Shown in pieces: positions 1-64,000 of a stretch of 64,000 bases of DNA (position 1 is the stretch's first letter; every line of letters begins with the position of its first letter). The stretch lies in the NCBI RefSeq assembly GCF_900104615.1, contig NZ_LT629939.1:1883071-1947070 (forward strand), given 5' to 3'. The notes under the pieces were generated by a model. That model ran no database searches. It was not told the DNA's origin and was given only the letters and a program-made list of their open reading frames with translations. This DNA is from Merdimmobilis hominis. GTDB lineage: Bacteria; Bacillota; Clostridia; Oscillospirales; Ruminococcaceae. Both the position numbers and the translations under genes were made by a program.

Positions 1-2
1 GA

Positions 3-434
3 CGAACAGCGGAACTCAATGATGTGAATTATTGGATAATAAGTAAAGATAATAACATATCATCTATACGAGCATTCGGAAAAACCAATCCGATTAAAAC
101 ATCATACGAGCTTTTATGGCAAGAACTCAAAAACAATGAAAATGCTTCACTTGTAACTACGCAGAATATTATGAGGCGAATCATTGAAAACTATTTTAGC
201 ATTCTAGGGAAAAATGTTGACGATGCCATTGTTGATTCATTCGATACACCAGAAGATAAAATGATTTGCCGCTCGCTTATAAGTTGGATAAACGATGGTT
301 CACATTCAATACCGGATGACCTATATATTGACAGCTATACTGATTCTGTTGACCGGTATAAATGTATTTTTCGAGAAATTTTTATAAGGATGCACCACGA
401 AGCTCATTATAAAATGATGATGGGAGAGCCTTAA
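3..434 (+). CDS. AAA_13-type ATPase, C-terminal end only
   Basis: The reading frame is open to the left edge of the window, so this is the last ~143 residues of a larger protein. The stretch with NIMRRIIENYF, then SLISWINDGSHS near the end, resembles the C-terminal tail of AAA_13 ATPases (PrrC/RloC-like anticodon nuclease relatives and defence ATPases), where a final helical region follows the Walker B segment. The catalytic part lies outside the window, so activity cannot be judged. It sits immediately upstream of an attachment-like repeat and may be cargo of a neighbouring element (inference). The family assignment rests on recalled motif similarity only. Confidence 0.55.
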   Translation, partial: RTAELNDVNYWIISKDNNISSIRAFGKTNPIKTSYELLWQELKNNENASLVTTQNIMRRIIENYFSILGKNVDDAIVDSFDTPEDKMICRSLISWINDGSHSIPDDLYIDSYTDSVDRYKCIFREIFIRMHHEAHYKMMMGEP

Positions 435-458
435 AATCTTTCGTAGTTCTTGTGATTT

Positions 459-582
459 ATGGCAACACCATGGCAACAAAAAATCAGATAGCCCAAACTA
501 TCTGGATAATGGAAACAATGCAAATACTCTGAGCTAAATCTCATAAGCAAATCCGTTTAGAATATGGCTGACGGGAGCGAGT
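459..582 (+). repeat. 124-bp direct repeat, copy A (element end)
   Basis: It aligns without gaps to 5857-5980 with 21 mismatches by hand count. It opens with a pair of ATGGCAACA units in 11-bp phase, typical of integrase arm sites. A small AGATAG/CTATCT stem follows, and the copy ends in GGGAGCGAGT, which both copies share. The likely meaning is the right end of an integrated element. Confidence 0.65.
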
Positions 583-595
583 GGGAATAAAAATC

Positions 596-639
596 AAAAC
601 CCCGGAAAGCCCGTATTTATGCGGGTTTCCGGGGTTTTT
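596..639 (+). terminator. hairpin with T tract
   Basis: A long inverted repeat built on CCCCGGAAA and TTTCCGGGG arms encloses a TATTTATG loop and is followed by TTTTT. It separates copy A of the repeat from the integrase-arm repeats at 648-669. Confidence 0.6.
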
Positions 640-647
640 CCATGTCT

Positions 648-669
648 ATTGAGTACAGATTGAGTACAT
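648..669 (+). repeat. 11-bp direct repeat pair, probable integrase arm sites
   Basis: ATTGAGTACAG is followed directly by ATTGAGTACAT. Paired 11-bp repeats at the end of an element carrying a tyrosine integrase are typical of arm-type binding sites. The other end carries a different pair built on ATGGCAA in the same 11-bp phase. Confidence 0.5.
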
Positions 670-709
670 TTAGGTTTTTATGCTAGGAATAAATGCTATC
701 ATCTTGCTA

Positions 710-1318
710 TCAAATCAGCTTTTCTGTATTTCCTTGCAGTTCCATTTCAATCAGCTCCAGATTTTCTCCCAGCTCATTGAGAGCAGCAAGTGTCGGTTCG
801 CTGTCACTGTCTCCATATTTCTTGGACATGAGGACATAGCCATTGTAGAGACTCTCCCAACGAAGCAGATTCTGTAAAATGGATTTATCCTGTAATACCA
901 CACTGAGGTTATCCAACTGGATGATCTCTTCTTTTTTTGCCTGGTCGCAGGAAAGTGCCAGATAAGTCCCGAAAACTGTATTGGGTTGAAGCCGAACGGT
1001 GGCAGCGTCCAGAAGGTTATCTTCCCCACGCTCACCCTCAATGGACAGGATGCCGGACTTGTGCCACAGCATCAGCAAGCCCATCAGATCGCCTTTGGTT
1101 TCCATGTGAATGATATCAGAATGGGAATCGCTGAGAGCGCCGCTGTTGACCCGTAATGCTTCTGCAATTCGCTCAATCTGCTGGGACTGGGGCTGCATTT
1201 TATTTATTTCATATTTTCGGATGGACACAGGATGGATACCGGTCAATTCAGCTAACTGTGCCTGCGTCATACCTCGCTGTTTGCGAAAATATTTAATTTT
1301 ATCACCAACTGTAAGCAT
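710..1318 (-). CDS. XRE-family repressor of the integrative element
   Basis: A 202-residue protein with an N-terminal XRE helix-turn-helix at residues ~5-60 (KIKYFRKQRGMTQAQLAELTG, then SIRKYE). The C-terminal ~130 residues have no domain I recognise. It is transcribed away from the xis/int operon and is separated from it by a region with three related palindromes, so it most likely represses excision genes and itself, as immunity-type repressors of ICEs and prophages do. The ATG has an AAGGGG ribosome site 8 nt upstream on the minus strand. The C-terminal function is unknown. Confidence 0.8.
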   Translation of the reverse strand: MLTVGDKIKYFRKQRGMTQAQLAELTGIHPVSIRKYEINKMQPQSQQIERIAEALRVNSGALSDSHSDIIHMETKGDLMGLLMLWHKSGILSIEGERGEDNLLDAATVRLQPNTVFGTYLALSCDQAKKEEIIQLDNLSVVLQDKSILQNLLRWESLYNGYVLMSKKYGDSDSEPTLAALNELGENLELIEMELQGNTEKLI

Positions 1319-1362
1319 TAAAAATCCCCTTTCGATCCTCTTTTCATTTAGTATAGCACGGA

Positions 1363-1457
1363 TAGAGCGAATAAGCTACAAAATTACTGAAAATTATCAA
1401 AAATGGGTTGACGTAGCGAATTCGCTACGTTATAATGAATGTAGCGATCAAGCTACA
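1363..1457. promoter_or_regulatory. Divergent promoter region with three operators
   Basis: The rightward promoter is TTGACG (1408-1413), 17 nt, TATAAT (1431-1436). The whole spacer region 1411-1430 is a perfect palindrome, ACGTAGCGAATTCGCTACGT. A second operator at 1440-1457 has TGTAGC and GCTACA arms. A third, imperfect one at 1363-1380 (AGAGC/GCTACA) lies toward the minus-strand XRE gene. Consensus GTAGC-N6-GCTAC. The layout fits direct repression of xis-int and autoregulation. Confidence 0.8.
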
Positions 1458-1481
1458 ATGAATAAAAAGGAGGATACCATA

Positions 1482-1676
1482 ATGAAAGAACAAAGCTTTA
1501 TCACAGCCAAGGAACTGGCAGAGATGCTGAACATCTCCACAGGACACGCTTACAAGGTGATTCACAGGCTGAATGATGAACTGGCACAGAAGGGGTATCT
1601 GACCTTCTCAGGCAGAATCCCCCGAAAGTACTTGGAAGAGCGCTGCTATGGTCTGGGAGAGGGGGCGAGTGCCTGA
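1482..1676 (+). CDS. Excisionase-like small DNA-binding protein
   Basis: A 64-residue protein starting at an ATG with AAGGAGG 8 nt upstream. The N-terminal part (FITAKELAEMLNISTGHAYKVIHRLN) is a winged-helix/MerR-type helix-turn-helix as in Xis and small excisionases of Firmicute elements. It overlaps the integrase start by one base (TGATG), so the two are translationally coupled. It is driven by the operator-blocked promoter just upstream. The role as recombination directionality factor is inferred from size, motif and position. Confidence 0.7.
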   Translation: MKEQSFITAKELAEMLNISTGHAYKVIHRLNDELAQKGYLTFSGRIPRKYLEERCYGLGEGASA

Positions 1677-2755
1677 TGACCACAGAGAAAGACCCCAAAA
1701 CTGGGAAATGTCTGATCCAATACCGTTATAAGGATTGGACAGGCAAGAATCGCAAGTCCACCAAACGAGGATTCAAAACCAAGCGAGAGGCAGAGGAATG
1801 GTACCGGGATTTCTTGATGAAGCAGAGCCAGAGCTGTGACATGAAATTCAAGGATTTTACCGAGCTCTACGCAGAAGATATGAAACATCGACTCTGTGAG
1901 CACACCATGATCAACAAGATGTATGTGATACGGGATAAGCTGATTCCATACTTTGGAGAAAAGCGTATCAACGAGATTACAGCGGCTGATATCCGGGTCT
2001 GGCAGAACCAATTGATTCAGCAGGGGTACAAGCCAACTTATCTTAAGTCCATCAACAATCAACTTTCAGCCATCTTCAACTATGCAGTCAAATATTATGA
2101 GCTGAAAGACAATCCCTGTCGCAAGGCTGGCAGCATGGGGAAAGCCAAGGCAGATGAGATGGAAATCTGGACAAAAGATGAGTTTCAGCAGTTTGTTGAC
2201 TGTCTGATGGATAAACGGATTTCCTGGCTGGCGTTTCAAATTCTTTTCTGGACAGGAATCCGGATTGGTGAGCTGTTGGCTCTTACCTTCGGAGACGTGG
2301 ACTTGGACGGAAAGGTCATCACCATCAGCAAGTCCTATCAACGCTTGAAAGGTAAAGATGTCATTACACCACCTAAAACCCCAAAAAGCAACCGCAGAGT
2401 CAATATTCCTCAATTTTTGGCAGATGACATTCGGGACTACAAAGAAAGTCTCTATGCTCCACAACCAGAGGATCGGGTGATTCCAGTAGCAAAGACTTTT
2501 CTGGAAAAGGAGATGCAGCGAGGAATGAAGCTCAGCGGAATGAAAAAAATTCATATCCATTCACTTCGTCATAGCCATACCAGACTTCTGATTGAGATGG
2601 GAGTTTCTCCAAAAGAGATTGCAGAACGCCTGGGACATGAGAATATCGAAACCACACTGAACACCTATTCCCATCTGTATCCAGACAAACAGGAGCGTCT
2701 GGCGGAGCAGCTGGATCAGTTTCATAACGGAAAAAAGGAGATGGAAGAAAAATGA
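1676..2755 (+). CDS. int: Tyrosine recombinase (integrase)
   Basis: A 359-residue site-specific recombinase. Residues ~1-60 form an AP2-like arm-binding domain (YRYKDWTGKNRKSTKRGFKT), ~60-160 the SAM-like core-binding domain, and ~165-350 the catalytic domain. Catalytic signatures are TGIRIGELLAL (first Arg), HSLRHSH (His-x-x-Arg), LGH and the nucleophile Tyr in NTYSHLY. All appear intact, so the integrase could still act even though the cargo is decayed. The start overlaps xis, and the stop overlaps the next gene by ATGA, giving a compact xis-int-mobC-like operon. Confidence 0.92.
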   Translation: MTTEKDPKTGKCLIQYRYKDWTGKNRKSTKRGFKTKREAEEWYRDFLMKQSQSCDMKFKDFTELYAEDMKHRLCEHTMINKMYVIRDKLIPYFGEKRINEITAADIRVWQNQLIQQGYKPTYLKSINNQLSAIFNYAVKYYELKDNPCRKAGSMGKAKADEMEIWTKDEFQQFVDCLMDKRISWLAFQILFWTGIRIGELLALTFGDVDLDGKVITISKSYQRLKGKDVITPPKTPKSNRRVNIPQFLADDIRDYKESLYAPQPEDRVIPVAKTFLEKEMQRGMKLSGMKKIHIHSLRHSHTRLLIEMGVSPKEIAERLGHENIETTLNTYSHLYPDKQERLAEQLDQFHNGKKEMEEK

Positions 2756-3087
2756 GTCTGTATCAAGACCACAACAGAACACGAAATAAAACAGTAAGTT
2801 TTCGCTTGACACCGGAGGAATACCGTCAGATGGAGGAGCGAATCAAGATAACAGGACTTCCTAAAAATGAGTTCATGATTCGTTCCATGCTGGAACAGCA
2901 CATTAGTATCCGGGTTGGTAAATTTGAAAGCGACCGGCTGAGTCTGGAGGTGCGTCGGCTGAAAGATATTCTGAATGGAGTAAAAGTCCCAGAAGAAACG
3001 GTTGATTTGCTATTAGAATGCAGAGCACTGATGGAGCAGTTAATCCAGATTACCGATGCGAAAAAGGAGGAGTTTTATGACCAATGA
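2752..3087 (+). CDS. MobC-like mobilisation accessory protein
   Basis: A 111-residue protein with an N-terminal ribbon-helix-helix-like pattern (NKTVSFRLTPEEYRQMEERI, then GLPKNEFMIRSML). This matches plasmid mobilisation relaxosome proteins of the MobC type found in Firmicute ICEs and IMEs. It overlaps int by 4 nt and the following truncated gene by 11 nt. No relaxase is visible in the element, so a mobilisation role would need a partner elsewhere. It could instead be a small element regulator. Confidence 0.6.
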   Translation: MSLYQDHNRTRNKTVSFRLTPEEYRQMEERIKITGLPKNEFMIRSMLEQHISIRVGKFESDRLSLEVRRLKDILNGVKVPEETVDLLLECRALMEQLIQITDAKKEEFYDQ

Positions 3088-3322
3088 GAAAAAAGAAAAG
3101 ATGACTGCCCTAATCCCGTCTGTTGGCGCAGACGGAGGACAGCCACCACTATGTAACGAAACCATTTTAACAGATAATCAGCAGGATGGCAACCATGAAA
3201 GAGTTGAAATGGAGGAAATGGAAGTTTGGCTCCGACAAATGCGTAAGATGAACAGTCCAGATTATCTGCATACTGTATCGCTGACAGAGTTGTATGATGA
3301 TGTAGGAATCTCCAATATTTGA
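3077..3322 (+). pseudogene. RepA-like AAA ATPase, 5' fragment
   Basis: Begins at an ATG with AAGGAGG upstream. The first ~73 residues (EEMEVWLRQMRKMNSP, then TVSLTELYD) match the lead-in of ICE-borne RepA-type AAA_25 ATPases, which normally continue into a Walker A motif. Here homology stops after TELYD and the frame ends in seven unrelated residues. The Walker motifs are missing and the 3' neighbour is an oppositely oriented truncated gene, so an internal deletion joined two genes at ~3290-3300. Family name from recalled similarity. Confidence 0.6.
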
Positions 3323-4243
3323 TGCCCAGCTCACATTATCGAGAATCTCCTCAACAATAGCGGGACGAGCAGTATGGTTAATGGCCTCACATATCTCTCG
3401 AATTGTGACTCGCTGACTTTCGGGAGAGGCTTTCAGTGCGTTATAGATTTGATTATATACAGCAGGGTGTTTTTGCAACAACCTTTCGTCTTGCTCGGTT
3501 TTTGTGTATGCAGTAATAGGAGATTCTACCTCGGCCATCTCTACATCGGGCGGGCTTTGATTCGACATTTCATAATCGATGGTGCTACGATCTTCAACGG
3601 TTTTTCCATCAGTAATGCGAGCGTAAAGACCTTCTTTTATGTAGTTATAGTAATGCTGTCCCGCATCAACAATCTTATTTATTTGCCGTCTACGGGTTAT
3701 TCTGAAGATTTTGTTCTGTTCAATGGTGCGTCGCACTTTTTTTATGGTTTCAAAATCTGTTGTCTCGAACAGTGGATTCTGTAGGACTTTTATTTTCAGA
3801 CAAAAAGTTTCTATTTCAGAATAACATCTATAAAACTCCGACAGCTGTGTAGGAGACACTCGTTCAGCAAGATACCGCATGAAGTCGTCTTCAACGGTTT
3901 TTCTATTGCTTATCATTGCCCTTGCCTCCTTCAGTAATTTTTGGTACTCATCATAGGATTCATGATACAAACCTGCAACATCTGCAAAAAGTTTGGTGGC
4001 TGGTTTGAAAACTGTGCGACCGAGATACGCTGACTCCATGCTTTTCATTTGAAATGAAATACCATTTGTATTGCGGTACACTTCATCAACTTCCATACCT
4101 CGATGAAGTGCCATTACCCTTAAGTCACGAGATACTGCCTTAATTGCGTCCGAGCGTGTGAGTTCGCCTTTCATAGAGGTAAGAAGCCCTTCTAATAGGA
4201 TGGCTGCTTCATATTTATCCCAAGACGGCTGCCTCTCTACCAT
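3167..4243 (-). pseudogene. Truncated protein of a large element-borne gene
   Basis: The first ~317 residues look like genuine coding sequence (SWDKYEAAILLEGLL, IDEVYRN-like VDEVYRNTNGISFQM, a helical middle, and a winged-helix-like segment TIREICEAINHTARPAIVEEIL). I recognise the N-terminal SWDKYEA block from uncharacterised Clostridia proteins but cannot name a function. From about residue 318 the frame reads antisense through the RepA-like fragment, so the natural C-terminus is lost. It starts 22 nt after the XRE gene 4266-4754 and probably formed an operon with it. Confidence 0.55.
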
Positions 4244-4265
4244 TCATGGCCTACAAGTGAGAGGA

Positions 4266-4754
4266 TCAAAAGAGATCCTGGGGCGGCACCTTCACATAGG
4301 TTTGAGCTTTATCAAACTCCGGGTAGTGGTAGCGCCAGCGGTCGTAGTCCTTCTGTGTGATCTCTCCGGCCTCCAACTTGGCGGACTGTTCCCGCCAGGT
4401 CCAGAGCATCTCGTGCAGTCGGGCAGCATCCTTGTTTTTGCGCAAATCCACCTGCAAGGAAAGCTCGCCGTCCTGCTCTGTGACCTTCAGACCGTAGTTG
4501 TCCTCCAGAGTAAACAAGGTGTGCATGAGCCCTACATAGGAGTCTATGTCCGGGACAGAGAGCGCATGGGGTGAGACATCCAGCACCTCAGCCAAGGCGG
4601 CGGTCAGGTCTGCCTTTGGGGTTCTTGATCCTGTTTCATATTGTGCAAGGCGCACATCAGCAGACTTTTCCGGGAAGCCTAGCGCCATGCCGAGATATTT
4701 TTGTGTCATCCCCCGAAGGAGACGGAAAAAGTGAATTCGTTCACCAATCGCCAT
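4266..4754 (-). CDS. XRE-family transcriptional regulator
   Basis: A 162-residue protein with an XRE helix-turn-helix at residues ~1-65 (ERIHFFRLLRGMTQKYLG, then VRLAQYETGSRTP) and an acidic, tryptophan-containing C-terminal part of unknown role (LWTWREQSAKLEAGEIT). This two-part layout is common in small regulators next to ICE cargo genes. The upstream region carries several CTAAGC/GCTTAG sites, likely its operators. It leads into the truncated gene on the same strand. Confidence 0.75.
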   Translation of the reverse strand: MAIGERIHFFRLLRGMTQKYLGMALGFPEKSADVRLAQYETGSRTPKADLTAALAEVLDVSPHALSVPDIDSYVGLMHTLFTLEDNYGLKVTEQDGELSLQVDLRKNKDAARLHEMLWTWREQSAKLEAGEITQKDYDRWRYHYPEFDKAQTYVKVPPQDLF

Positions 4755-4800
4755 ATCATCAACTCCAATCTATGATTGTCCTTATTTGAAACATAGCATA

Positions 4801-4916
4801 TTTGCTTAGTTTTGTCAAGATAATCTAAGCAAATTTATTTAATAATATTTCTTTCAAAACACTTGAACTAAGCTTATATGTATAGTATCATAAGAACACT
4901 AAGCCAATAAGCTTAG
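4801..4916. promoter_or_regulatory. Operator cluster CTAAGC-N6-GCTTAG
   Basis: A perfect site with CTAAGC and GCTTAG arms and a 6-nt spacer lies at 4899-4916. Related half-sites are TTTGCTTAG at 4801-4809, CTAAGCAAA at 4825-4833 and CTAAGCTTA at 4868-4876. A possible rightward promoter is TTGAAC (4863-4868), 17 nt, TATCAT (4886-4891). The site architecture matches that of the first repressor region but with a different sequence. Confidence 0.6.
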
Positions 4917-4998
4917 ATAATATAGCGCATCAAATAGACCGTCAGATTTTTGGTTGCGAAACCGAGAAAAAGTGGCAGTAGAGAGTGAGGAGGCATTT

Positions 4999-5265
4999 AT
5001 GAAACGCAACAAAGAAAGGTATTTCATTTATGCAGAAACAGAGTTTTATGCGGGTAATGGAGACGCCGTTTTGGTACCCTTTGTGGAGAACGAGGTATTA
5101 AAAATAGTAAAAAGAAAGAGAATCCCCACTCCAAATCAAAACCGGAGTGGAGATTCCTTCTTCAACATGATAAACTCAATGTTTCAATCCACGCCCCCTG
5201 AATCGAAGACGATGAAAAAAGTATACCCTATATATCTACTACTTACAACTCAAAAATTTTCCTGA
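4999..5265 (+). CDS. Doubtful small ORF next to CRISPR remnant
   Basis: An ATG with GAGGAGG 8 nt upstream opens an 88-codon frame. The first ~40 codons (ERYFIYAETEFYAGNGDAV) could be a real N-terminus of unknown family. The frame then runs through an inverted repeat at 5120-5156 and through the CRISPR half-repeat, so the distal part is almost certainly not selected coding sequence. Likely a truncated gene. Confidence 0.25.
   Translation: MKRNKERYFIYAETEFYAGNGDAVLVPFVENEVLKIVKRKRIPTPNQNRSGDSFFNMINSMFQSTPPESKTMKKVYPIYLLLTTQKFS
5120..5156. repeat. Inverted repeat, terminator-like
   Basis: Arms GAATCCCCACTCC and GGAGTGGAGATTC are complementary apart from one position and are separated by 11 nt. 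On the minus strand it is followed by a T-rich stretch. It lies between the small ORF start and the CRISPR half-repeat. Confidence 0.45.
5181..5200 (-). repeat. Half of a type I-C CRISPR repeat
   Basis: GTTTCAATCCACGCCCCCTG matches the reverse complement of the 3' half of type I-C (Dvulg-type) repeats, whose sense form ends in GCGTGGATTGAAAC. The second palindrome arm is absent and no second repeat or spacer is nearby. It lies ~130 bp upstream of the cas5c remnant, which supports the assignment. Confidence 0.6.
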
Positions 5266-5328
5266 ATCACTTGATTTTTTTGTTGTTTATTCTACAATAA
5301 AATCAATAAATAAGGAGTGTGATGCCAC

Positions 5329-5834
5329 TTGCCAAACTCCTATCCCATCCAAATGGAGATAGCCGGCCCAACGGCTCTCTGGTCGAGACCGGACACGGGC
5401 GATAGCCCCACAAGCTATCCAGCTCCCACCTATTCGGCGGTGAAGGGTCTATTCGAGTCGGTACTATGGGGCCCGGATGTATGGGTGATTCCGCAAAAGG
5501 TGGAGCTGTGTCGCTCCATCCAGTACCATTCCTATGCAACCAATTACGGTGGACCGATCCGAAAGAGTACTTCTATCAAAAGTGGAAATAACTACCAGCT
5601 GTTCGTCTGTTCGTCACGGTCCTGGTGGATGTCTGCTACCGCCTCTATGGGCTCGTAGTCCCAAACCCCCACAAGGCAAACCTGCCTGAGCGGGCATTGG
5701 AGTGAGATAGCAAGATCACCTCTCCCGGCCACGCCTATCAAGCTATCTTTCAACGCCGTTTGCAGCGGGGGCAGTCCTATGCAAGTTTGGCCTTGGGTTG
5801 GCGGGAGTTCACCCCGTCCTATTTCGGTCCCTAG
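5329..5834 (+). pseudogene. cas5c: Type I-C cas5 (Cas5c/Cas5d) pseudogene
   Basis: The TTG start has AAGGAG upstream. The first 94 codons read as a Cas5c N-terminus (MEIAGPTALWSRPDTGDSP, TYSAVKGLFESVLWGP, NYGGPIRKS). In type I-C systems Cas5c is the Cascade subunit that also cuts the pre-crRNA. An 8-bp tandem duplication (CTGTTCGT at 5599-5606 and 5607-5614) shifts the frame. Removing one copy restores VTVLVDVCYRLYG and, further on, HAYQAIFQRRL and GWREFTPSYFGP. A TGA at 5703-5705 (probably from TGG) and a TAG at 5832-5834 are further lesions. The gene then runs into the element-end repeat, losing its C-terminus. No other cas gene is present. Confidence 0.85.
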
Positions 5835-5856
5835 GACTGTATAATACCTCTATATC

Positions 5857-5980
5857 ATGGCAACACCATGGCAATAAAAAATCAGATAGCCTCTGCTATC
5901 TGAATAATGCAAAGAATACCAATGATCTGAGCTAAATCCCATAAGCAAATCTGTTTATAAAATCCTTAGCGGGAGCGAGT
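5857..5980 (+). repeat. 124-bp direct repeat, copy B (element end)
   Basis: The partner of 459-582, ~83% identical without gaps. It keeps the 11-bp-phased ATGGCAA pair and a CAGATAG/CTATCTG stem whose loop differs from copy A, and ends with the same GGGAGCGAGT. Sequence beyond 5980 is different from that beyond 582 and probably marks the return to the chromosome. From 5981 to 6229 I see no gene apart from a hairpin. Confidence 0.65.
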
Positions 5981-6132
5981 TCCAGATCAATGCCCCGCTG
6001 GATGAGATACAGCGGGCGAAAGAAGGAACCAATTAGGTGAAAAAAGATGAACAGAGATAACCTGAGTACCCCATAAGGGCACAAAGCAATCAAATACTCA
6101 CAATCATCGAAAAGGGCCGGTTCTTTGTAACT

Positions 6133-6157
6133 GGCCGCTGGTTCTGTGCGGCCTTTT
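6133..6157 (+). terminator. Short hairpin terminator
   Basis: GGCCGC, a 9-nt loop, GCGGCC, then TTTT. It isolates the integrated element from the following gene. Confidence 0.5.
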
Positions 6158-6229
6158 CACGCTCTGTGTCAATCTGTCTTTGTGACAGTTCAGCGCAGGG
6201 CTTTTTGATTATTTGAAGTGAGGTGTTTC

Positions 6230-9200
6230 ATGTTGGACTTCATGAAAATCACAGCGGATGCGCTGGATATTTTAAACTATGACGGGGCGGTTCAGGACAC
6301 CCTGGAAGAGCTTCGGAGAAAATGGGGCGCACAGGTCCCGGCGCTGCTCGATGAACGCTTTGATGCCGTCGGCGTCCAGTATATGAGACTGCCCCACGAA
6401 AAAGGGGCGGCGGCGCTGGGACAGGAACTGTCCGCCTTCGGCTGGGCCCTGTATAACCTGGACGATGAGGACGAGTATCTGTTTACCCTGATTCCAGAAG
6501 AAGAACGCAGCGACTGGGAACATTACTGCAAAAAGCAGGGGCAATATTGCCGCCTGATGAAACAGCCGGGGCGAAAATGGGGAGACCACGCCAAGGAGCA
6601 GGATCCCGGGGCGCTGATGCCCTGCGAGGAATACATCCTGGAAGATGAATACGACTATTTCTTCAACTCTCTGTCGGGGGATTTTGCGGCGGGGGAGTGG
6701 AAAAGCAGTCATTCCGAGGAATGGAACTATGGCTGTGTGGCGGATCTGCGCTGCCGCCCGCCGAAGGTGACCCGCTCCAAAAGCCTATACCATTTCGGGT
6801 GCATCTCCTATTCGGATAAAACCGGGGTGTATGCCGCCTCAGGGGCCTCTGCAAGCGGACTGATTGGAAAGGTCTTGCTATGCAAAAATCCCAATACCCT
6901 AAACTTTTTTGAGCCCTCCCCCATTGGGTATGACGGACCGCCCCGGACCCTCTGCTGGGCTGGCCATTCGCTCTGGGTGGGTGATCCCACCAACGCCACA
7001 CGGATTGAACTGACCGACCGGGGTACCTGTCAGGATGTAAAAAATTGGACTCTGCCAGAAGATGGATGGAGCAGCAAATACCATTGCGGCATTACAGCCG
7101 ACGGGCTGGGCCGGGTCTACTTCTCCAATGAGTGGTACAAAGGGCGCATTTACCGCTGGGCGGACGGTCAGGTGACCGAACATCCCTTCCCTCTGTACGG
7201 ATACGACCATCTCTCCGAAGCGGTCCCTGTTCCCGGCACAGGCCGCATCTACATGATTCACAGCGTCAGCGGAAAAGGGCGGATCGAGGAATGTCTGCTG
7301 GAACTGGACATGGACACCGGGCGCTGCCGCATCACCGCTCTGCCCGGCATGGGCGAGGGGCTGAAACTTCGCTGGTTTACCGAGGACTGGCTGCTGGTAC
7401 AGGGAAACGGCGAGCTCCTCTCCGACGACTTTGCCCAGCTCATCAATATGACCACCCGTGAGGTGCTCCGCATCCGTCCGGGGATGTTCGGCGGCGAAAA
7501 GATGCAGCACATCGGAGTGCTCACCGATGGTGCGGTGGTCATCGTCACCCGGCGGGGCGGCGTAGGGCCGGTGTTCCGCTACCCCACCGACTTCTGGGGC
7601 TTTCTGCGGACAGCGGGTAAGCCCCGCAAACTGGAGCCCTGGCGGGAGTATCAAGAAACTTATCCAAACCTGCCCTTCTTCCTCCCAGGGGAAGAACCAA
7701 AGCAGAATGGCGCAAACAGCTCCCATGACACAGGCAGCCCTCTGCTCCGCCTCCAGTTCGGCCAACTCTCACCCGAGAAAAAACAGTCGCTCATGGAGCA
7801 GCTGGCAGCGCAGTATCGCCTGGATTTTGTGCGGATGGAGCACTTTGACCGCTGGGGCCAAAGCTGCACCACCGGCATGTTCAAAAAAGATGGCCGGGAG
7901 TTCGTCTTTGTCCCCGGCGATACTGTCACCTTGGGCTGGGAACAGTTTGCCGTAGGACTGAACCGGGAGAGCCGGGAGGAATTGGAGTACCTGTTTCAGG
8001 AATGGGAATTGGAGCAGGACCCGGCAGAATTCATTGGAGAAAGCATGGCTCCCGTCCGGCAGGTGTCTATCAGCCCCATGCTGGTGGGGCGGGAGCTGGA
8101 GGAGATCAACTGGGAGCCGGTCAAGCTGGAAGACCCACGGCTGCGCCCAGAATGGCTGGAAGATTTCCGCCAATTCGCTTCGACTGGCAGGGACAGTCTG
8201 ACGTTGGCAGGCCGTGCCCGCTTCGAGCGGGATAGCGACAGCTGGCAGGCAAGCCTCTATCACGAGGTGGACTATCCGGACTTTCAAAGCTGGCTGCAAA
8301 AACAGGGCTTTTCCCTTCCTACACCGGATGAATGGGCCTACCTGTGCGGTGGTGGGTGCCGCACCCTGTTTCCTTGGGGGGATGGGTTAGACTACTCTAT
8401 GCGTCTGCGCTGGTTTGAGGATATGGATGAGGACGAGAACAGGCCTTACGACATGGAGGAGCCCAACTTCTTCGGCCTGTCCATCGCCTACGACCCCTAT
8501 ATGCGGGAAGTCGTGAACGCCGACCGGCTCACCACCTGCGGCGGCGACGGCGGGTGCAATATCTGCGGCGGGCTGGGGCCGTTCCTCGGTTTCCTGCCCT
8601 GTTCTCCACACTGCAAGCCGGAAGTGCAGGAGGAAAACGAACTGAATGGCAACTATGACTTTTACCGGCCCATCATCCGGGTGAAGCTGGAACCGAAAGG
8701 AGAGAATGAAATGCCTGCAACAGAATGGCTGAATAAATATGAATCCATCCAAGGCAAACTAGCCTGTAAAATCGACCTGGATGCCTATTTCACAGAAAAG
8801 GGCATTGGCAGCATGGCGGTGGATGTACTGGACATCGGCACAGTCCATTTCCCCACCGGGACGGTCTTTGCCTGCGACCCTCTGGTGGAGCTGGAGGACG
8901 CCCGGCCCTATCTCCAGACCATCCCCGCCGGGACTTACTCGGTGCAGATCTGCGTGGTGCCCAGCGAACAATACGGCGACCGCTACGCCTGTGTCAAAGT
9001 AGCTGTCAGCGACCAGAAGCCAGTCCGGTACGAGCTGGGCATGGTGGGCAATGAGGACTTGGAGGAAGAACTAGAGGACGGCGATTTCTTCGGTTTCGGC
9101 GTGGATGCCGGTATGGGCTGTATTGCGGACATCCAGACCCGGGAAGCCTTCCTGGTATATTGGGCCAAGCGCCTGGGGAAGGATGAGGACATCGACCCCT

Positions 9201-9436
9201 ATAACGACTTGTTCTGTGATTTGTTGGAGAAAAATTTCCAGATGAACCCTATGTACCAGAGAGAGGGCGGTGACTGGCTCAACTGGACAGTGCCGGAGAC
9301 GGACTGTGACCTCCCCATCTTTGCCTCCGGCTGGGGCGATGGGGTCTATCCGGTTTATTTCGGCTATGACGCCCAGGACAAGGTCTGCGGGGTGTATGTC
9401 CATTTCATCGATATTGCGGAAAGTTACAATCAGTGA
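6230..9436 (+). CDS. Large multidomain protein with FGE-like and DUF4241 domains
   Basis: A 1068-residue cytoplasmic-looking protein with no signal peptide. I chose the ATG at 6230, which has GAAGTGAGG 6 nt upstream. Visible parts in order are an acidic N-terminal domain (~1-150); a ~300-residue region with repeated Trp/Gly strands, possibly a beta-propeller; a segment like formylglycine-generating/sulfatase-modifying domains (PTPDEWAYLCGGGCRTLFPWGD) near residue 700; and a C-terminal DUF4241-like domain (PLVELEDARPYLQTIPAGTY, then FGVDAGMGCIAD). DUF4241 and similar modules occur in immunity proteins of polymorphic toxin systems, so a compound immunity protein is a fair guess. No toxin gene lies beside it. 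Function unproven. Confidence 0.6.
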   Translation: MLDFMKITADALDILNYDGAVQDTLEELRRKWGAQVPALLDERFDAVGVQYMRLPHEKGAAALGQELSAFGWALYNLDDEDEYLFTLIPEEERSDWEHYCKKQGQYCRLMKQPGRKWGDHAKEQDPGALMPCEEYILEDEYDYFFNSLSGDFAAGEWKSSHSEEWNYGCVADLRCRPPKVTRSKSLYHFGCISYSDKTGVYAASGASASGLIGKVLLCKNPNTLNFFEPSPIGYDGPPRTLCWAGHSLWVGDPTNATRIELTDRGTCQDVKNWTLPEDGWSSKYHCGITADGLGRVYFSNEWYKGRIYRWADGQVTEHPFPLYGYDHLSEAVPVPGTGRIYMIHSVSGKGRIEECLLELDMDTGRCRITALPGMGEGLKLRWFTEDWLLVQGNGELLSDDFAQLINMTTREVLRIRPGMFGGEKMQHIGVLTDGAVVIVTRRGGVGPVFRYPTDFWGFLRTAGKPRKLEPWREYQETYPNLPFFLPGEEPKQNGANSSHDTGSPLLRLQFGQLSPEKKQSLMEQLAAQYRLDFVRMEHFDRWGQSCTTGMFKKDGREFVFVPGDTVTLGWEQFAVGLNRESREELEYLFQEWELEQDPAEFIGESMAPVRQVSISPMLVGRELEEINWEPVKLEDPRLRPEWLEDFRQFASTGRDSLTLAGRARFERDSDSWQASLYHEVDYPDFQSWLQKQGFSLPTPDEWAYLCGGGCRTLFPWGDGLDYSMRLRWFEDMDEDENRPYDMEEPNFFGLSIAYDPYMREVVNADRLTTCGGDGGCNICGGLGPFLGFLPCSPHCKPEVQEENELNGNYDFYRPIIRVKLEPKGENEMPATEWLNKYESIQGKLACKIDLDAYFTEKGIGSMAVDVLDIGTVHFPTGTVFACDPLVELEDARPYLQTIPAGTYSVQICVVPSEQYGDRYACVKVAVSDQKPVRYELGMVGNEDLEEELEDGDFFGFGVDAGMGCIADIQTREAFLVYWAKRLGKDEDIDPYNDLFCDLLEKNFQMNPMYQREGGDWLNWTVPETDCDLPIFASGWGDGVYPVYFGYDAQDKVCGVYVHFIDIAESYNQ

Positions 9437-9527
9437 TCAGAAAGAAGAATATTTATGAATCTGCTGGAGCAGTGCCAGAAAGTGTATCCGGACCGGCCAT
9501 ATGCTCTCAATGAAGGAGGAAATCGAC

Positions 9528-10067
9528 ATGGTATATACAGCCCAATATCCCTCTCCCCTCGGTATGATCACCTTGGCCAGTGACGGCCAAAATCTCACCG
9601 GTTTGTGGTTGGAGGGGCAGAAGTACTTTGCCAGCACCCTCAAGGGGAAGATGCCCCTTCAAGAGGAGCCGCCGGTGCTCCAGGCCGCGAAAAGGTGGCT
9701 GGACCGGTATTTTGCGGGGGAGAAGCCGAAGATTGACGATCTCCCTTTGGCTCCTGAAGGCAGCAGGTTCCAGCAGGAAGTTTGGAAGCTGCTCTGTGAA
9801 ATCCCCTATGGGTCGGTAACTACTTATGGAGAGCTTGCCAGAAAAATAGCGGCCATCCAAAAGAGGCCGAGCATGTCACCTCAGGCGGTGGGCAGTGCAG
9901 TGGGCCGTAACCCCATCTCCATTATCATCCCCTGTCACCGAGTGGTGGGCACCAGCGGGAGCTTGACCGGTTATGCCGGAGGCATCGGGAAAAAGATTCA
10001 GCTGCTGGAGAGGGAAGGGGTGGACACCTCTCGTTTCACCATCCCCACCAAAGGAACTGCCTTATGA
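9528..10067 (+). CDS. ogt: Methylated-DNA--protein-cysteine methyltransferase
   Basis: A 179-residue suicide repair protein that removes O6-alkyl groups from guanine. The start at 9528 follows AAGGAGG by 7-8 nt. An N-terminal ribonuclease-like domain (YTAQYPSPLGMITLASDG) precedes the methyltransferase domain with the acceptor-Cys motif IIPCHRVV, the helix-turn-helix (YGSVTTYGELA) and GSLTGYAGG. Ordinary length for Ogt. Its stop overlaps by 4 nt the ATG of a decayed DUF1848-type gene, suggesting a former two-gene operon. Confidence 0.92.
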   Translation: MVYTAQYPSPLGMITLASDGQNLTGLWLEGQKYFASTLKGKMPLQEEPPVLQAAKRWLDRYFAGEKPKIDDLPLAPEGSRFQQEVWKLLCEIPYGSVTTYGELARKIAAIQKRPSMSPQAVGSAVGRNPISIIIPCHRVVGTSGSLTGYAGGIGKKIQLLEREGVDTSRFTIPTKGTAL

Positions 10068-10108
10068 TCATCAGCGCCAACCGCAGGACCGATATCCCGG
10101 CTCTGTAG
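10064..10108 (+). pseudogene. DUF1848-type protein, N-terminal remnant
   Basis: A frame of 14 codons, MIISANRRTDIPAL, ends in TAG. It closely matches the conserved opening of DUF1848 proteins (radical-SAM-like, normally ~300 residues). Nothing further of the family follows, so the gene body has been deleted. Confidence 0.6.
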
Positions 10109-10247
10109 CGGAGGGCATCCTCCCCGGCCCTTCCCAACTCTCGGAAAGGCATGGGCCGGTTATATCGATGGCCTTGCGGCCTTTTCCTACGCGGATGTGG
10201 GGAAAGGCTGCGTTTTCTATAACGGTGGAATTCATAAGTATAAATAG
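10109..10247 (+). pseudogene. Unidentified coding remnant
   Basis: In one frame the sequence reads WAGYIDGLAAFSYADVGKG and ends in a lysine-rich tail before TAG, with amino-acid usage like a real protein end. No start or upstream body is present. It may be the C-terminus of a gene whose middle was lost in the deletion that removed the DUF1848-type gene. I do not recognise the family. The remaining ~80 bp to 10330 hold nothing clear. Confidence 0.25.
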
Positions 10248-10330
10248 GATAATTTGTAAAAATTATTACGAATTGTATTGTAAATAGAGAGGCGATCCAT
10301 AGGGATAAAACGGGTTCCCTCCGGCTGGGG

Positions 10331-10366
10331 GCGCAAAAAGCGGGAGGGCTAACTTAGCCCTCCCGC
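10331..10366 (-). terminator. Terminator of the C-S lyase gene
   Basis: A perfect 12-bp stem, GCGGGAGGGCTA and its complement, around a 3-4 nt loop, followed on the minus strand by TTTTT. Confidence 0.85.
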
Positions 10367-10440
10367 CGACGGTATGTATTTTATTTCCCAGTCCCGTTCG
10401 CTGGGCCATGGAAATTTCTACCGGATGCAAACGGATTCGA

Positions 10441-12189
10441 TTATTCTTTTACCAGCTGGGCCAGTTCTTCCACGGTGGGGATGTCAGCCGCATTTTTGCC
10501 ATAGTGGGCATAGGTGATGGTCAGGTTCCCGTCCACCACAAAGCAGGCGGGAAGCTGCAATTCTTCCCCCTCATAGGCGCCGTGCTGGAATCCTTCCTCC
10601 TTGACCTTGGCGATCTTGCCCAGGGCGTCGCCGCCGGCCAGTTCCATCTTATCCTTGGCGGGGCGGATGTCCAGTTCCCCATACAGCTTTTGCTGTGGAT
10701 CACAGACGATTTCGAAGGGCAGATCCCCCGGCTGGAGCTGCTGAGCCATCCCCGCAGGGTCGGATTGGAGCACTACCAGGGCTTTTGCCCCCTGAGAGGC
10801 GATCTTCTCATACTGCACCTTCAGCTGATGGATGTCATACTGGCACAGGGTGCAGCCATAGTACCGCAAAAAGAGGATGGCGGTGGGGCGGCCGCCGGTC
10901 AGCTTCCGGAGGGAGACGCCGGAGCGGAAGGGGGTGTCTACCACAAAGTCGGGCATCTTGTCGCCGGCTTTGCGCTTTTTGCTTTGGAATCCACCCCGGG
11001 CGTTGAGGGCGTCCACAGCGGCTTTCAGCCGCTCCAGGGCTTCCACCAACACTTTGGTGGGGCAGGCCAGGTTGATCCGCTCAAAGCCGTCCCCTTCCTC
11101 GCCAAAGAGGATACCTTCATCCAGGAAGAGCTTGGCTTCATCCTTCATAAAGTTTTCCAGGTCCTTGCCGTACATGCCCAAGCCGCGGCAATCCACCCAA
11201 AGAAGATAGGTGCCTTCCAGGGGATACACCTTGAGTTGAGGCAGCTTCTTCTCCACAAAGGCCTCCACTGTTTTGGCGTTGAGGTGGATGAGGGAGAGCA
11301 GCTGGTCCAACCAGTTTTCACATTTATTGTAGGCGATTTCGCAGGCTTTGTAGCCCAGGATGTTCAGGGACATCACCGCGTTGGCCAGGCGGGCAGAAGC
11401 AAATTTTTCCCGCAATTCAGCGTTGGGGATGATGATGTTGGAGGTCTGCATGCCGGCCAGGTTAAAGGTTTTGCTGGGGGCAGTGCAGGTGATGGTGTTC
11501 TGGGCAAACTCGGGGCAGATGGAGGCCAAAACGGTGTGTTTGTGGCCAGGCATCACAAAATCCTGATGGATTTCATCCACCACCAGGATGACATTGTTCT
11601 CCTGGCAGATGCGGCCCACCTCGGTCAGTTCCTCCCGGGTCCAGACCCGGCCCACCGGGTTGTGGGGGCTGCAAAGGATCATCAGAGTGTTGGCAGGGTC
11701 TGCGGCCTTTTGGCGCAGGTCTTCTAGGTCAAAGGTATAGCTGCGCTTCTCCTCGTCGTGGATTAGCGGGTTGTTGACCACCTTGCGGCCGGTCATCCCC
11801 ACTACCATGCTGAAGGGGTAGTAGACGGGGCGGTTGATGATGACCCCATCGCCGGGTTTGGTGAACGCCTGGACCGCGTAGCCCAGGGCCGGCACCACGC
11901 CGGGAGCGGTGACAATCCACTGGGGATCCACCTTCCAGTTGTGACGGCGTTCCATCCAAGAGGTCACCGAAGCCAGATATCCTTCGGTCTCGGTGGTATA
12001 GCCCAGGATGGCATCGCCCAGGTAATCCTGAAGCCCCTCGATGATTTCCGGCGCGTTTTTCAGCTCCATGTCCGCCACCGACAGGGGGACGATGTCCCGC
12101 TCAATATTGGGGTTGTGTTTTTTCATCCCCTCCCACTTGGAGGAACCAGTACCGGTTCGGTTGACCAGCGTTTCGAAATCGTAATGCAT
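10441..12189 (-). CDS. MalY/PatB-type C-S lyase fused to a peroxiredoxin-like domain
   Basis: A 582-residue fusion. Residues ~1-395 are a fold-type I PLP enzyme of the MalY/PatB group (cystathionine beta-lyase or cysteine-S-conjugate beta-lyase). The PLP lysine is K240 in APSKTFNLAG, with SPHNPVGRVW and DEIHQDFV before it. Residues ~410-582 are an AhpC/TSA-like thioredoxin-fold domain with C446-T-L-C449 (FLRYYGCTLCQYD). The ATG at 12189 has AGGAGGT upstream. Enzymes that release sulfide or thiols joined to a thiol peroxidase domain suggest coupling of thiol release with redox handling (inference). MalY proteins are usually ~390 residues, so the fusion is unusual. Confidence 0.85.
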   Translation of the reverse strand: MHYDFETLVNRTGTGSSKWEGMKKHNPNIERDIVPLSVADMELKNAPEIIEGLQDYLGDAILGYTTETEGYLASVTSWMERRHNWKVDPQWIVTAPGVVPALGYAVQAFTKPGDGVIINRPVYYPFSMVVGMTGRKVVNNPLIHDEEKRSYTFDLEDLRQKAADPANTLMILCSPHNPVGRVWTREELTEVGRICQENNVILVVDEIHQDFVMPGHKHTVLASICPEFAQNTITCTAPSKTFNLAGMQTSNIIIPNAELREKFASARLANAVMSLNILGYKACEIAYNKCENWLDQLLSLIHLNAKTVEAFVEKKLPQLKVYPLEGTYLLWVDCRGLGMYGKDLENFMKDEAKLFLDEGILFGEEGDGFERINLACPTKVLVEALERLKAAVDALNARGGFQSKKRKAGDKMPDFVVDTPFRSGVSLRKLTGGRPTAILFLRYYGCTLCQYDIHQLKVQYEKIASQGAKALVVLQSDPAGMAQQLQPGDLPFEIVCDPQQKLYGELDIRPAKDKMELAGGDALGKIAKVKEEGFQHGAYEGEELQLPACFVVDGNLTITYAHYGKNAADIPTVEELAQLVKE

Positions 12190-12535
12190 AAACAAATGAC
12201 CTCCTGCTGTATTCCGCTTGGCGCGTTGCAAATGTGAATCGGTTATGACCGGAATGTTAACTGTCTAAACGATACCACTAACTGCCCAAAATGTCAACTA
12301 AAACAGTTTTTACCAGCATTTATATGTAAATATTAGACAATTTCCCATCGATTTCCCAATTTAGGGACTAACCAATGGCAAAGAGGCTTCCTATTTCCGG
12401 AAAGAGCCGATTTGTTTTCGAATAGCGGTCAATCTGTATTCACTCAAAAAACACATTTTCAATTTATCCTTTTTGTATTATACTAAGGGTGACTGTGAAA
12501 ACCGCTAACAATTGCCCGAGGAAAGGTGATGGATT
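12190..12535. promoter_or_regulatory. Divergent intergenic promoter region
   Basis: This AT-rich 346-bp gap separates the C-S lyase from the two-component system. A plausible rightward -10 is TATACT at 12479-12484 with a weak TTTTCA 17 nt upstream. I see no riboswitch or gene. Confidence 0.4.
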
Positions 12536-13210
12536 ATGTACCAGATTTTGGTGGTGGATGACGAGGAACGCATCCGCACTCTGATTCAAAAATACGCCCA
12601 GTTTGAAGGGCATGCCGTATCTGAGGCGTCCAATGGCCTAGAAGCGGTGGAACTTTGCCGGAAAAAGGATTTTGACTTGATCATTATGGATATTATGATG
12701 CCGGAACTGGACGGTTTCTCCGCCGTCAAGGAGATCCGCAAGACCGCCTCCACCCCGGTGATCATGCTCTCCGCCCGGGGGGAGGAATACGACAAAATCC
12801 ACGGCTTTGAGCTGGGGGTGGACGACTATGTGGTCAAACCCTTTTCCCCCAAGGAGCTGATGATGCGGGTGGATGCCATCATGAAGCGATCCGGCCGCGG
12901 TGGGGATCAAGACCGCCATGAGGTCTATAAAACCGGCGGCCTGCTGGTGGATTTCACCGCCCGCAAGGTGTTGATTGATGGGGAAAATGTGGAGATGTCC
13001 CCCAAGGAATACGACCTGATTTTCTACCTGGTGAAAAACCGGGGCATTGCCTTGACCCGGGAGAAGCTGATCTGCGAGGTGTGGGGGTATGACTTCTACG
13101 GCGATGCCCGCACCTTGGACACCCACATCAAGCTTCTGCGCAAAAGCCTGGGCAATTACAGCGACCGGATTGTCACTCTGCGGGGTGTGGGGTACCGGTT
13201 TGAAGGCTGA
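12536..13210 (+). CDS. OmpR-family response regulator
   Basis: A 224-residue protein. The receiver domain (1-~120) has the acidic pair DDEE, phospho-acceptor Asp in DLIIMDIMMPEL, the Thr/Ser region VIMLSARG and the Lys in DDYVVKPFSPKEL. The C-terminal winged helix (~130-224) ends with the usual LRGVGYRFEG. A GAAAGGTGATGG ribosome site precedes the ATG. It is followed 17 nt later by a histidine kinase and forms an operon with it. Signal and target are not indicated. Confidence 0.93.
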   Translation: MYQILVVDDEERIRTLIQKYAQFEGHAVSEASNGLEAVELCRKKDFDLIIMDIMMPELDGFSAVKEIRKTASTPVIMLSARGEEYDKIHGFELGVDDYVVKPFSPKELMMRVDAIMKRSGRGGDQDRHEVYKTGGLLVDFTARKVLIDGENVEMSPKEYDLIFYLVKNRGIALTREKLICEVWGYDFYGDARTLDTHIKLLRKSLGNYSDRIVTLRGVGYRFEG

Positions 13211-13227
13211 TAGAGAAGGGGACGGGT

Positions 13228-14718
13228 ATGGGTATTGCGGCAATCAAAAAGCGGTTTGACAACACCAGCATCAAATGGAAGATCTTTGCAGTGCTCATCA
13301 GCTTCTGCACCATCTTGCTGGTGCTGCTCTGGCTGTTCCAGGTGGTCTTTCTGGACAGCTTTTACAAACACATCAAAATCAGCACGGTGAAAAAGAGCGC
13401 CAACTCCATTGTGCAGAACATAGACAATGAGCATCTCCAGGAATTGGTAGAGCAGATTTCCTTCGGCAACGAGGTCTGTGTGGACATCCGATGGCAGAAT
13501 GGGGAGAAAAGGGTCTCCTCCGACGCGCTGCGAGGTTGCCTCATCCACCGGATGCCCAACGAGGAACGGTTTGGGCTTTTCCAAAAAACCCTGGAAAACG
13601 GCGGAGAGCTGTTGGGGTATTACAACTATGACAGCTTCCGCCTCCCAAATTTTGACACTGGGAAGTTCAAAGGGCCGTTCCCCAAGGTGGAACACTCCCC
13701 CCAGCAGACCATCATCTTTTCCAAGGTCATGGAGGACCAGAATGGGGAATTGGTATTTATTATGATCAATGCCTTGGTATCGCCGGTGGATGCCACCGTG
13801 GCCACCCTGCGAACCCAGTTTTATTACATCGCCGGGTTTATGCTGCTGTTTGCCACCCTCTTGGCCTTGGTGATCTCCAAATGGGTGTCCAGCCCCATTG
13901 AGGCTATCAACCGCTCGGCCAAGGAATTGGCCACAGGGGATTATGACGTCCACTTTTCCGGCAGCGGTTACCGGGAGATCAACGAGCTTTCCACCACCCT
14001 CAACTATGCGGCCCAGGAGCTTTCCAAAGTGGACGGGCTTCGGCAGGAGCTGATCGCCAACATCTCCCATGATTTGCGCACCCCGCTGACCCTGATCAGC
14101 GGCTACGCCGAGGTGATGCGGGATCTGCCCGATGAAAACACCCCGGAAAACGCCCAAATCATCATCGATGAAGCCCAGCGGCTTTCTACTTTGGTCAATG
14201 ATGTCCTCGACCTCTCCAAGCTCCAGTCGGGGATGCAGAGCGTCAACTTAACCGATTATAACCTGACCGATTCCCTATCGGGGGCGGTGCTGCGGATGAA
14301 CGAGCTGCTCCGCAAAGATGGCTATTCCCTGGAGTTTTCTTATGACCAGCCGGTGTGGGTCCATGCGGATCAAACCTGGATTCACCAGGTGTTTTACAAC
14401 CTGCTGACCAATGCCATCAACTACACCGGTGAAGATAAAAAAATCTATGTGGAACAATCGGCGGCGGGGGAGTGGGTCACCGTTCGGGTGCGGGACACCG
14501 GTGAAGGGGTCTCCCCGGAGAACCTGCCTTATATCTGGGACCGGTACTACAAGGTGGATAAAACCCACAAGCGGGCAGTGACCGGAACTGGATTGGGCCT
14601 CTCCATCGTCAAATCGGTGCTGGAACTCCACGGCGGGAGATATGGGGTGGAATCCACGCCGGGCGGCAGCACATTCTGGTTCCAGCTAAAAACCGTGCCG
14701 CCCCAGGAAGAGAAATAA
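13228..14718 (+). CDS. Membrane sensor histidine kinase
   Basis: A 496-residue kinase. Transmembrane helix 1 is at ~19-42 and helix 2 (FYYIAGFMLLFATLLALVI) at ~195-215, enclosing a ~150-residue extracytoplasmic sensor. HAMP, HisKA (NISHDLRTPLTLISGY) and HATPase_c (N box, DTGEGV, GTGLGLSIV) follow. It partners the adjacent OmpR regulator. The architecture is like PhoR/VanS-type kinases in Clostridia. A strong terminator lies 18 nt downstream. Confidence 0.92.
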   Translation: MGIAAIKKRFDNTSIKWKIFAVLISFCTILLVLLWLFQVVFLDSFYKHIKISTVKKSANSIVQNIDNEHLQELVEQISFGNEVCVDIRWQNGEKRVSSDALRGCLIHRMPNEERFGLFQKTLENGGELLGYYNYDSFRLPNFDTGKFKGPFPKVEHSPQQTIIFSKVMEDQNGELVFIMINALVSPVDATVATLRTQFYYIAGFMLLFATLLALVISKWVSSPIEAINRSAKELATGDYDVHFSGSGYREINELSTTLNYAAQELSKVDGLRQELIANISHDLRTPLTLISGYAEVMRDLPDENTPENAQIIIDEAQRLSTLVNDVLDLSKLQSGMQSVNLTDYNLTDSLSGAVLRMNELLRKDGYSLEFSYDQPVWVHADQTWIHQVFYNLLTNAINYTGEDKKIYVEQSAAGEWVTVRVRDTGEGVSPENLPYIWDRYYKVDKTHKRAVTGTGLGLSIVKSVLELHGGRYGVESTPGGSTFWFQLKTVPPQEEK

Positions 14719-14735
14719 ATGACGCGTTCCATAAC

Positions 14736-14766
14736 AAAAGCCCCCGGCTTAAAGCCGGGGGCTTTT
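14736..14766. terminator. Bidirectional terminator
   Basis: AAAAGCCCCCGGCTT and AAGCCGGGGGCTTTT form a near-perfect hairpin with A and T tracts. It serves both the kinase (+) and guaB (-). Confidence 0.9.
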
Positions 14767-14786
14767 CATTCAGATGGGAACTTTGG

Positions 14787-16298
14787 TTATTTGGGGAAGT
14801 TGGAGCGGTCGTTGTCCTTGAGCACCACGTCGTGGGCGCCGCCTTCCACAATGCTGGTAGCGGAAACCAAGGTGAGCTTGGCGTTCTGCTGCAGCTCGGG
14901 GATGGTGAGGGCGCCGCAATTGCACATGGTGGAACGAACCTTGCTCAGGCTGACGGCCACATTATCCCGCAGGCTGCCGGCATAAGGAACATAGGAATCC
15001 ACACCCTCCACAAAGGAAAGCTTGGCCGCGCCGCCCATGTCGTACCGCTGCCAGTTGCGGGCACGGGCAGAGCCCTCGCCCCAATACTCCTTCATAATGC
15101 TGCCGTTGATGTTGACCTTCTCGGTGGGGCTCTCGTCAAACCGGGCGAAGTAGCGGCCCAGCATCAGGAAGTCTGCGCCCATGGCAAGGGCCAGGGTCAT
15201 GTGATAGTCGTAGACGATGCCGCCGTCGGAGCAGATGGGAACGTAGATGCCGGTCTCTTCAAAATACTCATCCCGGGCCTTGGCCACGTCGATGAGGGCG
15301 GTGGCCTGTCCGCGGCCGATGCCCTTCTGTTCCCGGGTGATGCAGATGGAGCCGCCGCCGATGCCGACCTTGATGAAGTCAGCCCCGGCTTCGGCAAGGA
15401 AGCGGAACCCTTCCCGGTCCACCACATTGCCTGCACCCACCTTGACGGTGTCGCCGTATTTGCCGCGGATAAAGTCCAAGGTGCGTTTCTGCCATTCGGA
15501 GAAACCCTCGGAGGAGTCGATGCACAACACGTCAGCGCCGGCTTCCACCAGGGCGGGGACCCGCTCCTCATAGTCGCGGGTGTTGATGCCCGCGCCCACC
15601 ATGTAGCGCTTGTGGCTGTCCAGCAGTTCCAAAGGGTTCTCCTTGTGGGAGTCATAGTCCTTGCGGAAGACCATATACATCAGGTGGCCGTTGTCGTCCA
15701 CGATGGGCAGGCTGTTGAGCTTGTGGTCCCAGATGATGTCGTTGGCTTCCTTCAAGGTGGTGGCGGGGCCGGCGTAGACCAGGTGGTCCATCCCAGTCAT
15801 AAACTCGCTGACCTTGGTGGAGGTGTCCATCCGGCTGACCCGGTAATCCCGGCTGGTGACAACGCCCAGCAGTTTGCCGGTGGCAGTGCCGTCCTCGGTG
15901 ACGGCCATGGTGGAGTGGCCGGTCTTCTGCAGAAGTTCCAGCACATCGGCCAGGGTCTGGTCGGGCTTGATGTTGGAGTCGCTGACCACAAACCCGGCCT
16001 TGTAGGACTTGGCCCGGGCCACCATAGCGGCTTCGCTTTCAATGGACTGGGAGCCGTAGATAAAGGACATGCCGCCTTCCCGGGCCAAGGCGACGGCCAT
16101 TCTGTCGTCGGAGACCGACTGCATGATGGCGGACACCATGGGGATGTTGATGGAGATGGCGGGTTCCTCCCCCTTTTTGAACTTGACTAGTGGGGTTTTC
16201 AGGCTGACATTGGCAGGGATGCACGCGGCGGAGGAATAGCCGGGCACCAACAGATACTCGCTAAAGGTGTGGGAGGGCTCTTCAAAATAAAACGCCAT
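14787..16298 (-). CDS. guaB: IMP dehydrogenase
   Basis: A 503-residue enzyme converting IMP to XMP, the committed step of GMP synthesis. The TIM barrel is split by two CBS domains (~95-215; [12 protein letters not shown], then [11 protein letters not shown], then [12 protein letters not shown]). The catalytic loop [13 protein letters not shown] carries the active Cys (canonical form PGSICTTR), with DGGI and the flap [15 protein letters not shown] present. The ATG follows AAAGGAGCG. A minus-strand TATAAT at 16370-16375 is a probable -10. It is a stand-alone transcription unit ending in the shared terminator. Confidence 0.93.
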
Positions 16299-16471
16299 AA
16301 GTTACGCTCCTTTGCATCTGATGTAGGGATCTATCTGGATGGAAAATCATATAGAGTAGAATTGTATCTATTATAGCACACTTTGAAGCAAAGGGAGCAG
16401 GGCGAACTGCCAAAATCTAGAGGGATTTTGCAGGGCTTTTTGCAGAATTTTGCCGGATTGTCCCGAATAAA

Positions 16472-16511
16472 GAAACCCGGGCGAGGAAATTTAGGTTCTC
16501 CGCCCGGGTTT
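16472..16511 (-). terminator. Terminator after pflA
   Basis: A CCCGGGCG-based hairpin with ~10-bp arms is followed on the minus strand by TTTCTTTATT. It lies just below the pflA stop. Confidence 0.75.
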
Positions 16512-16528
16512 TGACACAGAAAAAGGGG

Positions 16529-17263
16529 TTACAGGGGAATGGATCGGCACTTGCCGCAGCTTTCTGCAATGGCCAAGAGAGGCCCCATTCCTTGAGGGGA
16601 CATTTCGGGGACATCCGCCAAAGGGAAGGGAATGCCCAGCTCCTGGTACTTGGTCAGGCAGAGCTTGCGGAAGGGGAGAAGCTCCAGCTTTTCCAGGTTG
16701 GGGTATTCTCCGGCCTTGGCGGCCAGCTCCCGGATGTGCTCTGGGGAATCGGTGAGGCCGGGCACCACCACGTGGCGCACCCAGAGGGGGATCTCCATCT
16801 CCTGGACCAAGTTCAAGAAATCAAGGGTATGTTGGTAGCTGCCATGGCACCGCTGACGGTATGCCTCCTCTGAGAGAAATTTGATGTCGCAGAGGACCAA
16901 ATCGGTGTGGAGCAGTACCTCCCGTGCCTTTTGCAGGTTGCCTGCGCCGCTGGTGTCCAGAGCGGTGTGGAGGCCCATGCTGTGAAGTAGGCGGAACAGT
17001 TCCGCTACAAATTCCGGCTGGGCAAGGGGTTCCCCCCCGCTGACCGTCACCCCGCCACGCTTGAGGTAGGGCCGGTACCGGGCGATCTGCTCTGCCACCT
17101 GGGTGGGGGTATAGGGGGTGCCGCCGGCGGGATCCCAGGTGTCGGGGTTGTGGCAGTACTGGCAGCGCAGGGGACAGCCCTGCAAAAAGACCACATAGCG
17201 AAGGCCAGGGCCGTCTACCGCCCCCAGGGACTGGAAGGAGTGGATTCTTCCGGTGTTTTCCAT
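16529..17263 (-). CDS. pflA: Pyruvate formate-lyase activating enzyme
   Basis: A 244-residue radical-SAM activase that installs the glycyl radical on PflB. The 4Fe-4S cluster motif is CPLRCQYCHNP at residues ~30-40, followed by TVSGGEPLAQPEF typical of the family. Normal length for PflA. It starts 15 nt after pflB and is cotranscribed with it. Confidence 0.95.
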   Translation of the reverse strand: MENTGRIHSFQSLGAVDGPGLRYVVFLQGCPLRCQYCHNPDTWDPAGGTPYTPTQVAEQIARYRPYLKRGGVTVSGGEPLAQPEFVAELFRLLHSMGLHTALDTSGAGNLQKAREVLLHTDLVLCDIKFLSEEAYRQRCHGSYQHTLDFLNLVQEMEIPLWVRHVVVPGLTDSPEHIRELAAKAGEYPNLEKLELLPFRKLCLTKYQELGIPFPLADVPEMSPQGMGPLLAIAESCGKCRSIPL

Positions 17264-17278
17264 GGTTTTCCCCCGTTT

Positions 17279-19510
17279 CTACATGGCTTGGTGGAATGTG
17301 CGGGCGATGACCTCCCGCTGCTGTTCCCGGGTCAGCTTGTGGAAGTGGACCGCGTACCCCGACACCCGGATGGTCAGGTTGGGGTAGTTCTCCGGGTGGT
17401 GGTAGGCGTCCACCAATGTCTCCCGGTTCAGGACGTTGACGTTGATGTGGTGGGCCTTTTGGGCGAAGTAGCCGTCCAGAAGGTCGCAGAGGTTGCGGCA
17501 GCGCTCCTCCTCGGTTTTGCCCAGGGCGTCGGGGACGATGGAGAAGGTGTTGGAGATGCCGTCCCGACAGAGGTTGTAATCCAGTTTAGCCACCGAGTTG
17601 AGGGAGGCCAGGGCGCCGTTTTTCTCCCGGTTGTGCATGGGGTTGGCGCCGGGGGCAAAGGGCTCTCCAGCCTTGCGGCCATCGGGGGTGGAGCCGGTTT
17701 TTTTGCCGTACACCACGTTGGAGGTGATGGTCAGGATGGATAGGGTGTGGGTGGCATCCCGGTAGGTGGGGTTCTGTTTTAGGGCGTTGTAGAACGCCTC
17801 CACCTGCTGGCAGGCGATGGAGTCCACCCGGTCGTCGTCGTTGCCAAAGGCGGGATAATCGCCTTCCACCGCAAAGTCGGTGATCAGCCCGTTTTCCCCG
17901 CGGATGGCCCGCACTTTGGCGTATTTGATGGCGGAGAGGGAGTCAGCCAGCACGCTCATCCCCGCGATGCCAAAGGCCATGTTGCGGTGGACCTGGGTGT
18001 CGTGGAGGGCCATTTGGGTCTTTTCATAGGCGTATTTGTCGTGCATGTAGTGGATGACGTTCATGGTGTTGACATAGAGACGGGCCAGCCAGTCCCGATA
18101 GGGGGCCATCCGGGCCAGGACCTTGTCATAGTCTAGGATCTCCTCCTCGTAAACCGGCCCCTCCGGTCCCACCTGGATGCCGTACCGCTCATCCTTGCCG
18201 CCGTTGAGGCTCATGAGCAGCAGCTTTGCCAGGTTGGCCCGGGCCCCGAAGAACTGCATCTCCTTGCCCAGCCGCATGGCCGAGACGCAGCAGGCGATGC
18301 CGTAATCGTCCCCGTAGATGGGGCGCATCAGGTCGTCGTTTTCATACTGGATGGAGTCGGTGTCGCAGGAGACCTTGGCGCAGTACCGTTTAAAGGATTC
18401 GGGCAGGGCCTCGCTCCACAAAATGGTCAAGTTGGGTTCGGGGGCGGAGCCAAGGTTGTATAGGGTGTGGAGCATCCGGTAGGAGTTTTTGGTGACCAGG
18501 GTCCGGCCGTCCTCCCCCATGCCGCCCAGGGATTCGGTGATCCACATGGGGTCGCCGCCAAACAGTTCGTTGTAGGCAGGAGTACGCAGGTGGCGAGCCA
18601 TCCGCAGCTTCATGACAAAGTCGTCCATGATCTCCTGGGCCTCTTCCTCCGTGAGGGTGCCGGCAGCCAGATCCCGTTCAAAATAGATGTCCAGGAAGGT
18701 GGAGACCCGGCCAAGGCTCATAGCGGCGCCGTTCTGCTCTTTAATGGCTCCCAGGTATCCGAAATAGGTCCACTGGACAGCTTCCCGGGCGTTCTGGGCA
18801 GGCAGGGAGATGTCATAGCCGTAGAGTGCGGCCATCTCTTTGAGCTTGCCCAAGAAGTTGATCTGTTGGTATAGCTCCTCCGAAAGGCGGATGGTGTCGG
18901 TGTCCATGACCTCCAAAGAAAGTTGCCGCTTGTCCCGGCGCTTCTCCTCCATCAAAGCGTCGATGCCGTAAAGGGCCACCCGGCGGTAATCCCCGATGAT
19001 CCGGCCCCGGCCGTAGGCATCGGGCAGTCCGGTGATGATGCCGCAGTGGCGGGCGGCTTTGGTCTCGTCGGAGTACACCCGGAACACCCCGTCGTTGTGG
19101 GTGGTGCGGTACTGGAATTCATCTTCCACCTTCTGGGAGAGCTGATAGCCGTAAGCCTCACAGGCTTCCCGGGTCATGCGAAGGCCGCCGAAGGGGTTGA
19201 CCCCCCGCTTGAGGGGCCGGTCGGTCTGAATGCCCACAATGATCTCTTTCTCCTTGTCCAGGTAGCCGGGCTTGTAGGCGGTGAGGGAGGAGACTGTCTG
19301 GGTGTCCACATCCAGCACCCCGCCGAACTCCTGCTCCAGCCGGAACAGGCCCTCCAGTTTGTGCATCAGGCTTTTTGTCCGATCTGTGGCAGGGGTGAGG
19401 AAGCCTTCATCCCCCAGATAGGGGGTGTAGTTCTGTTGGATAAAATCCCGCAGGTCGATCTCCTGCTGCCAGTGCCCGCCTTTGAATCCCTTCCAAGCTG
19501 CAAATTCCAT
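17279..19510 (-). CDS. pflB: Formate C-acetyltransferase (pyruvate formate-lyase)
   Basis: A 743-residue glycyl radical enzyme splitting pyruvate plus CoA into acetyl-CoA and formate. The catalytic pair is C407-C408 in GIACCVSAM and the radical glycine is G718 in [10 protein letters not shown] chose the ATG at 19510 with GGGGAG upstream. The frame stays open for 48 codons upstream, but these overlap a structured leader. It begins the pflB-pflA operon under a strong promoter at 19694-19723. This marks fermentative anaerobic metabolism. Confidence 0.95.
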
Positions 19511-19541
19511 GGTGATGCTCCCCTTTCTTTTGACAGGTGCC

Positions 19542-19613
19542 CCGGCTGCCAACCGGACAAAACAAAAAGGGCAACACAGATGGTGTATCCATCCATGTTG
19601 CCCAGGCAGCCGG
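19542..19613 (-). promoter_or_regulatory. Structured pflB leader with terminator-like hairpin
   Basis: Read on the minus strand, GGGCAACA (19603-19596) pairs with TGTTGCCC (19576-19569), extended by GATGG/CCATC. It is followed at once by TTTTTGTTTTG, which is the form of an intrinsic terminator. The hairpin is enclosed by an outer perfect 9-bp helix, CCGGCTGCC (19613-19605) with GGCAGCCGG (19550-19542). It lies between promoter and start codon, so transcription attenuation is likely. The signal is unknown. Confidence 0.6.
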
Positions 19614-19693
19614 CGTAAACCCAATCCCCTGCGCCGCCCTGTGGTTTTGTCCACTTATCTGCCAGTGGCGAAGAGGTGTTTTGTTGTAGCCCC

Positions 19694-19723
19694 AGTATAG
19701 AACGAAAAGGAGAAATTTGTCAA
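19694..19723 (-). promoter_or_regulatory. pflB promoter
   Basis: On the minus strand TTGACA (19723-19718), an 18-nt spacer, TATACT (19699-19694). The leader would be ~175 nt. From 19724 to 20117 I see no gene. Confidence 0.75.
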
Positions 19724-20117
19724 GTATTTGTCAAAAGTTTGGAGAATCCCCTGGCCTGGCAGAGATAAAATGAGAGGTTTTTGGAGAAAAGAGCGAATTT
19801 TTGTGTAAAACATTGATATACAGGAAAAAATGTACGGCTGCTGTGATATCCACTTTTTGGAAGCCCGCTGATGGCAAAGAGGGGCCGCACTGAGGCAAGA
19901 AACAGCTTGCAAAAACAGAATCCCCTAGATAAACGGTTTGTCTCAAAGGGAAAAGACGGGGTATTACCCAATCAGAATGCGGACAAAATGGAACCAAGGC
20001 TTATCATTTTTTGAAATAAATTTTATCTCCTCTGCCCAGGAAAAAATCGCCGGGATTTCACCCTTTGAAGGGGTAATTCCACGGTTTTTGCCCATCCTAA
20101 AGAGGAGGTGAAAACAT

Positions 20118-21560
20118 ATGGAATCCTTATGGAAAAAGACGGTGGAACTGCCCCGCCAACGGGTGCTGGGACAAGATTTACAAGTGCAATGCGCCATTGT
20201 AGGCGGGGGCATGGCGGGGCTGCTGACTGCACTTTTCCTCGAGCGCAATGGGGTGGAGGCAGTGGTGCTGGAGGCGGACCGGGTGGCAGGCGGCCAGACT
20301 GGCAACACCACGGCCAAAATCACCGCCCAGCACGGCATGATCTACCACAAACTGCTGGATACCCTAGGCCGGGAAAAGGCCCAGCAATATGCCCACGCCA
20401 ACCAACGGGCCATTGAGCAATACCGCCAGATCGCCGGGGATTTGGGGATTTCCTGCTGGATGGAGGAGCTTCCCGCCTACCTGTATTCCCGGTTGGAGGA
20501 AGAGCCTCTGCGCCGGGAGGCAGACGCTGCCAAATCTTTAGGCTTTGATGCAGCCTTCACCATGGATACCACCCTTCCTTTTCCGGTGGCGGGGGCAGTC
20601 CGGTTTGAAAATCAGTCCCAGTTCCATCCCCTGGAATTTCTCCAGGGGATTCTGCCGAAGCTGACGGTGTATGAGGAAACACCGGTCCTCTCGGTGGAGG
20701 GGGATGCCTTGGTCACTCCAGGAGGGCGGGTCACTGCGGAGGAGATTGTCTTTGCCACCCATTACCCGTTCCTCAACCTGCCGGGGATGTACTTTGCCCG
20801 GATGCACCAGGAGCGCAGTTATGTGATCGCCCTGGAAGGTGCCCAAAAGCTGGATGGCGTCTATTATGGCGTCGATGAAGAGGGAGGCTGGTCCATGCGC
20901 AACGCAGGGGAATATCTCCTCCTGGGCGGCGGCAACCACCGCACGGGGGACAACCGATCCGGGGGGAAATACCGCTCCCTCGCCGATGCGGCAAAAGAAT
21001 TCTGGCCGCAGAGCCGGGAGGCAGCCCGCTGGTCCGCCCAGGACTGCATGACCCTGGATGGGGTTCCCTATATTGGGCAGTTTGCCGAATCCACCCCCAA
21101 TTGGTATGTGGCCACCGGGTTTGGAAAATGGGGAATGACCCATTCCATGGTGGCGGCCCAACTGATTTCCGACCGGATTCTAGGCCGGGAAAACCCGGAT
21201 TGGGAGGTTTTTTCCCCCCAGCGGTTCACCCCAGGCGCCTCGGCTAAAACCTTTTTGGAAAACGGCCTCCAAGCGGTCAAAGGCCTGGGCAGCCAGCTTC
21301 TGGAACCGCCGCGGGCTCTGCTCAAGGATTTGCAGCCTGGCCACGGCGGCATCGTGGAGTGGGGGGAAGAGAAGGTGGGTGCTTACCGGGATGAGGCAGG
21401 GGAGGTCTTCCTGGTGTCCACCCGCTGCCCTCATCTTGGATGCCAGCTGGAGTGGAATCCCGATGAAAAAAGCTGGGATTGCCCCTGCCATGGTTCCCGG
21501 TTTGACTACAAGGGCAACCGGATCGATGGCCCAGCCCAAACCGGCCTCCACCGGGGATAA
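20118..21560 (+). CDS. FAD-dependent oxidoreductase with C-terminal Rieske domain
   Basis: A 480-residue protein. Residues ~25-370 form a DAO-type FAD domain (dinucleotide motif VGGGMAGLLTALFLERNG). Residues ~390-475 form a Rieske [2Fe-2S] domain with ligand boxes CPHLGC and CPCHGS. The architecture matches the YhfW-type oxidoreductases of Firmicutes, whose substrate is not established. Start ATG with AGGAGG 8-9 nt upstream. The last ten residues after DGPAQ look shorter than usual but the domain ligands are complete. It is monocistronic and ends before a hairpin terminator. Confidence 0.88.
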   Translation: MESLWKKTVELPRQRVLGQDLQVQCAIVGGGMAGLLTALFLERNGVEAVVLEADRVAGGQTGNTTAKITAQHGMIYHKLLDTLGREKAQQYAHANQRAIEQYRQIAGDLGISCWMEELPAYLYSRLEEEPLRREADAAKSLGFDAAFTMDTTLPFPVAGAVRFENQSQFHPLEFLQGILPKLTVYEETPVLSVEGDALVTPGGRVTAEEIVFATHYPFLNLPGMYFARMHQERSYVIALEGAQKLDGVYYGVDEEGGWSMRNAGEYLLLGGGNHRTGDNRSGGKYRSLADAAKEFWPQSREAARWSAQDCMTLDGVPYIGQFAESTPNWYVATGFGKWGMTHSMVAAQLISDRILGRENPDWEVFSPQRFTPGASAKTFLENGLQAVKGLGSQLLEPPRALLKDLQPGHGGIVEWGEEKVGAYRDEAGEVFLVSTRCPHLGCQLEWNPDEKSWDCPCHGSRFDYKGNRIDGPAQTGLHRG

Positions 21561-21586
21561 GGCCTTCGGAACGCAATTGGAAAAAG

Positions 21587-21619
21587 AATCTCCCCATCTG
21601 TATATGCAGATGGGGAGAT
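21587..21619. terminator. Bidirectional hairpin terminator
   Basis: CTCCCCATCTG and CAGATGGGGAG surround a TATATG loop between two convergent genes. Confidence 0.75.
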
Positions 21620-21622
21620 TTG

Positions 21623-22171
21623 TTAATCTAAGAAGGTGAGAAATGCCTCCGCCTGTTTGCGCAGGCGTCCTTCCTGGCTCTCGGTGAGGGAAAGGCAGTT
21701 GCTTTTGAACGCCTCGGGAGACAGGGGGATCCCGGTGCGGGGGACTGCCATCATCTTCATGCCCAGGACAGAGAGAAGCATCATCAAATGGTCCTGGACG
21801 CAGGCGGTACCCGCAGCTCCGCCAGCCCCGGAAAAGGTGACTGGTTTGCCAAAGAGGCAGGTTGCTTCCCCAGGCTGATTGGGACGGGAGAGCCAATCCA
21901 GCAGGTTTTTCAGCACGCCGGGGAGGCTGTGGTTGTATTCAGGGACAAAGAGCCATACCCCATCCGCCCGGGAGACTGCCTCCCGGACCTGCGCCACCGG
22001 CAGCGGCACAGGGAATTCCATATCCTGATTAAAAAAGGGAACCTGCGTGTAATCGAGAAACGCGACCTCAGCCCGTTCCCCCAGCATTTCCTGGGCCAAT
22101 TGGGCCAACTGCCGCTGGAACGATTCCTTCCGCAGGGAGCCAATTATCATTAAAATCCGCTTTTGGTTCAT
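21623..22171 (-). CDS. NADPH-dependent FMN reductase family protein
   Basis: A 182-residue flavodoxin-fold protein. The FMN phosphate-binding loop is IIGSLRKESFQRQLA near the N-terminus and VPEYNHSLPGVLKNLLDW is the family hallmark. These enzymes reduce quinones, azo compounds or chromate with NAD(P)H. I chose the ATG at 22171, which has GGAGG 8 nt upstream. Its neighbour on the same strand is an HxlR regulator, a class that often controls such reductases. Confidence 0.88.
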   Translation of the reverse strand: MNQKRILMIIGSLRKESFQRQLAQLAQEMLGERAEVAFLDYTQVPFFNQDMEFPVPLPVAQVREAVSRADGVWLFVPEYNHSLPGVLKNLLDWLSRPNQPGEATCLFGKPVTFSGAGGAAGTACVQDHLMMLLSVLGMKMMAVPRTGIPLSPEAFKSNCLSLTESQEGRLRKQAEAFLTFLD

Positions 22172-22349
22172 ACAGCCAACCTCCATATCCATCCATTCTC
22201 AGACCAGCATGGGCGATTTCCCCCAATTCTATTCGGAAAAATGGGGAGGCCCCACCGGCGAAAGCGGCATGAAACGCAGCTTATCCCCTTTTGGGCCACT
22301 ACGATATCCATTGTACTGTCGTAGGGGGAAATTGTCAAACGGAAGAGGG

Positions 22350-22685
22350 CTATTGGCGGCACTTTTTCTGGTATCCTTCCCCCCAGTCCCACATGGCGTC
22401 CAGAATGGGTTTGAGACTATACCCCAAATCGGTCAAGGTGTACTCCACCCGGGGTGGAACCTCGGCATAGACTGTCCGTGTGAGGAGGCCGCTTGCCTCC
22501 ATCTCCCGCAGCTGGGCAGTCAACACTTTTTGAGAGACGTGGCCAATGGATTTTTTCAGCTCCCCGAACCGTTTGGTCCCGGGCAGGAGGTCCCGCAGGA
22601 TCAGGACCTTCCACTTGTCGCTGATCAGGGATAGTGTGGTCTCTACTGGGCAGGCGGGCAACTGGGTGGCAGTTCTTTCAGACAT
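22350..22685 (-). CDS. HxlR-family transcriptional regulator
   Basis: A 111-residue winged-helix protein with the HxlR signature (CPVETTLSLISDKWKVLILRDLL, then RFGELKKSIGHVSQKVLTAQLREME). The Cys in LPACPVE is at the position used for redox or aldehyde sensing in HypR/YodB relatives. It is divergent from the flavin-type gene 22839-23240 and shares a regulatory gap with it, so the latter is the likely target. Confidence 0.9.
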   Translation of the reverse strand: MSERTATQLPACPVETTLSLISDKWKVLILRDLLPGTKRFGELKKSIGHVSQKVLTAQLREMEASGLLTRTVYAEVPPRVEYTLTDLGYSLKPILDAMWDWGEGYQKKCRQ

Positions 22686-22738
22686 GGAATCATCCCCTTT
22701 GTAAATCCAATAGTATCATTTTGGTACCTACAGTACAA

Positions 22739-22761
22739 AATTATGCTTACTTTACATAATT
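22739..22761. promoter_or_regulatory. Probable HxlR operator
   Basis: The inverted repeat AATTATG-N9-CATAATT is centred in the gap between the divergent hxlR-type gene and the following gene. HxlR/YodB-type proteins bind comparable palindromes. Confidence 0.45.
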
Positions 22762-22838
22762 ACTCTATGGATTTATTATAAAGGCAGCAGGGGGAAAAAG
22801 CAAGCCCCAAGCAAACCCATTCCAAGGAGGTACAAATC

Positions 22839-23240
22839 ATGAATGAAGCAATCGCCTTTCTGCGGGAAAACCCAGTGCAGTATCTGGCAACCGTTGGCCG
22901 GGACGGCAGGGCCAAATGCCGCCCCTTTATGTTCGCCGGGGAACTGGACGGCAAACTGTGGTTCTGCACCAACAACCAAAAAGATGTCTACCGGGATATT
23001 GTGGAAAACCCCTATGTGGAAGTATCGGTGGCAAGCCCTGCTTACGCCTGGATCCGGCTCAGCGGCAAAGCCGTGTTTGAAGACAGCCGGGAGGCCAAGG
23101 AGATGTGTATGGGCAACCCCATTGTCAAAAGCCAGTACCAGACCGCAGACAACCCAATTTTTGTGGTGTTCTACTTGGAAGAGGCCCGCGCCGTACTCGC
23201 TGACTTCTCCGGGAACCCACCTCGAGAGTATCAATTTTAA
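22839..23240 (+). CDS. Pyridoxamine 5'-phosphate oxidase-related flavin protein
   Basis: A 133-residue split-barrel protein (VQYLATVGRDGRAKCRPFMF, then LWFCTNNQKDVYRDIVENP). This subgroup of PNPOx-like proteins binds FMN or F420 and is usually of unknown substrate. AAGGAGG lies 10 nt before the ATG. It is divergent from an HxlR regulator, which suggests induction by reactive electrophiles or oxidants (inference). Confidence 0.85.
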   Translation: MNEAIAFLRENPVQYLATVGRDGRAKCRPFMFAGELDGKLWFCTNNQKDVYRDIVENPYVEVSVASPAYAWIRLSGKAVFEDSREAKEMCMGNPIVKSQYQTADNPIFVVFYLEEARAVLADFSGNPPREYQF

Positions 23241-23345
23241 TCTAAATAGTAAAATGGATTAAAAAATATCCAAATTGTATAGTTTTGCCGCGGCGACCAC
23301 AATGGGGGAAGTTCCCTTATTGCGGCAGCCCCAGCCCAACAACTC

Positions 23346-23372
23346 CCCCCTCCAACTGTGGAGGGGGTTTTT
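23346..23372 (+). terminator. Hairpin terminator
   Basis: CCCCCTCCA, ACTG, TGGAGGGGG, then TTTTT. It abuts the end of the convergent LysR gene. Confidence 0.75.
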
Positions 23373-24317
23373 CTACTGGCGCATCTCCTCCGACGGGGAG
23401 AGGGCGTCGTTGAGGGCTTCGGTCATGTGGTGGAGAAATGCGGTCATCTCTCGGGTGACCGGCTTGTCCTGATGAGCAATCCACCCCAGTTTCATGGCGT
23501 CCTGCTCCCCTGCGATAGGGATAGAAACCACCCGGTCGCTGCTGAACCGACGGGGCAGAATGCCGCTGCCGATGGAGAAGGCATCGGTGTTTTCCACAAC
23601 ATTGTAGAAGGTGGAGCGGTCTTTGATGTAGATGATCCGGCCAGTGCGCCGCAGGTCCAGGAGGGCGATTTCCTCTGAAAAATCCATCCCCACCCCGCTT
23701 TCCTGCTCAAACACCACAATGGGGTAGGTTTCAATTTCTTCCAGCCGCACCGATTCCCGTCCCGCTAAAGGGTGCTGGACCCCCACATACACATGGGGGA
23801 GGAGGCTTTGCAGCTGGTGAAAGACAAGGCCTTTGGATTTGAGCACCTTCTTGATAAAGGTTTCGGTGAGGTTGGAAAGGAAGATCACCCCGATTTCACT
23901 GCGGCTTTGGTAGACGTCCTCAATGACCTGGTACATGTCGGTTTCTATCATGTGCAGCACATACTGGGGAGGGTTGCAGTCCCCGAGAAAGCGCAGGAAC
24001 CCATCCACTGCAAAGGGATAGTGCTGGGAGGAGATGGAAAAGTGCAGGGAAGGGGTCTCTTCCTTGGCAGAGTAAAGCCCCTCCAGCCGCCTCTTCTGCT
24101 CCACTAAAATTCGGGCATAGCCGATGAACTCCTTGCCCTGGTCGGTGACGGTGATGCCCCGGTTAGTCCGGCAAAAGAGGGTGACCCCCAATTCCTCCTC
24201 CAAATCCTTAAGCAATTTGCTGATGCTCGACTGGGAGACAAAAAGCCCCTGGGCAGCTTTGTTGATGGAACCGCAGCGGGCCACCTCCAGGACATATTGT
24301 AGTTGTTGAAATGTCAT
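23373..24317 (-). CDS. LysR-family regulator, probably of methionine gamma-lyase
   Basis: A 314-residue regulator with an N-terminal winged helix (MTFQQLQYVLEVARCGSINKAAQ, SQSSISKLLKDLEEELG) and a substrate-binding domain. I chose the ATG at 24317 with GGGAGGGG just upstream rather than the earlier in-frame starts. It is divergent from the methionine gamma-lyase gene with a 172-bp shared gap, the classic LysR arrangement. This makes sulfur amino acid control likely. Confidence 0.88.
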   Translation of the reverse strand: MTFQQLQYVLEVARCGSINKAAQGLFVSQSSISKLLKDLEEELGVTLFCRTNRGITVTDQGKEFIGYARILVEQKRRLEGLYSAKEETPSLHFSISSQHYPFAVDGFLRFLGDCNPPQYVLHMIETDMYQVIEDVYQSRSEIGVIFLSNLTETFIKKVLKSKGLVFHQLQSLLPHVYVGVQHPLAGRESVRLEEIETYPIVVFEQESGVGMDFSEEIALLDLRRTGRIIYIKDRSTFYNVVENTDAFSIGSGILPRRFSSDRVVSIPIAGEQDAMKLGWIAHQDKPVTREMTAFLHHMTEALNDALSPSEEMRQ

Positions 24318-24415
24318 AGAACCCCTCCCTTTTTCTTGGTGCATTTCCATAGCTGTTAGAAATAATCTCCAGTTGGTTATTCCTTTTGGATATAACAAAC
24401 CATTTCAAAAACATA

Positions 24416-24445
24416 TTATCACTATTTTTGTTGAAAAGCTATAAT
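24416..24445 (+). promoter_or_regulatory. Promoter of methionine gamma-lyase gene
   Basis: A clear TATAAT at 24440-24445 with a poor -35 (TTATCA at 24416-24421, 18-nt spacer). A weak -35 is expected for a LysR-activated promoter. Confidence 0.55.
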
Positions 24446-24489
24446 GGAATTGTAAGGAAATCACCCACGACAGCAAGGAGGAATCTGTG

Positions 24490-25689
24490 ATGGAGAAAAG
24501 CAACTACGGTTTCGGGACCCGCGCCATCCACGCCGGGAACAAAAAGGACACCGTCAATGGAGCACTGACCACCCCTATTTACCAAACTTCGACCTTCGTG
24601 TTCGACAGCTGTGAGCAGGGTGCCGCCCGCTTTGCCGGAGAGGAGCGCGGGTATATTTACTCCCGGTTGGGCAACCCCACCTCTACCATTTTGGAGGAGA
24701 AGATTGCCGCTTTGGAAAACGGGGAAGCCGCCGCGGTCACCAGTTCCGGCATGGGGGCCATCACCTCGGCCATCTGGACCATCTGCAAGGCGGGGGATCA
24801 CATCATCTCCGACGGCACGCTGTATGGCTGCACCTATGCATACCTGTCCCACGGCATCTCCCGCTATGGCGTGGATGTCAGCTTTGTGGACACCAGCAGC
24901 TTGGAGGAGATCGAGGCCGCCCTGCGCCCTAACACCACTGTGGTGTACCTGGAAACCCCGGCCAACCCCAACCTGAAAATCACCGACATCAAGGCGGTCA
25001 GCGACCTGGTACACGCTTACAATCCAGAAATCAAGGTGATTTGTGACAACACCTTTGCCACCCCTTATCTCCAGCGTCCCCTGGAACTGGGAGCGGATGT
25101 GGTGGTCCACTCCCTCACCAAGTACATGAATGGACATGGAGATGTCATCGCTGGCGCTGTGGTGGGAAAAGCCGATTACATATCCCAGGTCAAGCTGTTC
25201 GGCATCAAGGATATGACCGGCTCGGTCATCGGTCCCTTTGAGTCGTTTTTGATCCTCCGCGGCATGAAGACATTGGAGGTGCGGATGGATCGCCACTGCG
25301 ATTCTGCAAAGAAGATCGTGGAGTTCCTCAAAGGCCACCCCGCGGTGGAGGCCATCAACTTCCCCGGCTTGCCGGAGCACCCCGGCCACGAGGTCGCTAA
25401 GAAGCAGATGTCCCGCCCCGGTGCCATGATCTCCTTTGAGGTCAAGGGCGGCCGTGCCAACGGAGCGAAACTCCTCAACAGTTTGAAGCTGTGCACTTTG
25501 GCAGTCAGCTTGGGTGACGCAGAAACCCTCATCGAGCACCCTGCATCCATGACCCATTCCCCCTATAGTGCAGAGGAGCTTAAAGCAGTGGGCATCTCTG
25601 AGGGATTGGTGCGGTTGTCGGTGGGCTTGGAAAACCCAGAGGATATCATCGCAGATTTAAAGGCGGGCTTGGATGCTCTGACTTGGTAA
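24490..25689 (+). CDS. mgl: Methionine gamma-lyase (Cys/Met metabolism PLP enzyme)
   Basis: A 399-residue PLP enzyme of the trans-sulfuration family. The PLP lysine is in HSLTKYMNGHGD. The active-site Tyr and Cys appear in GTLYGCTYAYLSHGI; the Cys at this place is typical of methionine gamma-lyases rather than cystathionine enzymes. Likely products are methanethiol, 2-oxobutanoate and ammonia. Start ATG with AAGGAGG 8 nt upstream. A divergent LysR gene and a downstream terminator make it a single-gene regulon. Cystathionine gamma-synthase remains possible. Confidence 0.8.
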   Translation: MEKSNYGFGTRAIHAGNKKDTVNGALTTPIYQTSTFVFDSCEQGAARFAGEERGYIYSRLGNPTSTILEEKIAALENGEAAAVTSSGMGAITSAIWTICKAGDHIISDGTLYGCTYAYLSHGISRYGVDVSFVDTSSLEEIEAALRPNTTVVYLETPANPNLKITDIKAVSDLVHAYNPEIKVICDNTFATPYLQRPLELGADVVVHSLTKYMNGHGDVIAGAVVGKADYISQVKLFGIKDMTGSVIGPFESFLILRGMKTLEVRMDRHCDSAKKIVEFLKGHPAVEAINFPGLPEHPGHEVAKKQMSRPGAMISFEVKGGRANGAKLLNSLKLCTLAVSLGDAETLIEHPASMTHSPYSAEELKAVGISEGLVRLSVGLENPEDIIADLKAGLDALTW

Positions 25690-25710
25690 CAATTAAAAAT
25701 AGCGCAAAAG

Positions 25711-25737
25711 GGCGGAGAGAAACCTCTCCGCCTTTTT
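25711..25737 (+). terminator. Terminator after the methionine gamma-lyase gene
   Basis: GGCGGAGAG, AAAC, CTCTCCGCC, then TTTTT. Confidence 0.9.
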
Positions 25738-25775
25738 AAGTGCAAATATGGAATGGCAGTGCCAAATGGGCTAGG

Positions 25776-28700
25776 TCAGCTGATCCAGCGGTGGAGCGCC
25801 CCCAACAGGCGGTCCATTTCTAAGGGTTTGGCCACATGTTCGTTCATACCGGCCTGCCGGGCGCGGTAGGCGTCGTCGGCAAAGGCGTTGGCAGTCAGGG
25901 CGATGATGGGGATAGTGGCTGCGTCAGGCCTTTGTCCGGTTTCCGCCAGACGGCGGATGGCTGTGGCAGCTTCATAGCCGTTCATCACCGGCATCTGGAT
26001 GTCCATTAAAATCAAAGCGAAGGTCCCTGGCGGGTTGGAGGAAAAGAGATCCACCGCCTGCTGGCCATCGGTGGCGTTGACGGTGTCCAAGCCGGCCATG
26101 CCTAATAGCTCCTGGGCGATTTCCCGGTTGAGGTCGTTGTCCTCCACCAAAAGGAGCTTTGTCCCCACTGGGAAGGGGGGAAGTTCCACCGCTGGATCGG
26201 TGCTGGCTGGTTCGGATGCCCCTTGCTGGGCTAGTTTTAAGAAGATAGTTACCACAAACCGGGTGCCTTCGCCCAGTTTGCTTTCCACCCGGATGGTACC
26301 GTTCATCATCTGCACCAGGTTGTGGGTGATGGCAAGGCCGAGGCCGGTGCCCTGGACTGCATTCACCCGGGGGTCTTCCGCCCGTTCAAAGGGGGTGAAC
26401 ACCTTGCCGAGGAACTCTTGGGACATGCCGATCCCATCGTCCTCCACCAGGAATTCAAAGCAGCCGACCCCGCTCTTACCGGAGAGCTTTTCTTCCACTT
26501 TCAAGGAGATGTGACCGCCTTCACCGGTGTATTTTACCGCGTTGGACAGCAGGTTGAGGAGGATTTGCTGCACTCGGGTGGGATCCCCGCGGACGGCATC
26601 GCTTTGTACGGAGATAGCCAGGGAGAGCTGCTGGCCTTTGCCCTCGGCGTCAGGGCGGATCATCTGCACAGCGGCGGTCAGACAGTCGCTGAGGCGGAAG
26701 GCACTTTCATTGAGGCCGATGTTGCCAGATTCAATTTTAGACATGTCCAGTACCTCGTTGATCAGCCCCAGGAGGAGGTTGCCGGAGGAGCGGATTTTTT
26801 CCAGGCAGTCCGCCAGCCTGTCCCGGTCGTCCAGCTGGTGCTCCGCAATGGCGGCCATGCCTAGGATGGCATTCATAGGGGTGCGGATATCGTGGCTCAT
26901 TTTGGAAAGGAAGTCCGACTTGGCCAAGTTGGCCCGGCGGGCCCCTTCATAGGCTTCTTCCAACGCCTGTTTGGCGGCTTTTTCCTCGGCTTGGCGCTCC
27001 AATTCCCGTTGCTTCTCCTCGCTGACATTGCGCAGGGTGACGATGGCGTTTTTTTCCTGTGCGTTGTCCATAGAAACTGGGTGGATTTCCAGACGAAGCC
27101 AAGGTGCCCCCCACTGCTGGAAGGGCCCTGACGGAATTCCACTTCGGTGTGCCCGCTGATCTCAGAGAATCGGGAGAGCAGTCGTCCCCGGTCACAAAGC
27201 TGGGCGACCCGCGGGCGGTCCTGCTCTTCGGCTAGGGCGAGCAAACGCTGGAATAACCCCCCGGAGAAGCTGCCAATGCGGGGGAAGGGGAGGCCCTCCC
27301 GGGCTTGGGACAGACGCACAGCGTAGTATTGGTCCTCCAGTTAGGTTTACATAGAAAATGCTGAGGTAAACGCCGCTGATGGCCTGGAGCGCCGATTGGT
27401 TCATATGCAGGCGGGTGCTGTTTTCCAGCAGGGTTTCCTTCATGGCATGGATGTTGCGGATGGTTCCCACCACCCGGGTGAGGCGGCCGCTGTGGTAGAT
27501 GGGCCGGCTGCTGATCCGGTGCCACTGATAGTAGCCGGGGGCGCTGTCTGGCGTGACTACCCGCATTTCAAAGGATTCCCCACAGCCGTTGCAGATATTG
27601 TCCATGGCGGCGGGGGCATCTTCTGGGTGGATAAAGGATTTGTCGGAAAGAAGCTTGGAATACCCGGAGAGCTCCCGGCGCTTCACCCCTTGTCTGGGGC
27701 GAGGTTCATAACTGATGAAGGTATCGGAATCGGTCAGGTATTCAAACATGATGTCGGCGCTGGACTCCATGGCCACCCGGTACATCTCCTGTTCCTGGTT
27801 CAGCTGCTGTTGTAGGATTTTGCGCTGGGTGATGTCGATCAGTGTCCGCTGGATGATGGAATCCCCGTCTTCGGTAGATCCGACCACCATATTGGTGCCC
27901 TCCAGCCAGTGGAGCGAGCCGTCGCCCCACCGGACACGGTATTCCCGGTCCTGCCTGTCCCCGACCCGGTGCAGCTGAAAATAGGTCTGCCGCAGCATCT
28001 CCTGGTCCTCTTCTAGAACAGAACCCAGTAAACCGCCATGCCAATCCCGCAGGCCCTCCTCCATGCTCTTATACCCCAAAAGGGAGAGGGCCGCCTGATT
28101 GAGGGAGATCAGTTCAAACTCTCCGCCGGCACGGCGGATGAACCGGATAATCCCGCAGGGGACGGTGTCGTAGATGCTGGTCAAGAGCTGGGATTGTTCC
28201 CGGATGCGCTGTGAATCCTCCTCCGACTGGGTCACATCCAGGTATAGGCTGTTGACCATCCAATGGCCCTCTGCATCTTGGGCTTTTTTGCCGCTGTCTA
28301 TGATCCATTTTAAAGAACCGTCCTTGCAGCGCACCCGGTACCGGGTGGAGTAGGAGAGGCCGCCGTCCCGGAAGGCTTCGGCGCAATCAGCGAGGGCGCG
28401 CTTCAGATCAGGGGGATAGACGGCGCCCACGGCAGTGCCGCCGGTAACGGTCAAAAATTCCTCCACTGTGTAGCCGAACAGGGCAGCCGCCTCTTTGCTG
28501 ACAAAAGCATAGGAATAGGCGTCATCGTCATTGCTGATTTTCAGCCCCCCTGCAATGGAGGACATGACAACCTCCAACTGCCGATTCTGCTGGAGAGCCT
28601 GCTGTTCCAATTCCGTCAGGCGTTCCTGGACAAAATGGTAGGACTGCCTGCCTGTTTTTTCGGGGAAAAGCTCGTCCCCCACCAGCTCCTGATAGGGGTT

Positions 28701-29099
28701 GGAACAGTGGATGTGGACGCATCGGAACTCCTCTTCCATCCGCTGATAAACAAAGGTCACCCGCTGGTGCACCTTTATAAACATTTTGGTTTCGGGGTTG
28801 GTGGCAATCCACATCCGGCCGGTGACTATATACAGCCCGGGAACCGGTTCCAAAGCGTCATACTCTTCATCCCAAATCCGGCAGGGGGGAATATTCCCGG
28901 TGAGCTTTTGGAAGAAGGCATCCACCGAATCCTGACCGGTGATGTATTGCTCTTCTCCGGTGCCAAGCCAGGAGAACTGCGGCGCTAAAAAAGCGGTGAT
29001 GCCTTTGGAATTGCCATCGCAGTAATGCATATGCATCAGACGGCTGGTGAGGGCTTTGGCTTCCTCCAATTGTGGATTGTCGGTCGACGGTGTGTTCAA
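25776..29099 (-). pseudogene. PAS-rich hybrid sensor histidine kinase, twice frameshifted
   Basis: Taken together this is a ~1108-codon hybrid kinase. In order it has a SnoaL-like domain (~1-140), several PAS/PAC domains (~150-560), HisKA (KSDFLSKMSHDIRTPMNAIL), HATPase_c (GTGLGLAITHNLV) and a receiver domain (LLLVEDNDLN, LILMDIQMPVMNGYEA, LTANAF). It has no transmembrane helix. One frame break is at ~27337-27345: the upstream frame reads FYVNLTGGP while VRLSQAREGLP is in another frame. A second is at ~27105-27120 near a G6 run, before LRLEIHPVSMDN. Both halves remain well preserved, so the lesion is recent, a sequencing error, or the distal part (ATG at 27071) is made separately. Confidence 0.8.
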
Positions 29100-29366
29100 T
29101 TTTGTCCCCAGCCTTTCTTGTGTAGCCTTAGAATCCCTATGGTTTTATGATATCCGATTGTGTTTTCACCGTCAAGGAAAAGGCCTTTTTACAGAGGATC
29201 CGGTTGTTGTACGCAAAAAGGAATAGTGGGGTCACTTTAGATTTCTTGGGACGCAGGCGCAAATTTGGGCCAAAGCAAAGGCCCGGAGCGCGAAATGGCT
29301 CCAGGCTTTACCATAAATACAAAGGACGGTTAAAATCGATATTTTCAGCGCGGGAACCAAAATAAA

Positions 29367-29390
29367 GCGCACCCACAAAAGTGAGTGCGC
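29367..29390 (-). terminator. Hairpin in gene-free gap
   Basis: GCGCACTCAC, TTTT, GTGGGTGCGC, then TTTATTTT on the minus strand. It is a backup terminator in the 29100-29460 gap, where no gene is visible. Confidence 0.5.
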
Positions 29391-29463
29391 GATCTGTCTG
29401 CGGTGACTCGCCGCTGGGAAGCGCTGACAAAATAGATACCTGCTATAAGCGCAAGCGGCAAGG

Positions 29464-29510
29464 CAAAAGAAAAAGCTGAACCTGGAACGCGGATTGCGTC
29501 CAGGCTCAGC
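29464..29510 (-). terminator. Terminator of tRNA-Leu
   Basis: A 15-bp stem (GCTGAGCCTGGACGC with its near-complement) is followed on the minus strand by TTTTTCTTTT, one base after the tRNA 3' end. Confidence 0.8.
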
Positions 29511-29511
29511 C

Positions 29512-29598
29512 TGGTGCCGCTGGCGGGACTTGAACCCGCACACTGTTGCCAGCCAGGGATTTTAAGTCCCTTGTGTCTGCCGATTCCACCACAGCGGC
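29512..29598 (-). tRNA. tRNA-Leu (anticodon TAA)
   Basis: 87 nt including an encoded CCA. The acceptor stem GCCGCTG pairs with CAGCGGC. The anticodon arm reads GGGACTTAAAATCCC. A long variable arm of the class II type and a T arm GCGGGTTCAAGTCCCGC are present. Confidence 0.95.
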
Positions 29599-29654
29599 CA
29601 ATTTATTACTCAAATATCATACAATATTTGGGTGATGAAGTCAAGGCAAAAGAA

Positions 29655-29680
29655 AAAGGAGGCGGATTTCCGCCTCCTTT
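29655..29680 (-). terminator. Terminator of the first transporter pair
   Basis: AAAGGAGGCGG and CCGCCTCCTTT flank a short loop, followed on the minus strand by TTTTTCTTTT. Confidence 0.8.
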
Positions 29681-29692
29681 GCATAACACCAG

Positions 29693-30175
29693 CTAGATAG
29701 CGCCTGTCGTCATCAAAATAACCTGTGCGAAGATCACCGAACCAAAGAAAATGGCAAAGAAGGAGACACAGGCGGTCACAACAATGCCCACGCCTTGTTT
29801 TACAAATTCATCCAAATCCTTGCCGATAGAAATACCTGCGTAGGCGAGAATGGGGGTGCACAGAGAGAGCAGATTCATTTTATTCAGTTCTGCCACATAG
29901 TATTCCGCAATGGGGGAGAAACCGGGAATACTGATCAAAATAGAAAGCAGGCTGATATAAATAATAGTGGGAAGTTTTACTTTGATGGTTTTGCGGGCCA
30001 GGTCATCCACCAAGCATCCGGCCACAACCACCAGGAACATCATGATCAATCCAGGAGCGGCTTCCAAAGGAGTGATGGGACGGCCTGTTTTGGACGAGGA
30101 AATATAGTTGCCGATGGAGGCGAATACCGCACTGAGGAACAGGACTTTGATTCGAGTAATCCAAGTTTCAGACAT
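29693..30175 (-). CDS. Small membrane subunit, pair 1
   Basis: A 160-residue hydrophobic protein with four to five predicted helices and a conserved loop LCTPILAYAGISIGKDLDEF. It is 14 nt downstream of the DUF3100-like gene 30190-30999 and ends before a terminator. A close paralog (31538-32032) sits in the same order behind the second DUF3100-like gene, so the two proteins are likely obligate partners. Two-subunit carriers such as MadL/MadM have a similar size split, but I see no decisive homology. Function unknown; probably transport of the substrate handled by the neighbouring amidohydrolases (inference). Confidence 0.65.
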   Translation of the reverse strand: MSETWITRIKVLFLSAVFASIGNYISSSKTGRPITPLEAAPGLIMMFLVVVAGCLVDDLARKTIKVKLPTIIYISLLSILISIPGFSPIAEYYVAELNKMNLLSLCTPILAYAGISIGKDLDEFVKQGVGIVVTACVSFFAIFFGSVIFAQVILMTTGAI

Positions 30176-30189
30176 AACACAATCCTCCT

Positions 30190-30999
30190 TTATTCTGCTT
30201 TGTTGTTGGCCGAAGCTTTTGCAGGTTTAGGCTCCCGTTTGCAGATCCGATACATAAAGTTAGCCAAAGGCAGGGCCAGGAACAAGGTGACATACATGCC
30301 GGTGACACTGCCAATTACCTGTCCTCCTGCGGTGTACGCCTGAATCTGATCAGCATATTGAGGATATGCTTCTACAATAGCGCCCATACAAGCGGCCATC
30401 ATAGAAGAGGAACCAACTGCTGCACCGATAGCCAAAGAATAAGGATGGAAGAAGCCTAAGCTGCAGAAGAGAGAGGCCATCAGGCCATTGAAGATAGTGC
30501 CCAACAAGGTGCCGGTGATATAACCACCCATAACGCCCTGGCCTTCAGGAGAATCCAGGCCGTACATGTTGCCGATGATGGCGATGGCGTCCTCACGGGA
30601 GGTGGAGAAACCGCACCCCACGGCTTGGCGCCCCATTTTAAAAATTAAAACGCCGACGGGAACTGCCAACAAGGGGACAGCGAGCTTTTTGGTGACCGCA
30701 GTGACCAACAGAGCGGGTCCGGCGGAAAATACCGTCTCCAGATTAGGACCAACAGTAGAAGACATTTTGGCTGTCAAATACATGACCGAAATGGTGATGT
30801 AGGGAACGGCGGTGGTCATCATCTCCATCGTGATCAGTTTCATTTTCGCCAGAATGATACCGATGATCAGAGCATACAACATGGGAAGGAGAGTAAAGCC
30901 AACCGGTCCGAATTTGAATGGCTTGGAGCCGATCAGCTCACTGACCAAGACCATTCCAAAGCAGAAGGCATGAACTTTCCAGTCTTTCAAATACTTCAT
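30190..30999 (-). CDS. DUF3100-like membrane protein, pair 1
   Basis: A 269-residue integral membrane protein with ~8 hydrophobic segments. Characteristic stretches are GPVGFTLLPMLYALIIGI, GRQAVGCGFSTSRED, YGLDSPEGQGVMGGYITGT and GSSSMMAACMGAI, which I associate with the DUF3100 family. I chose the ATG at 30999, before KYLKDWKVHAFCF, because it matches the paralog's start and has AAGGGG upstream. First gene of a two-gene operon with the 160-residue partner. A role as permease is inferred from topology and context. Confidence 0.65.
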   Translation of the reverse strand: MKYLKDWKVHAFCFGMVLVSELIGSKPFKFGPVGFTLLPMLYALIIGIILAKMKLITMEMMTTAVPYITISVMYLTAKMSSTVGPNLETVFSAGPALLVTAVTKKLAVPLLAVPVGVLIFKMGRQAVGCGFSTSREDAIAIIGNMYGLDSPEGQGVMGGYITGTLLGTIFNGLMASLFCSLGFFHPYSLAIGAAVGSSSMMAACMGAIVEAYPQYADQIQAYTAGGQVIGSVTGMYVTLFLALPLANFMYRICKREPKPAKASANNKAE

Positions 31000-31150
31000 A
31001 ATGCAACCCCTTTTCTCACACAGTATTTCTCCGGGCAAACGGTGCCCAGATAGAAACAATTGGTACGATTAGACGGATACGCTTGGCTGGTTCATCGTGG
31101 GTAGGTTGGGCGCCTGTCTTTGGGTTTTCCAGTAGCTACTCTGTATCTTT

Positions 31151-31179
31151 ATAGTATCATAAGCACTATATATTTTCAA
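31151..31179 (-). promoter_or_regulatory. Promoter of transporter pair 1
   Basis: On the minus strand TTGAAA (31179-31174), 17 nt, TACTAT (31156-31151). The rest of the 31000-31486 gap shows no gene. Confidence 0.65.
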
Positions 31180-31486
31180 TGAAATATTTATGATTTGTTA
31201 ATATTTTTTATGAAATAAAACAAAGGATTCTTAATATTCTTTCGTAGGCGGACAATTCGTACAAAAATGTGGCAAAGTTACAGGCAGCCTTACTATATCG
31301 AAGGACAGAATGATACAATTTTTATCATATTTCCTGTGATAGAGTGAGAAAAAGCGGGTTGGGCAAGATGACAGGGAGAAAGGCTGGAAAAATAGCATGT
31401 GCCCTGGCGAGAGGAGGAGCTTCACAGCCTGTGGGGGAAATACAGACCAACCAGAAGGATGGGGATCTTAGATGGAACAGGGGTAT

Positions 31487-31520
31487 AAAAAAAGCGGCTG
31501 CAATTGCAGCCGCTTTTTTT
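31487..31520. terminator. Symmetric terminator of transporter pair 2
   Basis: A perfect palindrome with A7 and T7 tails, AGCGGCTGCAATTGCAGCCGCT in its centre read in two arms. Effective in both directions. Confidence 0.9.
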
Positions 31521-31537
31521 GGAAAAAGAATATTCGG

Positions 31538-32032
31538 TTAGATAACGCCGGTCATCATCAGAACAACCTGTGCGATCAGTGCGGAACCAACATAGGTACC
31601 GATGAAAGCAGCAATAGCAGTGCACATGATACCCAAGCCCTGTTTCTTGAACTCATCCAGGTCTTTACCGATGGAGATACCGGCATAAGCCAGAATGGGG
31701 GTACACAGAGACATCAGGTTCATTTTGTTCAGCTCAGCGCAGAAATACTCAGCGATAGGGGAGAAACCGGGGATGCTGAGCAGCATGGAGATAGCGGAGA
31801 TGTACAGAATGCTGGGCAGGTTGATCTTAAATTTACGCAGGGTGTCATCCAGGATGCAGCCTACAACAACGCAGAACAGCATCATAGCCAGGCCGGGAAC
31901 CGCCTCGAGGGGGGTAACAGGAGCGCCGGTTTTGGAGGAAGAAATATAGTTTGCAATTGCAGCGAAGACACCGCTGAACAGCAGTACCTTACCCCTGGTG
32001 ATCCAGGTTTCCATCATGCTTGTTTTTTCCAT
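31538..32032 (-). CDS. Small membrane subunit, pair 2
   Basis: A 164-residue paralog of the pair-1 small protein, with the same TWITRGKVLLFSGVFAAIANY opening and the LCTPILAYAGISIGKDLDEF loop. Hydrophobic segments are again four to five. It follows the large subunit by 17 nt. Differences are concentrated in the first 25 residues and the C-terminal helix, which may tune partner or substrate choice. Function not known. Confidence 0.65.
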   Translation of the reverse strand: MEKTSMMETWITRGKVLLFSGVFAAIANYISSSKTGAPVTPLEAVPGLAMMLFCVVVGCILDDTLRKFKINLPSILYISAISMLLSIPGFSPIAEYFCAELNKMNLMSLCTPILAYAGISIGKDLDEFKKQGLGIMCTAIAAFIGTYVGSALIAQVVLMMTGVI

Positions 32033-32049
32033 AGTGTATAATCCTCCTC

Positions 32050-32841
32050 TTATTTCGCAGCCTTGGCAGGTTTTTTCTCGTGTTTCAGAACTCTGTACAG
32101 CCAGTTGGTGACAGGGATAGCCACGAACAGGGACATGTACATGCCATCGACGCTGGTCAGCACCTGGCTGGTGGCGGCATAAGCCTCAATCTGGCCGGCC
32201 ATTTCGGGGTGAGCGGCAACAACGGGAGCCAAAGCAGCGGACATCATGGAAGCGGAACCGGTACCAGCAGCCATACCCAGCGCATAGGGGTGGAACAGGC
32301 CAGTCTTGTCCAGCATGCTAGCCATCAGACCGTTGAAGATGGTGCCCAGCAGGGTACCGGTGATGTAAGCGCCCATAACGCCCTGGCCCTCGGGGGAGTC
32401 CAGACCATACAGGTTGCCGACGATGGCGATGGAGCCCTCACGGGAGGTGGAGAAGGAAGCACCAACAGCAGCACGCCCCATTTTGAAGACGCAGACAGCG
32501 ATAGGCAGCGCCAGGAAGATGGTGCCCAGGTTGCCGAACTCCTGCAGGATCAGAGCGGGACCAGCGTTCAGAACAGCTTCCAGGTTGGGGCCGATGGAAG
32601 AGGCCATCTTGGCGGTCAGGTACATTACCGAAATGGTAATGTAGGGAGAAGCGGTGGTCATCATCTCTCTGTCAATCAGTTTGAACTGAGCCAGGATGAT
32701 ACCGATAATCAGAGCGTACAGCATGGGGAACAGGGTGAAGCCAACCGGTCCGAAGTTAAAAGAATGCTTACCGATGAGCTCACTGACGATCACCATGACA
32801 AAGCACAGCGCGTGGACTTTCCAATCCTTGAGATACTTCAT
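32050..32841 (-). CDS. DUF3100-like membrane protein, pair 2
   Basis: A 263-residue paralog of 30190-30999. The motifs YGLDSPEGQGVMGAYITGT and GRAAVGASFSTSREG are kept, while the central helix (ILQEFGNLGTIFLALPIAV) differs. Start ATG at 32841 with a GGGGTT-type site upstream. It heads the operon with its 164-residue partner and is transcribed away from the amidohydrolase cluster, with only an 837-bp gap between the start codons. Confidence 0.65.
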   Translation of the reverse strand: MKYLKDWKVHALCFVMVIVSELIGKHSFNFGPVGFTLFPMLYALIIGIILAQFKLIDREMMTTASPYITISVMYLTAKMASSIGPNLEAVLNAGPALILQEFGNLGTIFLALPIAVCVFKMGRAAVGASFSTSREGSIAIVGNLYGLDSPEGQGVMGAYITGTLLGTIFNGLMASMLDKTGLFHPYALGMAAGTGSASMMSAALAPVVAAHPEMAGQIEAYAATSQVLTSVDGMYMSLFVAIPVTNWLYRVLKHEKKPAKAAK

Positions 32842-32984
32842 GACATAACCCCTTTTTCTTTGTTTTGTTTGAAGGCAGGTCCTGCTCCGCCTTCTCAATA
32901 CTGTGTGTGACCACAAAGAATAGTAGGCCTTCTCAACGATACGAATGAGGAGAAAGCCTAACATTCCTTGGTCTCATGTCTAAG

Positions 32985-33013
32985 ATATTAACACAATGTA
33001 AATACAAATGCAA
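32985..33013 (-). promoter_or_regulatory. Promoter of transporter pair 2
   Basis: On the minus strand TTGCAT (33013-33008), 17 nt, TAATAT (32990-32985). Confidence 0.6.
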
Positions 33014-33454
33014 TCTTTCCGGGGAGTGCGGCAGACGATTTTGATATTCTAAACAGCTTTTTCAAAAAATCCTAACGAATTTGCATAAAAAAAGTGGGGG
33101 AATCCCTGCAAAATAATTGCAACATAAAGACGGTGTATGTGAATATTGATCATGATTGCTAAAGGAATTTGTCTAATTTTCTAAAAAATATAAATTTTTT
33201 TGCATGACGATACTATTTTTGCAGGGAAATTGCCCCTGCCGTGCCATCCATTTCTAACAAATCCCTTGATTCCTGGTTGCTTTTTTTGCCTTGGGAAAGG
33301 TGGATATAGATAGAGCAGCAGCTTGTTATTGATATTTTCGATATTTCTCCCCTGGAGGACAAAACATTCGTTTTTGTCTCTAGCTAAACTCCATAGGAAT
33401 CTTTAAACAAATTGGCTATAATGGTTAAATCATCGGCTGGGCATTCCTTTTTCG

Positions 33455-33483
33455 TTGAAATCGAACCCCCTGTGTGGTATATT
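33455..33483 (+). promoter_or_regulatory. Promoter of the amidohydrolase cluster
   Basis: TTGAAA (33455-33460), 17 nt, TATATT (33478-33483), leaving a ~190-nt leader. A second possible -10, TATAAT at 33417-33422, lacks a good -35. The rest of the AT-rich 33014-33454 stretch contains no gene I can support. Confidence 0.55.
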
Positions 33484-33678
33484 ATAGATAGTCTTTTGGT
33501 TGGAATTGGATTGCAGTTGTGCAGTATTTACAATGCAATTGTACTTTTTTAGCAAGTTTCCCCATGAATCCCGTTGGAATGATCCAGTAGACTGGGCGAT
33601 TGGGAGAAGATACATTATTTTAATGGAGTGGGGGGGCTGCCGCTTTCCGGGGCCCCGCAGAACCAAGGGAGGAATACC

Positions 33679-34998
33679 ATGCCAGTTTCCCGCCAGGAAT
33701 TGAAGGAGAGGGCTTTTGCAGCCATTGACCAAAACCGGGATAAGATCATCGCCTTGGGTGATTCCATCTTCGCTGAGCCGGAATTGGGTTTTAAAGAGGT
33801 CAAGACCGCGGCCAAAATCAAAAAGGTATTTGAAGAACTGGGCTATGAATATCAGGACGGCGCCGCCATCACCGGCGTCATTGCACCCCGCAAGGGCAAA
33901 GAATCCAAGATGAAGGTCGCCGTCATGGGCGAGCTGGACGCCGTAGTCGCCCCCGGGCACCGCTGTGCCGACCCCAAGACCGGCGCTGCCCACTCCTGCG
34001 GCCACAACTGCATGATCGCCGCCCTGTCCGGCGTGGCTTATGCCCTAAAGGACACCGGGATTATGGAAGAGCTCTCCGGCGACATTGTGCTGATGGCTGT
34101 CCCCGCGGAGGAATACGTGGAAATCGGCTACCGCAACGAGCTGAAAAAAGAGGGAAAAATCTACTTCCTGGGCGGCAAACCAGAGTTCATCCGCCTGGGT
34201 TACCTGGATGATGTTGATGTCCTGTTGATGCAGCACTCCGCCAACTACGAAGGGGAGCAGAAACGGGCTTATGCCGGAGGGGAGACCATCGGCTTTTTGG
34301 GCAAATTGGTCCATTACATCGGCAAGGAAGCCCATGCCGGCGGTGCGCCCCACCTGGGGATCAACGCCCTCAACGCGGCCCAGATCGGCCTGATGGCGGT
34401 CAACGCCCAGCGGGAGACCTTCCAGGACAAAGACCACATCCGGGTCCATCCCATCATGACAAAAGGCGGCGACCTGGTCAACGTGGTCCCCGCTGACGTC
34501 TGCATCGAAACCTATGTCCGCGGCGGCTCAGTGGAAGCTATCTTTGACGCCTCCGCCAAGGTGGACCGGGCCTTTAAGGCTGGCGCTGACGCCGTAGGCG
34601 CCAAGTGTGAGATCACCAATCTCCCCGGCTATCTGCCGACGGATTTTTCTAAAGACCTCTACGATCTCAACTATGAGAATCTGAAGCTGATCATCGGCGA
34701 GGAGCAGGCAGGGTACCAAGCCCCTTTGAGCACCGCTTCCGGCGATTTGGGGGATGTCTCCCACATTATGCCCTGTATCCAAGCCAGCATCGGCGGCGCA
34801 GTGGGGGTGTTCCACAGCGAGAATTTTGAGATCGGTGACAAGGAGCTGGCCTACATTGTACCGGCCAAACTTCTGGTTGCCACCGCCATCGACCTGCTGG
34901 CCGATGGGGCAAAAACCGGCCTGGCCGTCAAGGCAAACTTCCGCCCCAAGATGACAAAACAGGAGTACCTCACCGTCTGGGGCGGCATGAAAGAGTAA
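33679..34998 (+). CDS. M20-family metallo-amidohydrolase, paralog 1
   Basis: A 439-residue enzyme of the M20 peptidase/amidohydrolase family (AbgB/PM20D2-like side). Probable di-metal ligands are C107 and H109 (AHSCGHN), E144/E145 (PAEE), H186 (MQH) and H379 (FHSENFEI). The lid domain (~205-315) holds GKEAHAGGAPHLGINAL. Such enzymes cleave N-acyl or aminobenzoyl-glutamate-type amide bonds; the substrate here is unknown. ATG at 33679 follows GGAGG. First of eight paralogs and first gene of the transcription unit. Its C-terminal third (residues 320-365) is the most divergent of the set. Confidence 0.85.
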   Translation: MPVSRQELKERAFAAIDQNRDKIIALGDSIFAEPELGFKEVKTAAKIKKVFEELGYEYQDGAAITGVIAPRKGKESKMKVAVMGELDAVVAPGHRCADPKTGAAHSCGHNCMIAALSGVAYALKDTGIMEELSGDIVLMAVPAEEYVEIGYRNELKKEGKIYFLGGKPEFIRLGYLDDVDVLLMQHSANYEGEQKRAYAGGETIGFLGKLVHYIGKEAHAGGAPHLGINALNAAQIGLMAVNAQRETFQDKDHIRVHPIMTKGGDLVNVVPADVCIETYVRGGSVEAIFDASAKVDRAFKAGADAVGAKCEITNLPGYLPTDFSKDLYDLNYENLKLIIGEEQAGYQAPLSTASGDLGDVSHIMPCIQASIGGAVGVFHSENFEIGDKELAYIVPAKLLVATAIDLLADGAKTGLAVKANFRPKMTKQEYLTVWGGMKE

Positions 34999-35043
34999 GC
35001 TTATACCAATTTCTATACATTATTATAATAGGAGGAGTTTAAA

Positions 35044-36357
35044 ATGGCAGTATCCAAACAAGAACTCAAACAAAGAGCAATCGCAGCAATTGACAAAAAC
35101 CGGGACAAGATCATCGCCCTGGGCGATTCCATCTTCAGCGAGCCTGAGCTGGGCTACAAAGAGGTGAAAACTTCCGCTAAGCTGAAAGCAGTATTTGACG
35201 AGCTGGGCTACAAATATCAGGATGGCGTGGCCATCACCGGTATTGTCGCCCCTCTGAAGGGCAAAGAGTCTAAGATCCGTGTCGCTGTCATGGGCGAGAT
35301 GGATGCCGTTGTGGCTCCCGGTCACCGCTGCGCCAACAAAGAAACCGGCGCTGCCCACTCCTGCGGCCACAACTGCATGTGCGCCGGCCTGGCTGGCGTT
35401 GCTTACGCGCTGAAAGATACCGGCATTATGGAAGAGCTCTCCGGCGATGTGGTGCTGATGGCTGTCCCCGCTGAGGAGTATGTGGAGATCGAGTATCGCA
35501 ACGAGCTGCGCAAAGCTGGAAAGATCTGGTTCCTGGGCGGCAAACAGGAGTTCATCCGCTTGGGCGTGTTCGATGACATTGACATTATGATTATGCAGCA
35601 TACCGCCAACACCGTTGATGGCATCCTGGCTTCTCCCGGCGGAGCTTCCAACGGCTTTGTGGGCAAGCTGGTCCGCTACATCGGCAAAGAGGCCCATGCG
35701 GGCGGCGCGCCCCACCTGGGCATCAACGCCCTCAACGCAGCCCAGATCGGCCTGATGGCTGTCAACGCCAACCGTGAGACCTTCCAGGATAAAGACCACA
35801 TCCGGGTCCATCCCATCATCACCAAGGGCGGCGACCTGGTCAACGTAGTCCCCGCTGACGTCCGCATCGAGACCTATGTCCGCGGCGCCAACGTCCCCGC
35901 AATTCTGGATGCTTCCGCCAAAGTCAACCGCGCCTTCAAGGCCGGTGCAGACGCTGTCGGCGCCAAGTGCGAGATCACCGAGCTGCCCGGCTACATGCCT
36001 GTTGTCACCGATAAGAACCTGGTAGAGATTATGACCGGCAACCTGGTTGAGCTGTTTGGTGCAGAGCATGTCAACACCAATCCCGCAGCAGGCGGCGGCT
36101 CCTCCGACGTGGGCGATGTTGCCAGCATCCTTCCCACTCTGCAGGCTGACATCGGCGGTGCAGAGGGCGACTTCCACAGCGAGCGCTTTGAAATCGCCGA
36201 TAAAGAGACCGCTTACCTGGGCGCTGCCAAGGCTCTGGTCATGACCGTGATCGACCTGCTGGCTGACGGTGCAGTCCTGGGCGAAAAGGTCAAGGCCGAG
36301 TTCAAACCTCAGATGACCAAGGAGCAGTACCTGAAAGAGTGGGGCCACATCGAATAA
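35044..36357 (+). CDS. M20-family metallo-amidohydrolase, paralog 2
   Basis: 437 residues with AHSCGHNCM at the metal site, as in paralogs 1 and 3. GEMDAVV replaces the GELDAVV of most others. The distal segment (TNPAAGGGSSDVGDV) differs from paralog 3. It starts 45 nt after paralog 1 with GGAGG 8 nt upstream. The lid-coding block 35662-35893 differs from that of paralog 3 at only 6 of 232 positions, all silent. Predicted cytoplasmic. Confidence 0.85.
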   Translation: MAVSKQELKQRAIAAIDKNRDKIIALGDSIFSEPELGYKEVKTSAKLKAVFDELGYKYQDGVAITGIVAPLKGKESKIRVAVMGEMDAVVAPGHRCANKETGAAHSCGHNCMCAGLAGVAYALKDTGIMEELSGDVVLMAVPAEEYVEIEYRNELRKAGKIWFLGGKQEFIRLGVFDDIDIMIMQHTANTVDGILASPGGASNGFVGKLVRYIGKEAHAGGAPHLGINALNAAQIGLMAVNANRETFQDKDHIRVHPIITKGGDLVNVVPADVRIETYVRGANVPAILDASAKVNRAFKAGADAVGAKCEITELPGYMPVVTDKNLVEIMTGNLVELFGAEHVNTNPAAGGGSSDVGDVASILPTLQADIGGAEGDFHSERFEIADKETAYLGAAKALVMTVIDLLADGAVLGEKVKAEFKPQMTKEQYLKEWGHIE

Positions 36358-36387
36358 GCAATCCCCCCGCATCTCCGTAACCAAGGG

Positions 36388-36414
36388 TGAGGCCGCCCCC
36401 TATGGGGCGGCTCA
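36388..36414 (+). other. Intercistronic hairpin between paralogs 2 and 3
   Basis: TGAGGCCGCCCC and GGGGCGGCTCA surround CTAT; there is no T tract. It is more likely an RNA stability or processing element than a terminator. Confidence 0.5.
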
Positions 36415-36459
36415 TCCATGAGAGTTATACAGATAAAATAGGAAAGGGAGATTCAAGTT

Positions 36460-37782
36460 ATGGCGGTATCCAAACAGGAACTCAAGAGAAGAGCATGCGA
36501 AGCCATTGACAAAAATCGGGATAAGATCGTCGCCCTGGGCGATTCCATCTTCAGCGAGCCCGAGCTGGGCTACAAGGAGTTCAAAACCTCTGAAAAGATC
36601 AAAAAGGCCTTTGATGAGATGGGCTACAAATACCAGGATGGCGTGGCCATCACCGGTGTAGTCGCCCCCCTGAAGGGCAAAGAATCCAAAATCCGGGTCG
36701 CTGTCATGGGCGAAATGGATGCGGTAGTTGCCCCCGGCCACCGCTGCGCCAACAAAGAAACCGGCGCTGCCCACTCCTGCGGCCATAACTGCATGTGTGC
36801 CGGCCTGGTTGGCGTCGGCTATGCCTTCGCCGGCACCGGCATTATGGAAGAACTCTCCGGCGACGTTGTGCTGATGGCTGTCCCCGCTGAGGAGTACGTG
36901 GAGATCGAATACCGCAACGAGCTGAAAAAGGCTGGAAAGATCTGGTTCCTGGGCGGCAAACAGGAGTTTGTCAAACTGGGCGTGTTCGATGACATCGACA
37001 TTATGATTATGCAGCACACCTCCACCTTTGATGGCACCGGTGTCAAGGGCGTCTGCGGCGGTACCGGCAACGGCTTTATGGGCAAACTGGTCCGCTACAT
37101 CGGCAAAGAGGCCCATGCGGGCGGCGCACCCCACCTGGGCATCAACGCCCTCAACGCAGCCCAGATCGGCCTGATGGCTGTCAACGCCAACCGTGAGACC
37201 TTCCAGGATAAAGACCACATCCGCGTCCATCCCATCATCACCAAGGGCGGCGACCTGGTCAACGTGGTTCCCGCCGACGTCCGCATCGAGACCTATGTCC
37301 GCGGCGCCAACGTGGATGCTATCCTGGATGCTTCCGCCAAAGTTTCCCGCGCTTTCAAAGCTGGTGCAGACGCCGTGGGCGCCAAGTGCGAAATCACCGA
37401 TCTGCCCGGTTACCTGCCCACCATCCAGAATTATGACCTGTTCGACATCATGTATGAGAACATGAAGGAAGTCTTTGGCGACGAGAAATTCGTCCGGTAC
37501 GAGAACACCGCAGGCGGCGGCTCCACCGATGCCGGCGATATTTCCTACCTGATGCCCATGATCCACTCCTACTTCATCGGCGCTGAAGGCATCGGCCACA
37601 GCGAAAACTACGAGATCGCCGACAAGGACATCGCTTACATCGCCGCAGCAAAATGCCTGGCTATGACCGCGATCGACCTGCTGGCCGATGGCGCAGAACT
37701 GGGCCTGAAGGTAAAAGCCAACTTCAAACCCACTTTCACCAAGGAAGAGTACCTGGAAAAATGGGGCCTGATGACCAAATAA
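36460..37782 (+). CDS. M20-family metallo-amidohydrolase, paralog 3
   Basis: 440 residues, closest to paralog 2 over the N-terminal half and lid, including AHSCGHNCM and GEMDAVV. The pocket-side loop after MQH reads TSTFDGTGVKGVCGG and the distal part TAGGGSTDAGDISY, both different from paralog 2, so substrate preference probably differs. Start after GGAAAGGGAG. The gap to paralog 4 contains a perfect hairpin without T tract. Confidence 0.85.
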   Translation: MAVSKQELKRRACEAIDKNRDKIVALGDSIFSEPELGYKEFKTSEKIKKAFDEMGYKYQDGVAITGVVAPLKGKESKIRVAVMGEMDAVVAPGHRCANKETGAAHSCGHNCMCAGLVGVGYAFAGTGIMEELSGDVVLMAVPAEEYVEIEYRNELKKAGKIWFLGGKQEFVKLGVFDDIDIMIMQHTSTFDGTGVKGVCGGTGNGFMGKLVRYIGKEAHAGGAPHLGINALNAAQIGLMAVNANRETFQDKDHIRVHPIITKGGDLVNVVPADVRIETYVRGANVDAILDASAKVSRAFKAGADAVGAKCEITDLPGYLPTIQNYDLFDIMYENMKEVFGDEKFVRYENTAGGGSTDAGDISYLMPMIHSYFIGAEGIGHSENYEIADKDIAYIAAAKCLAMTAIDLLADGAELGLKVKANFKPTFTKEEYLEKWGLMTK

Positions 37783-37795
37783 CCTGGAGCGTCAG

Positions 37796-37825
37796 AATGC
37801 CGGTAGAAGTATTTCTACCGGCATT
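37796..37825 (+). other. Intercistronic perfect hairpin
   Basis: AATGCCGGTAGAA, GTAT, TTCTACCGGCATT. A 13-bp uninterrupted stem with no T tract lies between paralogs 3 and 4. A similar GC-rich hairpin lies at 39219-39260 after paralog 4. Confidence 0.6.
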
Positions 37826-37878
37826 TGCTTCATAACAACAAAGCCGGCTTTAAGGCCGGAGCAAGGGAGGTACTACTT

Positions 37879-39204
37879 ATGGCAGCATCCAGAGAAGAAT
37901 TAAAGAAAAGAGCCTGTGAAGCCATCGACAAAAACCGGGATAAGATCATCGCCCTGGGCGAATCCATTATGATGGAGCCGGAACTGGGCTACAAGGAGTT
38001 TAAAACCGCCGATAAGGTGAAAAAAGTCTTTGATGAGCTGGGCTTCCAGTACCAGGACGGTGTGGCCATCACCGGCGTCATCGCCCCCCTGAAGGGCAAA
38101 GAGTCCAAGATCCGGGTTGCCGTCATGGGCGAGCTGGACGCTGTGGTCGTTCCCGGCCACGCCCTGTGCAACAAGGAGACCGGCGCGGCCCACTGCTGCG
38201 GCCACAACGCCCAGATCGCCTCAATGGTGGGTGTGGGCTACGCTCTGGCCGGCACCGGCATCCTGGAAGAGCTCTCCGGCGACGTTGTGCTGATGGCTGT
38301 CCCCTCGGAGGAATTTGTGGAGATCGAGTACCGCAACGAGCTGCGTAAAGCGGGCAAGATCCACTTCCTGGGCGGCAAACAGGAGTTTATCTACCTGGGT
38401 GTGTTCGATGACATCGACATGATGATTATGCAGCACACCTCCACCACCGAAAACGGCGATGAGGCGGGAAAAATCAAAGGCAACTGCGGCGGTTCCACCG
38501 GCCTTGGCTTTATGGGCAAACTGGTTCGTTACATCGGCAAAGAGGCCCATGCCGGCGGCGCACCCCACCTGGGCATCAACGCCCTCAACGCAGCCCAGAT
38601 CGGCCTGGCGGCGGTCAATGCCAACCGGGAAACCTTCCAGGATAAGGACACCATCCGGGTCCATCCCATCATCACCAAAGGCGGCGACCTGGTCAACGTG
38701 GTCCCCGCTGATGTCCGCATCGAGACCTATGTCCGCGGCGGCAACATGGAAGCCATCTTGGACGCCTCCGCCAAGGTGGACCGGGCCTTTAAAGCCGGCG
38801 CTGACGCGGTGGGCGCCAAGTGTGAGATCACCAACCTGCCCGGTTACCTGCTCCCTTATGAAAGCGAGGAGCTTAAAGACGTGGTTTGGGAGAATATGCA
38901 CGCCCTGATGGGGGATTCCGCAGTGCGCAACGGCTCGGGCGGCTCCACCGATGCCCAGGACCTGTCTCAGATCATCCCTGTGGTCCACATGCGGATCGGC
39001 GGCGCCAAAGGCATTGGCCACGGCGCCAACTACGAAATTGTGGACAAGGAGATGGCTTACATCACCGCGGCTAAGATTCTGGCCACCACTGCTATCGACC
39101 TGCTAGCAGAGGGCGCTGTCCTCGGCCAGAAGGTAAAAGACAACTTTAAAGCCCCCATGACCAAAGAACAGTACCTGCGGGATTGGGGCGGGTTGGACCT
39201 GTAG
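37879..39204 (+). CDS. M20-family metallo-amidohydrolase, paralog 4
   Basis: 441 residues. Distinct features are GESIMMEPELGYK near the N-terminus, VVPGHALCNKETGAAHCCGHNAQIAS at the metal site read in two halves (CCGHN instead of SCGHN), PSEEFVE instead of PAEEYVE, and a longer loop after MQH (TSTTENGDEAGKIKGN). The metal ligands are all kept. ATG at 37879 follows GGGAGG. The extra Cys beside the metal site is unique in the set. Confidence 0.85.
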   Translation: MAASREELKKRACEAIDKNRDKIIALGESIMMEPELGYKEFKTADKVKKVFDELGFQYQDGVAITGVIAPLKGKESKIRVAVMGELDAVVVPGHALCNKETGAAHCCGHNAQIASMVGVGYALAGTGILEELSGDVVLMAVPSEEFVEIEYRNELRKAGKIHFLGGKQEFIYLGVFDDIDMMIMQHTSTTENGDEAGKIKGNCGGSTGLGFMGKLVRYIGKEAHAGGAPHLGINALNAAQIGLAAVNANRETFQDKDTIRVHPIITKGGDLVNVVPADVRIETYVRGGNMEAILDASAKVDRAFKAGADAVGAKCEITNLPGYLLPYESEELKDVVWENMHALMGDSAVRNGSGGSTDAQDLSQIIPVVHMRIGGAKGIGHGANYEIVDKEMAYITAAKILATTAIDLLAEGAVLGQKVKDNFKAPMTKEQYLRDWGGLDL

Positions 39205-39356
39205 CCAACCGGAACACAGCGGGGAGGGTTTTCTTTGTTTTCGCTGGAGAACCCTCCCGCCAGTGAGAACCGCAATAGGTCATGGCAGCTCCAATCCAAA
39301 ATAGATATAGACTGCATTCATGCAACAGCCCCCAAGGCGAGAAAGGAAAATACCCC

Positions 39357-40178
39357 ATGAAAATCATCGACGCCCATCTTCATCTTTTCCCCTCTGAACC
39401 CAAGACCGACGCTATGGCACAGGGAGTGGGCCACCAAAATTCAGTTGCTCATCTCCGGCAGGCATTTGGGGAGTTGGATATCGTCCACGGTGTGGTGATG
39501 GGCAACCGCAGTCTCGAAGTGGGGTACCACAACTATCCCGCCGACCTGTTCCACTATTGCGTGGGGCTGGACAGCGTTTTGATGGATCAGGGGGATCGGG
39601 TGATCCCCGATTTGGCCGCCCAAGTGGAGGAGCACTTAAAGCGTGAGGAGTGCTGCGGGGTGAAGCTTTACCCCGGGTACAACAAAATCTGGCTCTCTGA
39701 CCCGGTGTACCAGCCGGTCTATGAACTGGCTGCCCACTATGATAAGCCGGTGGCCGTCCACATGGGTTTGACCGCCCACCCCAGAGCCCATCTAAAATAC
39801 TGCCACCCCTTGGCCTTGGACGAGGTGGCCGCCGACCACCCCGAAACCCAGTTCGTCATGTGCCATTTCGGCAACCCGTTTTTGGAAGCGGCGGCAGCGG
39901 TGGTGGAGAAAAATGCCAATGTGGCCGCCGATCTCTCCGGCCTCTTGGAGGGAAGGGTGGACCTGCCCCGCTACTTCCGGGAGCAATCCGGGTATGTGGG
40001 GTTGCTGCGCACTTGGCTCACCGCCATCTGCCAGTGGGATGATATCCTATATGGCACCGATTGGCCCATTGTCAACCTGGGGGAGTACATCGCCTTTATC
40101 AAGGGCATTGTGCCGGAGGAGCACTGGGAGCAGGTGTTTTTCTGCAATGCCAACCGGATTTACCGGCTGAATCTGTAA
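39357..40178 (+). CDS. TIM-barrel amidohydrolase (Amidohydro_2 type)
   Basis: A 273-residue metal-dependent hydrolase unrelated to the M20 genes around it. It starts MKIIDAHLHLFP, the HxH metal site, and continues through GVKLYPGYN, AVHMGLTAHP, FVMCHFGNP and ends with the catalytic Asp in YGTDWPIV. This matches amidohydrolase family 2 (decarboxylase/lactonase-type barrels). It lies between paralogs 4 and 5 in the same direction, so it probably processes a product or variant of the same substrate class (inference). Start ATG with GAAAGG upstream. Confidence 0.85.
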   Translation: MKIIDAHLHLFPSEPKTDAMAQGVGHQNSVAHLRQAFGELDIVHGVVMGNRSLEVGYHNYPADLFHYCVGLDSVLMDQGDRVIPDLAAQVEEHLKREECCGVKLYPGYNKIWLSDPVYQPVYELAAHYDKPVAVHMGLTAHPRAHLKYCHPLALDEVAADHPETQFVMCHFGNPFLEAAAAVVEKNANVAADLSGLLEGRVDLPRYFREQSGYVGLLRTWLTAICQWDDILYGTDWPIVNLGEYIAFIKGIVPEEHWEQVFFCNANRIYRLNL

Positions 40179-40213
40179 TATTCTATTGATTTTATACGGA
40201 AAGGAAGTATTTC

Positions 40214-41533
40214 ATGAGCATGACCAAAGAGCAACTGAAGCAGAAAGCCTGTGAGGCCATCGACCAGAACCGGGAGAAGATCGTAGCCCTGGGACGTTCC
40301 ATCTTCAGTGAGCCGGAGCTGGGCTACAAGGAGTTCAAAACCGCCGACAAGGTGAAGAAGGTCTTTGACGAGCTGGGCTATGCGTATCAGGACGGGGTGG
40401 CCATCACCGGCATTGTCGCCCCCCGCAAGGGCCGCAAATCCAATATCCGGGTGGCGGTCATGGGTGAGCTGGATGCGGTAGTTGCCCCCGGCCACCGCTG
40501 TGCGGACCCCAAAACCGGCGCTGCCCACTCCTGCGGCCACAACGCCCAGATCGCCTCGATGGTGGGGGTGGCTTACGCCCTCAAGGACACCGGCATCATG
40601 GAAGAGTTGGATGGCGACATCGTGCTGATGGCCGTCCCCTCGGAGGAATATGTGGAGATCGAGTACCGCAACGAGCTGAAGAAGGCTGGAAAGATCTGGT
40701 TCCTGGGCGGCAAACAGGAGTTCATCAAACTGGGCGTCATGGATGACATCGACATGATGGTCATGCAGCACCTCACCACCCCGGAATATGCCTATGAGGG
40801 CAAAAAGGTCCTTTGCGGCTGCGGATCCAACGGCTTTGTGGGCAAGCTGATCCGCTACATCGGCAAAGAGGCCCATGCGGGCGGCGCGCCCCATCTGGGC
40901 ATCAACGCCCTCAACGCGGCCAACATCGGCTTGGCGGCGCTGGCTGCCCAGCGGGAGACCTTCCAGGACAAAGACCACATCCGGGTACACCCCATCATGA
41001 ACAAGGGCGGCGACCTGGTCAACGTGGTCCCTGCCGACGTACGGCTGGAGACCTATGTCCGCGGTTCCAATATGGAAGCCATTCTGGATGCCAGCTTTAA
41101 GGTGTCCCGTGCCTTCAAAGCGGGCGGTGATGCGGTGGGCGCCCAGTGCGAGATCACCGACCTTCCCGGCTACCTGCCCACCATCGAGGCCATGGAACTC
41201 AACGAGCTGATGGCCGGCAACCTTTCCGGCCTCATCGGTGAGGAGAATGTGGCGGTCACCGGCCCGGCCAATTCTGGGTCTACTGACCAGGGCGACCTCT
41301 CCTACATCATGCCCACCGTTCAATCCTTCTTTGCGGCGGCCTCTGGCATCGGACACAGCGAGAGCTATGAGATCGCCGACGAAGAGCTGGCATATATTGT
41401 CCCCGCTAAGGCGATGGTGATGACCTGTATCGACCTGCTGTGGGATGGCGCGGCCAAGGGCATTGAGGTGAAAAACAACTACAAGCCGGAGATGACCAAA
41501 GAGGAATACCTGAAAAAGTGGGGCAATATGTAG
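40214..41533 (+). CDS. M20-family metallo-amidohydrolase, paralog 5
   Basis: 439 residues with SCGHNAQIASMVGVAYALKD, as in paralog 4 but with Ser before CGHN. The loop after MQH is LTTPEYAYEGKKVLCGCG, hydrophobic and Cys-rich. In the lid LAALAAQRETF replaces the usual LMAVNANRETF, and VHPIMNKGGD carries Asn for Thr. It begins 35 nt after the TIM-barrel amidohydrolase, with GGAAAGGAAG upstream, and is followed by GC-rich hairpins before paralog 6. Confidence 0.85.
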   Translation: MSMTKEQLKQKACEAIDQNREKIVALGRSIFSEPELGYKEFKTADKVKKVFDELGYAYQDGVAITGIVAPRKGRKSNIRVAVMGELDAVVAPGHRCADPKTGAAHSCGHNAQIASMVGVAYALKDTGIMEELDGDIVLMAVPSEEYVEIEYRNELKKAGKIWFLGGKQEFIKLGVMDDIDMMVMQHLTTPEYAYEGKKVLCGCGSNGFVGKLIRYIGKEAHAGGAPHLGINALNAANIGLAALAAQRETFQDKDHIRVHPIMNKGGDLVNVVPADVRLETYVRGSNMEAILDASFKVSRAFKAGGDAVGAQCEITDLPGYLPTIEAMELNELMAGNLSGLIGEENVAVTGPANSGSTDQGDLSYIMPTVQSFFAAASGIGHSESYEIADEELAYIVPAKAMVMTCIDLLWDGAAKGIEVKNNYKPEMTKEEYLKKWGNM

Positions 41534-41635
41534 CCCTCAACCAACCGGAAGAAGGGGAGGGGCCGCACCTGCGGCCCGCCCGTCTTGATACACGCGGGGC
41601 ACCCCCGCTTGAGACAAAGAGAGGAAGTGCTGCAA

Positions 41636-42937
41636 ATGAGCGTATCCAGAGAAGAACTGAAAAGAAGAGCCTGCGAAGCAGTAGACAAAAACCGGGACAA
41701 GATCATCGCCTTCGGCGAATCGGTCTTTGCAGAGCCGGAACTGGGCTTCAAAGAGTTCAAGACCTCCGCCAAAGTGAAAAAAGCCTTTGAGGAGATGGGC
41801 GTCGCCTACACCGATGGCCATGCCATCACCGGCGTCATCGCCCCTTTTAAAGGCAAGGAATCCAAGCTGAAAGTGGCCCTGATGGGCGAGCTGGACGCAG
41901 TTGTCTGCCCCGGCCACCGCTGCGCAGACCCGGTCACCGGCGCTGCCCACTCCTGCGGCCACCATGTGCAGATTGCCTCCATCATCGGCTGCGGCCTGGC
42001 GCTGAAAGACAGCGGCATCATGGATGAACTGTCCGGCGACATCGTGCTGATGGGCGTCCCCGCCGAGGAGGGCGTGGAACTGGAATACCGCGCCGGCCTG
42101 ATCAAGGAGGGCAAGATCCACTTCCTGGGCGGCAAACAGGAGTTCATCTATGAGGGCGTGTTTGACGACATCGATATGATGATCATGCAGCACACCATGG
42201 TGGACGAGAATGTCAAGGCCACTGCCGGCGGCGCTGTCGGCAAGGGCTTCATCGCCAAATACATCCGCTACATCGGCAAAGAGGCCCATGCGGGCGGCGC
42301 GCCTCACCTGGGCATCAACGCCCTCAACGCGGCCCAGATCGGCCTGATGGCCATCAACGCGCAGCGGGAAACTTTCCAGGATAAGGATTCCGTCCGGGTC
42401 CATCCCATCATCACCAAGGGCGGCGACCTGGTCAACGTAGTCCCCGCCGATGTCCGCATCGAGACCTTCTGCCGCGGCAACAATGAGCCCGCCATCCTGG
42501 ACGCCTCCAAGAAGGTGGATCGGGCCCTGAAAGCCGGCGCCGACGCCGTGGGCGCTCAAGTGGAGATCATCGATCTGCCCGGCTACATGCTTCCCTATGA
42601 GCATCTGCCCCTGAAAGAGCTGGTCACCGAGAACCTGGAAGCCCTGGTAGGCAAAGAGAATGTGGGCCCCGGCGTTGGTTACACCACCGACGCCAACGAC
42701 GTCGCCCATATTGTTCCCACCGTCCACGCCTGCATCGCCGGTGCGGCCGGTGTGGGCCACAGCTCGGAATATGAGATCACCGACAAAGAGAACGCTTACA
42801 TCGTCGCCACCAAGATGATGCTGATGAGCTGCATCGACCTGCTGGCAGATGGGGCTGAGCGCGGTCTCAAAATCAAGGAGAGCTGGAAGGCCCCTTACAC
42901 CAAGGAGCAATACCTCAAGGAGTGGGGAAACCTGTAA
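41636..42937 (+). CDS. M20-family metallo-amidohydrolase, paralog 6 (CGHH variant)
   Basis: 433 residues. The metal motif reads AHSCGHHVQIAS, with His replacing the Asn that follows the ligand His in paralogs 1-5 and 8. PAEEGVELEYRAGL, TFCRGNNEPAIL and YTTDANDVAH are further private features, making this one of the most divergent copies. YTDGHAITGVIAP groups it with paralog 7. ATG at 41636 with GAGGAAG upstream. A true terminator follows. Confidence 0.85.
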   Translation: MSVSREELKRRACEAVDKNRDKIIAFGESVFAEPELGFKEFKTSAKVKKAFEEMGVAYTDGHAITGVIAPFKGKESKLKVALMGELDAVVCPGHRCADPVTGAAHSCGHHVQIASIIGCGLALKDSGIMDELSGDIVLMGVPAEEGVELEYRAGLIKEGKIHFLGGKQEFIYEGVFDDIDMMIMQHTMVDENVKATAGGAVGKGFIAKYIRYIGKEAHAGGAPHLGINALNAAQIGLMAINAQRETFQDKDSVRVHPIITKGGDLVNVVPADVRIETFCRGNNEPAILDASKKVDRALKAGADAVGAQVEIIDLPGYMLPYEHLPLKELVTENLEALVGKENVGPGVGYTTDANDVAHIVPTVHACIAGAAGVGHSSEYEITDKENAYIVATKMMLMSCIDLLADGAERGLKIKESWKAPYTKEQYLKEWGNL

Positions 42938-42960
42938 GAGCAGCGCCAATACGTAGGAAA

Positions 42961-42987
42961 AGGGACCGCTTTCGGCGGTCCCTTTTT
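42961..42987 (+). terminator. Terminator after paralog 6
   Basis: AGGGACCGC, TTTCG, GCGGTCCCT with TTTTT. It ends the unit covering paralogs 1-6. Confidence 0.85.
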
Positions 42988-43132
42988 GTTGGAAGGAGCC
43001 TGTGGCAGCCAGGCGGAGCCACCTTATAAAAAGGGGGAGAACTCCCGGTTGGTTGGAATTCATAATATTAATAAAAATACTGGTGAAATGGGCCATTCCC
43101 TGGGCAGAACCGGAAATTTTGGAAAAAACCAG

Positions 43133-43161
43133 TTGCCGAACTTCCAAAATTCGTTTATACT
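43133..43161 (+). promoter_or_regulatory. Promoter of paralog 7
   Basis: TTGCCG (43133-43138), 17 nt, TATACT (43156-43161). The 42988-43132 stretch has no gene. Confidence 0.7.
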
Positions 43162-43272
43162 TAAAGAGCATAAGGGGCTGTTTTGTCCGTCCTGCACATA
43201 CAGTTCCCTCAATTTCCCTCTTCTAGAAAGAGGGGTGCTGCACTTTTAAGATGGAAAGGAAGATTGTTTATT

Positions 43273-44580
43273 ATGGCGACTAGAGAAGAACTCAAACAGA
43301 GAGCTTGCGAAGCCATCGACAAAAACCGTGACAAGATCATCGCTTTGGGCGATGCGATTTTCTCCGAGCCTGAGCTGGGCTACAAGGAGTTTAAAACCGC
43401 TGAAAAGGTGAAAAAAGCCTTTGACGAGATGGGTTATACATACACCGACGGCCACGCCATCACCGGCATCATCGCTCCTTTGAAGGGCGGCGAGTCCAAA
43501 GTGAAGGTCGCCATCATGGGCGAGCTGGACGCCGTTGTCGCCCCCAACCACCGCTGCGCCAACAAAGAGACCGGCGCTGCCCACTCCTGCGGCCACCATG
43601 CTCAGATCGCCTCTATGGTCGGCGCTGCCTACGCCTTCAAAGACACCGGCATCCTGGAAGAGCTGGGCGGCGACGTGGTGCTGATGGCTGTCCCCGCAGA
43701 AGAGTATGTGGAGCTGGGCTACCGCAACGAGCTGCGCAAAGCTGGCAAGATCTGGTTCCTGGGCGGCAAGCAGGAGTTTGTCCGTTTGGGCCTGTACGAT
43801 GACATCGACATCTGCGTCATGCAGCACACCGAGCTGGGCAATGTCATCAACTGCGGCCAGAAATACAACGGCTTTGTGGGCAAACTGGTGCAGTACATCG
43901 GCAAAGAGGCCCACGCAGGCGGCGCGCCTCACCTGGGCATCAACGCCCTCAACGCCGCCCAGATCGGTCTGATGGCTGTCAACGCCAACCGGGAGACCTT
44001 CCAGGACAAGGATCAGATCCGCGTCCATCCCATCATCACCAAGGGCGGCGACCTGGTCAACGTGGTCCCCGCCGACGTCCGCATCGAGACCTATGTCCGC
44101 GGCAACAACGTCCCCGCCATCCTGGACGGCAGCTTTAAAGTCACCCGTGCCTTCAAAGCCGGCGGCGACGCAGTGGGCGCCCAGTGCGAAGTCACCGAGC
44201 TGCCTGGTTATATGCCCTTCGTGGTCAACAACGAGCTGGATGACGTGATGTATCAGAACGCCCTGAAGCTGGTTGACACTGACAAGATCAAAGTCGACCT
44301 GGAAGGCCCTGGCACCGGCGGTTCCACCGACGCTGGCGACCTGTCCCACATCATGCCCATCATCCACGCTCATGTGGGCGGTGCGGAAGGCATTTTCCAC
44401 AGCGAGAGCTTTGAGGTCCCGGACAAGGAGCTGGCTTACATCACCGCTGCCAAACTGCTGGCTACTACCACCATCGACCTGCTGGCTGACGGCGCTGCCA
44501 AGGCCCTGGAGATCAAATCCCACTTCAAACCCCTCATGACCAAAGAGGAGTACCTGAAGGATTGGGGCCACATCGAATAA
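43273..44580 (+). CDS. M20-family metallo-amidohydrolase, paralog 7 (CGHH variant)
   Basis: 435 residues with AHSCGHHAQIASMVGAAYAF at the metal site, the same Asn-to-His change as paralog 6. VVAPNHRCANKE carries Asn in place of the Gly found elsewhere. The loop after MQH is short (TELGNVINCGQ). GPGTGGSTDAGDLSH marks the distal region. It has its own promoter and terminator and is thus the only copy clearly set up for separate control. GGAAAGGAAG precedes the ATG. Confidence 0.85.
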   Translation: MATREELKQRACEAIDKNRDKIIALGDAIFSEPELGYKEFKTAEKVKKAFDEMGYTYTDGHAITGIIAPLKGGESKVKVAIMGELDAVVAPNHRCANKETGAAHSCGHHAQIASMVGAAYAFKDTGILEELGGDVVLMAVPAEEYVELGYRNELRKAGKIWFLGGKQEFVRLGLYDDIDICVMQHTELGNVINCGQKYNGFVGKLVQYIGKEAHAGGAPHLGINALNAAQIGLMAVNANRETFQDKDQIRVHPIITKGGDLVNVVPADVRIETYVRGNNVPAILDGSFKVTRAFKAGGDAVGAQCEVTELPGYMPFVVNNELDDVMYQNALKLVDTDKIKVDLEGPGTGGSTDAGDLSHIMPIIHAHVGGAEGIFHSESFEVPDKELAYITAAKLLATTTIDLLADGAAKALEIKSHFKPLMTKEEYLKDWGHIE

Positions 44581-44591
44581 TCTGCCTTGTA

Positions 44592-44622
44592 AGAGGGCGC
44601 CGGTTTCCGGCGCTCTCTTTTT
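44592..44622 (+). terminator. Terminator after paralog 7
   Basis: AGAGGGCGCCGG, TTT, CCGGCGCTCTCT, then TTTT. Confidence 0.85.
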
Positions 44623-44661
44623 GCAATTACTGTAAAAAAAGGTTAGGAGGATTTGGACAAG

Positions 44662-45978
44662 ATGGATAGAACCGAGCTAAAGCAAAAAATCTGCGCTGCC
44701 ATCGACCAGCACCGGGAAGAGATCATCGCCCTGGGGGAGGACATCTTCCGCCACCCGGAAATGGGGTATAAGGAGACCCGCACCGCAACGAAGGTCTGCG
44801 AGGAGTTTGACAAACTGGGCTTCTCCTACCAGAGCGGCTTGGCCCTCACCGGAGTGATGGCCAAACTGAAGGGCGGGGAATCTAAGGTCAACGTGGCGGT
44901 CATGGGGGAACTGGATGCCATTATCGCACCCCAGCAGGAGTTTGCCGACCCCGTGACTGGTGCCGCCCACTCCTGCGGCCACAATGCTCAGATCGCCGCC
45001 ATGGTGGGGGTGGGCTACGGCCTAAAATACAGCGGCGTATTGCAAGAACTCTCCGGCGATGTCACCCTCATCGCCATCCCCGCTGAGGAATACGCCGAGA
45101 TTGAGTACCGCAGCCAGCTGAAAAAAGAGGGCAAGATCACCTTCCTGGGCGGCAAGCAGGAGTTTATCAAACTGGGCCTCTTCGACGATGTGGACATGGT
45201 GGTCATGCACCACCTCACCGTCCCCAGCCTGTTGGAGAACGGCGGTCTCGCTCAGGCGGGCGGCGCTTACAACGGGTTTACCGGCAAGCTGGTCCGCTAC
45301 ATCGGCAAAGAGGCCCATGCCGGCGGCGCGCCCCACCTGGGGATCAACGCCCTTAACGCCGCCCAGATCGGACTGGCGGCGGTCAACGCCAACCGGGAAA
45401 CCTTCCAGGACAAAGACCACATTCGGGTCCATCCCATCATCACCAAGGGCGGCGATTTGGTCAATGTGGTCCCCGCCGATGTCCGCATTGAGACTTATGT
45501 CCGCGGCTCCAGCGTCTCCGCCATTCTGGATGCCTCCGCCAAAGTCAACCGGGCCTTTAAAGCCGGCGCCGACGCGGTGGGGGCCCAGTGCGAGATCACC
45601 GAAATCCCCGGCTATATGCCGGTGGAGCCGGACAAAAACCTCCAGCAGCTGCTGTACGAGAACTACTGCGCCCTTTTAGGGGAGGAGAACGTCCTCTTCG
45701 ACCACGGCATGATGGGCGGTTCCACCGACCTGGGCGACCTCTCCGCTTTGATGCCAGTTATCCAAGGCAGGACCACCGGAGCCGCAGGCATCTCCCACAA
45801 CAGCAACTACTCCATCGCCGACAAGGAGATGTCCTATATTGTATCCAGCAAGGCCCTGGCCATGACGGTGGTGGACCTGCTGTGCGACGGCGCCAGAGAG
45901 GCCCTTCGGGTGAAGGAGGAATTCCGCCCCATTATGACCAAGGAGCAGTACCTTAGAGAGTGGGGCCAGCTGCAATAA
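44662..45978 (+). CDS. M20-family metallo-amidohydrolase, paralog 8
   Basis: 438 residues and the most divergent N-terminal domain (EDIFRHPEMGYKETRTATKV, IIAPQQEFADPVTG), nearer to general M20D enzymes with FRHPE. It keeps SCGHNAQIAA, PAEEYAE and a His-His pair at MHHLTVP where the others have MQH. I chose ATG 44662 (11 nt after TAGGAGG) over TTG 44653, which sits only 2 nt from that site. It lies 30 nt past a terminator, so it may depend on read-through or a promoter I cannot place. May be nearest the ancestral form. Confidence 0.85.
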   Translation: MDRTELKQKICAAIDQHREEIIALGEDIFRHPEMGYKETRTATKVCEEFDKLGFSYQSGLALTGVMAKLKGGESKVNVAVMGELDAIIAPQQEFADPVTGAAHSCGHNAQIAAMVGVGYGLKYSGVLQELSGDVTLIAIPAEEYAEIEYRSQLKKEGKITFLGGKQEFIKLGLFDDVDMVVMHHLTVPSLLENGGLAQAGGAYNGFTGKLVRYIGKEAHAGGAPHLGINALNAAQIGLAAVNANRETFQDKDHIRVHPIITKGGDLVNVVPADVRIETYVRGSSVSAILDASAKVNRAFKAGADAVGAQCEITEIPGYMPVEPDKNLQQLLYENYCALLGEENVLFDHGMMGGSTDLGDLSALMPVIQGRTTGAAGISHNSNYSIADKEMSYIVSSKALAMTVVDLLCDGAREALRVKEEFRPIMTKEQYLREWGQLQ

Positions 45979-46003
45979 GCGGCCGGGAAGGGAGAGGGTA
46001 CCT

Positions 46004-46294
46004 TTGCAGCCGTCGCCTGTCGATCTCCACGACCGCATGGTCCAGGAGTTATACGAGAAAAAATCCCTGCCGGCGCTTGCCTATCTGATCGAAGCGGGGC
46101 GGGAGCTGGAGTTTACCTACCGGGGGAGGGAATACTTCCTCTCCCGGGATACCCAGGTGGCCTATGTTTCCCTCTGCCAAGGGGAGCGGGAAACGGGGTA
46201 TGGCAGCATCCCCCTCCTCCTGGAACAGGCGTCTCTGGATGGGGTGCCCTTCCGGGATGCATGGCCGGAGGTCGTCTTGGGAACCCTGTTTTAA
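46004..46294 (+). CDS. Small uncharacterised protein
   Basis: A 96-residue acidic protein with no recognised family. It has a plausible helical start (HDRMVQELYEKKSLPALAYLI) and a compact second half (FTYRGREYFLSRD). The TTG start at 46004 has GGGAGAGGG 5 nt upstream; an in-frame ATG at 46037 is an alternative. It follows paralog 8 by 25 nt and probably shares its transcript. It could be an accessory of the amidohydrolase set, but nothing in the sequence proves this. Confidence 0.5.
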   Translation: MQPSPVDLHDRMVQELYEKKSLPALAYLIEAGRELEFTYRGREYFLSRDTQVAYVSLCQGERETGYGSIPLLLEQASLDGVPFRDAWPEVVLGTLF

Positions 46295-46307
46295 TGGGGC
46301 GTTTCCA

Positions 46308-46336
46308 TTGACACTGCCATTGGAATGTGCTATGAT
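46308..46336 (+). promoter_or_regulatory. Promoter of the ABC-F gene
   Basis: Consensus TTGACA (46308-46313), 17 nt, TATGAT (46331-46336). Confidence 0.8.
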
Positions 46337-46367
46337 ACCCATAATTTCAAACAGATGGGAGCTGGGA

Positions 46368-46499
46368 ATGTGCGCAATTTTTCTTGCTAGTGATTTGGGG
46401 AACCGATGGCTGGCGGCAGATGGCCGCCCGATTTGTGTTGCCCGCTGCAAGAAAGAGTTGCCTCATTCCAGCGGATGCCGTCCCTTTTTAAGGGGATAG
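46368..46499 (+). CDS. Putative 43-residue leader peptide
   Basis: ATG 46368 follows a GGAGCTGGGA site and opens a 43-codon frame ending at TAG 46497-46499, between the ABC-F promoter and a terminator hairpin. Upstream reading frames that control an attenuator are typical for antibiotic-resistance ABC-F genes. The peptide itself (starting MCAIFLASDLGNRW) is not known to me. It could also be a chance frame. Confidence 0.4.
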   Translation: MCAIFLASDLGNRWLAADGRPICVARCKKELPHSSGCRPFLRG

Positions 46500-46513
46500 C
46501 CCTGTGCGTCGCA

Positions 46514-46550
46514 AAGCCGTGGGAAAGGAATTCTTTCTCGCGGCTTTTTT
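46514..46550 (+). terminator. Attenuator hairpin before the ABC-F gene
   Basis: AAGCCGTGGGAAAG (46514-46527) pairs fully, counting G-U pairs, with CTTTCTCGCGGCTT (46533-46546) and runs into TTTTTT. It stands 36 nt before the ABC-F start codon and downstream of the promoter, so it must be overcome for expression. Confidence 0.7.
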
Positions 46551-46586
46551 CGCCCTGTGGGGCCATTTTGTTTGGAGGCGATGCAA

Positions 46587-48068
46587 ATGTCTATGATTCA
46601 AGTGTCCCATTTGACCTTCGGCTACGAGGGCAGCTTTGACAACATTTTTGAAGATGTCTCCTTCCAGATCGACACCGACTGGAAGTTGGGCTTTATTGGC
46701 CGCAACGGCCGGGGAAAAACCACCTTTTTAAACCTGCTGCTGGGGAGGTATGAATATACCGGAACCATCACCCACTCGGTGGAGTTTGAATATTTCCCCT
46801 ACCCGGTGGAAGACCGGGAAGAGATGACCTTGACCATCCTGGAAGGGATTGCCCCCGAGGCGCAGCTATGGGAGATTCAGCGGGAGCTCTCCCTGTTGGA
46901 GGTGGAGGAAGGGGTATTATACCGGCCATTTTCTACTTTAAGTAATGGAGAACAGACCAAAACTCTGCTGGCGGCCCTCTTTTTAAAGGAGAACCGATTC
47001 CTTTTGATCGATGAACCCACCAACCACCTGGACACCCTCGCCCGGGAGAAGGTGGGGGAGTACCTGGCGGGGAAGAAGGGGTTTATCTTGGTCTCCCACG
47101 ACCGGGCTTTCCTGGATCGGTGTGTGGACCATGTGCTGTCCATCAACCGGGCGGATATTGAAGTGCAGCGGGGGAACTACTCCTCCTGGCAGCAGAACAA
47201 GGACCGCCAGGACCAAAGGGAACTGGCGGAGAACGAGCAGCTGAAAAAGGATATCAAGCGGTTGGAGCAGGCCGCCCGCCGGACCGCTGGATGGTCGGAC
47301 GCGGTGGAGAAAACCAAAAAGGGAACCCGCAACGCCGGGCTGCGGCCCGACCGGGGATTCATCGGCCACAAGGCCGCCAAAATGATGAAGCGGGCCAAAT
47401 CCATCGAAGCCCGGCGGGAGGATGCCGCCCAGGAGAAGGCAGAGCTTCTCCACAACCTGGAACAGGCTGGCCGCCTCAAGCTCCCCTATACTCCTTATTA
47501 TAAGGAAACGCTGTTGGAGGCGACAGACCTATCCCTTTTTTATGGGGAGAAAATTGCTGTAAAGGAAGTGTCCTTCACCGTCAAGCGGGGGGAACGGGTG
47601 GCCCTGGTGGGGCGCAACGGGTCGGGGAAATCCAGCATCCTCAAATTTCTATTGGGGGAGGAAGTCAAGGCGTCTGGCACGCTGCGGATGGGCAGTGGCC
47701 TGATGCTCTCCTATGTGCCTCAGGACACCTCCTCTTTAGCGGGGGAGATGCGGGCATTTATCCAGCGGGAAGGGCTGGACGAAAGCCTGTTCAAAGCCAT
47801 TTTACGGAAACTGGATTTCTCCCGTGCCCAGCTGGAGAAGCCCTTGGAGGCCCTCAGCCAAGGGCAGAAGAAGAAAATCCTCCTGGCCCGGAGCCTCTGC
47901 CAGCCGGCTCACCTGTATATCTGGGATGAGCCCCTCAACTATGTGGATTTGATCTCCCGCACCCAGATTGAGGTGCTGATTGAGGAATTCCAGCCCACCA
48001 TGCTGTTTGTGGAGCATGACAGAATGTTCTGCGAGAAGGTGGCAACCAAGCAGGTCTTGCTGGGATAA
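46587..48068 (+). CDS. Lsa-like ABC-F ribosomal protection protein
   Basis: 493 residues with two ABC ATPase domains and no membrane segment. Walker A motifs are GRNGRGKTT and GRNGSGKSS, signature regions LSNGEQTK and LSQGQKKK, Walker B LLIDEPTNHLD and LYIWDEPLNYVD. The linker between domains (~190-290) is charged and long, as in antibiotic-resistance ABC-F proteins. The N-terminus and linker resemble the Lsa/CplR group, which protects ribosomes from lincosamides, streptogramin A and pleuromutilins. Start ATG 46587 lies 8 nt after GGAGG. Spectrum cannot be read from sequence. Confidence 0.8.
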   Translation: MSMIQVSHLTFGYEGSFDNIFEDVSFQIDTDWKLGFIGRNGRGKTTFLNLLLGRYEYTGTITHSVEFEYFPYPVEDREEMTLTILEGIAPEAQLWEIQRELSLLEVEEGVLYRPFSTLSNGEQTKTLLAALFLKENRFLLIDEPTNHLDTLAREKVGEYLAGKKGFILVSHDRAFLDRCVDHVLSINRADIEVQRGNYSSWQQNKDRQDQRELAENEQLKKDIKRLEQAARRTAGWSDAVEKTKKGTRNAGLRPDRGFIGHKAAKMMKRAKSIEARREDAAQEKAELLHNLEQAGRLKLPYTPYYKETLLEATDLSLFYGEKIAVKEVSFTVKRGERVALVGRNGSGKSSILKFLLGEEVKASGTLRMGSGLMLSYVPQDTSSLAGEMRAFIQREGLDESLFKAILRKLDFSRAQLEKPLEALSQGQKKKILLARSLCQPAHLYIWDEPLNYVDLISRTQIEVLIEEFQPTMLFVEHDRMFCEKVATKQVLLG

Positions 48069-48310
48069 CCGGGGAATAGGAGGGCGAAAAATGGCGCAGT
48101 CAAGGGGTTTTTCGGGAAAACGGCAAGCTGGGCTTTCGCTTTTGGAAGGAATCGCCAGTGCAAAATAGGTTTGCAATATCTGGGGATGGAATCGGAAGCC
48201 ACTGCCACCAGTGGGGAATGCTGGGCGAGTGTTTTGTAGAAAAATGTATAAAATCACAATGAAAAAACTGAAATAAACAAAATTAATTGTGCAACTATAA
48301 TATAAAATAG

Positions 48311-48375
48311 TTACAAAAAAATGACAAGTGGTTTCAATTTGGGGTGTTGCCGTTTTGAAAAAGCCACGGTATAAT
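48311..48375 (+). promoter_or_regulatory. Promoter and upstream motif, surface protein 1
   Basis: TTGCCG (48347-48352), 17 nt, TATAAT (48370-48375). Upstream lie TTACAA (48311-48316) and TGACAA (48322-48327) in 11-bp phase, the second beginning 25 nt before the -35. Apart from this the 48069-48450 gap is empty. Confidence 0.75.
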
Positions 48376-48450
48376 GGCGACAGCCGATGGGGAAGACCCA
48401 CTAGGCCGAAACGATTCATCATCAACCAAAAACCAAGGAGGAAACCACCC

Positions 48451-49761
48451 ATGAGAAAGACTCTCGCCCTTGCAATTGCCTGTGCAATGCTGGCCAGCAT
48501 GTCCAGCGTGGCTTTTGCTGACACCACCACCGACACCAAAACCATTAAGGTAGACGAGACTTCTGCCATTTATATGCTGGAAGACGAAGACAGCAACGTC
48601 CTGAACAAAGTCGACGGCAGCAACCTGTCCCTGGAGCCCGGCGATTCGTTCTTCATCGAGATTCTGCCTGAGAACGCTGGTGAGAACATCCCCACCAAAC
48701 TGGCTGGCCAGTACAAAGTTGTCACCGACTGGCAGACCGGCAAATCCAGCTTTGAAAGCGCTTCCATCACCACCAAAAAGGTAGCGGAGGCCACCGGCAA
48801 ATACATCACCAAGAACCCCCAGTACGGCCTGGCTGCTTCCTATGATAGCCTGGACGCTCTGAAAGCTGCCGTCGACGCTGTAAAAGTGGAAGACAACTCC
48901 AGCTCTTCCGGTGCTGCCGCCATTGCTGAGGTCCCCCTGACCGAAGAGCAGAAAGCGGCAGTCATCAAGACCTACACCCAGGAATTTAAAACCGATTACA
49001 AATATGTGGCCCAGATCAACACCAAAGCTTCCTACAGCACCAAAGAGGTCGATCTGAACGGCACCGTGAAGGTGGTCAAGAAGACCAGCAGCAACTCCTC
49101 TTCCGCCAGCTCTGTGGAGGTCAACGCAGTGGTTGCTTATGAGAGAGCCAACGTAGACGGCGACAGCCTGGAAGTTTCCAAAGATGCCCCTGTTGTCACC
49201 TTTGACGATGTGGATGGCGAAGTGGAGCTGACCTTCGGCAACAATTTCACCTTCATTGTCAATGCCAAGAATCAGGACGAGCTGTTCCTGGGTTACACCG
49301 AGAAGCCCGTCAGCAGCATCATCGACCAGAACGAGGATGCCAGCATTGATTTCATCACCTTCTCCAGCAAGCCTTCCTTCAACCGTATCGGTGAGTTCTA
49401 CATCTACGCCGATGAGGATTCCTACATCTACGAAGTGACCGAAAACGGCCTGAAAAAGCTGAACGCCAAATACGACGAGGATTCTTCCGCTTATGTGTTT
49501 GAGACCAGAACCCTGACCTCCTACGCCATCAGCGATATGGAGCTGACCTACAACGGTTCCGCTGTGGAGGATGATTCTTCCTCTTCCAGCAGCTCCTCCA
49601 GCAACGGCGGTTCCAGCAATGGCGGTTCTACCACCACCAAGCCCAGCAACCCCAACACCGGTTCTGCTGACATGGTGAGCGCAGCCGTAGCCGCTGCTGC
49701 GGTTTCCCTGGTTGCCGCTGGCGCAGCAGCTTACAAAAAAGCTTCCAAAGACGAGGAATAA
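48451..49761 (+). CDS. Secreted, sortase-anchored surface protein 1
   Basis: A 436-residue precursor. Signal peptide at ~1-24 (KTLALAIACAMLASMSSVAFA). The body has a conserved block near 300-375 (FITFSSKPSFNRIGEFYIYADED, then TLTSYAISDMEL) shared by all five paralogs here. A Ser-rich linker leads to NPNTG, a hydrophobic stretch (AAVAAAAVSLVAAGAAAY) and KKASKDEE, which is a complete cell-wall sorting signal. ATG 48451 has AAGGAGG upstream. The family has no known function to me; a wall-attached role is expected. Confidence 0.8.
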   Translation: MRKTLALAIACAMLASMSSVAFADTTTDTKTIKVDETSAIYMLEDEDSNVLNKVDGSNLSLEPGDSFFIEILPENAGENIPTKLAGQYKVVTDWQTGKSSFESASITTKKVAEATGKYITKNPQYGLAASYDSLDALKAAVDAVKVEDNSSSSGAAAIAEVPLTEEQKAAVIKTYTQEFKTDYKYVAQINTKASYSTKEVDLNGTVKVVKKTSSNSSSASSVEVNAVVAYERANVDGDSLEVSKDAPVVTFDDVDGEVELTFGNNFTFIVNAKNQDELFLGYTEKPVSSIIDQNEDASIDFITFSSKPSFNRIGEFYIYADEDSYIYEVTENGLKKLNAKYDEDSSAYVFETRTLTSYAISDMELTYNGSAVEDDSSSSSSSSSNGGSSNGGSTTTKPSNPNTGSADMVSAAVAAAAVSLVAAGAAAYKKASKDEE

Positions 49762-49789
49762 TTCGCGATAGAGAATCTTTTCTTCCAAA

Positions 49790-49823
49790 AACACCCCTGG
49801 CTCTGGGCCGGGGGTGTTTTTTT
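49790..49823 (+). terminator. Terminator after surface protein 1
   Basis: AACACCCC and GGGGTGTT arms with a GC-rich loop, then TTTTTTT. Confidence 0.8.
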
Positions 49824-49859
49824 GCGTGGGCCTGCAAACCCGCATAGGGACGCCAAAAA

Positions 49860-49965
49860 GTTACAATCTTTGTAACGAATTTCACCAGGGGAGTTAGATA
49901 GTTACAAATAAATTACAAAAAAATATCAAAAAGGTCTTGCAATTTGTTCCAGCATCGGCTATAAT
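49860..49965 (+). promoter_or_regulatory. Promoter and upstream motifs, surface protein 2
   Basis: TTGCAA (49937-49942), 17 nt, TATAAT (49960-49965). TTACAA occurs at 49902-49907 and 49913-49918, an 11-bp direct repeat ending 18 nt before the -35. Further up GTTACAA-N3-TTGTAAC (49860-49876) is a perfect inverted repeat. Confidence 0.8.
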
Positions 49966-50045
49966 GGGGTTACACCAAGGGGATGTGGAGAGCGCCCCCG
50001 CGGTAAAACTGATTATTTGAAAAATTGTAAGGAGGAAATAACCCC

Positions 50046-51359
50046 ATGAAAAAGTCTCTTGCACTGATTCTGGCTGCAATGATGGTTGCTGGTACTGCTT
50101 CCGTTGCTTTTGCTACTCCTAAAGAGGATCTGTCTGTTGACGCTAGCAGCCCTTACTATGTATGGAAATCTTCCGATGGCTACTACTCTGAGGCTACCAG
50201 CTTTGAGTATGGCGACAGAGTTGCTATGCTGCTGGAAGGTGATCTGATCGATTCTAAAGATGATGAGACCAAGAACATCAATAAGTTCCGTGTGTTCGCT
50301 GACTGGAAAGTTGGTTCTTCCCTGGTCGAGGACATGGACATTGAGTACAAAAAAGTAGAGAAGTCTGTTACTGGGGCGTACAAAGGAAAAGATGTTCCTT
50401 CTGCTCCTAAGATGGATGTAAGCTATAACGGTGAAGTTTATACTGTTACTCTTAGTACCACAAAAGCTACCGATTTTGTTGGTGAGAGCGAGAAAGCAGC
50501 AAAAATTGAGGCTCTGGTTAAGACCCGCGTTGAGTCTGCGGTGAAGAAAGATGATTCTTCTGATGCCAAAGCTGTGTTGGATAACCTCAAGGCAGAGATT
50601 CTGAAAGACAACGATCTGAAGGAAAAAGTCTTTGGTTACTACTATGAGAAAGACACTGCTAAGACCGATAAGAAGTACGCTTGGGTTGCTTACGTTGATC
50701 TGAAAGACAGCAACAGCACCAAGATGAGCGACCTGGCCGGCACCATCCGCGTTGCCAAGACCACCTCTGCTGACGCTGAGAAAGTTGACTTTGAGATCGA
50801 AGTTGGTTACGGCAAAGAAGAAGTCACCGACAGCGTTACCTATGATGATGATAAGCCCGTTCTGGACTTCGACGATATTGAGGATGTTATCGACATCGAG
50901 TTCGGTGAGTCCGGCAACGATGCTCTGTTCACCGTTGATGTAACTGGCCAGGGCAAAGTCAATGTCAAATTTGACACCAAATTTGACGCTGATATCGCTG
51001 CTAAATACCCCGAGGCTAACCTGGAGTTCGTCAGATGGAGCGCTAACCCCACCTTCAACAGAACTGGTGACCTGTACATCTACGCTGATGAGGACACCTT
51101 CCTGTACGAAGTGACCGCTGACGGCCTGAAAGAGGTTTCCAAAGCTGAGTACGATGAGGATTACGGCGCTTGGTACCTGAGAACCCGCAGACTGGGCACC
51201 TATGTGATCTCCGACACCGAGCTGGATCTGTCCGCTTCCTCTTCTTCTGGGGACGCTTCCTCCTCCGGCACTTCTTCCTCTAACCCCACCACCGGTGGCA
51301 CCACCGGCACCACTGGCGGCAACCCCGGTGACAAATACAACCCCAACACCGGTAGATAA
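50046..51359 (+). CDS. Secreted surface-family protein 2, sorting signal cut by a stop codon
   Basis: A 437-residue precursor with signal peptide (~1-25, LALILAAMMVAGTASVAFA). It shares with its paralogs a block near 325-400 (VRWSANPTFNRTGDLYIYADED, RRLGTYVISDTELDL) and a Ser/Thr/Gly-rich linker. It ends in NPNTGR then TAA (51357-51359). The next 29 codons, in the same frame to TAA 51447-51449, encode FIAVITFALAVSAVSLIAAG and a Lys/Cys tail, the missing part of a sorting signal. As read, the protein would be released, not anchored. ATG with TAAGGAGG upstream. Confidence 0.8.
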   Translation: MKKSLALILAAMMVAGTASVAFATPKEDLSVDASSPYYVWKSSDGYYSEATSFEYGDRVAMLLEGDLIDSKDDETKNINKFRVFADWKVGSSLVEDMDIEYKKVEKSVTGAYKGKDVPSAPKMDVSYNGEVYTVTLSTTKATDFVGESEKAAKIEALVKTRVESAVKKDDSSDAKAVLDNLKAEILKDNDLKEKVFGYYYEKDTAKTDKKYAWVAYVDLKDSNSTKMSDLAGTIRVAKTTSADAEKVDFEIEVGYGKEEVTDSVTYDDDKPVLDFDDIEDVIDIEFGESGNDALFTVDVTGQGKVNVKFDTKFDADIAAKYPEANLEFVRWSANPTFNRTGDLYIYADEDTFLYEVTADGLKEVSKAEYDEDYGAWYLRTRRLGTYVISDTELDLSASSSSGDASSSGTSSSNPTTGGTTGTTGGNPGDKYNPNTGR

Positions 51360-51472
51360 TTTATCGCTGTGATTACCTTCGCGCTGGCGGTTTCGGCCGT
51401 GTCCCTTATTGCGGCAGGTGCCGTTGCCGTAAAATGCGCGGCCAAGTAAACCTCCAATAGGTTTCTGCAATT

Positions 51473-51509
51473 CCCCTCAACCGTCTCTCCCGGTTGAGGG
51501 GTTTTTGTT
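51473..51509 (+). terminator. Terminator after surface protein 2
   Basis: CCCCTCAACCG and CGGTTGAGGGG, then TTTTTGTTTT. It lies after the orphaned anchor tail, consistent with the original gene end at 51449. Confidence 0.9.
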
Positions 51510-51518
51510 TTGGAAATA

Positions 51519-51581
51519 TTACAAAATTATGACAGAAAAACGGAGGAAAGTATTGCATTCCCTGCCAAAATACGGTATAAT
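51519..51581 (+). promoter_or_regulatory. Promoter and upstream motif, surface protein 3
   Basis: TTGCAT (51553-51558), 17 nt, TATAAT (51576-51581). TTACAA (51519-51524) and TGACAG (51530-51535) stand in 11-bp phase, the second starting 23 nt before the -35. Confidence 0.75.
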
Positions 51582-51659
51582 AGCGATAGTTCAGAGGAAT
51601 ATATTGGAGAGTATATGCCTTTGGCAGACTGTAAGAAAATTCTAGGAGGATGAAATCCC

Positions 51660-52631
51660 ATGAAAAAGGCACTTTCCCTGGTTCTGGCTGCTCTGATGGT
51701 CGCCGGTACCGCTTCTGTTGCTTTTGCTGCTACTGGTAATGTCACTTTTGCTGATGAAAAACTGGGTGTTTATGATGACAGCGATAGCGTAGTTGAGTTT
51801 GACAAGGAAATCAGAAAAGGCGATAAAGTCTGCATTAAGCTGGATAATACCTTTGACACTGATGATGAAAAGAAAGAAATGGATAAAGTCAAGGTCAAAG
51901 TTGACTACAGAAGCGGTGCAGAGCTGGTTGAGAAGGTCGATATCGAGTACCTGAAATCTAAAGACACTGACAAGTACGGCTACTATGTGACCATCGACAC
52001 CAAGAAGTCCTCTGATGTTAAGCTGAGTGACCTGGTTGCCAACGTTAAAGTTTACAGAACTTCTCCCAACAATCCCTATGACGAGATGCAGATCGACTTC
52101 AGCACCGTTGGTTATGATAAAGTAACCTGGACTGAAGATAGCGAGATGATCGTTTACGGCAAAAAAGACGGCGAGTACATTGATCCTGTTGTCAAATTTA
52201 AAGACATTGAGGATACTGTTACCATCACCTTCGATGGCGTTGGTGAGTACGAGATCAATGTGAAAGACCAGAACAATCTGTTCCTGGGCTTCAACACCGA
52301 TGTTGTCAGCGAGATCAACGACAAGTATGACTACGCTGAGCTGGAGTTTGTAAACTTCCCCGGTGAGCCTGCTTTCTATAGAACTGGCCTGTTCTATCTG
52401 TACGCTGACGATGCTGAGAGCTTTGTCTACGCTCTGAACGACGGCAAGCTGGAAGCCATTAAAGCTACTTACGATGAAGAGTACGATGCTTACAAATTTG
52501 CTCTGAGACAGTTCCCCGAGTCTCTGATCATCTCCGACACCGAGCTGGAGATCGTCAACGACAGCACCGATACCGAGGGCGAGACCACTCCTTCCGATAC
52601 TGTGAAACCCAACCCCGGCACCGGCAGATAA
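51660..52631 (+). CDS. Secreted surface-family protein 3, no anchor
   Basis: A 323-residue precursor with signal peptide MKKALSLVLAALMVAG and cleavage near AFAA. The family block is present (VNFPGEPAFYRTGLFYLYADD, then RQFPESLIISDTELEI). It ends NPGTGR directly before the stop. Unlike paralog 2, the sequence after the stop encodes no hydrophobic tail. It therefore keeps the sorting motif remnant but cannot be sorted in the usual way. Strongly acidic throughout. GGAGG 7-8 nt before the ATG. It is also shorter than paralogs 1 and 2 by ~110 residues. Confidence 0.8.
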   Translation: MKKALSLVLAALMVAGTASVAFAATGNVTFADEKLGVYDDSDSVVEFDKEIRKGDKVCIKLDNTFDTDDEKKEMDKVKVKVDYRSGAELVEKVDIEYLKSKDTDKYGYYVTIDTKKSSDVKLSDLVANVKVYRTSPNNPYDEMQIDFSTVGYDKVTWTEDSEMIVYGKKDGEYIDPVVKFKDIEDTVTITFDGVGEYEINVKDQNNLFLGFNTDVVSEINDKYDYAELEFVNFPGEPAFYRTGLFYLYADDAESFVYALNDGKLEAIKATYDEEYDAYKFALRQFPESLIISDTELEIVNDSTDTEGETTPSDTVKPNPGTGR

Positions 52632-52674
52632 TCTTTTCGCTACACTCGTAAAGGTTTCTTCCAAAACATGATCA

Positions 52675-52704
52675 AACCCGCCTCCTCTCCAGGGCGGGTT
52701 TTTT
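52675..52704 (+). terminator. Terminator after surface protein 3
   Basis: AACCCGCC and GGCGGGTT, then TTTT. Confidence 0.85.
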
Positions 52705-52732
52705 CATATCTTGCGGCCTGCTGTTACCAATT

Positions 52733-52792
52733 TGTAATATCTCTGTAAAATTTTGCTTGGGGGTTCCCTTTCTGTAAAAGATCGGGTATAAT
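52733..52792 (+). promoter_or_regulatory. Promoter, surface protein 4
   Basis: TATAAT (52787-52792) with a poor TTCCCT (52764-52769) 17 nt upstream. An inverted version of the motif, TGTAAT and TGTAAA in 11-bp phase (52733-52749), lies upstream. It is weaker than the other four. Confidence 0.6.
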
Positions 52793-52831
52793 AAAGGTAA
52801 TCTGATCCAGCAATTTTAGGAGGAGTTAACC

Positions 52832-54037
52832 ATGAAAAAGCTATTGGCGGCTCTTATGGCTGCGGCTCTGGCCATGGGAATGGCGCTGCCTGCCTTTGCA
52901 GAAGAAAACGCTATCATTGATGAAGTGGATATGAATAACAACGATGATGCTTACTACTATCTGCCCGGTAAAACTTATAAATTTAACTTGGAATCCGGCG
53001 GCTATGAATTGGATTCTGAGTTCTACGAATATTTTCGTACATCCCTCAAGATTTTGGAGGGTAAGCAATATATTGAAAAATGTGACATCGAAAAACAGCG
53101 AGATGGCACGTATGATTTAGTATTTAAAGCCAAAAAAGGGCTGTCTTATACAGAACCAAAATTGATTAAAATTCAGATCAATGCTAAGGAAAAACGCAAT
53201 AGCGACAACCGGGGTGAAGAACTCGCAGAAGGGGAGACCTACTTAGAGTTTGAAGTCGGCTATAATGACACGGCTTATGTCTCTGATGAGGTCTATTATG
53301 TGAACCCGGAAGAGCCTATCATTGAATTTGGCAGCAATTTGGATAAATGCACTCTGATTTTTGATTATAAATCAGAGTATACTGTCCGTCTGGATGAAAA
53401 GCTTTCCTTCAACATCCTCTCTTCCACTGAACCAGTCGAATGGGTGGAGGAAGAATACGGCGATGATGCGGATTTGACCTACATCTCCTTTTACGCCAAA
53501 CCCACCTTTGAAGACGCCAAGGGTAAATTCCGGATTTACGCCCCTGGTGCCAAATACGCCTATGAGATCACTAGCAAAGGCTTGGTAGAGCTAGATACCA
53601 CCAAAGTCAAAGAGAATTACCTGGAATTCACCACCAAACAGTTGACTTCCTATGTTGCTTCGGACAAAAAACTGGATAGTTCGGTTTCACCCAGCGGTAG
53701 TTCCAGCAGCAAAGCATCTTCTACCTCCAGCAGCAGTACACCAGCTTCAAGCGGTTCCAGCAGCATAGCGTCCTCTAGTTCTTCTGCAGGGACACCTAGC
53801 CCTGCCCCTTCGGGGAAGCCCAACCCCAACACCGGGGTCGGTGCCTTGTATAGACAGATTCACCAGTGTATGCAGATGTGTGTAGAGAACTGTGAGAGTT
53901 GTCCCATGTGGGGAATCGATTGCCCTGTAGAGGGTTCCTACGGTAGGCAAGCTCGTCTGCGTGCAGGAAACGGCGTGGCCCCCGCCTTTGCGGGAGCAGG
54001 TTGCCGGGTGGAATCCCGTCACTGCGGATGCAGATAG
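52832..54037 (+). CDS. Secreted surface-family protein 4 with replaced C-terminus
   Basis: A 401-residue frame with signal peptide (LAALMAAALAMGMALPAFA) and the family block (ISFYAKPTFEDAKGKFRIYA, KQLTSYVASDKKL), a Ser-rich linker and KPNPNTGVGA. In paralog 5 the same GVGA leads into the anchor helix. Here, from ~53845, it switches to LYRQIHQCMQMCVENCESC and a Cys/Arg-rich tail with eight cysteines. That is unlike any sorting signal. The tail DNA contains several short GC hairpins and looks imported. Secretion is expected; anchoring is not. Confidence 0.75.
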   Translation: MKKLLAALMAAALAMGMALPAFAEENAIIDEVDMNNNDDAYYYLPGKTYKFNLESGGYELDSEFYEYFRTSLKILEGKQYIEKCDIEKQRDGTYDLVFKAKKGLSYTEPKLIKIQINAKEKRNSDNRGEELAEGETYLEFEVGYNDTAYVSDEVYYVNPEEPIIEFGSNLDKCTLIFDYKSEYTVRLDEKLSFNILSSTEPVEWVEEEYGDDADLTYISFYAKPTFEDAKGKFRIYAPGAKYAYEITSKGLVELDTTKVKENYLEFTTKQLTSYVASDKKLDSSVSPSGSSSSKASSTSSSSTPASSGSSSIASSSSSAGTPSPAPSGKPNPNTGVGALYRQIHQCMQMCVENCESCPMWGIDCPVEGSYGRQARLRAGNGVAPAFAGAGCRVESRHCGCR

Positions 54038-54059
54038 GCGCTTCGCAAACTTTGATTTT

Positions 54060-54092
54060 AAACCGCCTCGGCCTTCGGGCACGGGGCGGTTT
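54060..54092 (+). terminator. Terminator after surface protein 4
   Basis: AAACCGCC and GGCGGTTT enclose a GC-rich loop. Confidence 0.7.
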
Positions 54093-54187
54093 TCCTGTTG
54101 AATATGGCGTTTCTTTGATGGGATAAGAGAAAATAGAGGAATCTGTTTCCTGATAGATTTCATTATTATTACATTTTGTTACTATAA

Positions 54188-54240
54188 TTACAAAATGGCA
54201 ACAAAAACCTGTTGCAATCCTCCTGGCATGCCCCTATAAT
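54188..54240 (+). promoter_or_regulatory. Promoter and upstream motif, surface protein 5
   Basis: TTGCAA (54212-54217), 17 nt, TATAAT (54235-54240). TTACAA at 54188-54193 starts 24 nt before the -35, with further TTAC units at 54169 and 54179. Confidence 0.75.
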
Positions 54241-54286
54241 AGAACTCGAGCAAGACGCTCACCAAAAAACAGGAGGTATTTACACT

Positions 54287-55426
54287 ATGAAAAAAGCAAT
54301 GGCGTTGCTGCTTGCAATGGTTACTGCAATGAGCTTTGCAACCACTGCTATGGCAGACACAGCTTCGACTGCTTCGGATAATGACAAAGAGATCATTGGC
54401 ATTGTTCTGGAAAAGGATGAGGATGGCATCGCATTGGAAAGCGGCACCCTTCTCACCCCCGGCAAAGAGTACAAATTCCCCATCTATGTCAAAGAAGAAG
54501 GGAATAAAACCTCTCCCTTGACGGAAGATGACCTGAAGTCCTACAACCTTCGCTTGGAGCATGAGGAAGGCAAATCCAGCCTCGACTCCTTCAAAGTTGT
54601 CAAAGAGGGCGACAAAAACTACCTGGAAGTCAAGGTAAAAGCTGGCTGGCCCACCAAACAGACCGAAGTTTCCTACCGGATGAAATTGGTTGGCAGACGC
54701 GCTGGTATGGAGTCTGTAGAAGCCCTGGACATCAACTTTCTCACCGGCTATGAGTTCGCTTCCGATTCTATGGTAAGCAGCTTGGGCGAAGATGACTACA
54801 TCACCGCAGATCCTAATGCCCCTGTGTTCACCAAAGAGCAGCTGGAGCGGATTGCCAGCGTCAACAACTACAAAAAGGTGACCTTTGCCAACGGCAGCTG
54901 GACCTTCCAGACCAGCATCAACGACATGGATTCCATCAACATGCTCAACAATGAGAATGCCATCAAAGAAATCATCTCCGCTTACCCGGACAACGATTTC
55001 AAATTCATCACCTTCCCCGCTGGCACCAAATTCCCTGGGAAAGGCACCTTGACCGTGGACGTCTCCGATCTGGAGGCTGGTTTCAAAGGCAACTACTATG
55101 TGTACCGTTACCTGAATGGCAAGCTGACAAAACTGGATGCTTCCTTTGTGGAAGAGGATGAGACCCTGGTTCTTGAAACCAACACCCTGGGCCGCTTCGT
55201 GATCACCGACAAGGAGATCAAAGACGGTTCCACCGTAGTAGAGGGCATGGAGCCCAGCAGCTCTGAGACCTCTTCTAACTCCTCTAGCAGCGAGAATGGT
55301 TCCAACAACTCCGGAAACAGCGGCAAGCCCAACCCCGAGACTGGTGTGGGCGCAAGTGCTGCTATCGCCACCGCTGTCATCGCCATCTCTGGCGCGGCTC
55401 TGGCTTTGAGCAAAAAATCCAGATAA
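54287..55426 (+). CDS. Secreted, sortase-anchored surface protein 5
   Basis: A 379-residue precursor. Signal peptide AMALLLAMVTAMSFATTAMA. The family block is more divergent here (KFITFPAGTKFPGKGTLTVD, NTLGRFVITDKEI). It ends with a complete sorting signal: NPETG, a hydrophobic stretch (AAIATAVIAISGAALAL) and SKKSR. I chose ATG 54287 with AGGAGG 8 nt upstream; the open frame starts 25 codons earlier but that part lacks a start with a ribosome site and precedes the signal peptide. Confidence 0.8.
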   Translation: MKKAMALLLAMVTAMSFATTAMADTASTASDNDKEIIGIVLEKDEDGIALESGTLLTPGKEYKFPIYVKEEGNKTSPLTEDDLKSYNLRLEHEEGKSSLDSFKVVKEGDKNYLEVKVKAGWPTKQTEVSYRMKLVGRRAGMESVEALDINFLTGYEFASDSMVSSLGEDDYITADPNAPVFTKEQLERIASVNNYKKVTFANGSWTFQTSINDMDSINMLNNENAIKEIISAYPDNDFKFITFPAGTKFPGKGTLTVDVSDLEAGFKGNYYVYRYLNGKLTKLDASFVEEDETLVLETNTLGRFVITDKEIKDGSTVVEGMEPSSSETSSNSSSSENGSNNSGNSGKPNPETGVGASAAIATAVIAISGAALALSKKSR

Positions 55427-55469
55427 GGATAACACCCAATCCATTGGCTTGAGCGTCAAAAAATGAAAC

Positions 55470-55509
55470 GCGCGGCAGTTCCGGTTGGAACTGCCGCGCA
55501 TCTTTTTTT
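55470..55509 (+). terminator. Terminator after surface protein 5
   Basis: GCGCGGCAGTTCC, GGTT, GGAACTGCCGCGC and TTTTTTT: a 13-bp perfect stem. Confidence 0.92.
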
Positions 55510-55606
55510 GACAATGAAAGAGAACTTTGGCTGAGGGGGAGAGAAGGCTAAGCCCTCTACACAAGGAGGAAGGAGAGAAGAGGGGCACTGCAAGACCGGT
55601 GCTGCC

Positions 55607-56683
55607 TTATTCCTCCAGTCCGTAGACGTCCCGGTAGACCGCAGCCTTGAGCAGGCCGAAATCCATCTCCTCCAAGGGATCGGGGTAGGTCATCAGCATC
55701 AAGGGCATAAAGGGAAATTGAGGCTGCAAAGACGGTTGCAAGTAGGGCTGGGTACAGAGGTGGAACCCATGCCGTTGGTAAAAGCCGATCCGGCGGCGGG
55801 CCATCTCCCCATTTTCCGGAGGTTCCACCTCCAGGACAATGGGCTGCCCCTCTCCGGCGGCGACCGCATCGAGGAATTTCCCCCCTAAACCGCTGCCTCT
55901 CTGGGCCCCATCCACTGCCAGATGTTCCACAAAGGTGTAGCCATCCAACCGCCAGATGGCCATAAAGGCGATGATCTGGCCGGAGCTATCCCGGTGGAGC
56001 AGCAGATGGTAACAATCCTTATTCAGGAGAGCCTTTTGGCCGGCATAATCCCGGCGCTCGGAAGCGGGGAAGGAAGCGTCCATCAGCCCCCAGACCCGTT
56101 CAAAATCTTCCGGGGAGATGGGGTTCTGGGTGGAGTGGATCTCAAAGGGGAAGGGGGGATCGGGGAAGAATGCGCCGGCATAATGGACGGTTCCGGCTGC
56201 ATTTTTTAGCCCGTCTTCCCGCAGGGACAAGGCCATAAAATTGGCATCCTCCACCGGGAAGGGGCAGAGAATCCCAAATCGGGAAGCGGGAACGAACCCA
56301 AACCGGGGGTAATAGGCAGCGTGCCCCAGCACCACAATCCCGTCAAACCCCTCTAGGGCGGCCTGGGAGATGGCTTGCTGAATGAGCTTGGATCCAATAC
56401 CCTTTCCTTGGTAAGAGGGCAGCACAGCCACTGGGGCCAGAGCTAAGGCTTTGCAGGGACTGTCGCCGATGGTGAGGCGGGTGAGCATACAGTGACCCAC
56501 GATCTGCGCCCCATCCAAGGCAACAAGGGCAAGGCTTGGAAGGTAGGCGGGATCTTGCCGCAGGCGTTCCACCAAGTTGTGTTCATCCCCATCGCTGTGC
56601 TGTGCCTGTTCAAAGGCGGCATAGACCACCTGGCGGATGGCTTTAAAGTCCTGGGGGGATTCGGGCCGGATGAGAAGATTCAT
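55607..56683 (-). CDS. Double-GNAT acetyltransferase
   Basis: A 358-residue protein with two GNAT domains. The first (~1-165) has the acetyl-CoA loop LPSYQGKGIGSKLIQQ and resembles YhbS-type enzymes (LGHAAYYPRFGF). The second (~175-340) has AVDGAQRGSGLGGKFL and GFYQRHGFHLC. Each domain looks complete. Substrates are unknown. Separated by 70 nt from the LysR gene upstream on the same strand, so the two may be cotranscribed. Confidence 0.85.
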   Translation of the reverse strand: MNLLIRPESPQDFKAIRQVVYAAFEQAQHSDGDEHNLVERLRQDPAYLPSLALVALDGAQIVGHCMLTRLTIGDSPCKALALAPVAVLPSYQGKGIGSKLIQQAISQAALEGFDGIVVLGHAAYYPRFGFVPASRFGILCPFPVEDANFMALSLREDGLKNAAGTVHYAGAFFPDPPFPFEIHSTQNPISPEDFERVWGLMDASFPASERRDYAGQKALLNKDCYHLLLHRDSSGQIIAFMAIWRLDGYTFVEHLAVDGAQRGSGLGGKFLDAVAAGEGQPIVLEVEPPENGEMARRRIGFYQRHGFHLCTQPYLQPSLQPQFPFMPLMLMTYPDPLEEMDFGLLKAAVYRDVYGLEE

Positions 56684-56753
56684 AATGAGATTCCTCCTGG
56701 TAAAGTTGATTTCGCAGCTTTGCAGGCCTCTTAGGGTTCATTCCTGCATGGGG

Positions 56754-57653
56754 CTACAGCAGCGATTTGTTTTCTAGCACCAATTGGGAGAAAAAGCGCA
56801 TGGGTTTGGTGAGGTACGCATATTTTTTGTGGATCAGGTACAACTCCTGAAAGAGGGGGTCTGCCAGAGAGGCATAACAGATGCCAGAGGAGCCATAGGT
56901 GTCATCTTGGGGGCAGAACCCGATTGCAACGCCGGAATTTGCCAAGTTGAGGATGGAGAAGGCATTTGGGGCTTCAGCTGCCACTTTGGGGACAAAGTGA
57001 TGCTGCTGGAAATACCGGTCCAGCCGCATCCGCAGGACAGTTGTATTGCCTGGCAGAATGAAAAATTCTTCTTCCAGCCGCTGGATGGGGATAGAGGGGA
57101 GCTCCCCAGGGGCGCTGCTTTCAAAGGTGGAGAGAGGGTTGCTTTTGGGGATGGCCAACAGGATTTCTTCTTGTTTGAGCATGGCATATTCCAGTGAAGG
57201 CTGCTGATCCGCAATGGGAAGTATACAAAAATCCAGCCTTCCTTCCCGCATCATGCCAAGGATTTCCAGGGATGAGCCCTCGAGGACATTCACCGTGCAC
57301 TCTGGGTAATGGCTATACAGCTGGGGGAGGATTTTGCTCAGAAAGTGCAGGGATCTCCCACCCATCAAGCCTACGCTGAACAAAGCGCGCTCGTTGGCGC
57401 AGATGTCTTCGATTTCTCGATACATTTTGTTGTTGATTGCCACTATCTTCCGCACCCCTTTTAGGTAAACTTCCCCCGCCGGGGTCAGTGACAACGTCTT
57501 GTCCCGGTAGAAGAGAGGGGTTCCCACACTGGATTCCAGCTTCCGCAGGTAGCTGCTCAATGTGGGCTGAGAGAGATAGAGCCGCTTTGCAGCTTTTGAA
57601 ATGCTTTTCTCCTCGGCAATGGCAATAAAATAATGAGCTGTCTTCATATCCAT
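56754..57653 (-). CDS. LysR-family transcriptional regulator
   Basis: A 299-residue regulator: winged helix (MKTAHYFIAIAEEKSISKAAKRL, SQPTLSSYLRKLESSVG) and an effector-binding domain (LSVGLMGGRSLHFL-like start). An internal Met two codons downstream is an alternative start. Its target is uncertain: the double-GNAT gene is downstream on the same strand, and no divergent gene lies upstream. The gap 57654-57908 has no gene. Confidence 0.85.
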   Translation of the reverse strand: MDMKTAHYFIAIAEEKSISKAAKRLYLSQPTLSSYLRKLESSVGTPLFYRDKTLSLTPAGEVYLKGVRKIVAINNKMYREIEDICANERALFSVGLMGGRSLHFLSKILPQLYSHYPECTVNVLEGSSLEILGMMREGRLDFCILPIADQQPSLEYAMLKQEEILLAIPKSNPLSTFESSAPGELPSIPIQRLEEEFFILPGNTTVLRMRLDRYFQQHHFVPKVAAEAPNAFSILNLANSGVAIGFCPQDDTYGSSGICYASLADPLFQELYLIHKKYAYLTKPMRFFSQLVLENKSLL

Positions 57654-57908
57654 AGAAAAAAATCATTCCTTTCTGCAAATCGTCTGGAAGAGGGAATCTC
57701 CCAGTGGCTGCCTGCTTGTAAAGCGGTCTTCTTTTTCCTATTATAATTTTTCCAGAGGGGAAAATCAAATTTTATTAATGGCCATTGGCAGGGGCCACGC
57801 TGGCAGAGGTGATTGGCCCCTGAAGGCGTGGGGAAAAAGCCGAAGATTGCGGAGGAGGCCCCCCTCATCTATCTTCCCCTGGATATGCAGATAAAAAGCC
57901 GAAGCATA

Positions 57909-57947
57909 AAAAGAGGGCCCCCTCCAACGGGAGGGGGCCCTCTTTTT
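57909..57947. terminator. Strong terminator after the sortase gene
   Basis: GAGGGCCCCCTCC, AACG, GGAGGGGGCCCTC with A and T tracts on both sides. Confidence 0.92.
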
Positions 57948-57954
57948 ATGCTGT

Positions 57955-58797
57955 TTAGTTGAAGTTGGGAGCCTTGGGGTTGGGGTTCTTGGTCACGTTG
58001 ACGGTGTCCTTGATCTCTTCGCCAGCTCTCAACAGACGGGCCTGCACCACAAAGCGCTGATTGGTGTTGCTGGGGCCACCGAATTTGTAAGTACAGGTGG
58101 AAAGGGTCAGAATCTTGTCGCCGGTGTTGACATCTACATCGTAGTTCAGCTCGCTTCTCAGCCGGGCCTCTTTGATGATGTTGTCAAAGGTGGCAGTGTC
58201 GGGGTTTTCCAGATGGTACTGGAAGCCGGTGTCGGTGTAGAAGACCGCATACACCTGGAAGACCATGTCATCCTCGGGGGTGGAGAAGTAGATGTAGGGG
58301 TTCTTGGAAGCCCAATCCACATCCAGGTAGTGCATCAGCTGGGCAAATTTTAGGCCGTTGGCTTTGTCTTCCATGTTGTGGCCGTAGATGATGGTGTTCT
58401 TGGTCAGGTCGTTGCGGGTGCCGAAGGTGTTGCCGCCGTCTGCATAATAGCAGCCATACCAGTTGTATTTCTGGGTGATGTCGCGGCGCTCATAGTACAC
58501 ATTGTCGCCCACCTTTTGCAGGACTTCCGCATCGATGGTGGTGTTGGGGATGGTCAGCCAGCCAACAACATCGCTGTTTTGGGCCTGGGCAGCAGCGATT
58601 TTATCCAGGGTTTCTTTCTCTGGCTCGCTGGGGTCGCCGGGGTCCTGGGAAGGCTCTTCCACCATAGAGGAACTCTCCGAAGAAGAGCTCTCGGAAGGCT
58701 CACCGCGGTCTTTACAACCTGCAAAGGAGAAGACCATGACTGCTGCCAACAAGGCGCAGGCGAGGGATTTCAGCTTCAAAGTAGGTTTTTTGTCCAT
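57955..58797 (-). CDS. Class B-type sortase with lipoprotein signal
   Basis: A 280-residue transpeptidase. Catalytic residues by motif are H140 (IIYGHNM), C235 (LTLSTCTY) and R248 (NQRFVVQ), all in class B order. The N-terminus is unusual: a signal peptide ends in FAGC (Cys28), a lipobox, followed by a Ser/Glu-rich spacer, where sortases usually have an uncleaved membrane anchor. It starts 12 nt after pyruvate kinase and is evidently cotranscribed with it. It is the only sortase in the window and the likely enzyme for the NPxTG proteins at 48451-55426 (inference). Confidence 0.88.
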   Translation of the reverse strand: MDKKPTLKLKSLACALLAAVMVFSFAGCKDRGEPSESSSSESSSMVEEPSQDPGDPSEPEKETLDKIAAAQAQNSDVVGWLTIPNTTIDAEVLQKVGDNVYYERRDITQKYNWYGCYYADGGNTFGTRNDLTKNTIIYGHNMEDKANGLKFAQLMHYLDVDWASKNPYIYFSTPEDDMVFQVYAVFYTDTGFQYHLENPDTATFDNIIKEARLRSELNYDVDVNTGDKILTLSTCTYKFGGPSNTNQRFVVQARLLRAGEEIKDTVNVTKNPNPKAPNFN

Positions 58798-58809
58798 TGA
58801 AATGCTCCT

Positions 58810-60579
58810 TTATCCTATTGTTTTTTCCCCTGTGGGGGTAACATTGCTGACAATATTGCGTCCGGCATCGATGCATACCGCGGTTCCGCTGCGCAAAATG
58901 GAAGTCGCACCAACCGCGCCAACGATGACGGGAATATCCAGGGTCAGCCCAACAATGGCTGCATGGGAGTTGATGCCGCCGGTCTCGGTGATGATGCCGG
59001 AGGCCTTTTTGAGGAGGTCTAAAATGTTGTTGGAGGTCTGTGGAATTACCAATATATCATTTTGTTTGAAATTATTCAAGGCCTCCTGCTCATTTCGCGC
59101 TACGCACAAGGTGCCGACCTGGGAGAGCTTGTTGATACCGGTGCCGGAGACCAGCACATCCCCCACCACGTGGACTTTGAGAAGGTTGGTCGTTCCGGAG
59201 ATGCCGATGGGCACGCCAGCGGTGATGATCACCAAGTCGCCGTTGCTGATGAGACCCTCCTCCTTGGAACGCTCCACCGCGTGGGCGAACAGGTCGTCAG
59301 TGTTGTCTTTAAAATCCACCAGCACCGGCACAACGCCCCAAGACATGCTCAGGTGATAATAGGTGCTTTTGCAGGGGGTGCACCCGATGATGGGGATTTT
59401 TGGACGGAACCGGCTGCTCATCCGGGCGGTGTGGCCCGACTGGGTGACGGTGATGATGGCCGACGCCCCCAGGTCATATGCGGTGGTACAGGTGGCATGG
59501 CTGATGGCATTGGTCACATCCCCGGAGCTGTATTTATCCCGCTCGCTGTAGAAGATGCCCCGGTAGTCGATCTCTCGTTCGGTCCGCTCTGCGATGACCG
59601 CCATAGTCTTGACCGCTTCCACCGGGTATTTGCCAGAGGCAGTCTCCCCAGAAAGCATGATACAGCTGGTGCCATCGTAGATGGCGTTGGCCACATCGGT
59701 GGCTTCCGCCCGGGTGGGGCGGGGATTCTTGATCATAGAATCCAGCATTTGGGTGGCGGTGATCACCGGTTTCCCGGCGAGATAAGCCTTTTTGGTCAGC
59801 TTCTTTTGCAGGATGGGGATTTCCTCCATGGGGATCTCCACCCCCAGATCGCCCCGGGCGATCATCAGGCTATCCGACACTTTGAGGATGCTGTCGATGT
59901 TTTCAATCCCCTCGGCGTTTTCGATCTTGGCACAGATCTTCATGGTGCTGCATCCGGCTTTGTCCAGGATGTTCCGGATTTCCATCACATCCTTGGCGCT
60001 GCGCACAAAGGATGCGGCCAGGAAATCAAACCCCTGCTCCACCCCGAAGAGGATGTCCTCCCGGTCCCGGTCGCTGACGTAGGGGAGGGAAAGCCGCACG
60101 CCGGGGACATTGACCCCCTTGTGGTTGGATACCTCCCCGCCATTGATGACGGTGCAGAGGATGTCAGACCCTTTGACCTCAGACACTTTCAGTTCAATCA
60201 AACCGTCATCCAACAGGATACGGGTGCCGGGGGAAACGTCTTTATAAAGCTCCTTATGGGTGATGGCAGCGCGATGGGCGTCACCCAAAATCTCTTCGGC
60301 ACAGAGGACAAACTGGGAACCAGGGACCAAGGTGGCTTTGCCGTCTTTAAAATCCCGCAGGCGGATTTCCGGCCCTTTGGTATCCAGCATAGTGCCCACC
60401 GGGAGGCGGAGTTCTTCCCGGCATTTGCAGACCATCTGGTAGCGGGCCAGATGCTCCTCATGGGTGCCGTGGGAAAAATTGAACCGAGCCACATCCATTC
60501 CGGCCAGCATCAATTCTTTGATCTTCTCTTCCGAATCGGTGGCGGGCCCCAAAGTACACACTATTTTTGTTTTACGCAT
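58810..60579 (-). CDS. pyk: Pyruvate kinase with C-terminal PEP-utiliser domain
   Basis: 589 residues catalysing PEP plus ADP to pyruvate plus ATP. It starts RKTKIVCTLGPATDSEEKI and has ARGDLGVEIPMEEI and the ATQMLDSMIKNPRPTRAEATD substrate signature read in two halves. The allosteric domain is followed by a ~80-residue mobile PEP-utiliser-like domain (GIITETGGINSHAAIVG), as in Bacillus-type pyruvate kinases. I chose ATG 60579 with GGAGAG 8 nt upstream. It heads an operon with the sortase, an odd pairing. Confidence 0.95.
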   Translation of the reverse strand: MRKTKIVCTLGPATDSEEKIKELMLAGMDVARFNFSHGTHEEHLARYQMVCKCREELRLPVGTMLDTKGPEIRLRDFKDGKATLVPGSQFVLCAEEILGDAHRAAITHKELYKDVSPGTRILLDDGLIELKVSEVKGSDILCTVINGGEVSNHKGVNVPGVRLSLPYVSDRDREDILFGVEQGFDFLAASFVRSAKDVMEIRNILDKAGCSTMKICAKIENAEGIENIDSILKVSDSLMIARGDLGVEIPMEEIPILQKKLTKKAYLAGKPVITATQMLDSMIKNPRPTRAEATDVANAIYDGTSCIMLSGETASGKYPVEAVKTMAVIAERTEREIDYRGIFYSERDKYSSGDVTNAISHATCTTAYDLGASAIITVTQSGHTARMSSRFRPKIPIIGCTPCKSTYYHLSMSWGVVPVLVDFKDNTDDLFAHAVERSKEEGLISNGDLVIITAGVPIGISGTTNLLKVHVVGDVLVSGTGINKLSQVGTLCVARNEQEALNNFKQNDILVIPQTSNNILDLLKKASGIITETGGINSHAAIVGLTLDIPVIVGAVGATSILRSGTAVCIDAGRNIVSNVTPTGEKTIG

Positions 60580-60873
60580 AGATTCACTCTCCAAATTTAG
60601 GTTGCCCGTCTGAGCAGACCGCCAGTAAAAAGGCGATACAAACCATAATAACTATAGCGCACCAGGCTGTAAAAATCAATGCCTCCCGCCATTTTCGATG
60701 AGAAAAACTGTGAAAAACTGGTGGGACTTGGGCATTTTTTGAAAAAAGGGTGTCGCCCATAGTATGGACAGGAATTCATTCTAAAAGTGGTGGATTTGTA
60801 AAATTTTGTTGCAGCCCCTGCGCAAAATACCTTGGAAAACAGTGGAAGGGGAAAACGGAAATGCTACAAAGAA

Positions 60874-60897
60874 AAAGGGCGGCCGAAGCCGTCCTTT
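60874..60897 (-). terminator. Terminator of the DUF4430-like gene
   Basis: AAAGGACGGC, TTCG, GCCGCCCTTT, then TTCTTTG on the minus strand. The 60580-60873 gap is otherwise empty apart from the presumed pyk promoter. Confidence 0.8.
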
Positions 60898-60921
60898 CTG
60901 TATAGGGAAAATCCATTTCCA

Positions 60922-61410
60922 TTATTTGGAGAGGGCATCCTCCCGGAACTCGATGGGGAGAAGCTTCCACATGATCACATCGCCGTCTTTGACCACGATG
61001 GAATCGGTGGATTCGGTGGTGACAGTGCCGTTGTACAGGAGGCTCCAGACATAAGCGTCATCCGACTGGAGGTTGCCAAAGCCAATGTACTCGCCGGACT
61101 CATCGGTTTCAAAGGGAACGGTTTCCCCGTATTCCACAACCGCTTTGGTCAGGTCGCGGACGGTAGGGGCTTCTGCATTTTCCGCCACAGCGGAGCCTTC
61201 GAACATAGCCACGCCTTCTTCATCAACGATGGTGAAGATGGTGGTGACCTTCTCACCTGTGGCGCCGCCGTCAAACACAGCGACCTTTTCCTCAGCCTGG
61301 GAAGAACTGATGCCCTGGCTGGAGGAAGAGTTACCGCCGTCGTTGCCGCAGCCGGCAAACACAGCGGCCATCACCGTACCGGCCAATAAAACTGCAAAAA
61401 TCTTTTTCAT
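60922..61410 (-). CDS. DUF4430-like lipoprotein
   Basis: A 162-residue secreted protein. Signal peptide with lipobox VFAGC, Ser/Gln-rich spacer, then a small beta domain (VTTIFTIVDEEGVAMFEG, then GNLQSDDAYVWSLLYNGTV) of the DUF4430/transcobalamin-C-terminal type. Such domains bind ligands or sit on surface proteins; function unproven. ATG 61410 has AAGGTGG 9 nt upstream. It is divergent from the GntR-ABC operon. Confidence 0.7.
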   Translation of the reverse strand: MKKIFAVLLAGTVMAAVFAGCGNDGGNSSSSQGISSSQAEEKVAVFDGGATGEKVTTIFTIVDEEGVAMFEGSAVAENAEAPTVRDLTKAVVEYGETVPFETDESGEYIGFGNLQSDDAYVWSLLYNGTVTTESTDSIVVKDGDVIMWKLLPIEFREDALSK

Positions 61411-61590
61411 TGTAATTACCACCTTTTCTCCGGCGAATCAAGATAGATTATAAGCTGGAACCAGGCCCCGCCGGCGAGCCGGACTGAAAATACCATACCG
61501 TTTTCCAGCACGTCCAGTATAGCATAGTTTGGTGCCCTGTCAAAGAATAATTTGTGAACTTTTGGTGGCGGTGGGACAATCTGCTGTATA

Positions 61591-61615
61591 ACTGTACTAA
61601 TACACACAGTACAGT
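61591..61615. promoter_or_regulatory. Probable GntR (YtrA-type) operator
   Basis: The inverted repeat ACTGTACT-N9-AGTACAGT. Related ACTGTACTAAT recurs near 61680, close to the operon promoter. YtrA-type repressors bind such palindromes ahead of their own operon. Confidence 0.55.
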
Positions 61616-61647
61616 TTGTGGGATATTCCAAAAATCATTGGAAGCCA

Positions 61648-61676
61648 TTGCCTTTTTTAGATAGGGGTGTTATGCT
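61648..61676 (+). promoter_or_regulatory. Promoter of the GntR-ABC operon
   Basis: TTGCCT (61648-61653), 17 nt, TATGCT (61671-61676), flanked by ACTGTACT-type motifs on both sides. Confidence 0.6.
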
Positions 61677-61737
61677 GTAACTGTACTAATCAAACTAATA
61701 CGGTTAATACACTTGTTGATACAGCGAGGTGATCCAA

Positions 61738-62112
61738 TTGTTTAAGCTTGACACGCAGAGCAGAACCCCGATTTATGAGCAGCTGAAAGCCCAGATAACC
61801 GAATTGGTGGTCATCGGCGCCCTGGAACCTGGAAGCCAGCTCCCCTCGGTGCGGTCCCTTGCCCGGGACTTAGGGGTCAACCCCAACACGGTACAGAAGG
61901 CTTACCAGGATTTGGAGAGAGACCAGGTCATCTATTCGGTATCCGGCAAGGGGAGCTTTATCGCCTCCCACGACCGTTCCCGCAGGAAGATTCAGCTCCA
62001 GTTTTTGGACCGTCTAAAGCTGGCCGCCCGGGATGTGATGAACAGCGGGACGCCGTTGGAAGAAGCCGTCGAAACGGTGCGGACGGTGTATGAGGAGGGT
62101 GTGACACAATGA
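61738..62112 (+). CDS. YtrA-type GntR regulator
   Basis: A 124-residue protein with the GntR winged helix (SRTPIYEQLKAQITELVVIG, QLPSVRSLARDLGVNPNTVQKAYQDLE) and a short helical C-terminal tail. This compact form is typical of YtrA-subfamily repressors, which usually sit first in an ABC transporter operon. The TTG at 61738 lies 5-7 nt after a GAGGTGATC site. The GTG at 61729 overlaps that site and is less likely. The stop overlaps the ATPase ATG by 4 nt. Confidence 0.85.
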   Translation: MFKLDTQSRTPIYEQLKAQITELVVIGALEPGSQLPSVRSLARDLGVNPNTVQKAYQDLERDQVIYSVSGKGSFIASHDRSRRKIQLQFLDRLKLAARDVMNSGTPLEEAVETVRTVYEEGVTQ

Positions 62113-63011
62113 TTGAAGCGAAGAGCCTAGTCAAAAAGTTTGAAGATTACCCGGCCCTGAACGGGTTGACCACCACCATTGAACCCGGTTGGATTTACGG
62201 TTTGGTGGGCACCAACGGCTCGGGAAAATCCACCTTTATGCGGACCATCGCCGGGGTGTATCAGCCGGATGAGGGGAGCCTCCAGATCCAGGGGGCGGAT
62301 GTCTTTGAAAATATCCACGTCAAAGATAAGGTGCTGTTTGTGCCGGATGACATGTTTTTTCTGCCCCAGTCCACTTTGGCGGACATGGCGGCACTTTACC
62401 AGGGGATTTACTCCGGCTGGTCCCAGGATAAATACCAGGAGCTGGTCAAACGTTTCCCCATCAGCGACAAGAAAAAGATCAACACCTTCTCCAAAGGGAT
62501 GAAACGGCAGGCGGCCATCATCCTGGCCATTGCGGCCCAACCGGATTACCTCCTGCTGGATGAGGCGTTTGACGGCTTGGACCCGGTGATCCGGGTGGCG
62601 GTCCGCAAGCTGATCGCCGACGAAGTGGCATCCCGGGGCATGTCGGTGCTCATCGCCTCCCACAACCTGCGGGAACTGGAGGACTTCTGTGACCACATCG
62701 GCATCCTGCACCAGGGAAAACTCCTACTGGAGCGGGAGCTGGATGACCTGAAAGGGGAGTTCTGCAAGGTACAGGCGGCGTTCAAACCCATGGTGGACAT
62801 CGACACTTTAAAAGAGAAACTGGAAATCCTCTCCATTGAAATGAACGGAAGTATCGTCAACCTCATTGTCCGGGGCTCCCGGGAGGAGGTCTTGGAGAAG
62901 ATCAATCACTTCAACCCCCTCATTGCGGACAGCATGCCGCTTTCGCTGGAGGAAGTATTCATCTATGAAATGGAGGCGGTAGGGTATGATTACAACAACA
63001 TTATCTTCTGA
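62109..63011 (+). CDS. ABC transporter ATP-binding protein
   Basis: 300 residues. Walker A GTNGSGKST, signature FSKGMKRQ, Walker B LLLDEAFDGLDP and switch His in ASHNLRELE are all present. The C-terminal ~75 residues form the extra domain seen in efflux-type and bacitracin/YtrB-like ATPases. It overlaps the GntR gene (ATGA) and the permease gene (26 nt), so the three are tightly coupled. Such operons typically respond to cell-wall antibiotics; here the substrate is unknown. Confidence 0.9.
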   Translation: MIEAKSLVKKFEDYPALNGLTTTIEPGWIYGLVGTNGSGKSTFMRTIAGVYQPDEGSLQIQGADVFENIHVKDKVLFVPDDMFFLPQSTLADMAALYQGIYSGWSQDKYQELVKRFPISDKKKINTFSKGMKRQAAIILAIAAQPDYLLLDEAFDGLDPVIRVAVRKLIADEVASRGMSVLIASHNLRELEDFCDHIGILHQGKLLLERELDDLKGEFCKVQAAFKPMVDIDTLKEKLEILSIEMNGSIVNLIVRGSREEVLEKINHFNPLIADSMPLSLEEVFIYEMEAVGYDYNNIIF

Positions 63012-64000
63012 TAAAAGCAGGAGTTTTGGCTTTTACAAAGACACATTGCGGCGCCTGAAATCCTTCATTTTGTTCTATGGTGCAGTGGGATTTGTTTTCT
63101 TCCCCCTCCAGTACTTGATGGGGGTCCTGCGGGACAATGGCTACTACTTCATGGGCCTTGGGGAGGTGTTCAACGCCATTTCGATGGTGTTTTACGGACC
63201 CTTCCTGTGTGTCGTTCCGGTGATCGTCGCCGCCCAAATTTTTGGCTATATGCATTCCAAAAAGGCGGTGGACCTGTACCACGCACTCCCCATCCGGCGG
63301 GAGGAGCTGCTCCTCTCCAGCTTCGCCGCAGGCTTTACTGCGATTTTGGGACCTCTGGCCCTGAACTATGCCATTGTGATCCTGCTCAAAGCAGTTCGCT
63401 TTGGCGGTGGCCAAGAGGTTGGGAAGGTGGTTATCAACTTCCTGTATGCGGCGGTGATCTGCTTTGCCGCCTTGGCCATTGCAGCCTTTGTCTTCACACA
63501 GGTTGGCACCAAGTTCGACAGCATCGTCATCACCTTGGGGATGTATGTCATCCTGCCGGCCCTGTACCTGGTCACCATGTTGTTTATGAGTGAGCACCTG
63601 TACGGCTTCAATGTGGATCAAAGCATCAATTGGAAGCTGCTTTTGGGCCTTTCCCCCCAGCTGCTGTTTTTTTACCTGTACCAGGGGGATTACCCGTTGT
63701 CCTCGGACCCCAATATGCCCACCGTGGCATCGGGGCATGTGACCGCCTTTGTCTGGCTCATCATCGGCATCTTCCTGGCATTGGCTGCCGCTGTTATCTA
63801 CCGCCGCCGCAAGAGCGAGATGGCCGAGAACACCTCCACCGGTGGTATCCTCAAGGTGTTTATTAAAATTGCTTCCACCTACCTGGCCTCATTGCTGATG
63901 GGCTTTATCTTTGAAGGGGTCTTTGGGGTGGGCGGCGATGACTTCAGCATGTTCCTGCTGGGCGTGGTTCTAGGCGCAGTCTTAGTCTACCTCACAGCGG
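62986..64000 (+). CDS. ABC transporter permease, runs off the window
   Basis: An open frame of at least 338 codons from ATG 62986, with GGAGG 9 nt upstream and no stop before the edge. It has several hydrophobic helices (SFILFYGAVGFVFFPLQYL, CVVPVIVAAQIFGYM, FVWLIIGIFLALAAAVIY), the loop KKAVDLYHALPIRREELL common to ABC-2-type permeases, and a basic N-terminus. It overlaps the ATPase gene by 26 nt. The C-terminal part is missing from the window. Confidence 0.85.
   Translation, partial: MITTTLSSDKSRSFGFYKDTLRRLKSFILFYGAVGFVFFPLQYLMGVLRDNGYYFMGLGEVFNAISMVFYGPFLCVVPVIVAAQIFGYMHSKKAVDLYHALPIRREELLLSSFAAGFTAILGPLALNYAIVILLKAVRFGGGQEVGKVVINFLYAAVICFAALAIAAFVFTQVGTKFDSIVITLGMYVILPALYLVTMLFMSEHLYGFNVDQSINWKLLLGLSPQLLFFYLYQGDYPLSSDPNMPTVASGHVTAFVWLIIGIFLALAAAVIYRRRKSEMAENTSTGGILKVFIKIASTYLASLLMGFIFEGVFGVGGDDFSMFLLGVVLGAVLVYLTA

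Follow-up and report, generated by a model that had tools for sequence, protein, structure and literature searches.

A locus of Merdimmobilis hominis raises the question of why eight hydrolases of one subfamily should lie opposite two copies of a membrane protein pair. The locus lies within a stretch of 64,000 nucleotides, the window of this analysis (contig NZ_LT629939.1, positions 1,883,071 to 1,947,070). An earlier note on this DNA proposed a scavenging system that imports related amide conjugates and digests them with a panel of hydrolases tuned to different members. Here we describe the genes, the divergence and descent of the hydrolases, and the linkage of DUF3100 to M20 genes in other genomes. 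The reading we favour, and hold to be rather likely, is that two split elevator-type transporters import amide compounds for an eight-enzyme hydrolase panel.

Gene content and candidate control sites

Open reading frames and their strands place four minus-strand genes (s1, d1, s2 and d2) facing nine plus-strand genes (m1 to m4, a1 and m5 to m8; Table 1). The M20 genes (TIGR01891) number eight, all intact; with them are a single Amidohydro_2 gene and two pairs of a DUF3100 protein with a small membrane subunit. The reading frames and profile matches agree with the earlier description of eight M20 genes and one TIM-barrel gene in one direction, with two pairs divergent from them. The sole non-M20 gene among the hydrolase genes is a1, and the array is indeed free of the regulators, transposases and other enzymes that had been reported as absent. 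The a1 protein has no sequence relative in the PDB at E 0.001 and no tblastn match at 1e-6 in the comparison loci of other genomes.

Table 1. Features of the locus in window positions. Starts of m1, m4, a1, m6, m7, d1 and d2 were corrected by eye via conserved N-termini.
Feature	Position	Strand	Basis or remark
terminator-like hairpin after s1	29655-29680		
s1, small membrane subunit copy 1, 160 aa	29693..30175	-	no Pfam (E 0.001) or NCBIfam match
d1, DUF3100 large subunit copy 1	30190..30999	-	PF11299 match
perfect 17-bp palindrome with T-runs, terminator-like, after s2	31487..31520	.	
s2, small membrane subunit copy 2, 164 aa	31538..32032	-	no Pfam match (E 0.001)
d2, DUF3100 large subunit copy 2	32050..32841	-	PF11299 match
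promoter-like site upstream of hydrolase array	33455..33483	+	consensus match only, 10/12, TG before second hexamer
m1, M20D hydrolase	33679..34998	+	Pfam, NCBIfam, genome search
m2, M20D hydrolase	35044..36357	+	Pfam, NCBIfam, genome search
m3, M20D hydrolase	36460..37782	+	Pfam, genome search; modelled, pLDDT 95.2
m4, M20D hydrolase	37879..39204	+	Pfam, NCBIfam, genome search
a1, Amidohydro_2 TIM-barrel protein, role uncertain	39357..40178	+	Pfam
m5, M20D hydrolase	40214..41533	+	Pfam, genome search
m6, M20D hydrolase	41636..42937	+	NCBIfam, genome search
terminator-like hairpin after m6	42958..42991	+	T-run; absent from terminator-scan list
promoter-like site before m7, overlapped by 10-bp inverted repeat (operator-like)	43115..43161	+	
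m7, M20D hydrolase	43273..44580	+	NCBIfam, genome search
terminator-like hairpin after m7	44590..44625	+	T-run; absent from terminator-scan list
m8, M20D hydrolase	44653..45978	+	NCBIfam, genome search; longest catalytic end branch of eight

Candidate promoters precede m1 and m7 by consensus match only, in line with the earlier suggestion that some copies have promoters of their own. The site at 43133-43161 lies in the 335-bp gap between m6 and m7 and matches 9 of 12 consensus positions. The promoter scan returned 24 sites for the region where shuffles gave 9.0, and many of the 24 fall inside genes on the opposite strand. Hairpins picked by eye occupy six of the eight gaps between the nine genes (z -3.1 to -7.5, folded in these six). 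Those that follow m6 and m7 finish in T-runs and are unlisted in a terminator scan of the region, which gave no excess (17 vs 18.9 in shuffles). A search for regulatory words common to both sides returned just short words, none of them convincing.

Divergence and descent of the M20 enzymes

Pfam matches m1 to m5 to Peptidase_M20 and M20_dimer, and NCBIfam places m1, m2, m4, m6, m7 and m8 above the curated TIGR01891 cut-off (153.75 bits). In the genome search all eight loci score 161-179 bits to this family and thus belong to the M20D subfamily. All 16 active-site and clamp positions checked are identical in the eight paralogs, as expected of members of the M20 peptidase family; we take them to be the metal ligands, the catalytic Glu and the dimer-domain His. 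The structures closest to the m3 model are PM20D2 dipeptidase, HmrA and N-acyl-Gln aminoacylase, and free-carboxylate amides or dipeptides would fit best as putative substrates of the array. A bile salt hydrolase that depends on metal and belongs to the amidohydrolase superfamily is described in PMC13081902; the term 'M20' is absent from the main text of that paper, which was therefore set aside.

The eight enzymes differ from one another in an uneven way. Paralog pairs were compared with pairs from other genomes, both at 65-72% overall identity. In the loop 187-204 the paralogs share 21% identity and the other-genome pairs 55%, and in segment 319-354 the values are 33% and 55%; in the dimer domain they are 88% and 82%. 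Both variable segments come after active-site residues in the sequence and would lie near the catalytic pocket. Since the differences fall next to active-site residues in the sequence, we propose that each enzyme (or dimer) serves a different member of a substrate family. This concentration of divergence favours the earlier suggestion of a panel tuned to different members, as far as the sequence can tell. The enzymes appear to have diversified around a common core, the pattern one would look for in a set of enzymes digesting an imported amide or dipeptide family.

The descent of the eight is not that of a simple tandem array. A catalytic tree from the first 79 sequences placed all of them inside a 10-tip group, a grouping that reflects thin sampling. 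Denser sampling (94 sequences, 40 of them used in the AU topology tests) rejects a recent local tandem expansion for the catalytic domains, which do not form a single clade (AU p 4.8e-5). The m6 catalytic domain clusters with four sequences of three other genomes (100/99), and a catalytic grouping of m2, m3, m4, m7 and m8 is not rejected (p 0.07). The dimer domains are compatible with one clade (p 0.37). The array had been described as expanded; the eight paralogs are present, but their catalytic domains did not arise simply by one local expansion.

These results bear on whether the array merely raises dosage, with redundant copies that keep a single dipeptidase activity highly expressed and variable loops that are relaxed. 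Such an array would look much like this one in its tandem genes of the same direction, its 57-79% pairwise identity with invariant active sites, and its pN/pS of ~1.1 in segment 186-205; the loop divergence could be relaxed instead of selected. We nevertheless consider this explanation unlikely, since the catalytic domains do not form one clade, hairpins lie between most genes, and the divergence is concentrated in segments that pairs from other genomes conserve better.

The dimer domain has a history of its own. Its identity among the eight is 81-99%, and its synonymous differences are lower than those of the rest in 28 of 28 paralog pairs, which are non-independent (0.24 vs 0.37). The corresponding values are 0.56 vs 0.59 between the array and other genomes, 0.43 vs 0.49 against the GC3-rich ones, and 0.48 vs 0.51 for GC3-rich others among themselves; of the 568 array-other pairs, 371 have the lower value in the dimer part. 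The effect is therefore partly general, because the dimer part is slightly lower between other genomes too. For residues invariant in the eight, the synonymous signal is reached by 35 of 20,000 column shuffles over all residues, by 775 of 20,000 for the 4-fold class and by 1842 of 20,000 for the 2-fold class. Topology tests on the dimer part, which has 79 columns, gave weak topological evidence of gene conversion: trees that join m8, m1 or m6 to their own catalytic relatives are not rejected (p 0.16, 0.30 and 0.46, respectively).

A more elaborate reading is that gene conversion has homogenised an interchangeable dimer domain, that the eight paralogs mix as heterodimers, and that the two split transporters differ in specificity; we regard this combination as doubtful. 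Were heterodimers to form, eight genes could yield up to 36 dimer types. Each active site would then join the variable pocket of one chain to the dimer-domain histidine of its partner, where this residue presumably acts.

DUF3100, its small partner and their linkage to M20 genes

The large subunits d1 and d2 score 241 and 290 bits to DUF3100 (PF11299, gathering cut-off 27) and are members of this family. Pfam identifies nothing besides DUF3100 in the membrane proteins, and d2 has no PDB sequence match at E <= 1. The two copies are 66% identical in the large subunit and 69% in the small one. All 51 family-conserved positions are kept by d2; d1 departs at 12 of the 51 and might be decaying. The small subunit accompanies DUF3100 in 11/11, 31/31 and 80/82 matches of three samples that overlap in part, the two exceptions sitting at contig ends, and large and small subunit are naturally fused at 3 of 121 DUF3100 loci. 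Constant pairing and natural fusion, which together would mark a split transporter, are both present.

Alignment A5 (3 fusions, 46 small-subunit rows and 20 of 46 large-subunit rows) was chosen after testing row mixes; alignment A3, in which rows of the small subunit had been aligned to the large one, was dropped. A model of the fused subunits has a pLDDT of 90.8. Every one of the 50 VIA matches listed is an antiporter or symporter with an elevator-type fold (CPA/2HCT/BASS), the best being PaNhaP (Z 13.6, rmsd 4.4 over 282), CitS (13.4) and SbtA (12.7); a Z near 13 falls within the spread described for helical models that are unrelated. Foldseek returned no match to the fused model at E <= 0.001. 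The conserved motifs GxGSxSMM and CTPILAYAG are located at breaks between helices. Because the elevator-type matches span both subunits, the modelled pair probably forms a single split transporter.

The same M20 subfamily lies within 2.5 kb of DUF3100 at 24 of 29 loci in the phylum sample, at 5 of 11 in the bacterial family of M. hominis and at 47 of 80 in named genomes, on the same strand in 24 of 26 matches. At the level of genomes the association is 21/28 vs 21/369 (Fisher p 1e-17, uncorrected for kinship). The earlier note had staked its reading on such co-occurrence, and the phylum and own-family loci do not refute it. Among loci with relatives of the array M20s, picked regardless of DUF3100, 10 of 18 have no multi-TM frame within 4.5 kb. 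No other array of this M20 subfamily was found in 297 family and 398 phylum genomes with at most 4-5 candidates scored per genome, a limit at which longer arrays may have escaped notice; the host genus is represented by one genome. One genome has four M20 copies on four contigs (G326) and another a tandem pair (G368).

The two gene types could also be neighbours only, with DUF3100 transporters for unrelated solutes and pairs duplicated for another carboxylate. The genes are divergent, the own-family linkage is low, and d1 departs at 12 of 51 conserved positions. Moreover, elsewhere DUF3100 occurs by dehydrogenase-like genes or without a found hydrolase. In Aquisalibacillus it follows semialdehyde-dehydrogenase-like and hydroxyisobutyrate-dehydrogenase-like genes, and the family is therefore not confined to amide chemistry. 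The phylum-wide linkage, the shared strand and the genome-level association nonetheless make mere proximity improbable.

Proposed function and relation to known systems

In the coupled system that we favour, the DUF3100/small pair would be a split secondary transporter of elevator type with one conserved broken-helix motif per subunit. It would import small carboxylate-bearing amides, such as dipeptides or N-acyl amino acids, which the eight M20D enzymes would hydrolyse inside the cell. These enzymes would retain one catalytic machine and one dimerisation domain and vary beside the active-site residues, and the amino acids released would feed fermentation. That the hydrolases instead process the cell's own modified or damaged metabolites, with the transporter as exporter, is very unlikely: M20D relatives include deacetylases and aminoacylases, and transporters of elevator type could export, but with eight diverged copies here and 38 TIGR01891 genes across the 2.58 Mb of the genome (genome profile search), nutrition is the better fit, and a1 is the one other gene among those of the array. 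The scavenging interpretation thus keeps its linkage and its panel-like divergence; it does not extend to a DUF3100 restricted to amide chemistry or to a simple local expansion.

DUF3100 (PF11299) is not mentioned in the literature searched. For the family and its unannotated small partner a role can now be put to the test, that of a split transporter which in anaerobes is often linked to amide hydrolysis. The eight enzymes, built on one scaffold but with segments that diverge, also form a natural set for learning M20 specificity.

The best solved relative of the array enzymes is PM20D2, a beta-alanyl-lysine / Xaa-Arg dipeptidase (25% identity, TM 0.78/0.85). The Tyr of its Tyr314Phe mutant aligns with array Tyr318, which is invariant in 8/8; PM20D2 is one human enzyme, whereas the array has eight paralogs. 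CitS (2HCT), NhaP/NapA and SbtA match the fused model across both subunits, whereas the putative DUF3100 transporter is divided over two genes. LrgA/LrgB and MadL/MadM consist of a small and a large membrane subunit and handle small organic acids, and by this description they share the two-subunit layout of the DUF3100 pair.

Aminobenzoyl-glutamate utilisation by AbgT and AbgA/AbgB sets one secondary transporter beside M20D amidohydrolases. The locus resembles it in placing a transporter beside M20D hydrolases and differs in having DUF3100 with a small subunit instead of AbgT, and eight paralogs instead of an A/B pair. The aminobenzoyl-glutamate utilisation protein 3io1 is more distant from the array M20s than PM20D2 and HmrA are. 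The AbgT profile has one weak match across the genome (32 bits), which matches DcuC far better, and the locus is not an AbgT/AbgAB system, its transporters being DUF3100. The same bacterial family also contains a distant array of eight M20D genes, which adjoins an AbgT transporter and whose members differ in those segments too. The occurrence of tandem M20D panels with different transporters within a single family suggests that life on amide conjugates is a recurrent strategy; if true, this would bear on N-acyl amino acid and dipeptide metabolism in anaerobic and gut communities. A transporter with M20 hydrolases is thus a known kind of system, and what is new here is a DUF3100/small transporter with an eight-paralog panel.

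The array locus and its hydrolases

The reading frames, strands and families described in the earlier note were all confirmed by re-reading and by family searches. The minus strand of the locus carries two DUF3100 (PF11299) genes, d1 and d2, each followed by a gene for a small membrane subunit (s1 and s2). The plus strand carries eight M20D (TIGR01891) hydrolase genes, m1 to m8, and an Amidohydro_2 TIM-barrel gene, a1, between m4 and m5. Promoter-like sites precede m1 and m7, and hairpins occur in six array gaps (z -3.1 to -7.5). Taken as boundaries, these would give the transcription units m1-m2, m3, m4, a1-m5, m6, m7 and m8. A terminator scan of the region gave a count not above that of shuffles.

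Features in and around the array
Feature	Position	Strand	Remark
ZMP/ZTP riboswitch, 49 bits	19593-19679	-	at start of large frame 17279-19654 (-)
Hybrid histidine kinase/response regulator and PAS-domain protein	25776-29099	-	left of array
Eight M20 genes and one Amidohydro_2 gene	33679-45978	+	
10-bp inverted repeat, operator-like	43115-43151		across the m7 promoter-like site
Protein with two ABC ATPase stretches	46557-48068	+	directly downstream of array
Run of long open frames	48328-55588	both	none of eight frames tried matches Pfam

The window, G000:C3:1883071-1947070, belongs to a genome of 2.58 Mb which its kin mark as that of a Firmicute. TIGR01891 has 47 matches in this genome at E <= 0.001; 38 genes score above the cut-off, and eight of these 38 form the array. 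Thirty further genomes were treated as relatives, and the highest count above the cut-off in any one of them is five. This M20D count is the highest among the genomes examined. Abundance as such is not unique, since twelve family genomes, mostly picked for many first-look candidates, have 13 to 24 M20D matches each at E <= 0.001. Few genomes have DUF3100: with the own genome counted, 11 of 297 in the family sample and 29 of 398 in the phylum sample. Both matches in this genome lie at the array locus.

All 16 active-site and clamp positions checked are identical across the eight M20 proteins. The structures nearest to the m3 model (pLDDT 95.2) are human PM20D2, S. aureus HmrA and a Corynebacterium N-acyl-glutamine aminoacylase. 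The invariant Tyr318 aligns with the tyrosine altered in the PM20D2 Tyr314Phe entries. Going by M20 structures, a free carboxylate would be held by an Arg and an Asn that are conserved in the dimer domain. No signal peptide was seen by eye at the N-termini, which places the array enzymes putatively in the cytosol.

The DUF3100 pair and its association with M20 genes

The earlier note had proposed that DUF3100 and M20 genes form one system, and the genome-neighbourhood check bore out a recurrent module. Within 2.5 kb of DUF3100, an M20 of the array subfamily is present at 24 of the 29 loci of the phylum sample and at 5 of the 11 of the family sample. For named genomes, where the 80 best of 126 stretches were used, the figure is 47 of 80 loci. 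Another M20 type adjoins DUF3100 at none, one and eight further loci, respectively. The 25 named-genome loci with neither of these M20 types include nine near a contig edge, ten (L210-L219) mostly from Bacillaceae and kin by title, and six others. With the own genome excluded, and assuming that both searches cover identical genomes, array-subfamily M20s (E <= 1e-140) are present in 21 of 28 genomes with DUF3100 versus 21 of 369 without (Fisher p 1e-17, uncorrected for kinship). Named taxa that have both genes are, among others, Clostridium, Acidaminococcus, Phascolarctobacterium, Pyramidobacter and Oscillospiraceae. Of 18 loci with relatives of the array M20s, 10 lack a multi-TM frame in the surrounding 4.5 kb on either side.

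Where no array-type M20 is present, the scanned DUF3100 neighbours resemble TRZ/ATZ-type amidohydrolases (L073 and L081) or a semialdehyde dehydrogenase and a hydroxyisobutyrate dehydrogenase (L210), all below NCBIfam cut-offs. Above cut-off are a beta-Ala-His dipeptidase-like neighbour (L145) and an allantoate-type M20 (L219). The remaining scanned neighbours are housekeeping genes. We infer that the pair carries small acids, in many cases amides, rather than one compound.

The small gene accompanies DUF3100 in 11 of 11 family matches, 31 of 31 phylum matches (29 loci) and 80 of 82 matches at the 80 named-genome loci; some contigs occur in more than one sample, and at a few loci two matches share one small gene. 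Both exceptions (L169 and L206) lie at contig ends. Three of 121 DUF3100 loci (L061, L078 and L154) encode the two subunits as a single open frame. The L154 fusion model (mean pLDDT 90.8) had no Foldseek match at E <= 0.001. The structural comparison VIA gave Z 13.6 to 11.3 among the 50 matches listed, every one an antiporter or symporter fold (NhaP, NapA, SLC9, SOS1, NHA2, CitS, SbtA and bile-acid symporters), with aligned ranges extending across both subunits. Because helical models without kinship can attain such Z scores, a fold of this type is likely rather than proven. The motifs conserved in the family sit at helix breaks, one per subunit.

The second copy, d2, keeps all 51 family-conserved positions; d1 has changed 12 of them, including a glycine within a motif and the QE-G motif. 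Of the 53 other rows, two are as divergent, L060 (13 positions) and L052 (12), and neither has an array-subfamily M20 within 2.5 kb. Since the window copies are sisters in trees (support 0.92 for d, 0.99 for s), d1 has probably changed in specificity or coupling, or is decaying.

Divergence among the array paralogs

Array paralog pairs were set against pairs of other-genome sequences at equal overall identity.

Identity (%) by segment, array paralog pairs vs other-genome pairs
Overall identity	Pairs	Loop 187-204	319-354	355-400	Dimer domain
57-65%	10 vs 160	21 vs 41	30 vs 45	49 vs 60	89 vs 79
65-72%	13 vs 37	21 vs 55	33 vs 55	55 vs 71	88 vs 82
72-80%	5 vs 27	35 vs 74	30 vs 65	56 vs 81	95 vs 91

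Pairs of one array member with one other sequence in the 65-72% class (n=13) are also low in segments 187-204 and 319-354 (28 and 38%); the array members have therefore departed there from the common sequence as well as from one another. In linear sequence the divergent segments come after His186 and Tyr318. The pN/pS ratio is about 1.1 in 186-205 versus 0.2 in the dimer domain.

Synonymous differences within the array are 0.24 in the dimer domain versus 0.37 elsewhere; to other genomes they are 0.56 versus 0.59, and to GC3-rich genomes 0.43 versus 0.49. This deficit suggests gene conversion, and part of it is general. In trees of 40 sequences, one clade for the eight catalytic parts was rejected (AU p 4.8e-5), and the m6 part grouped with four sequences of three genomes (support 100/99). 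A single clade for the eight dimer parts was compatible (p 0.37). None of the finer topology tests was significant. Overall, the array with its transporter pairs is real, recurs as a module and is probably diversified as a panel, whose members would differ in substrate, rather than as redundant copies for dosage.

Other M20D arrays and the relation to known systems

Another genome of the family, G052, has eight tandem M20D genes adjoining an AbgT-family transporter. They are about 26% identical to the array M20s. Compared only among its own members, that array has a mean identity of 79% in the dimer region, 33% in loop 187-204 and 32% in 319-354. In the own genome (G000), three tandem M20D genes lie near a DUF5058 membrane gene (L221, G000:C3:876000-892000), which may be a further unnamed transporter accompanied by a small panel of hydrolases. 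Near another triplet lies a membrane-like protein that matches no Pfam family. At G000:C3 554159/557186 and 70794/73877, two M20D genes about 3 kb from each other have the same score, and in each case a neighbouring frame is repeated too; these are either recent segment duplications or assembly doubling.

Import followed by hydrolysis is a known type of system, and the DUF3100 pair would be a transporter partner for it that the literature searched does not seem to report.
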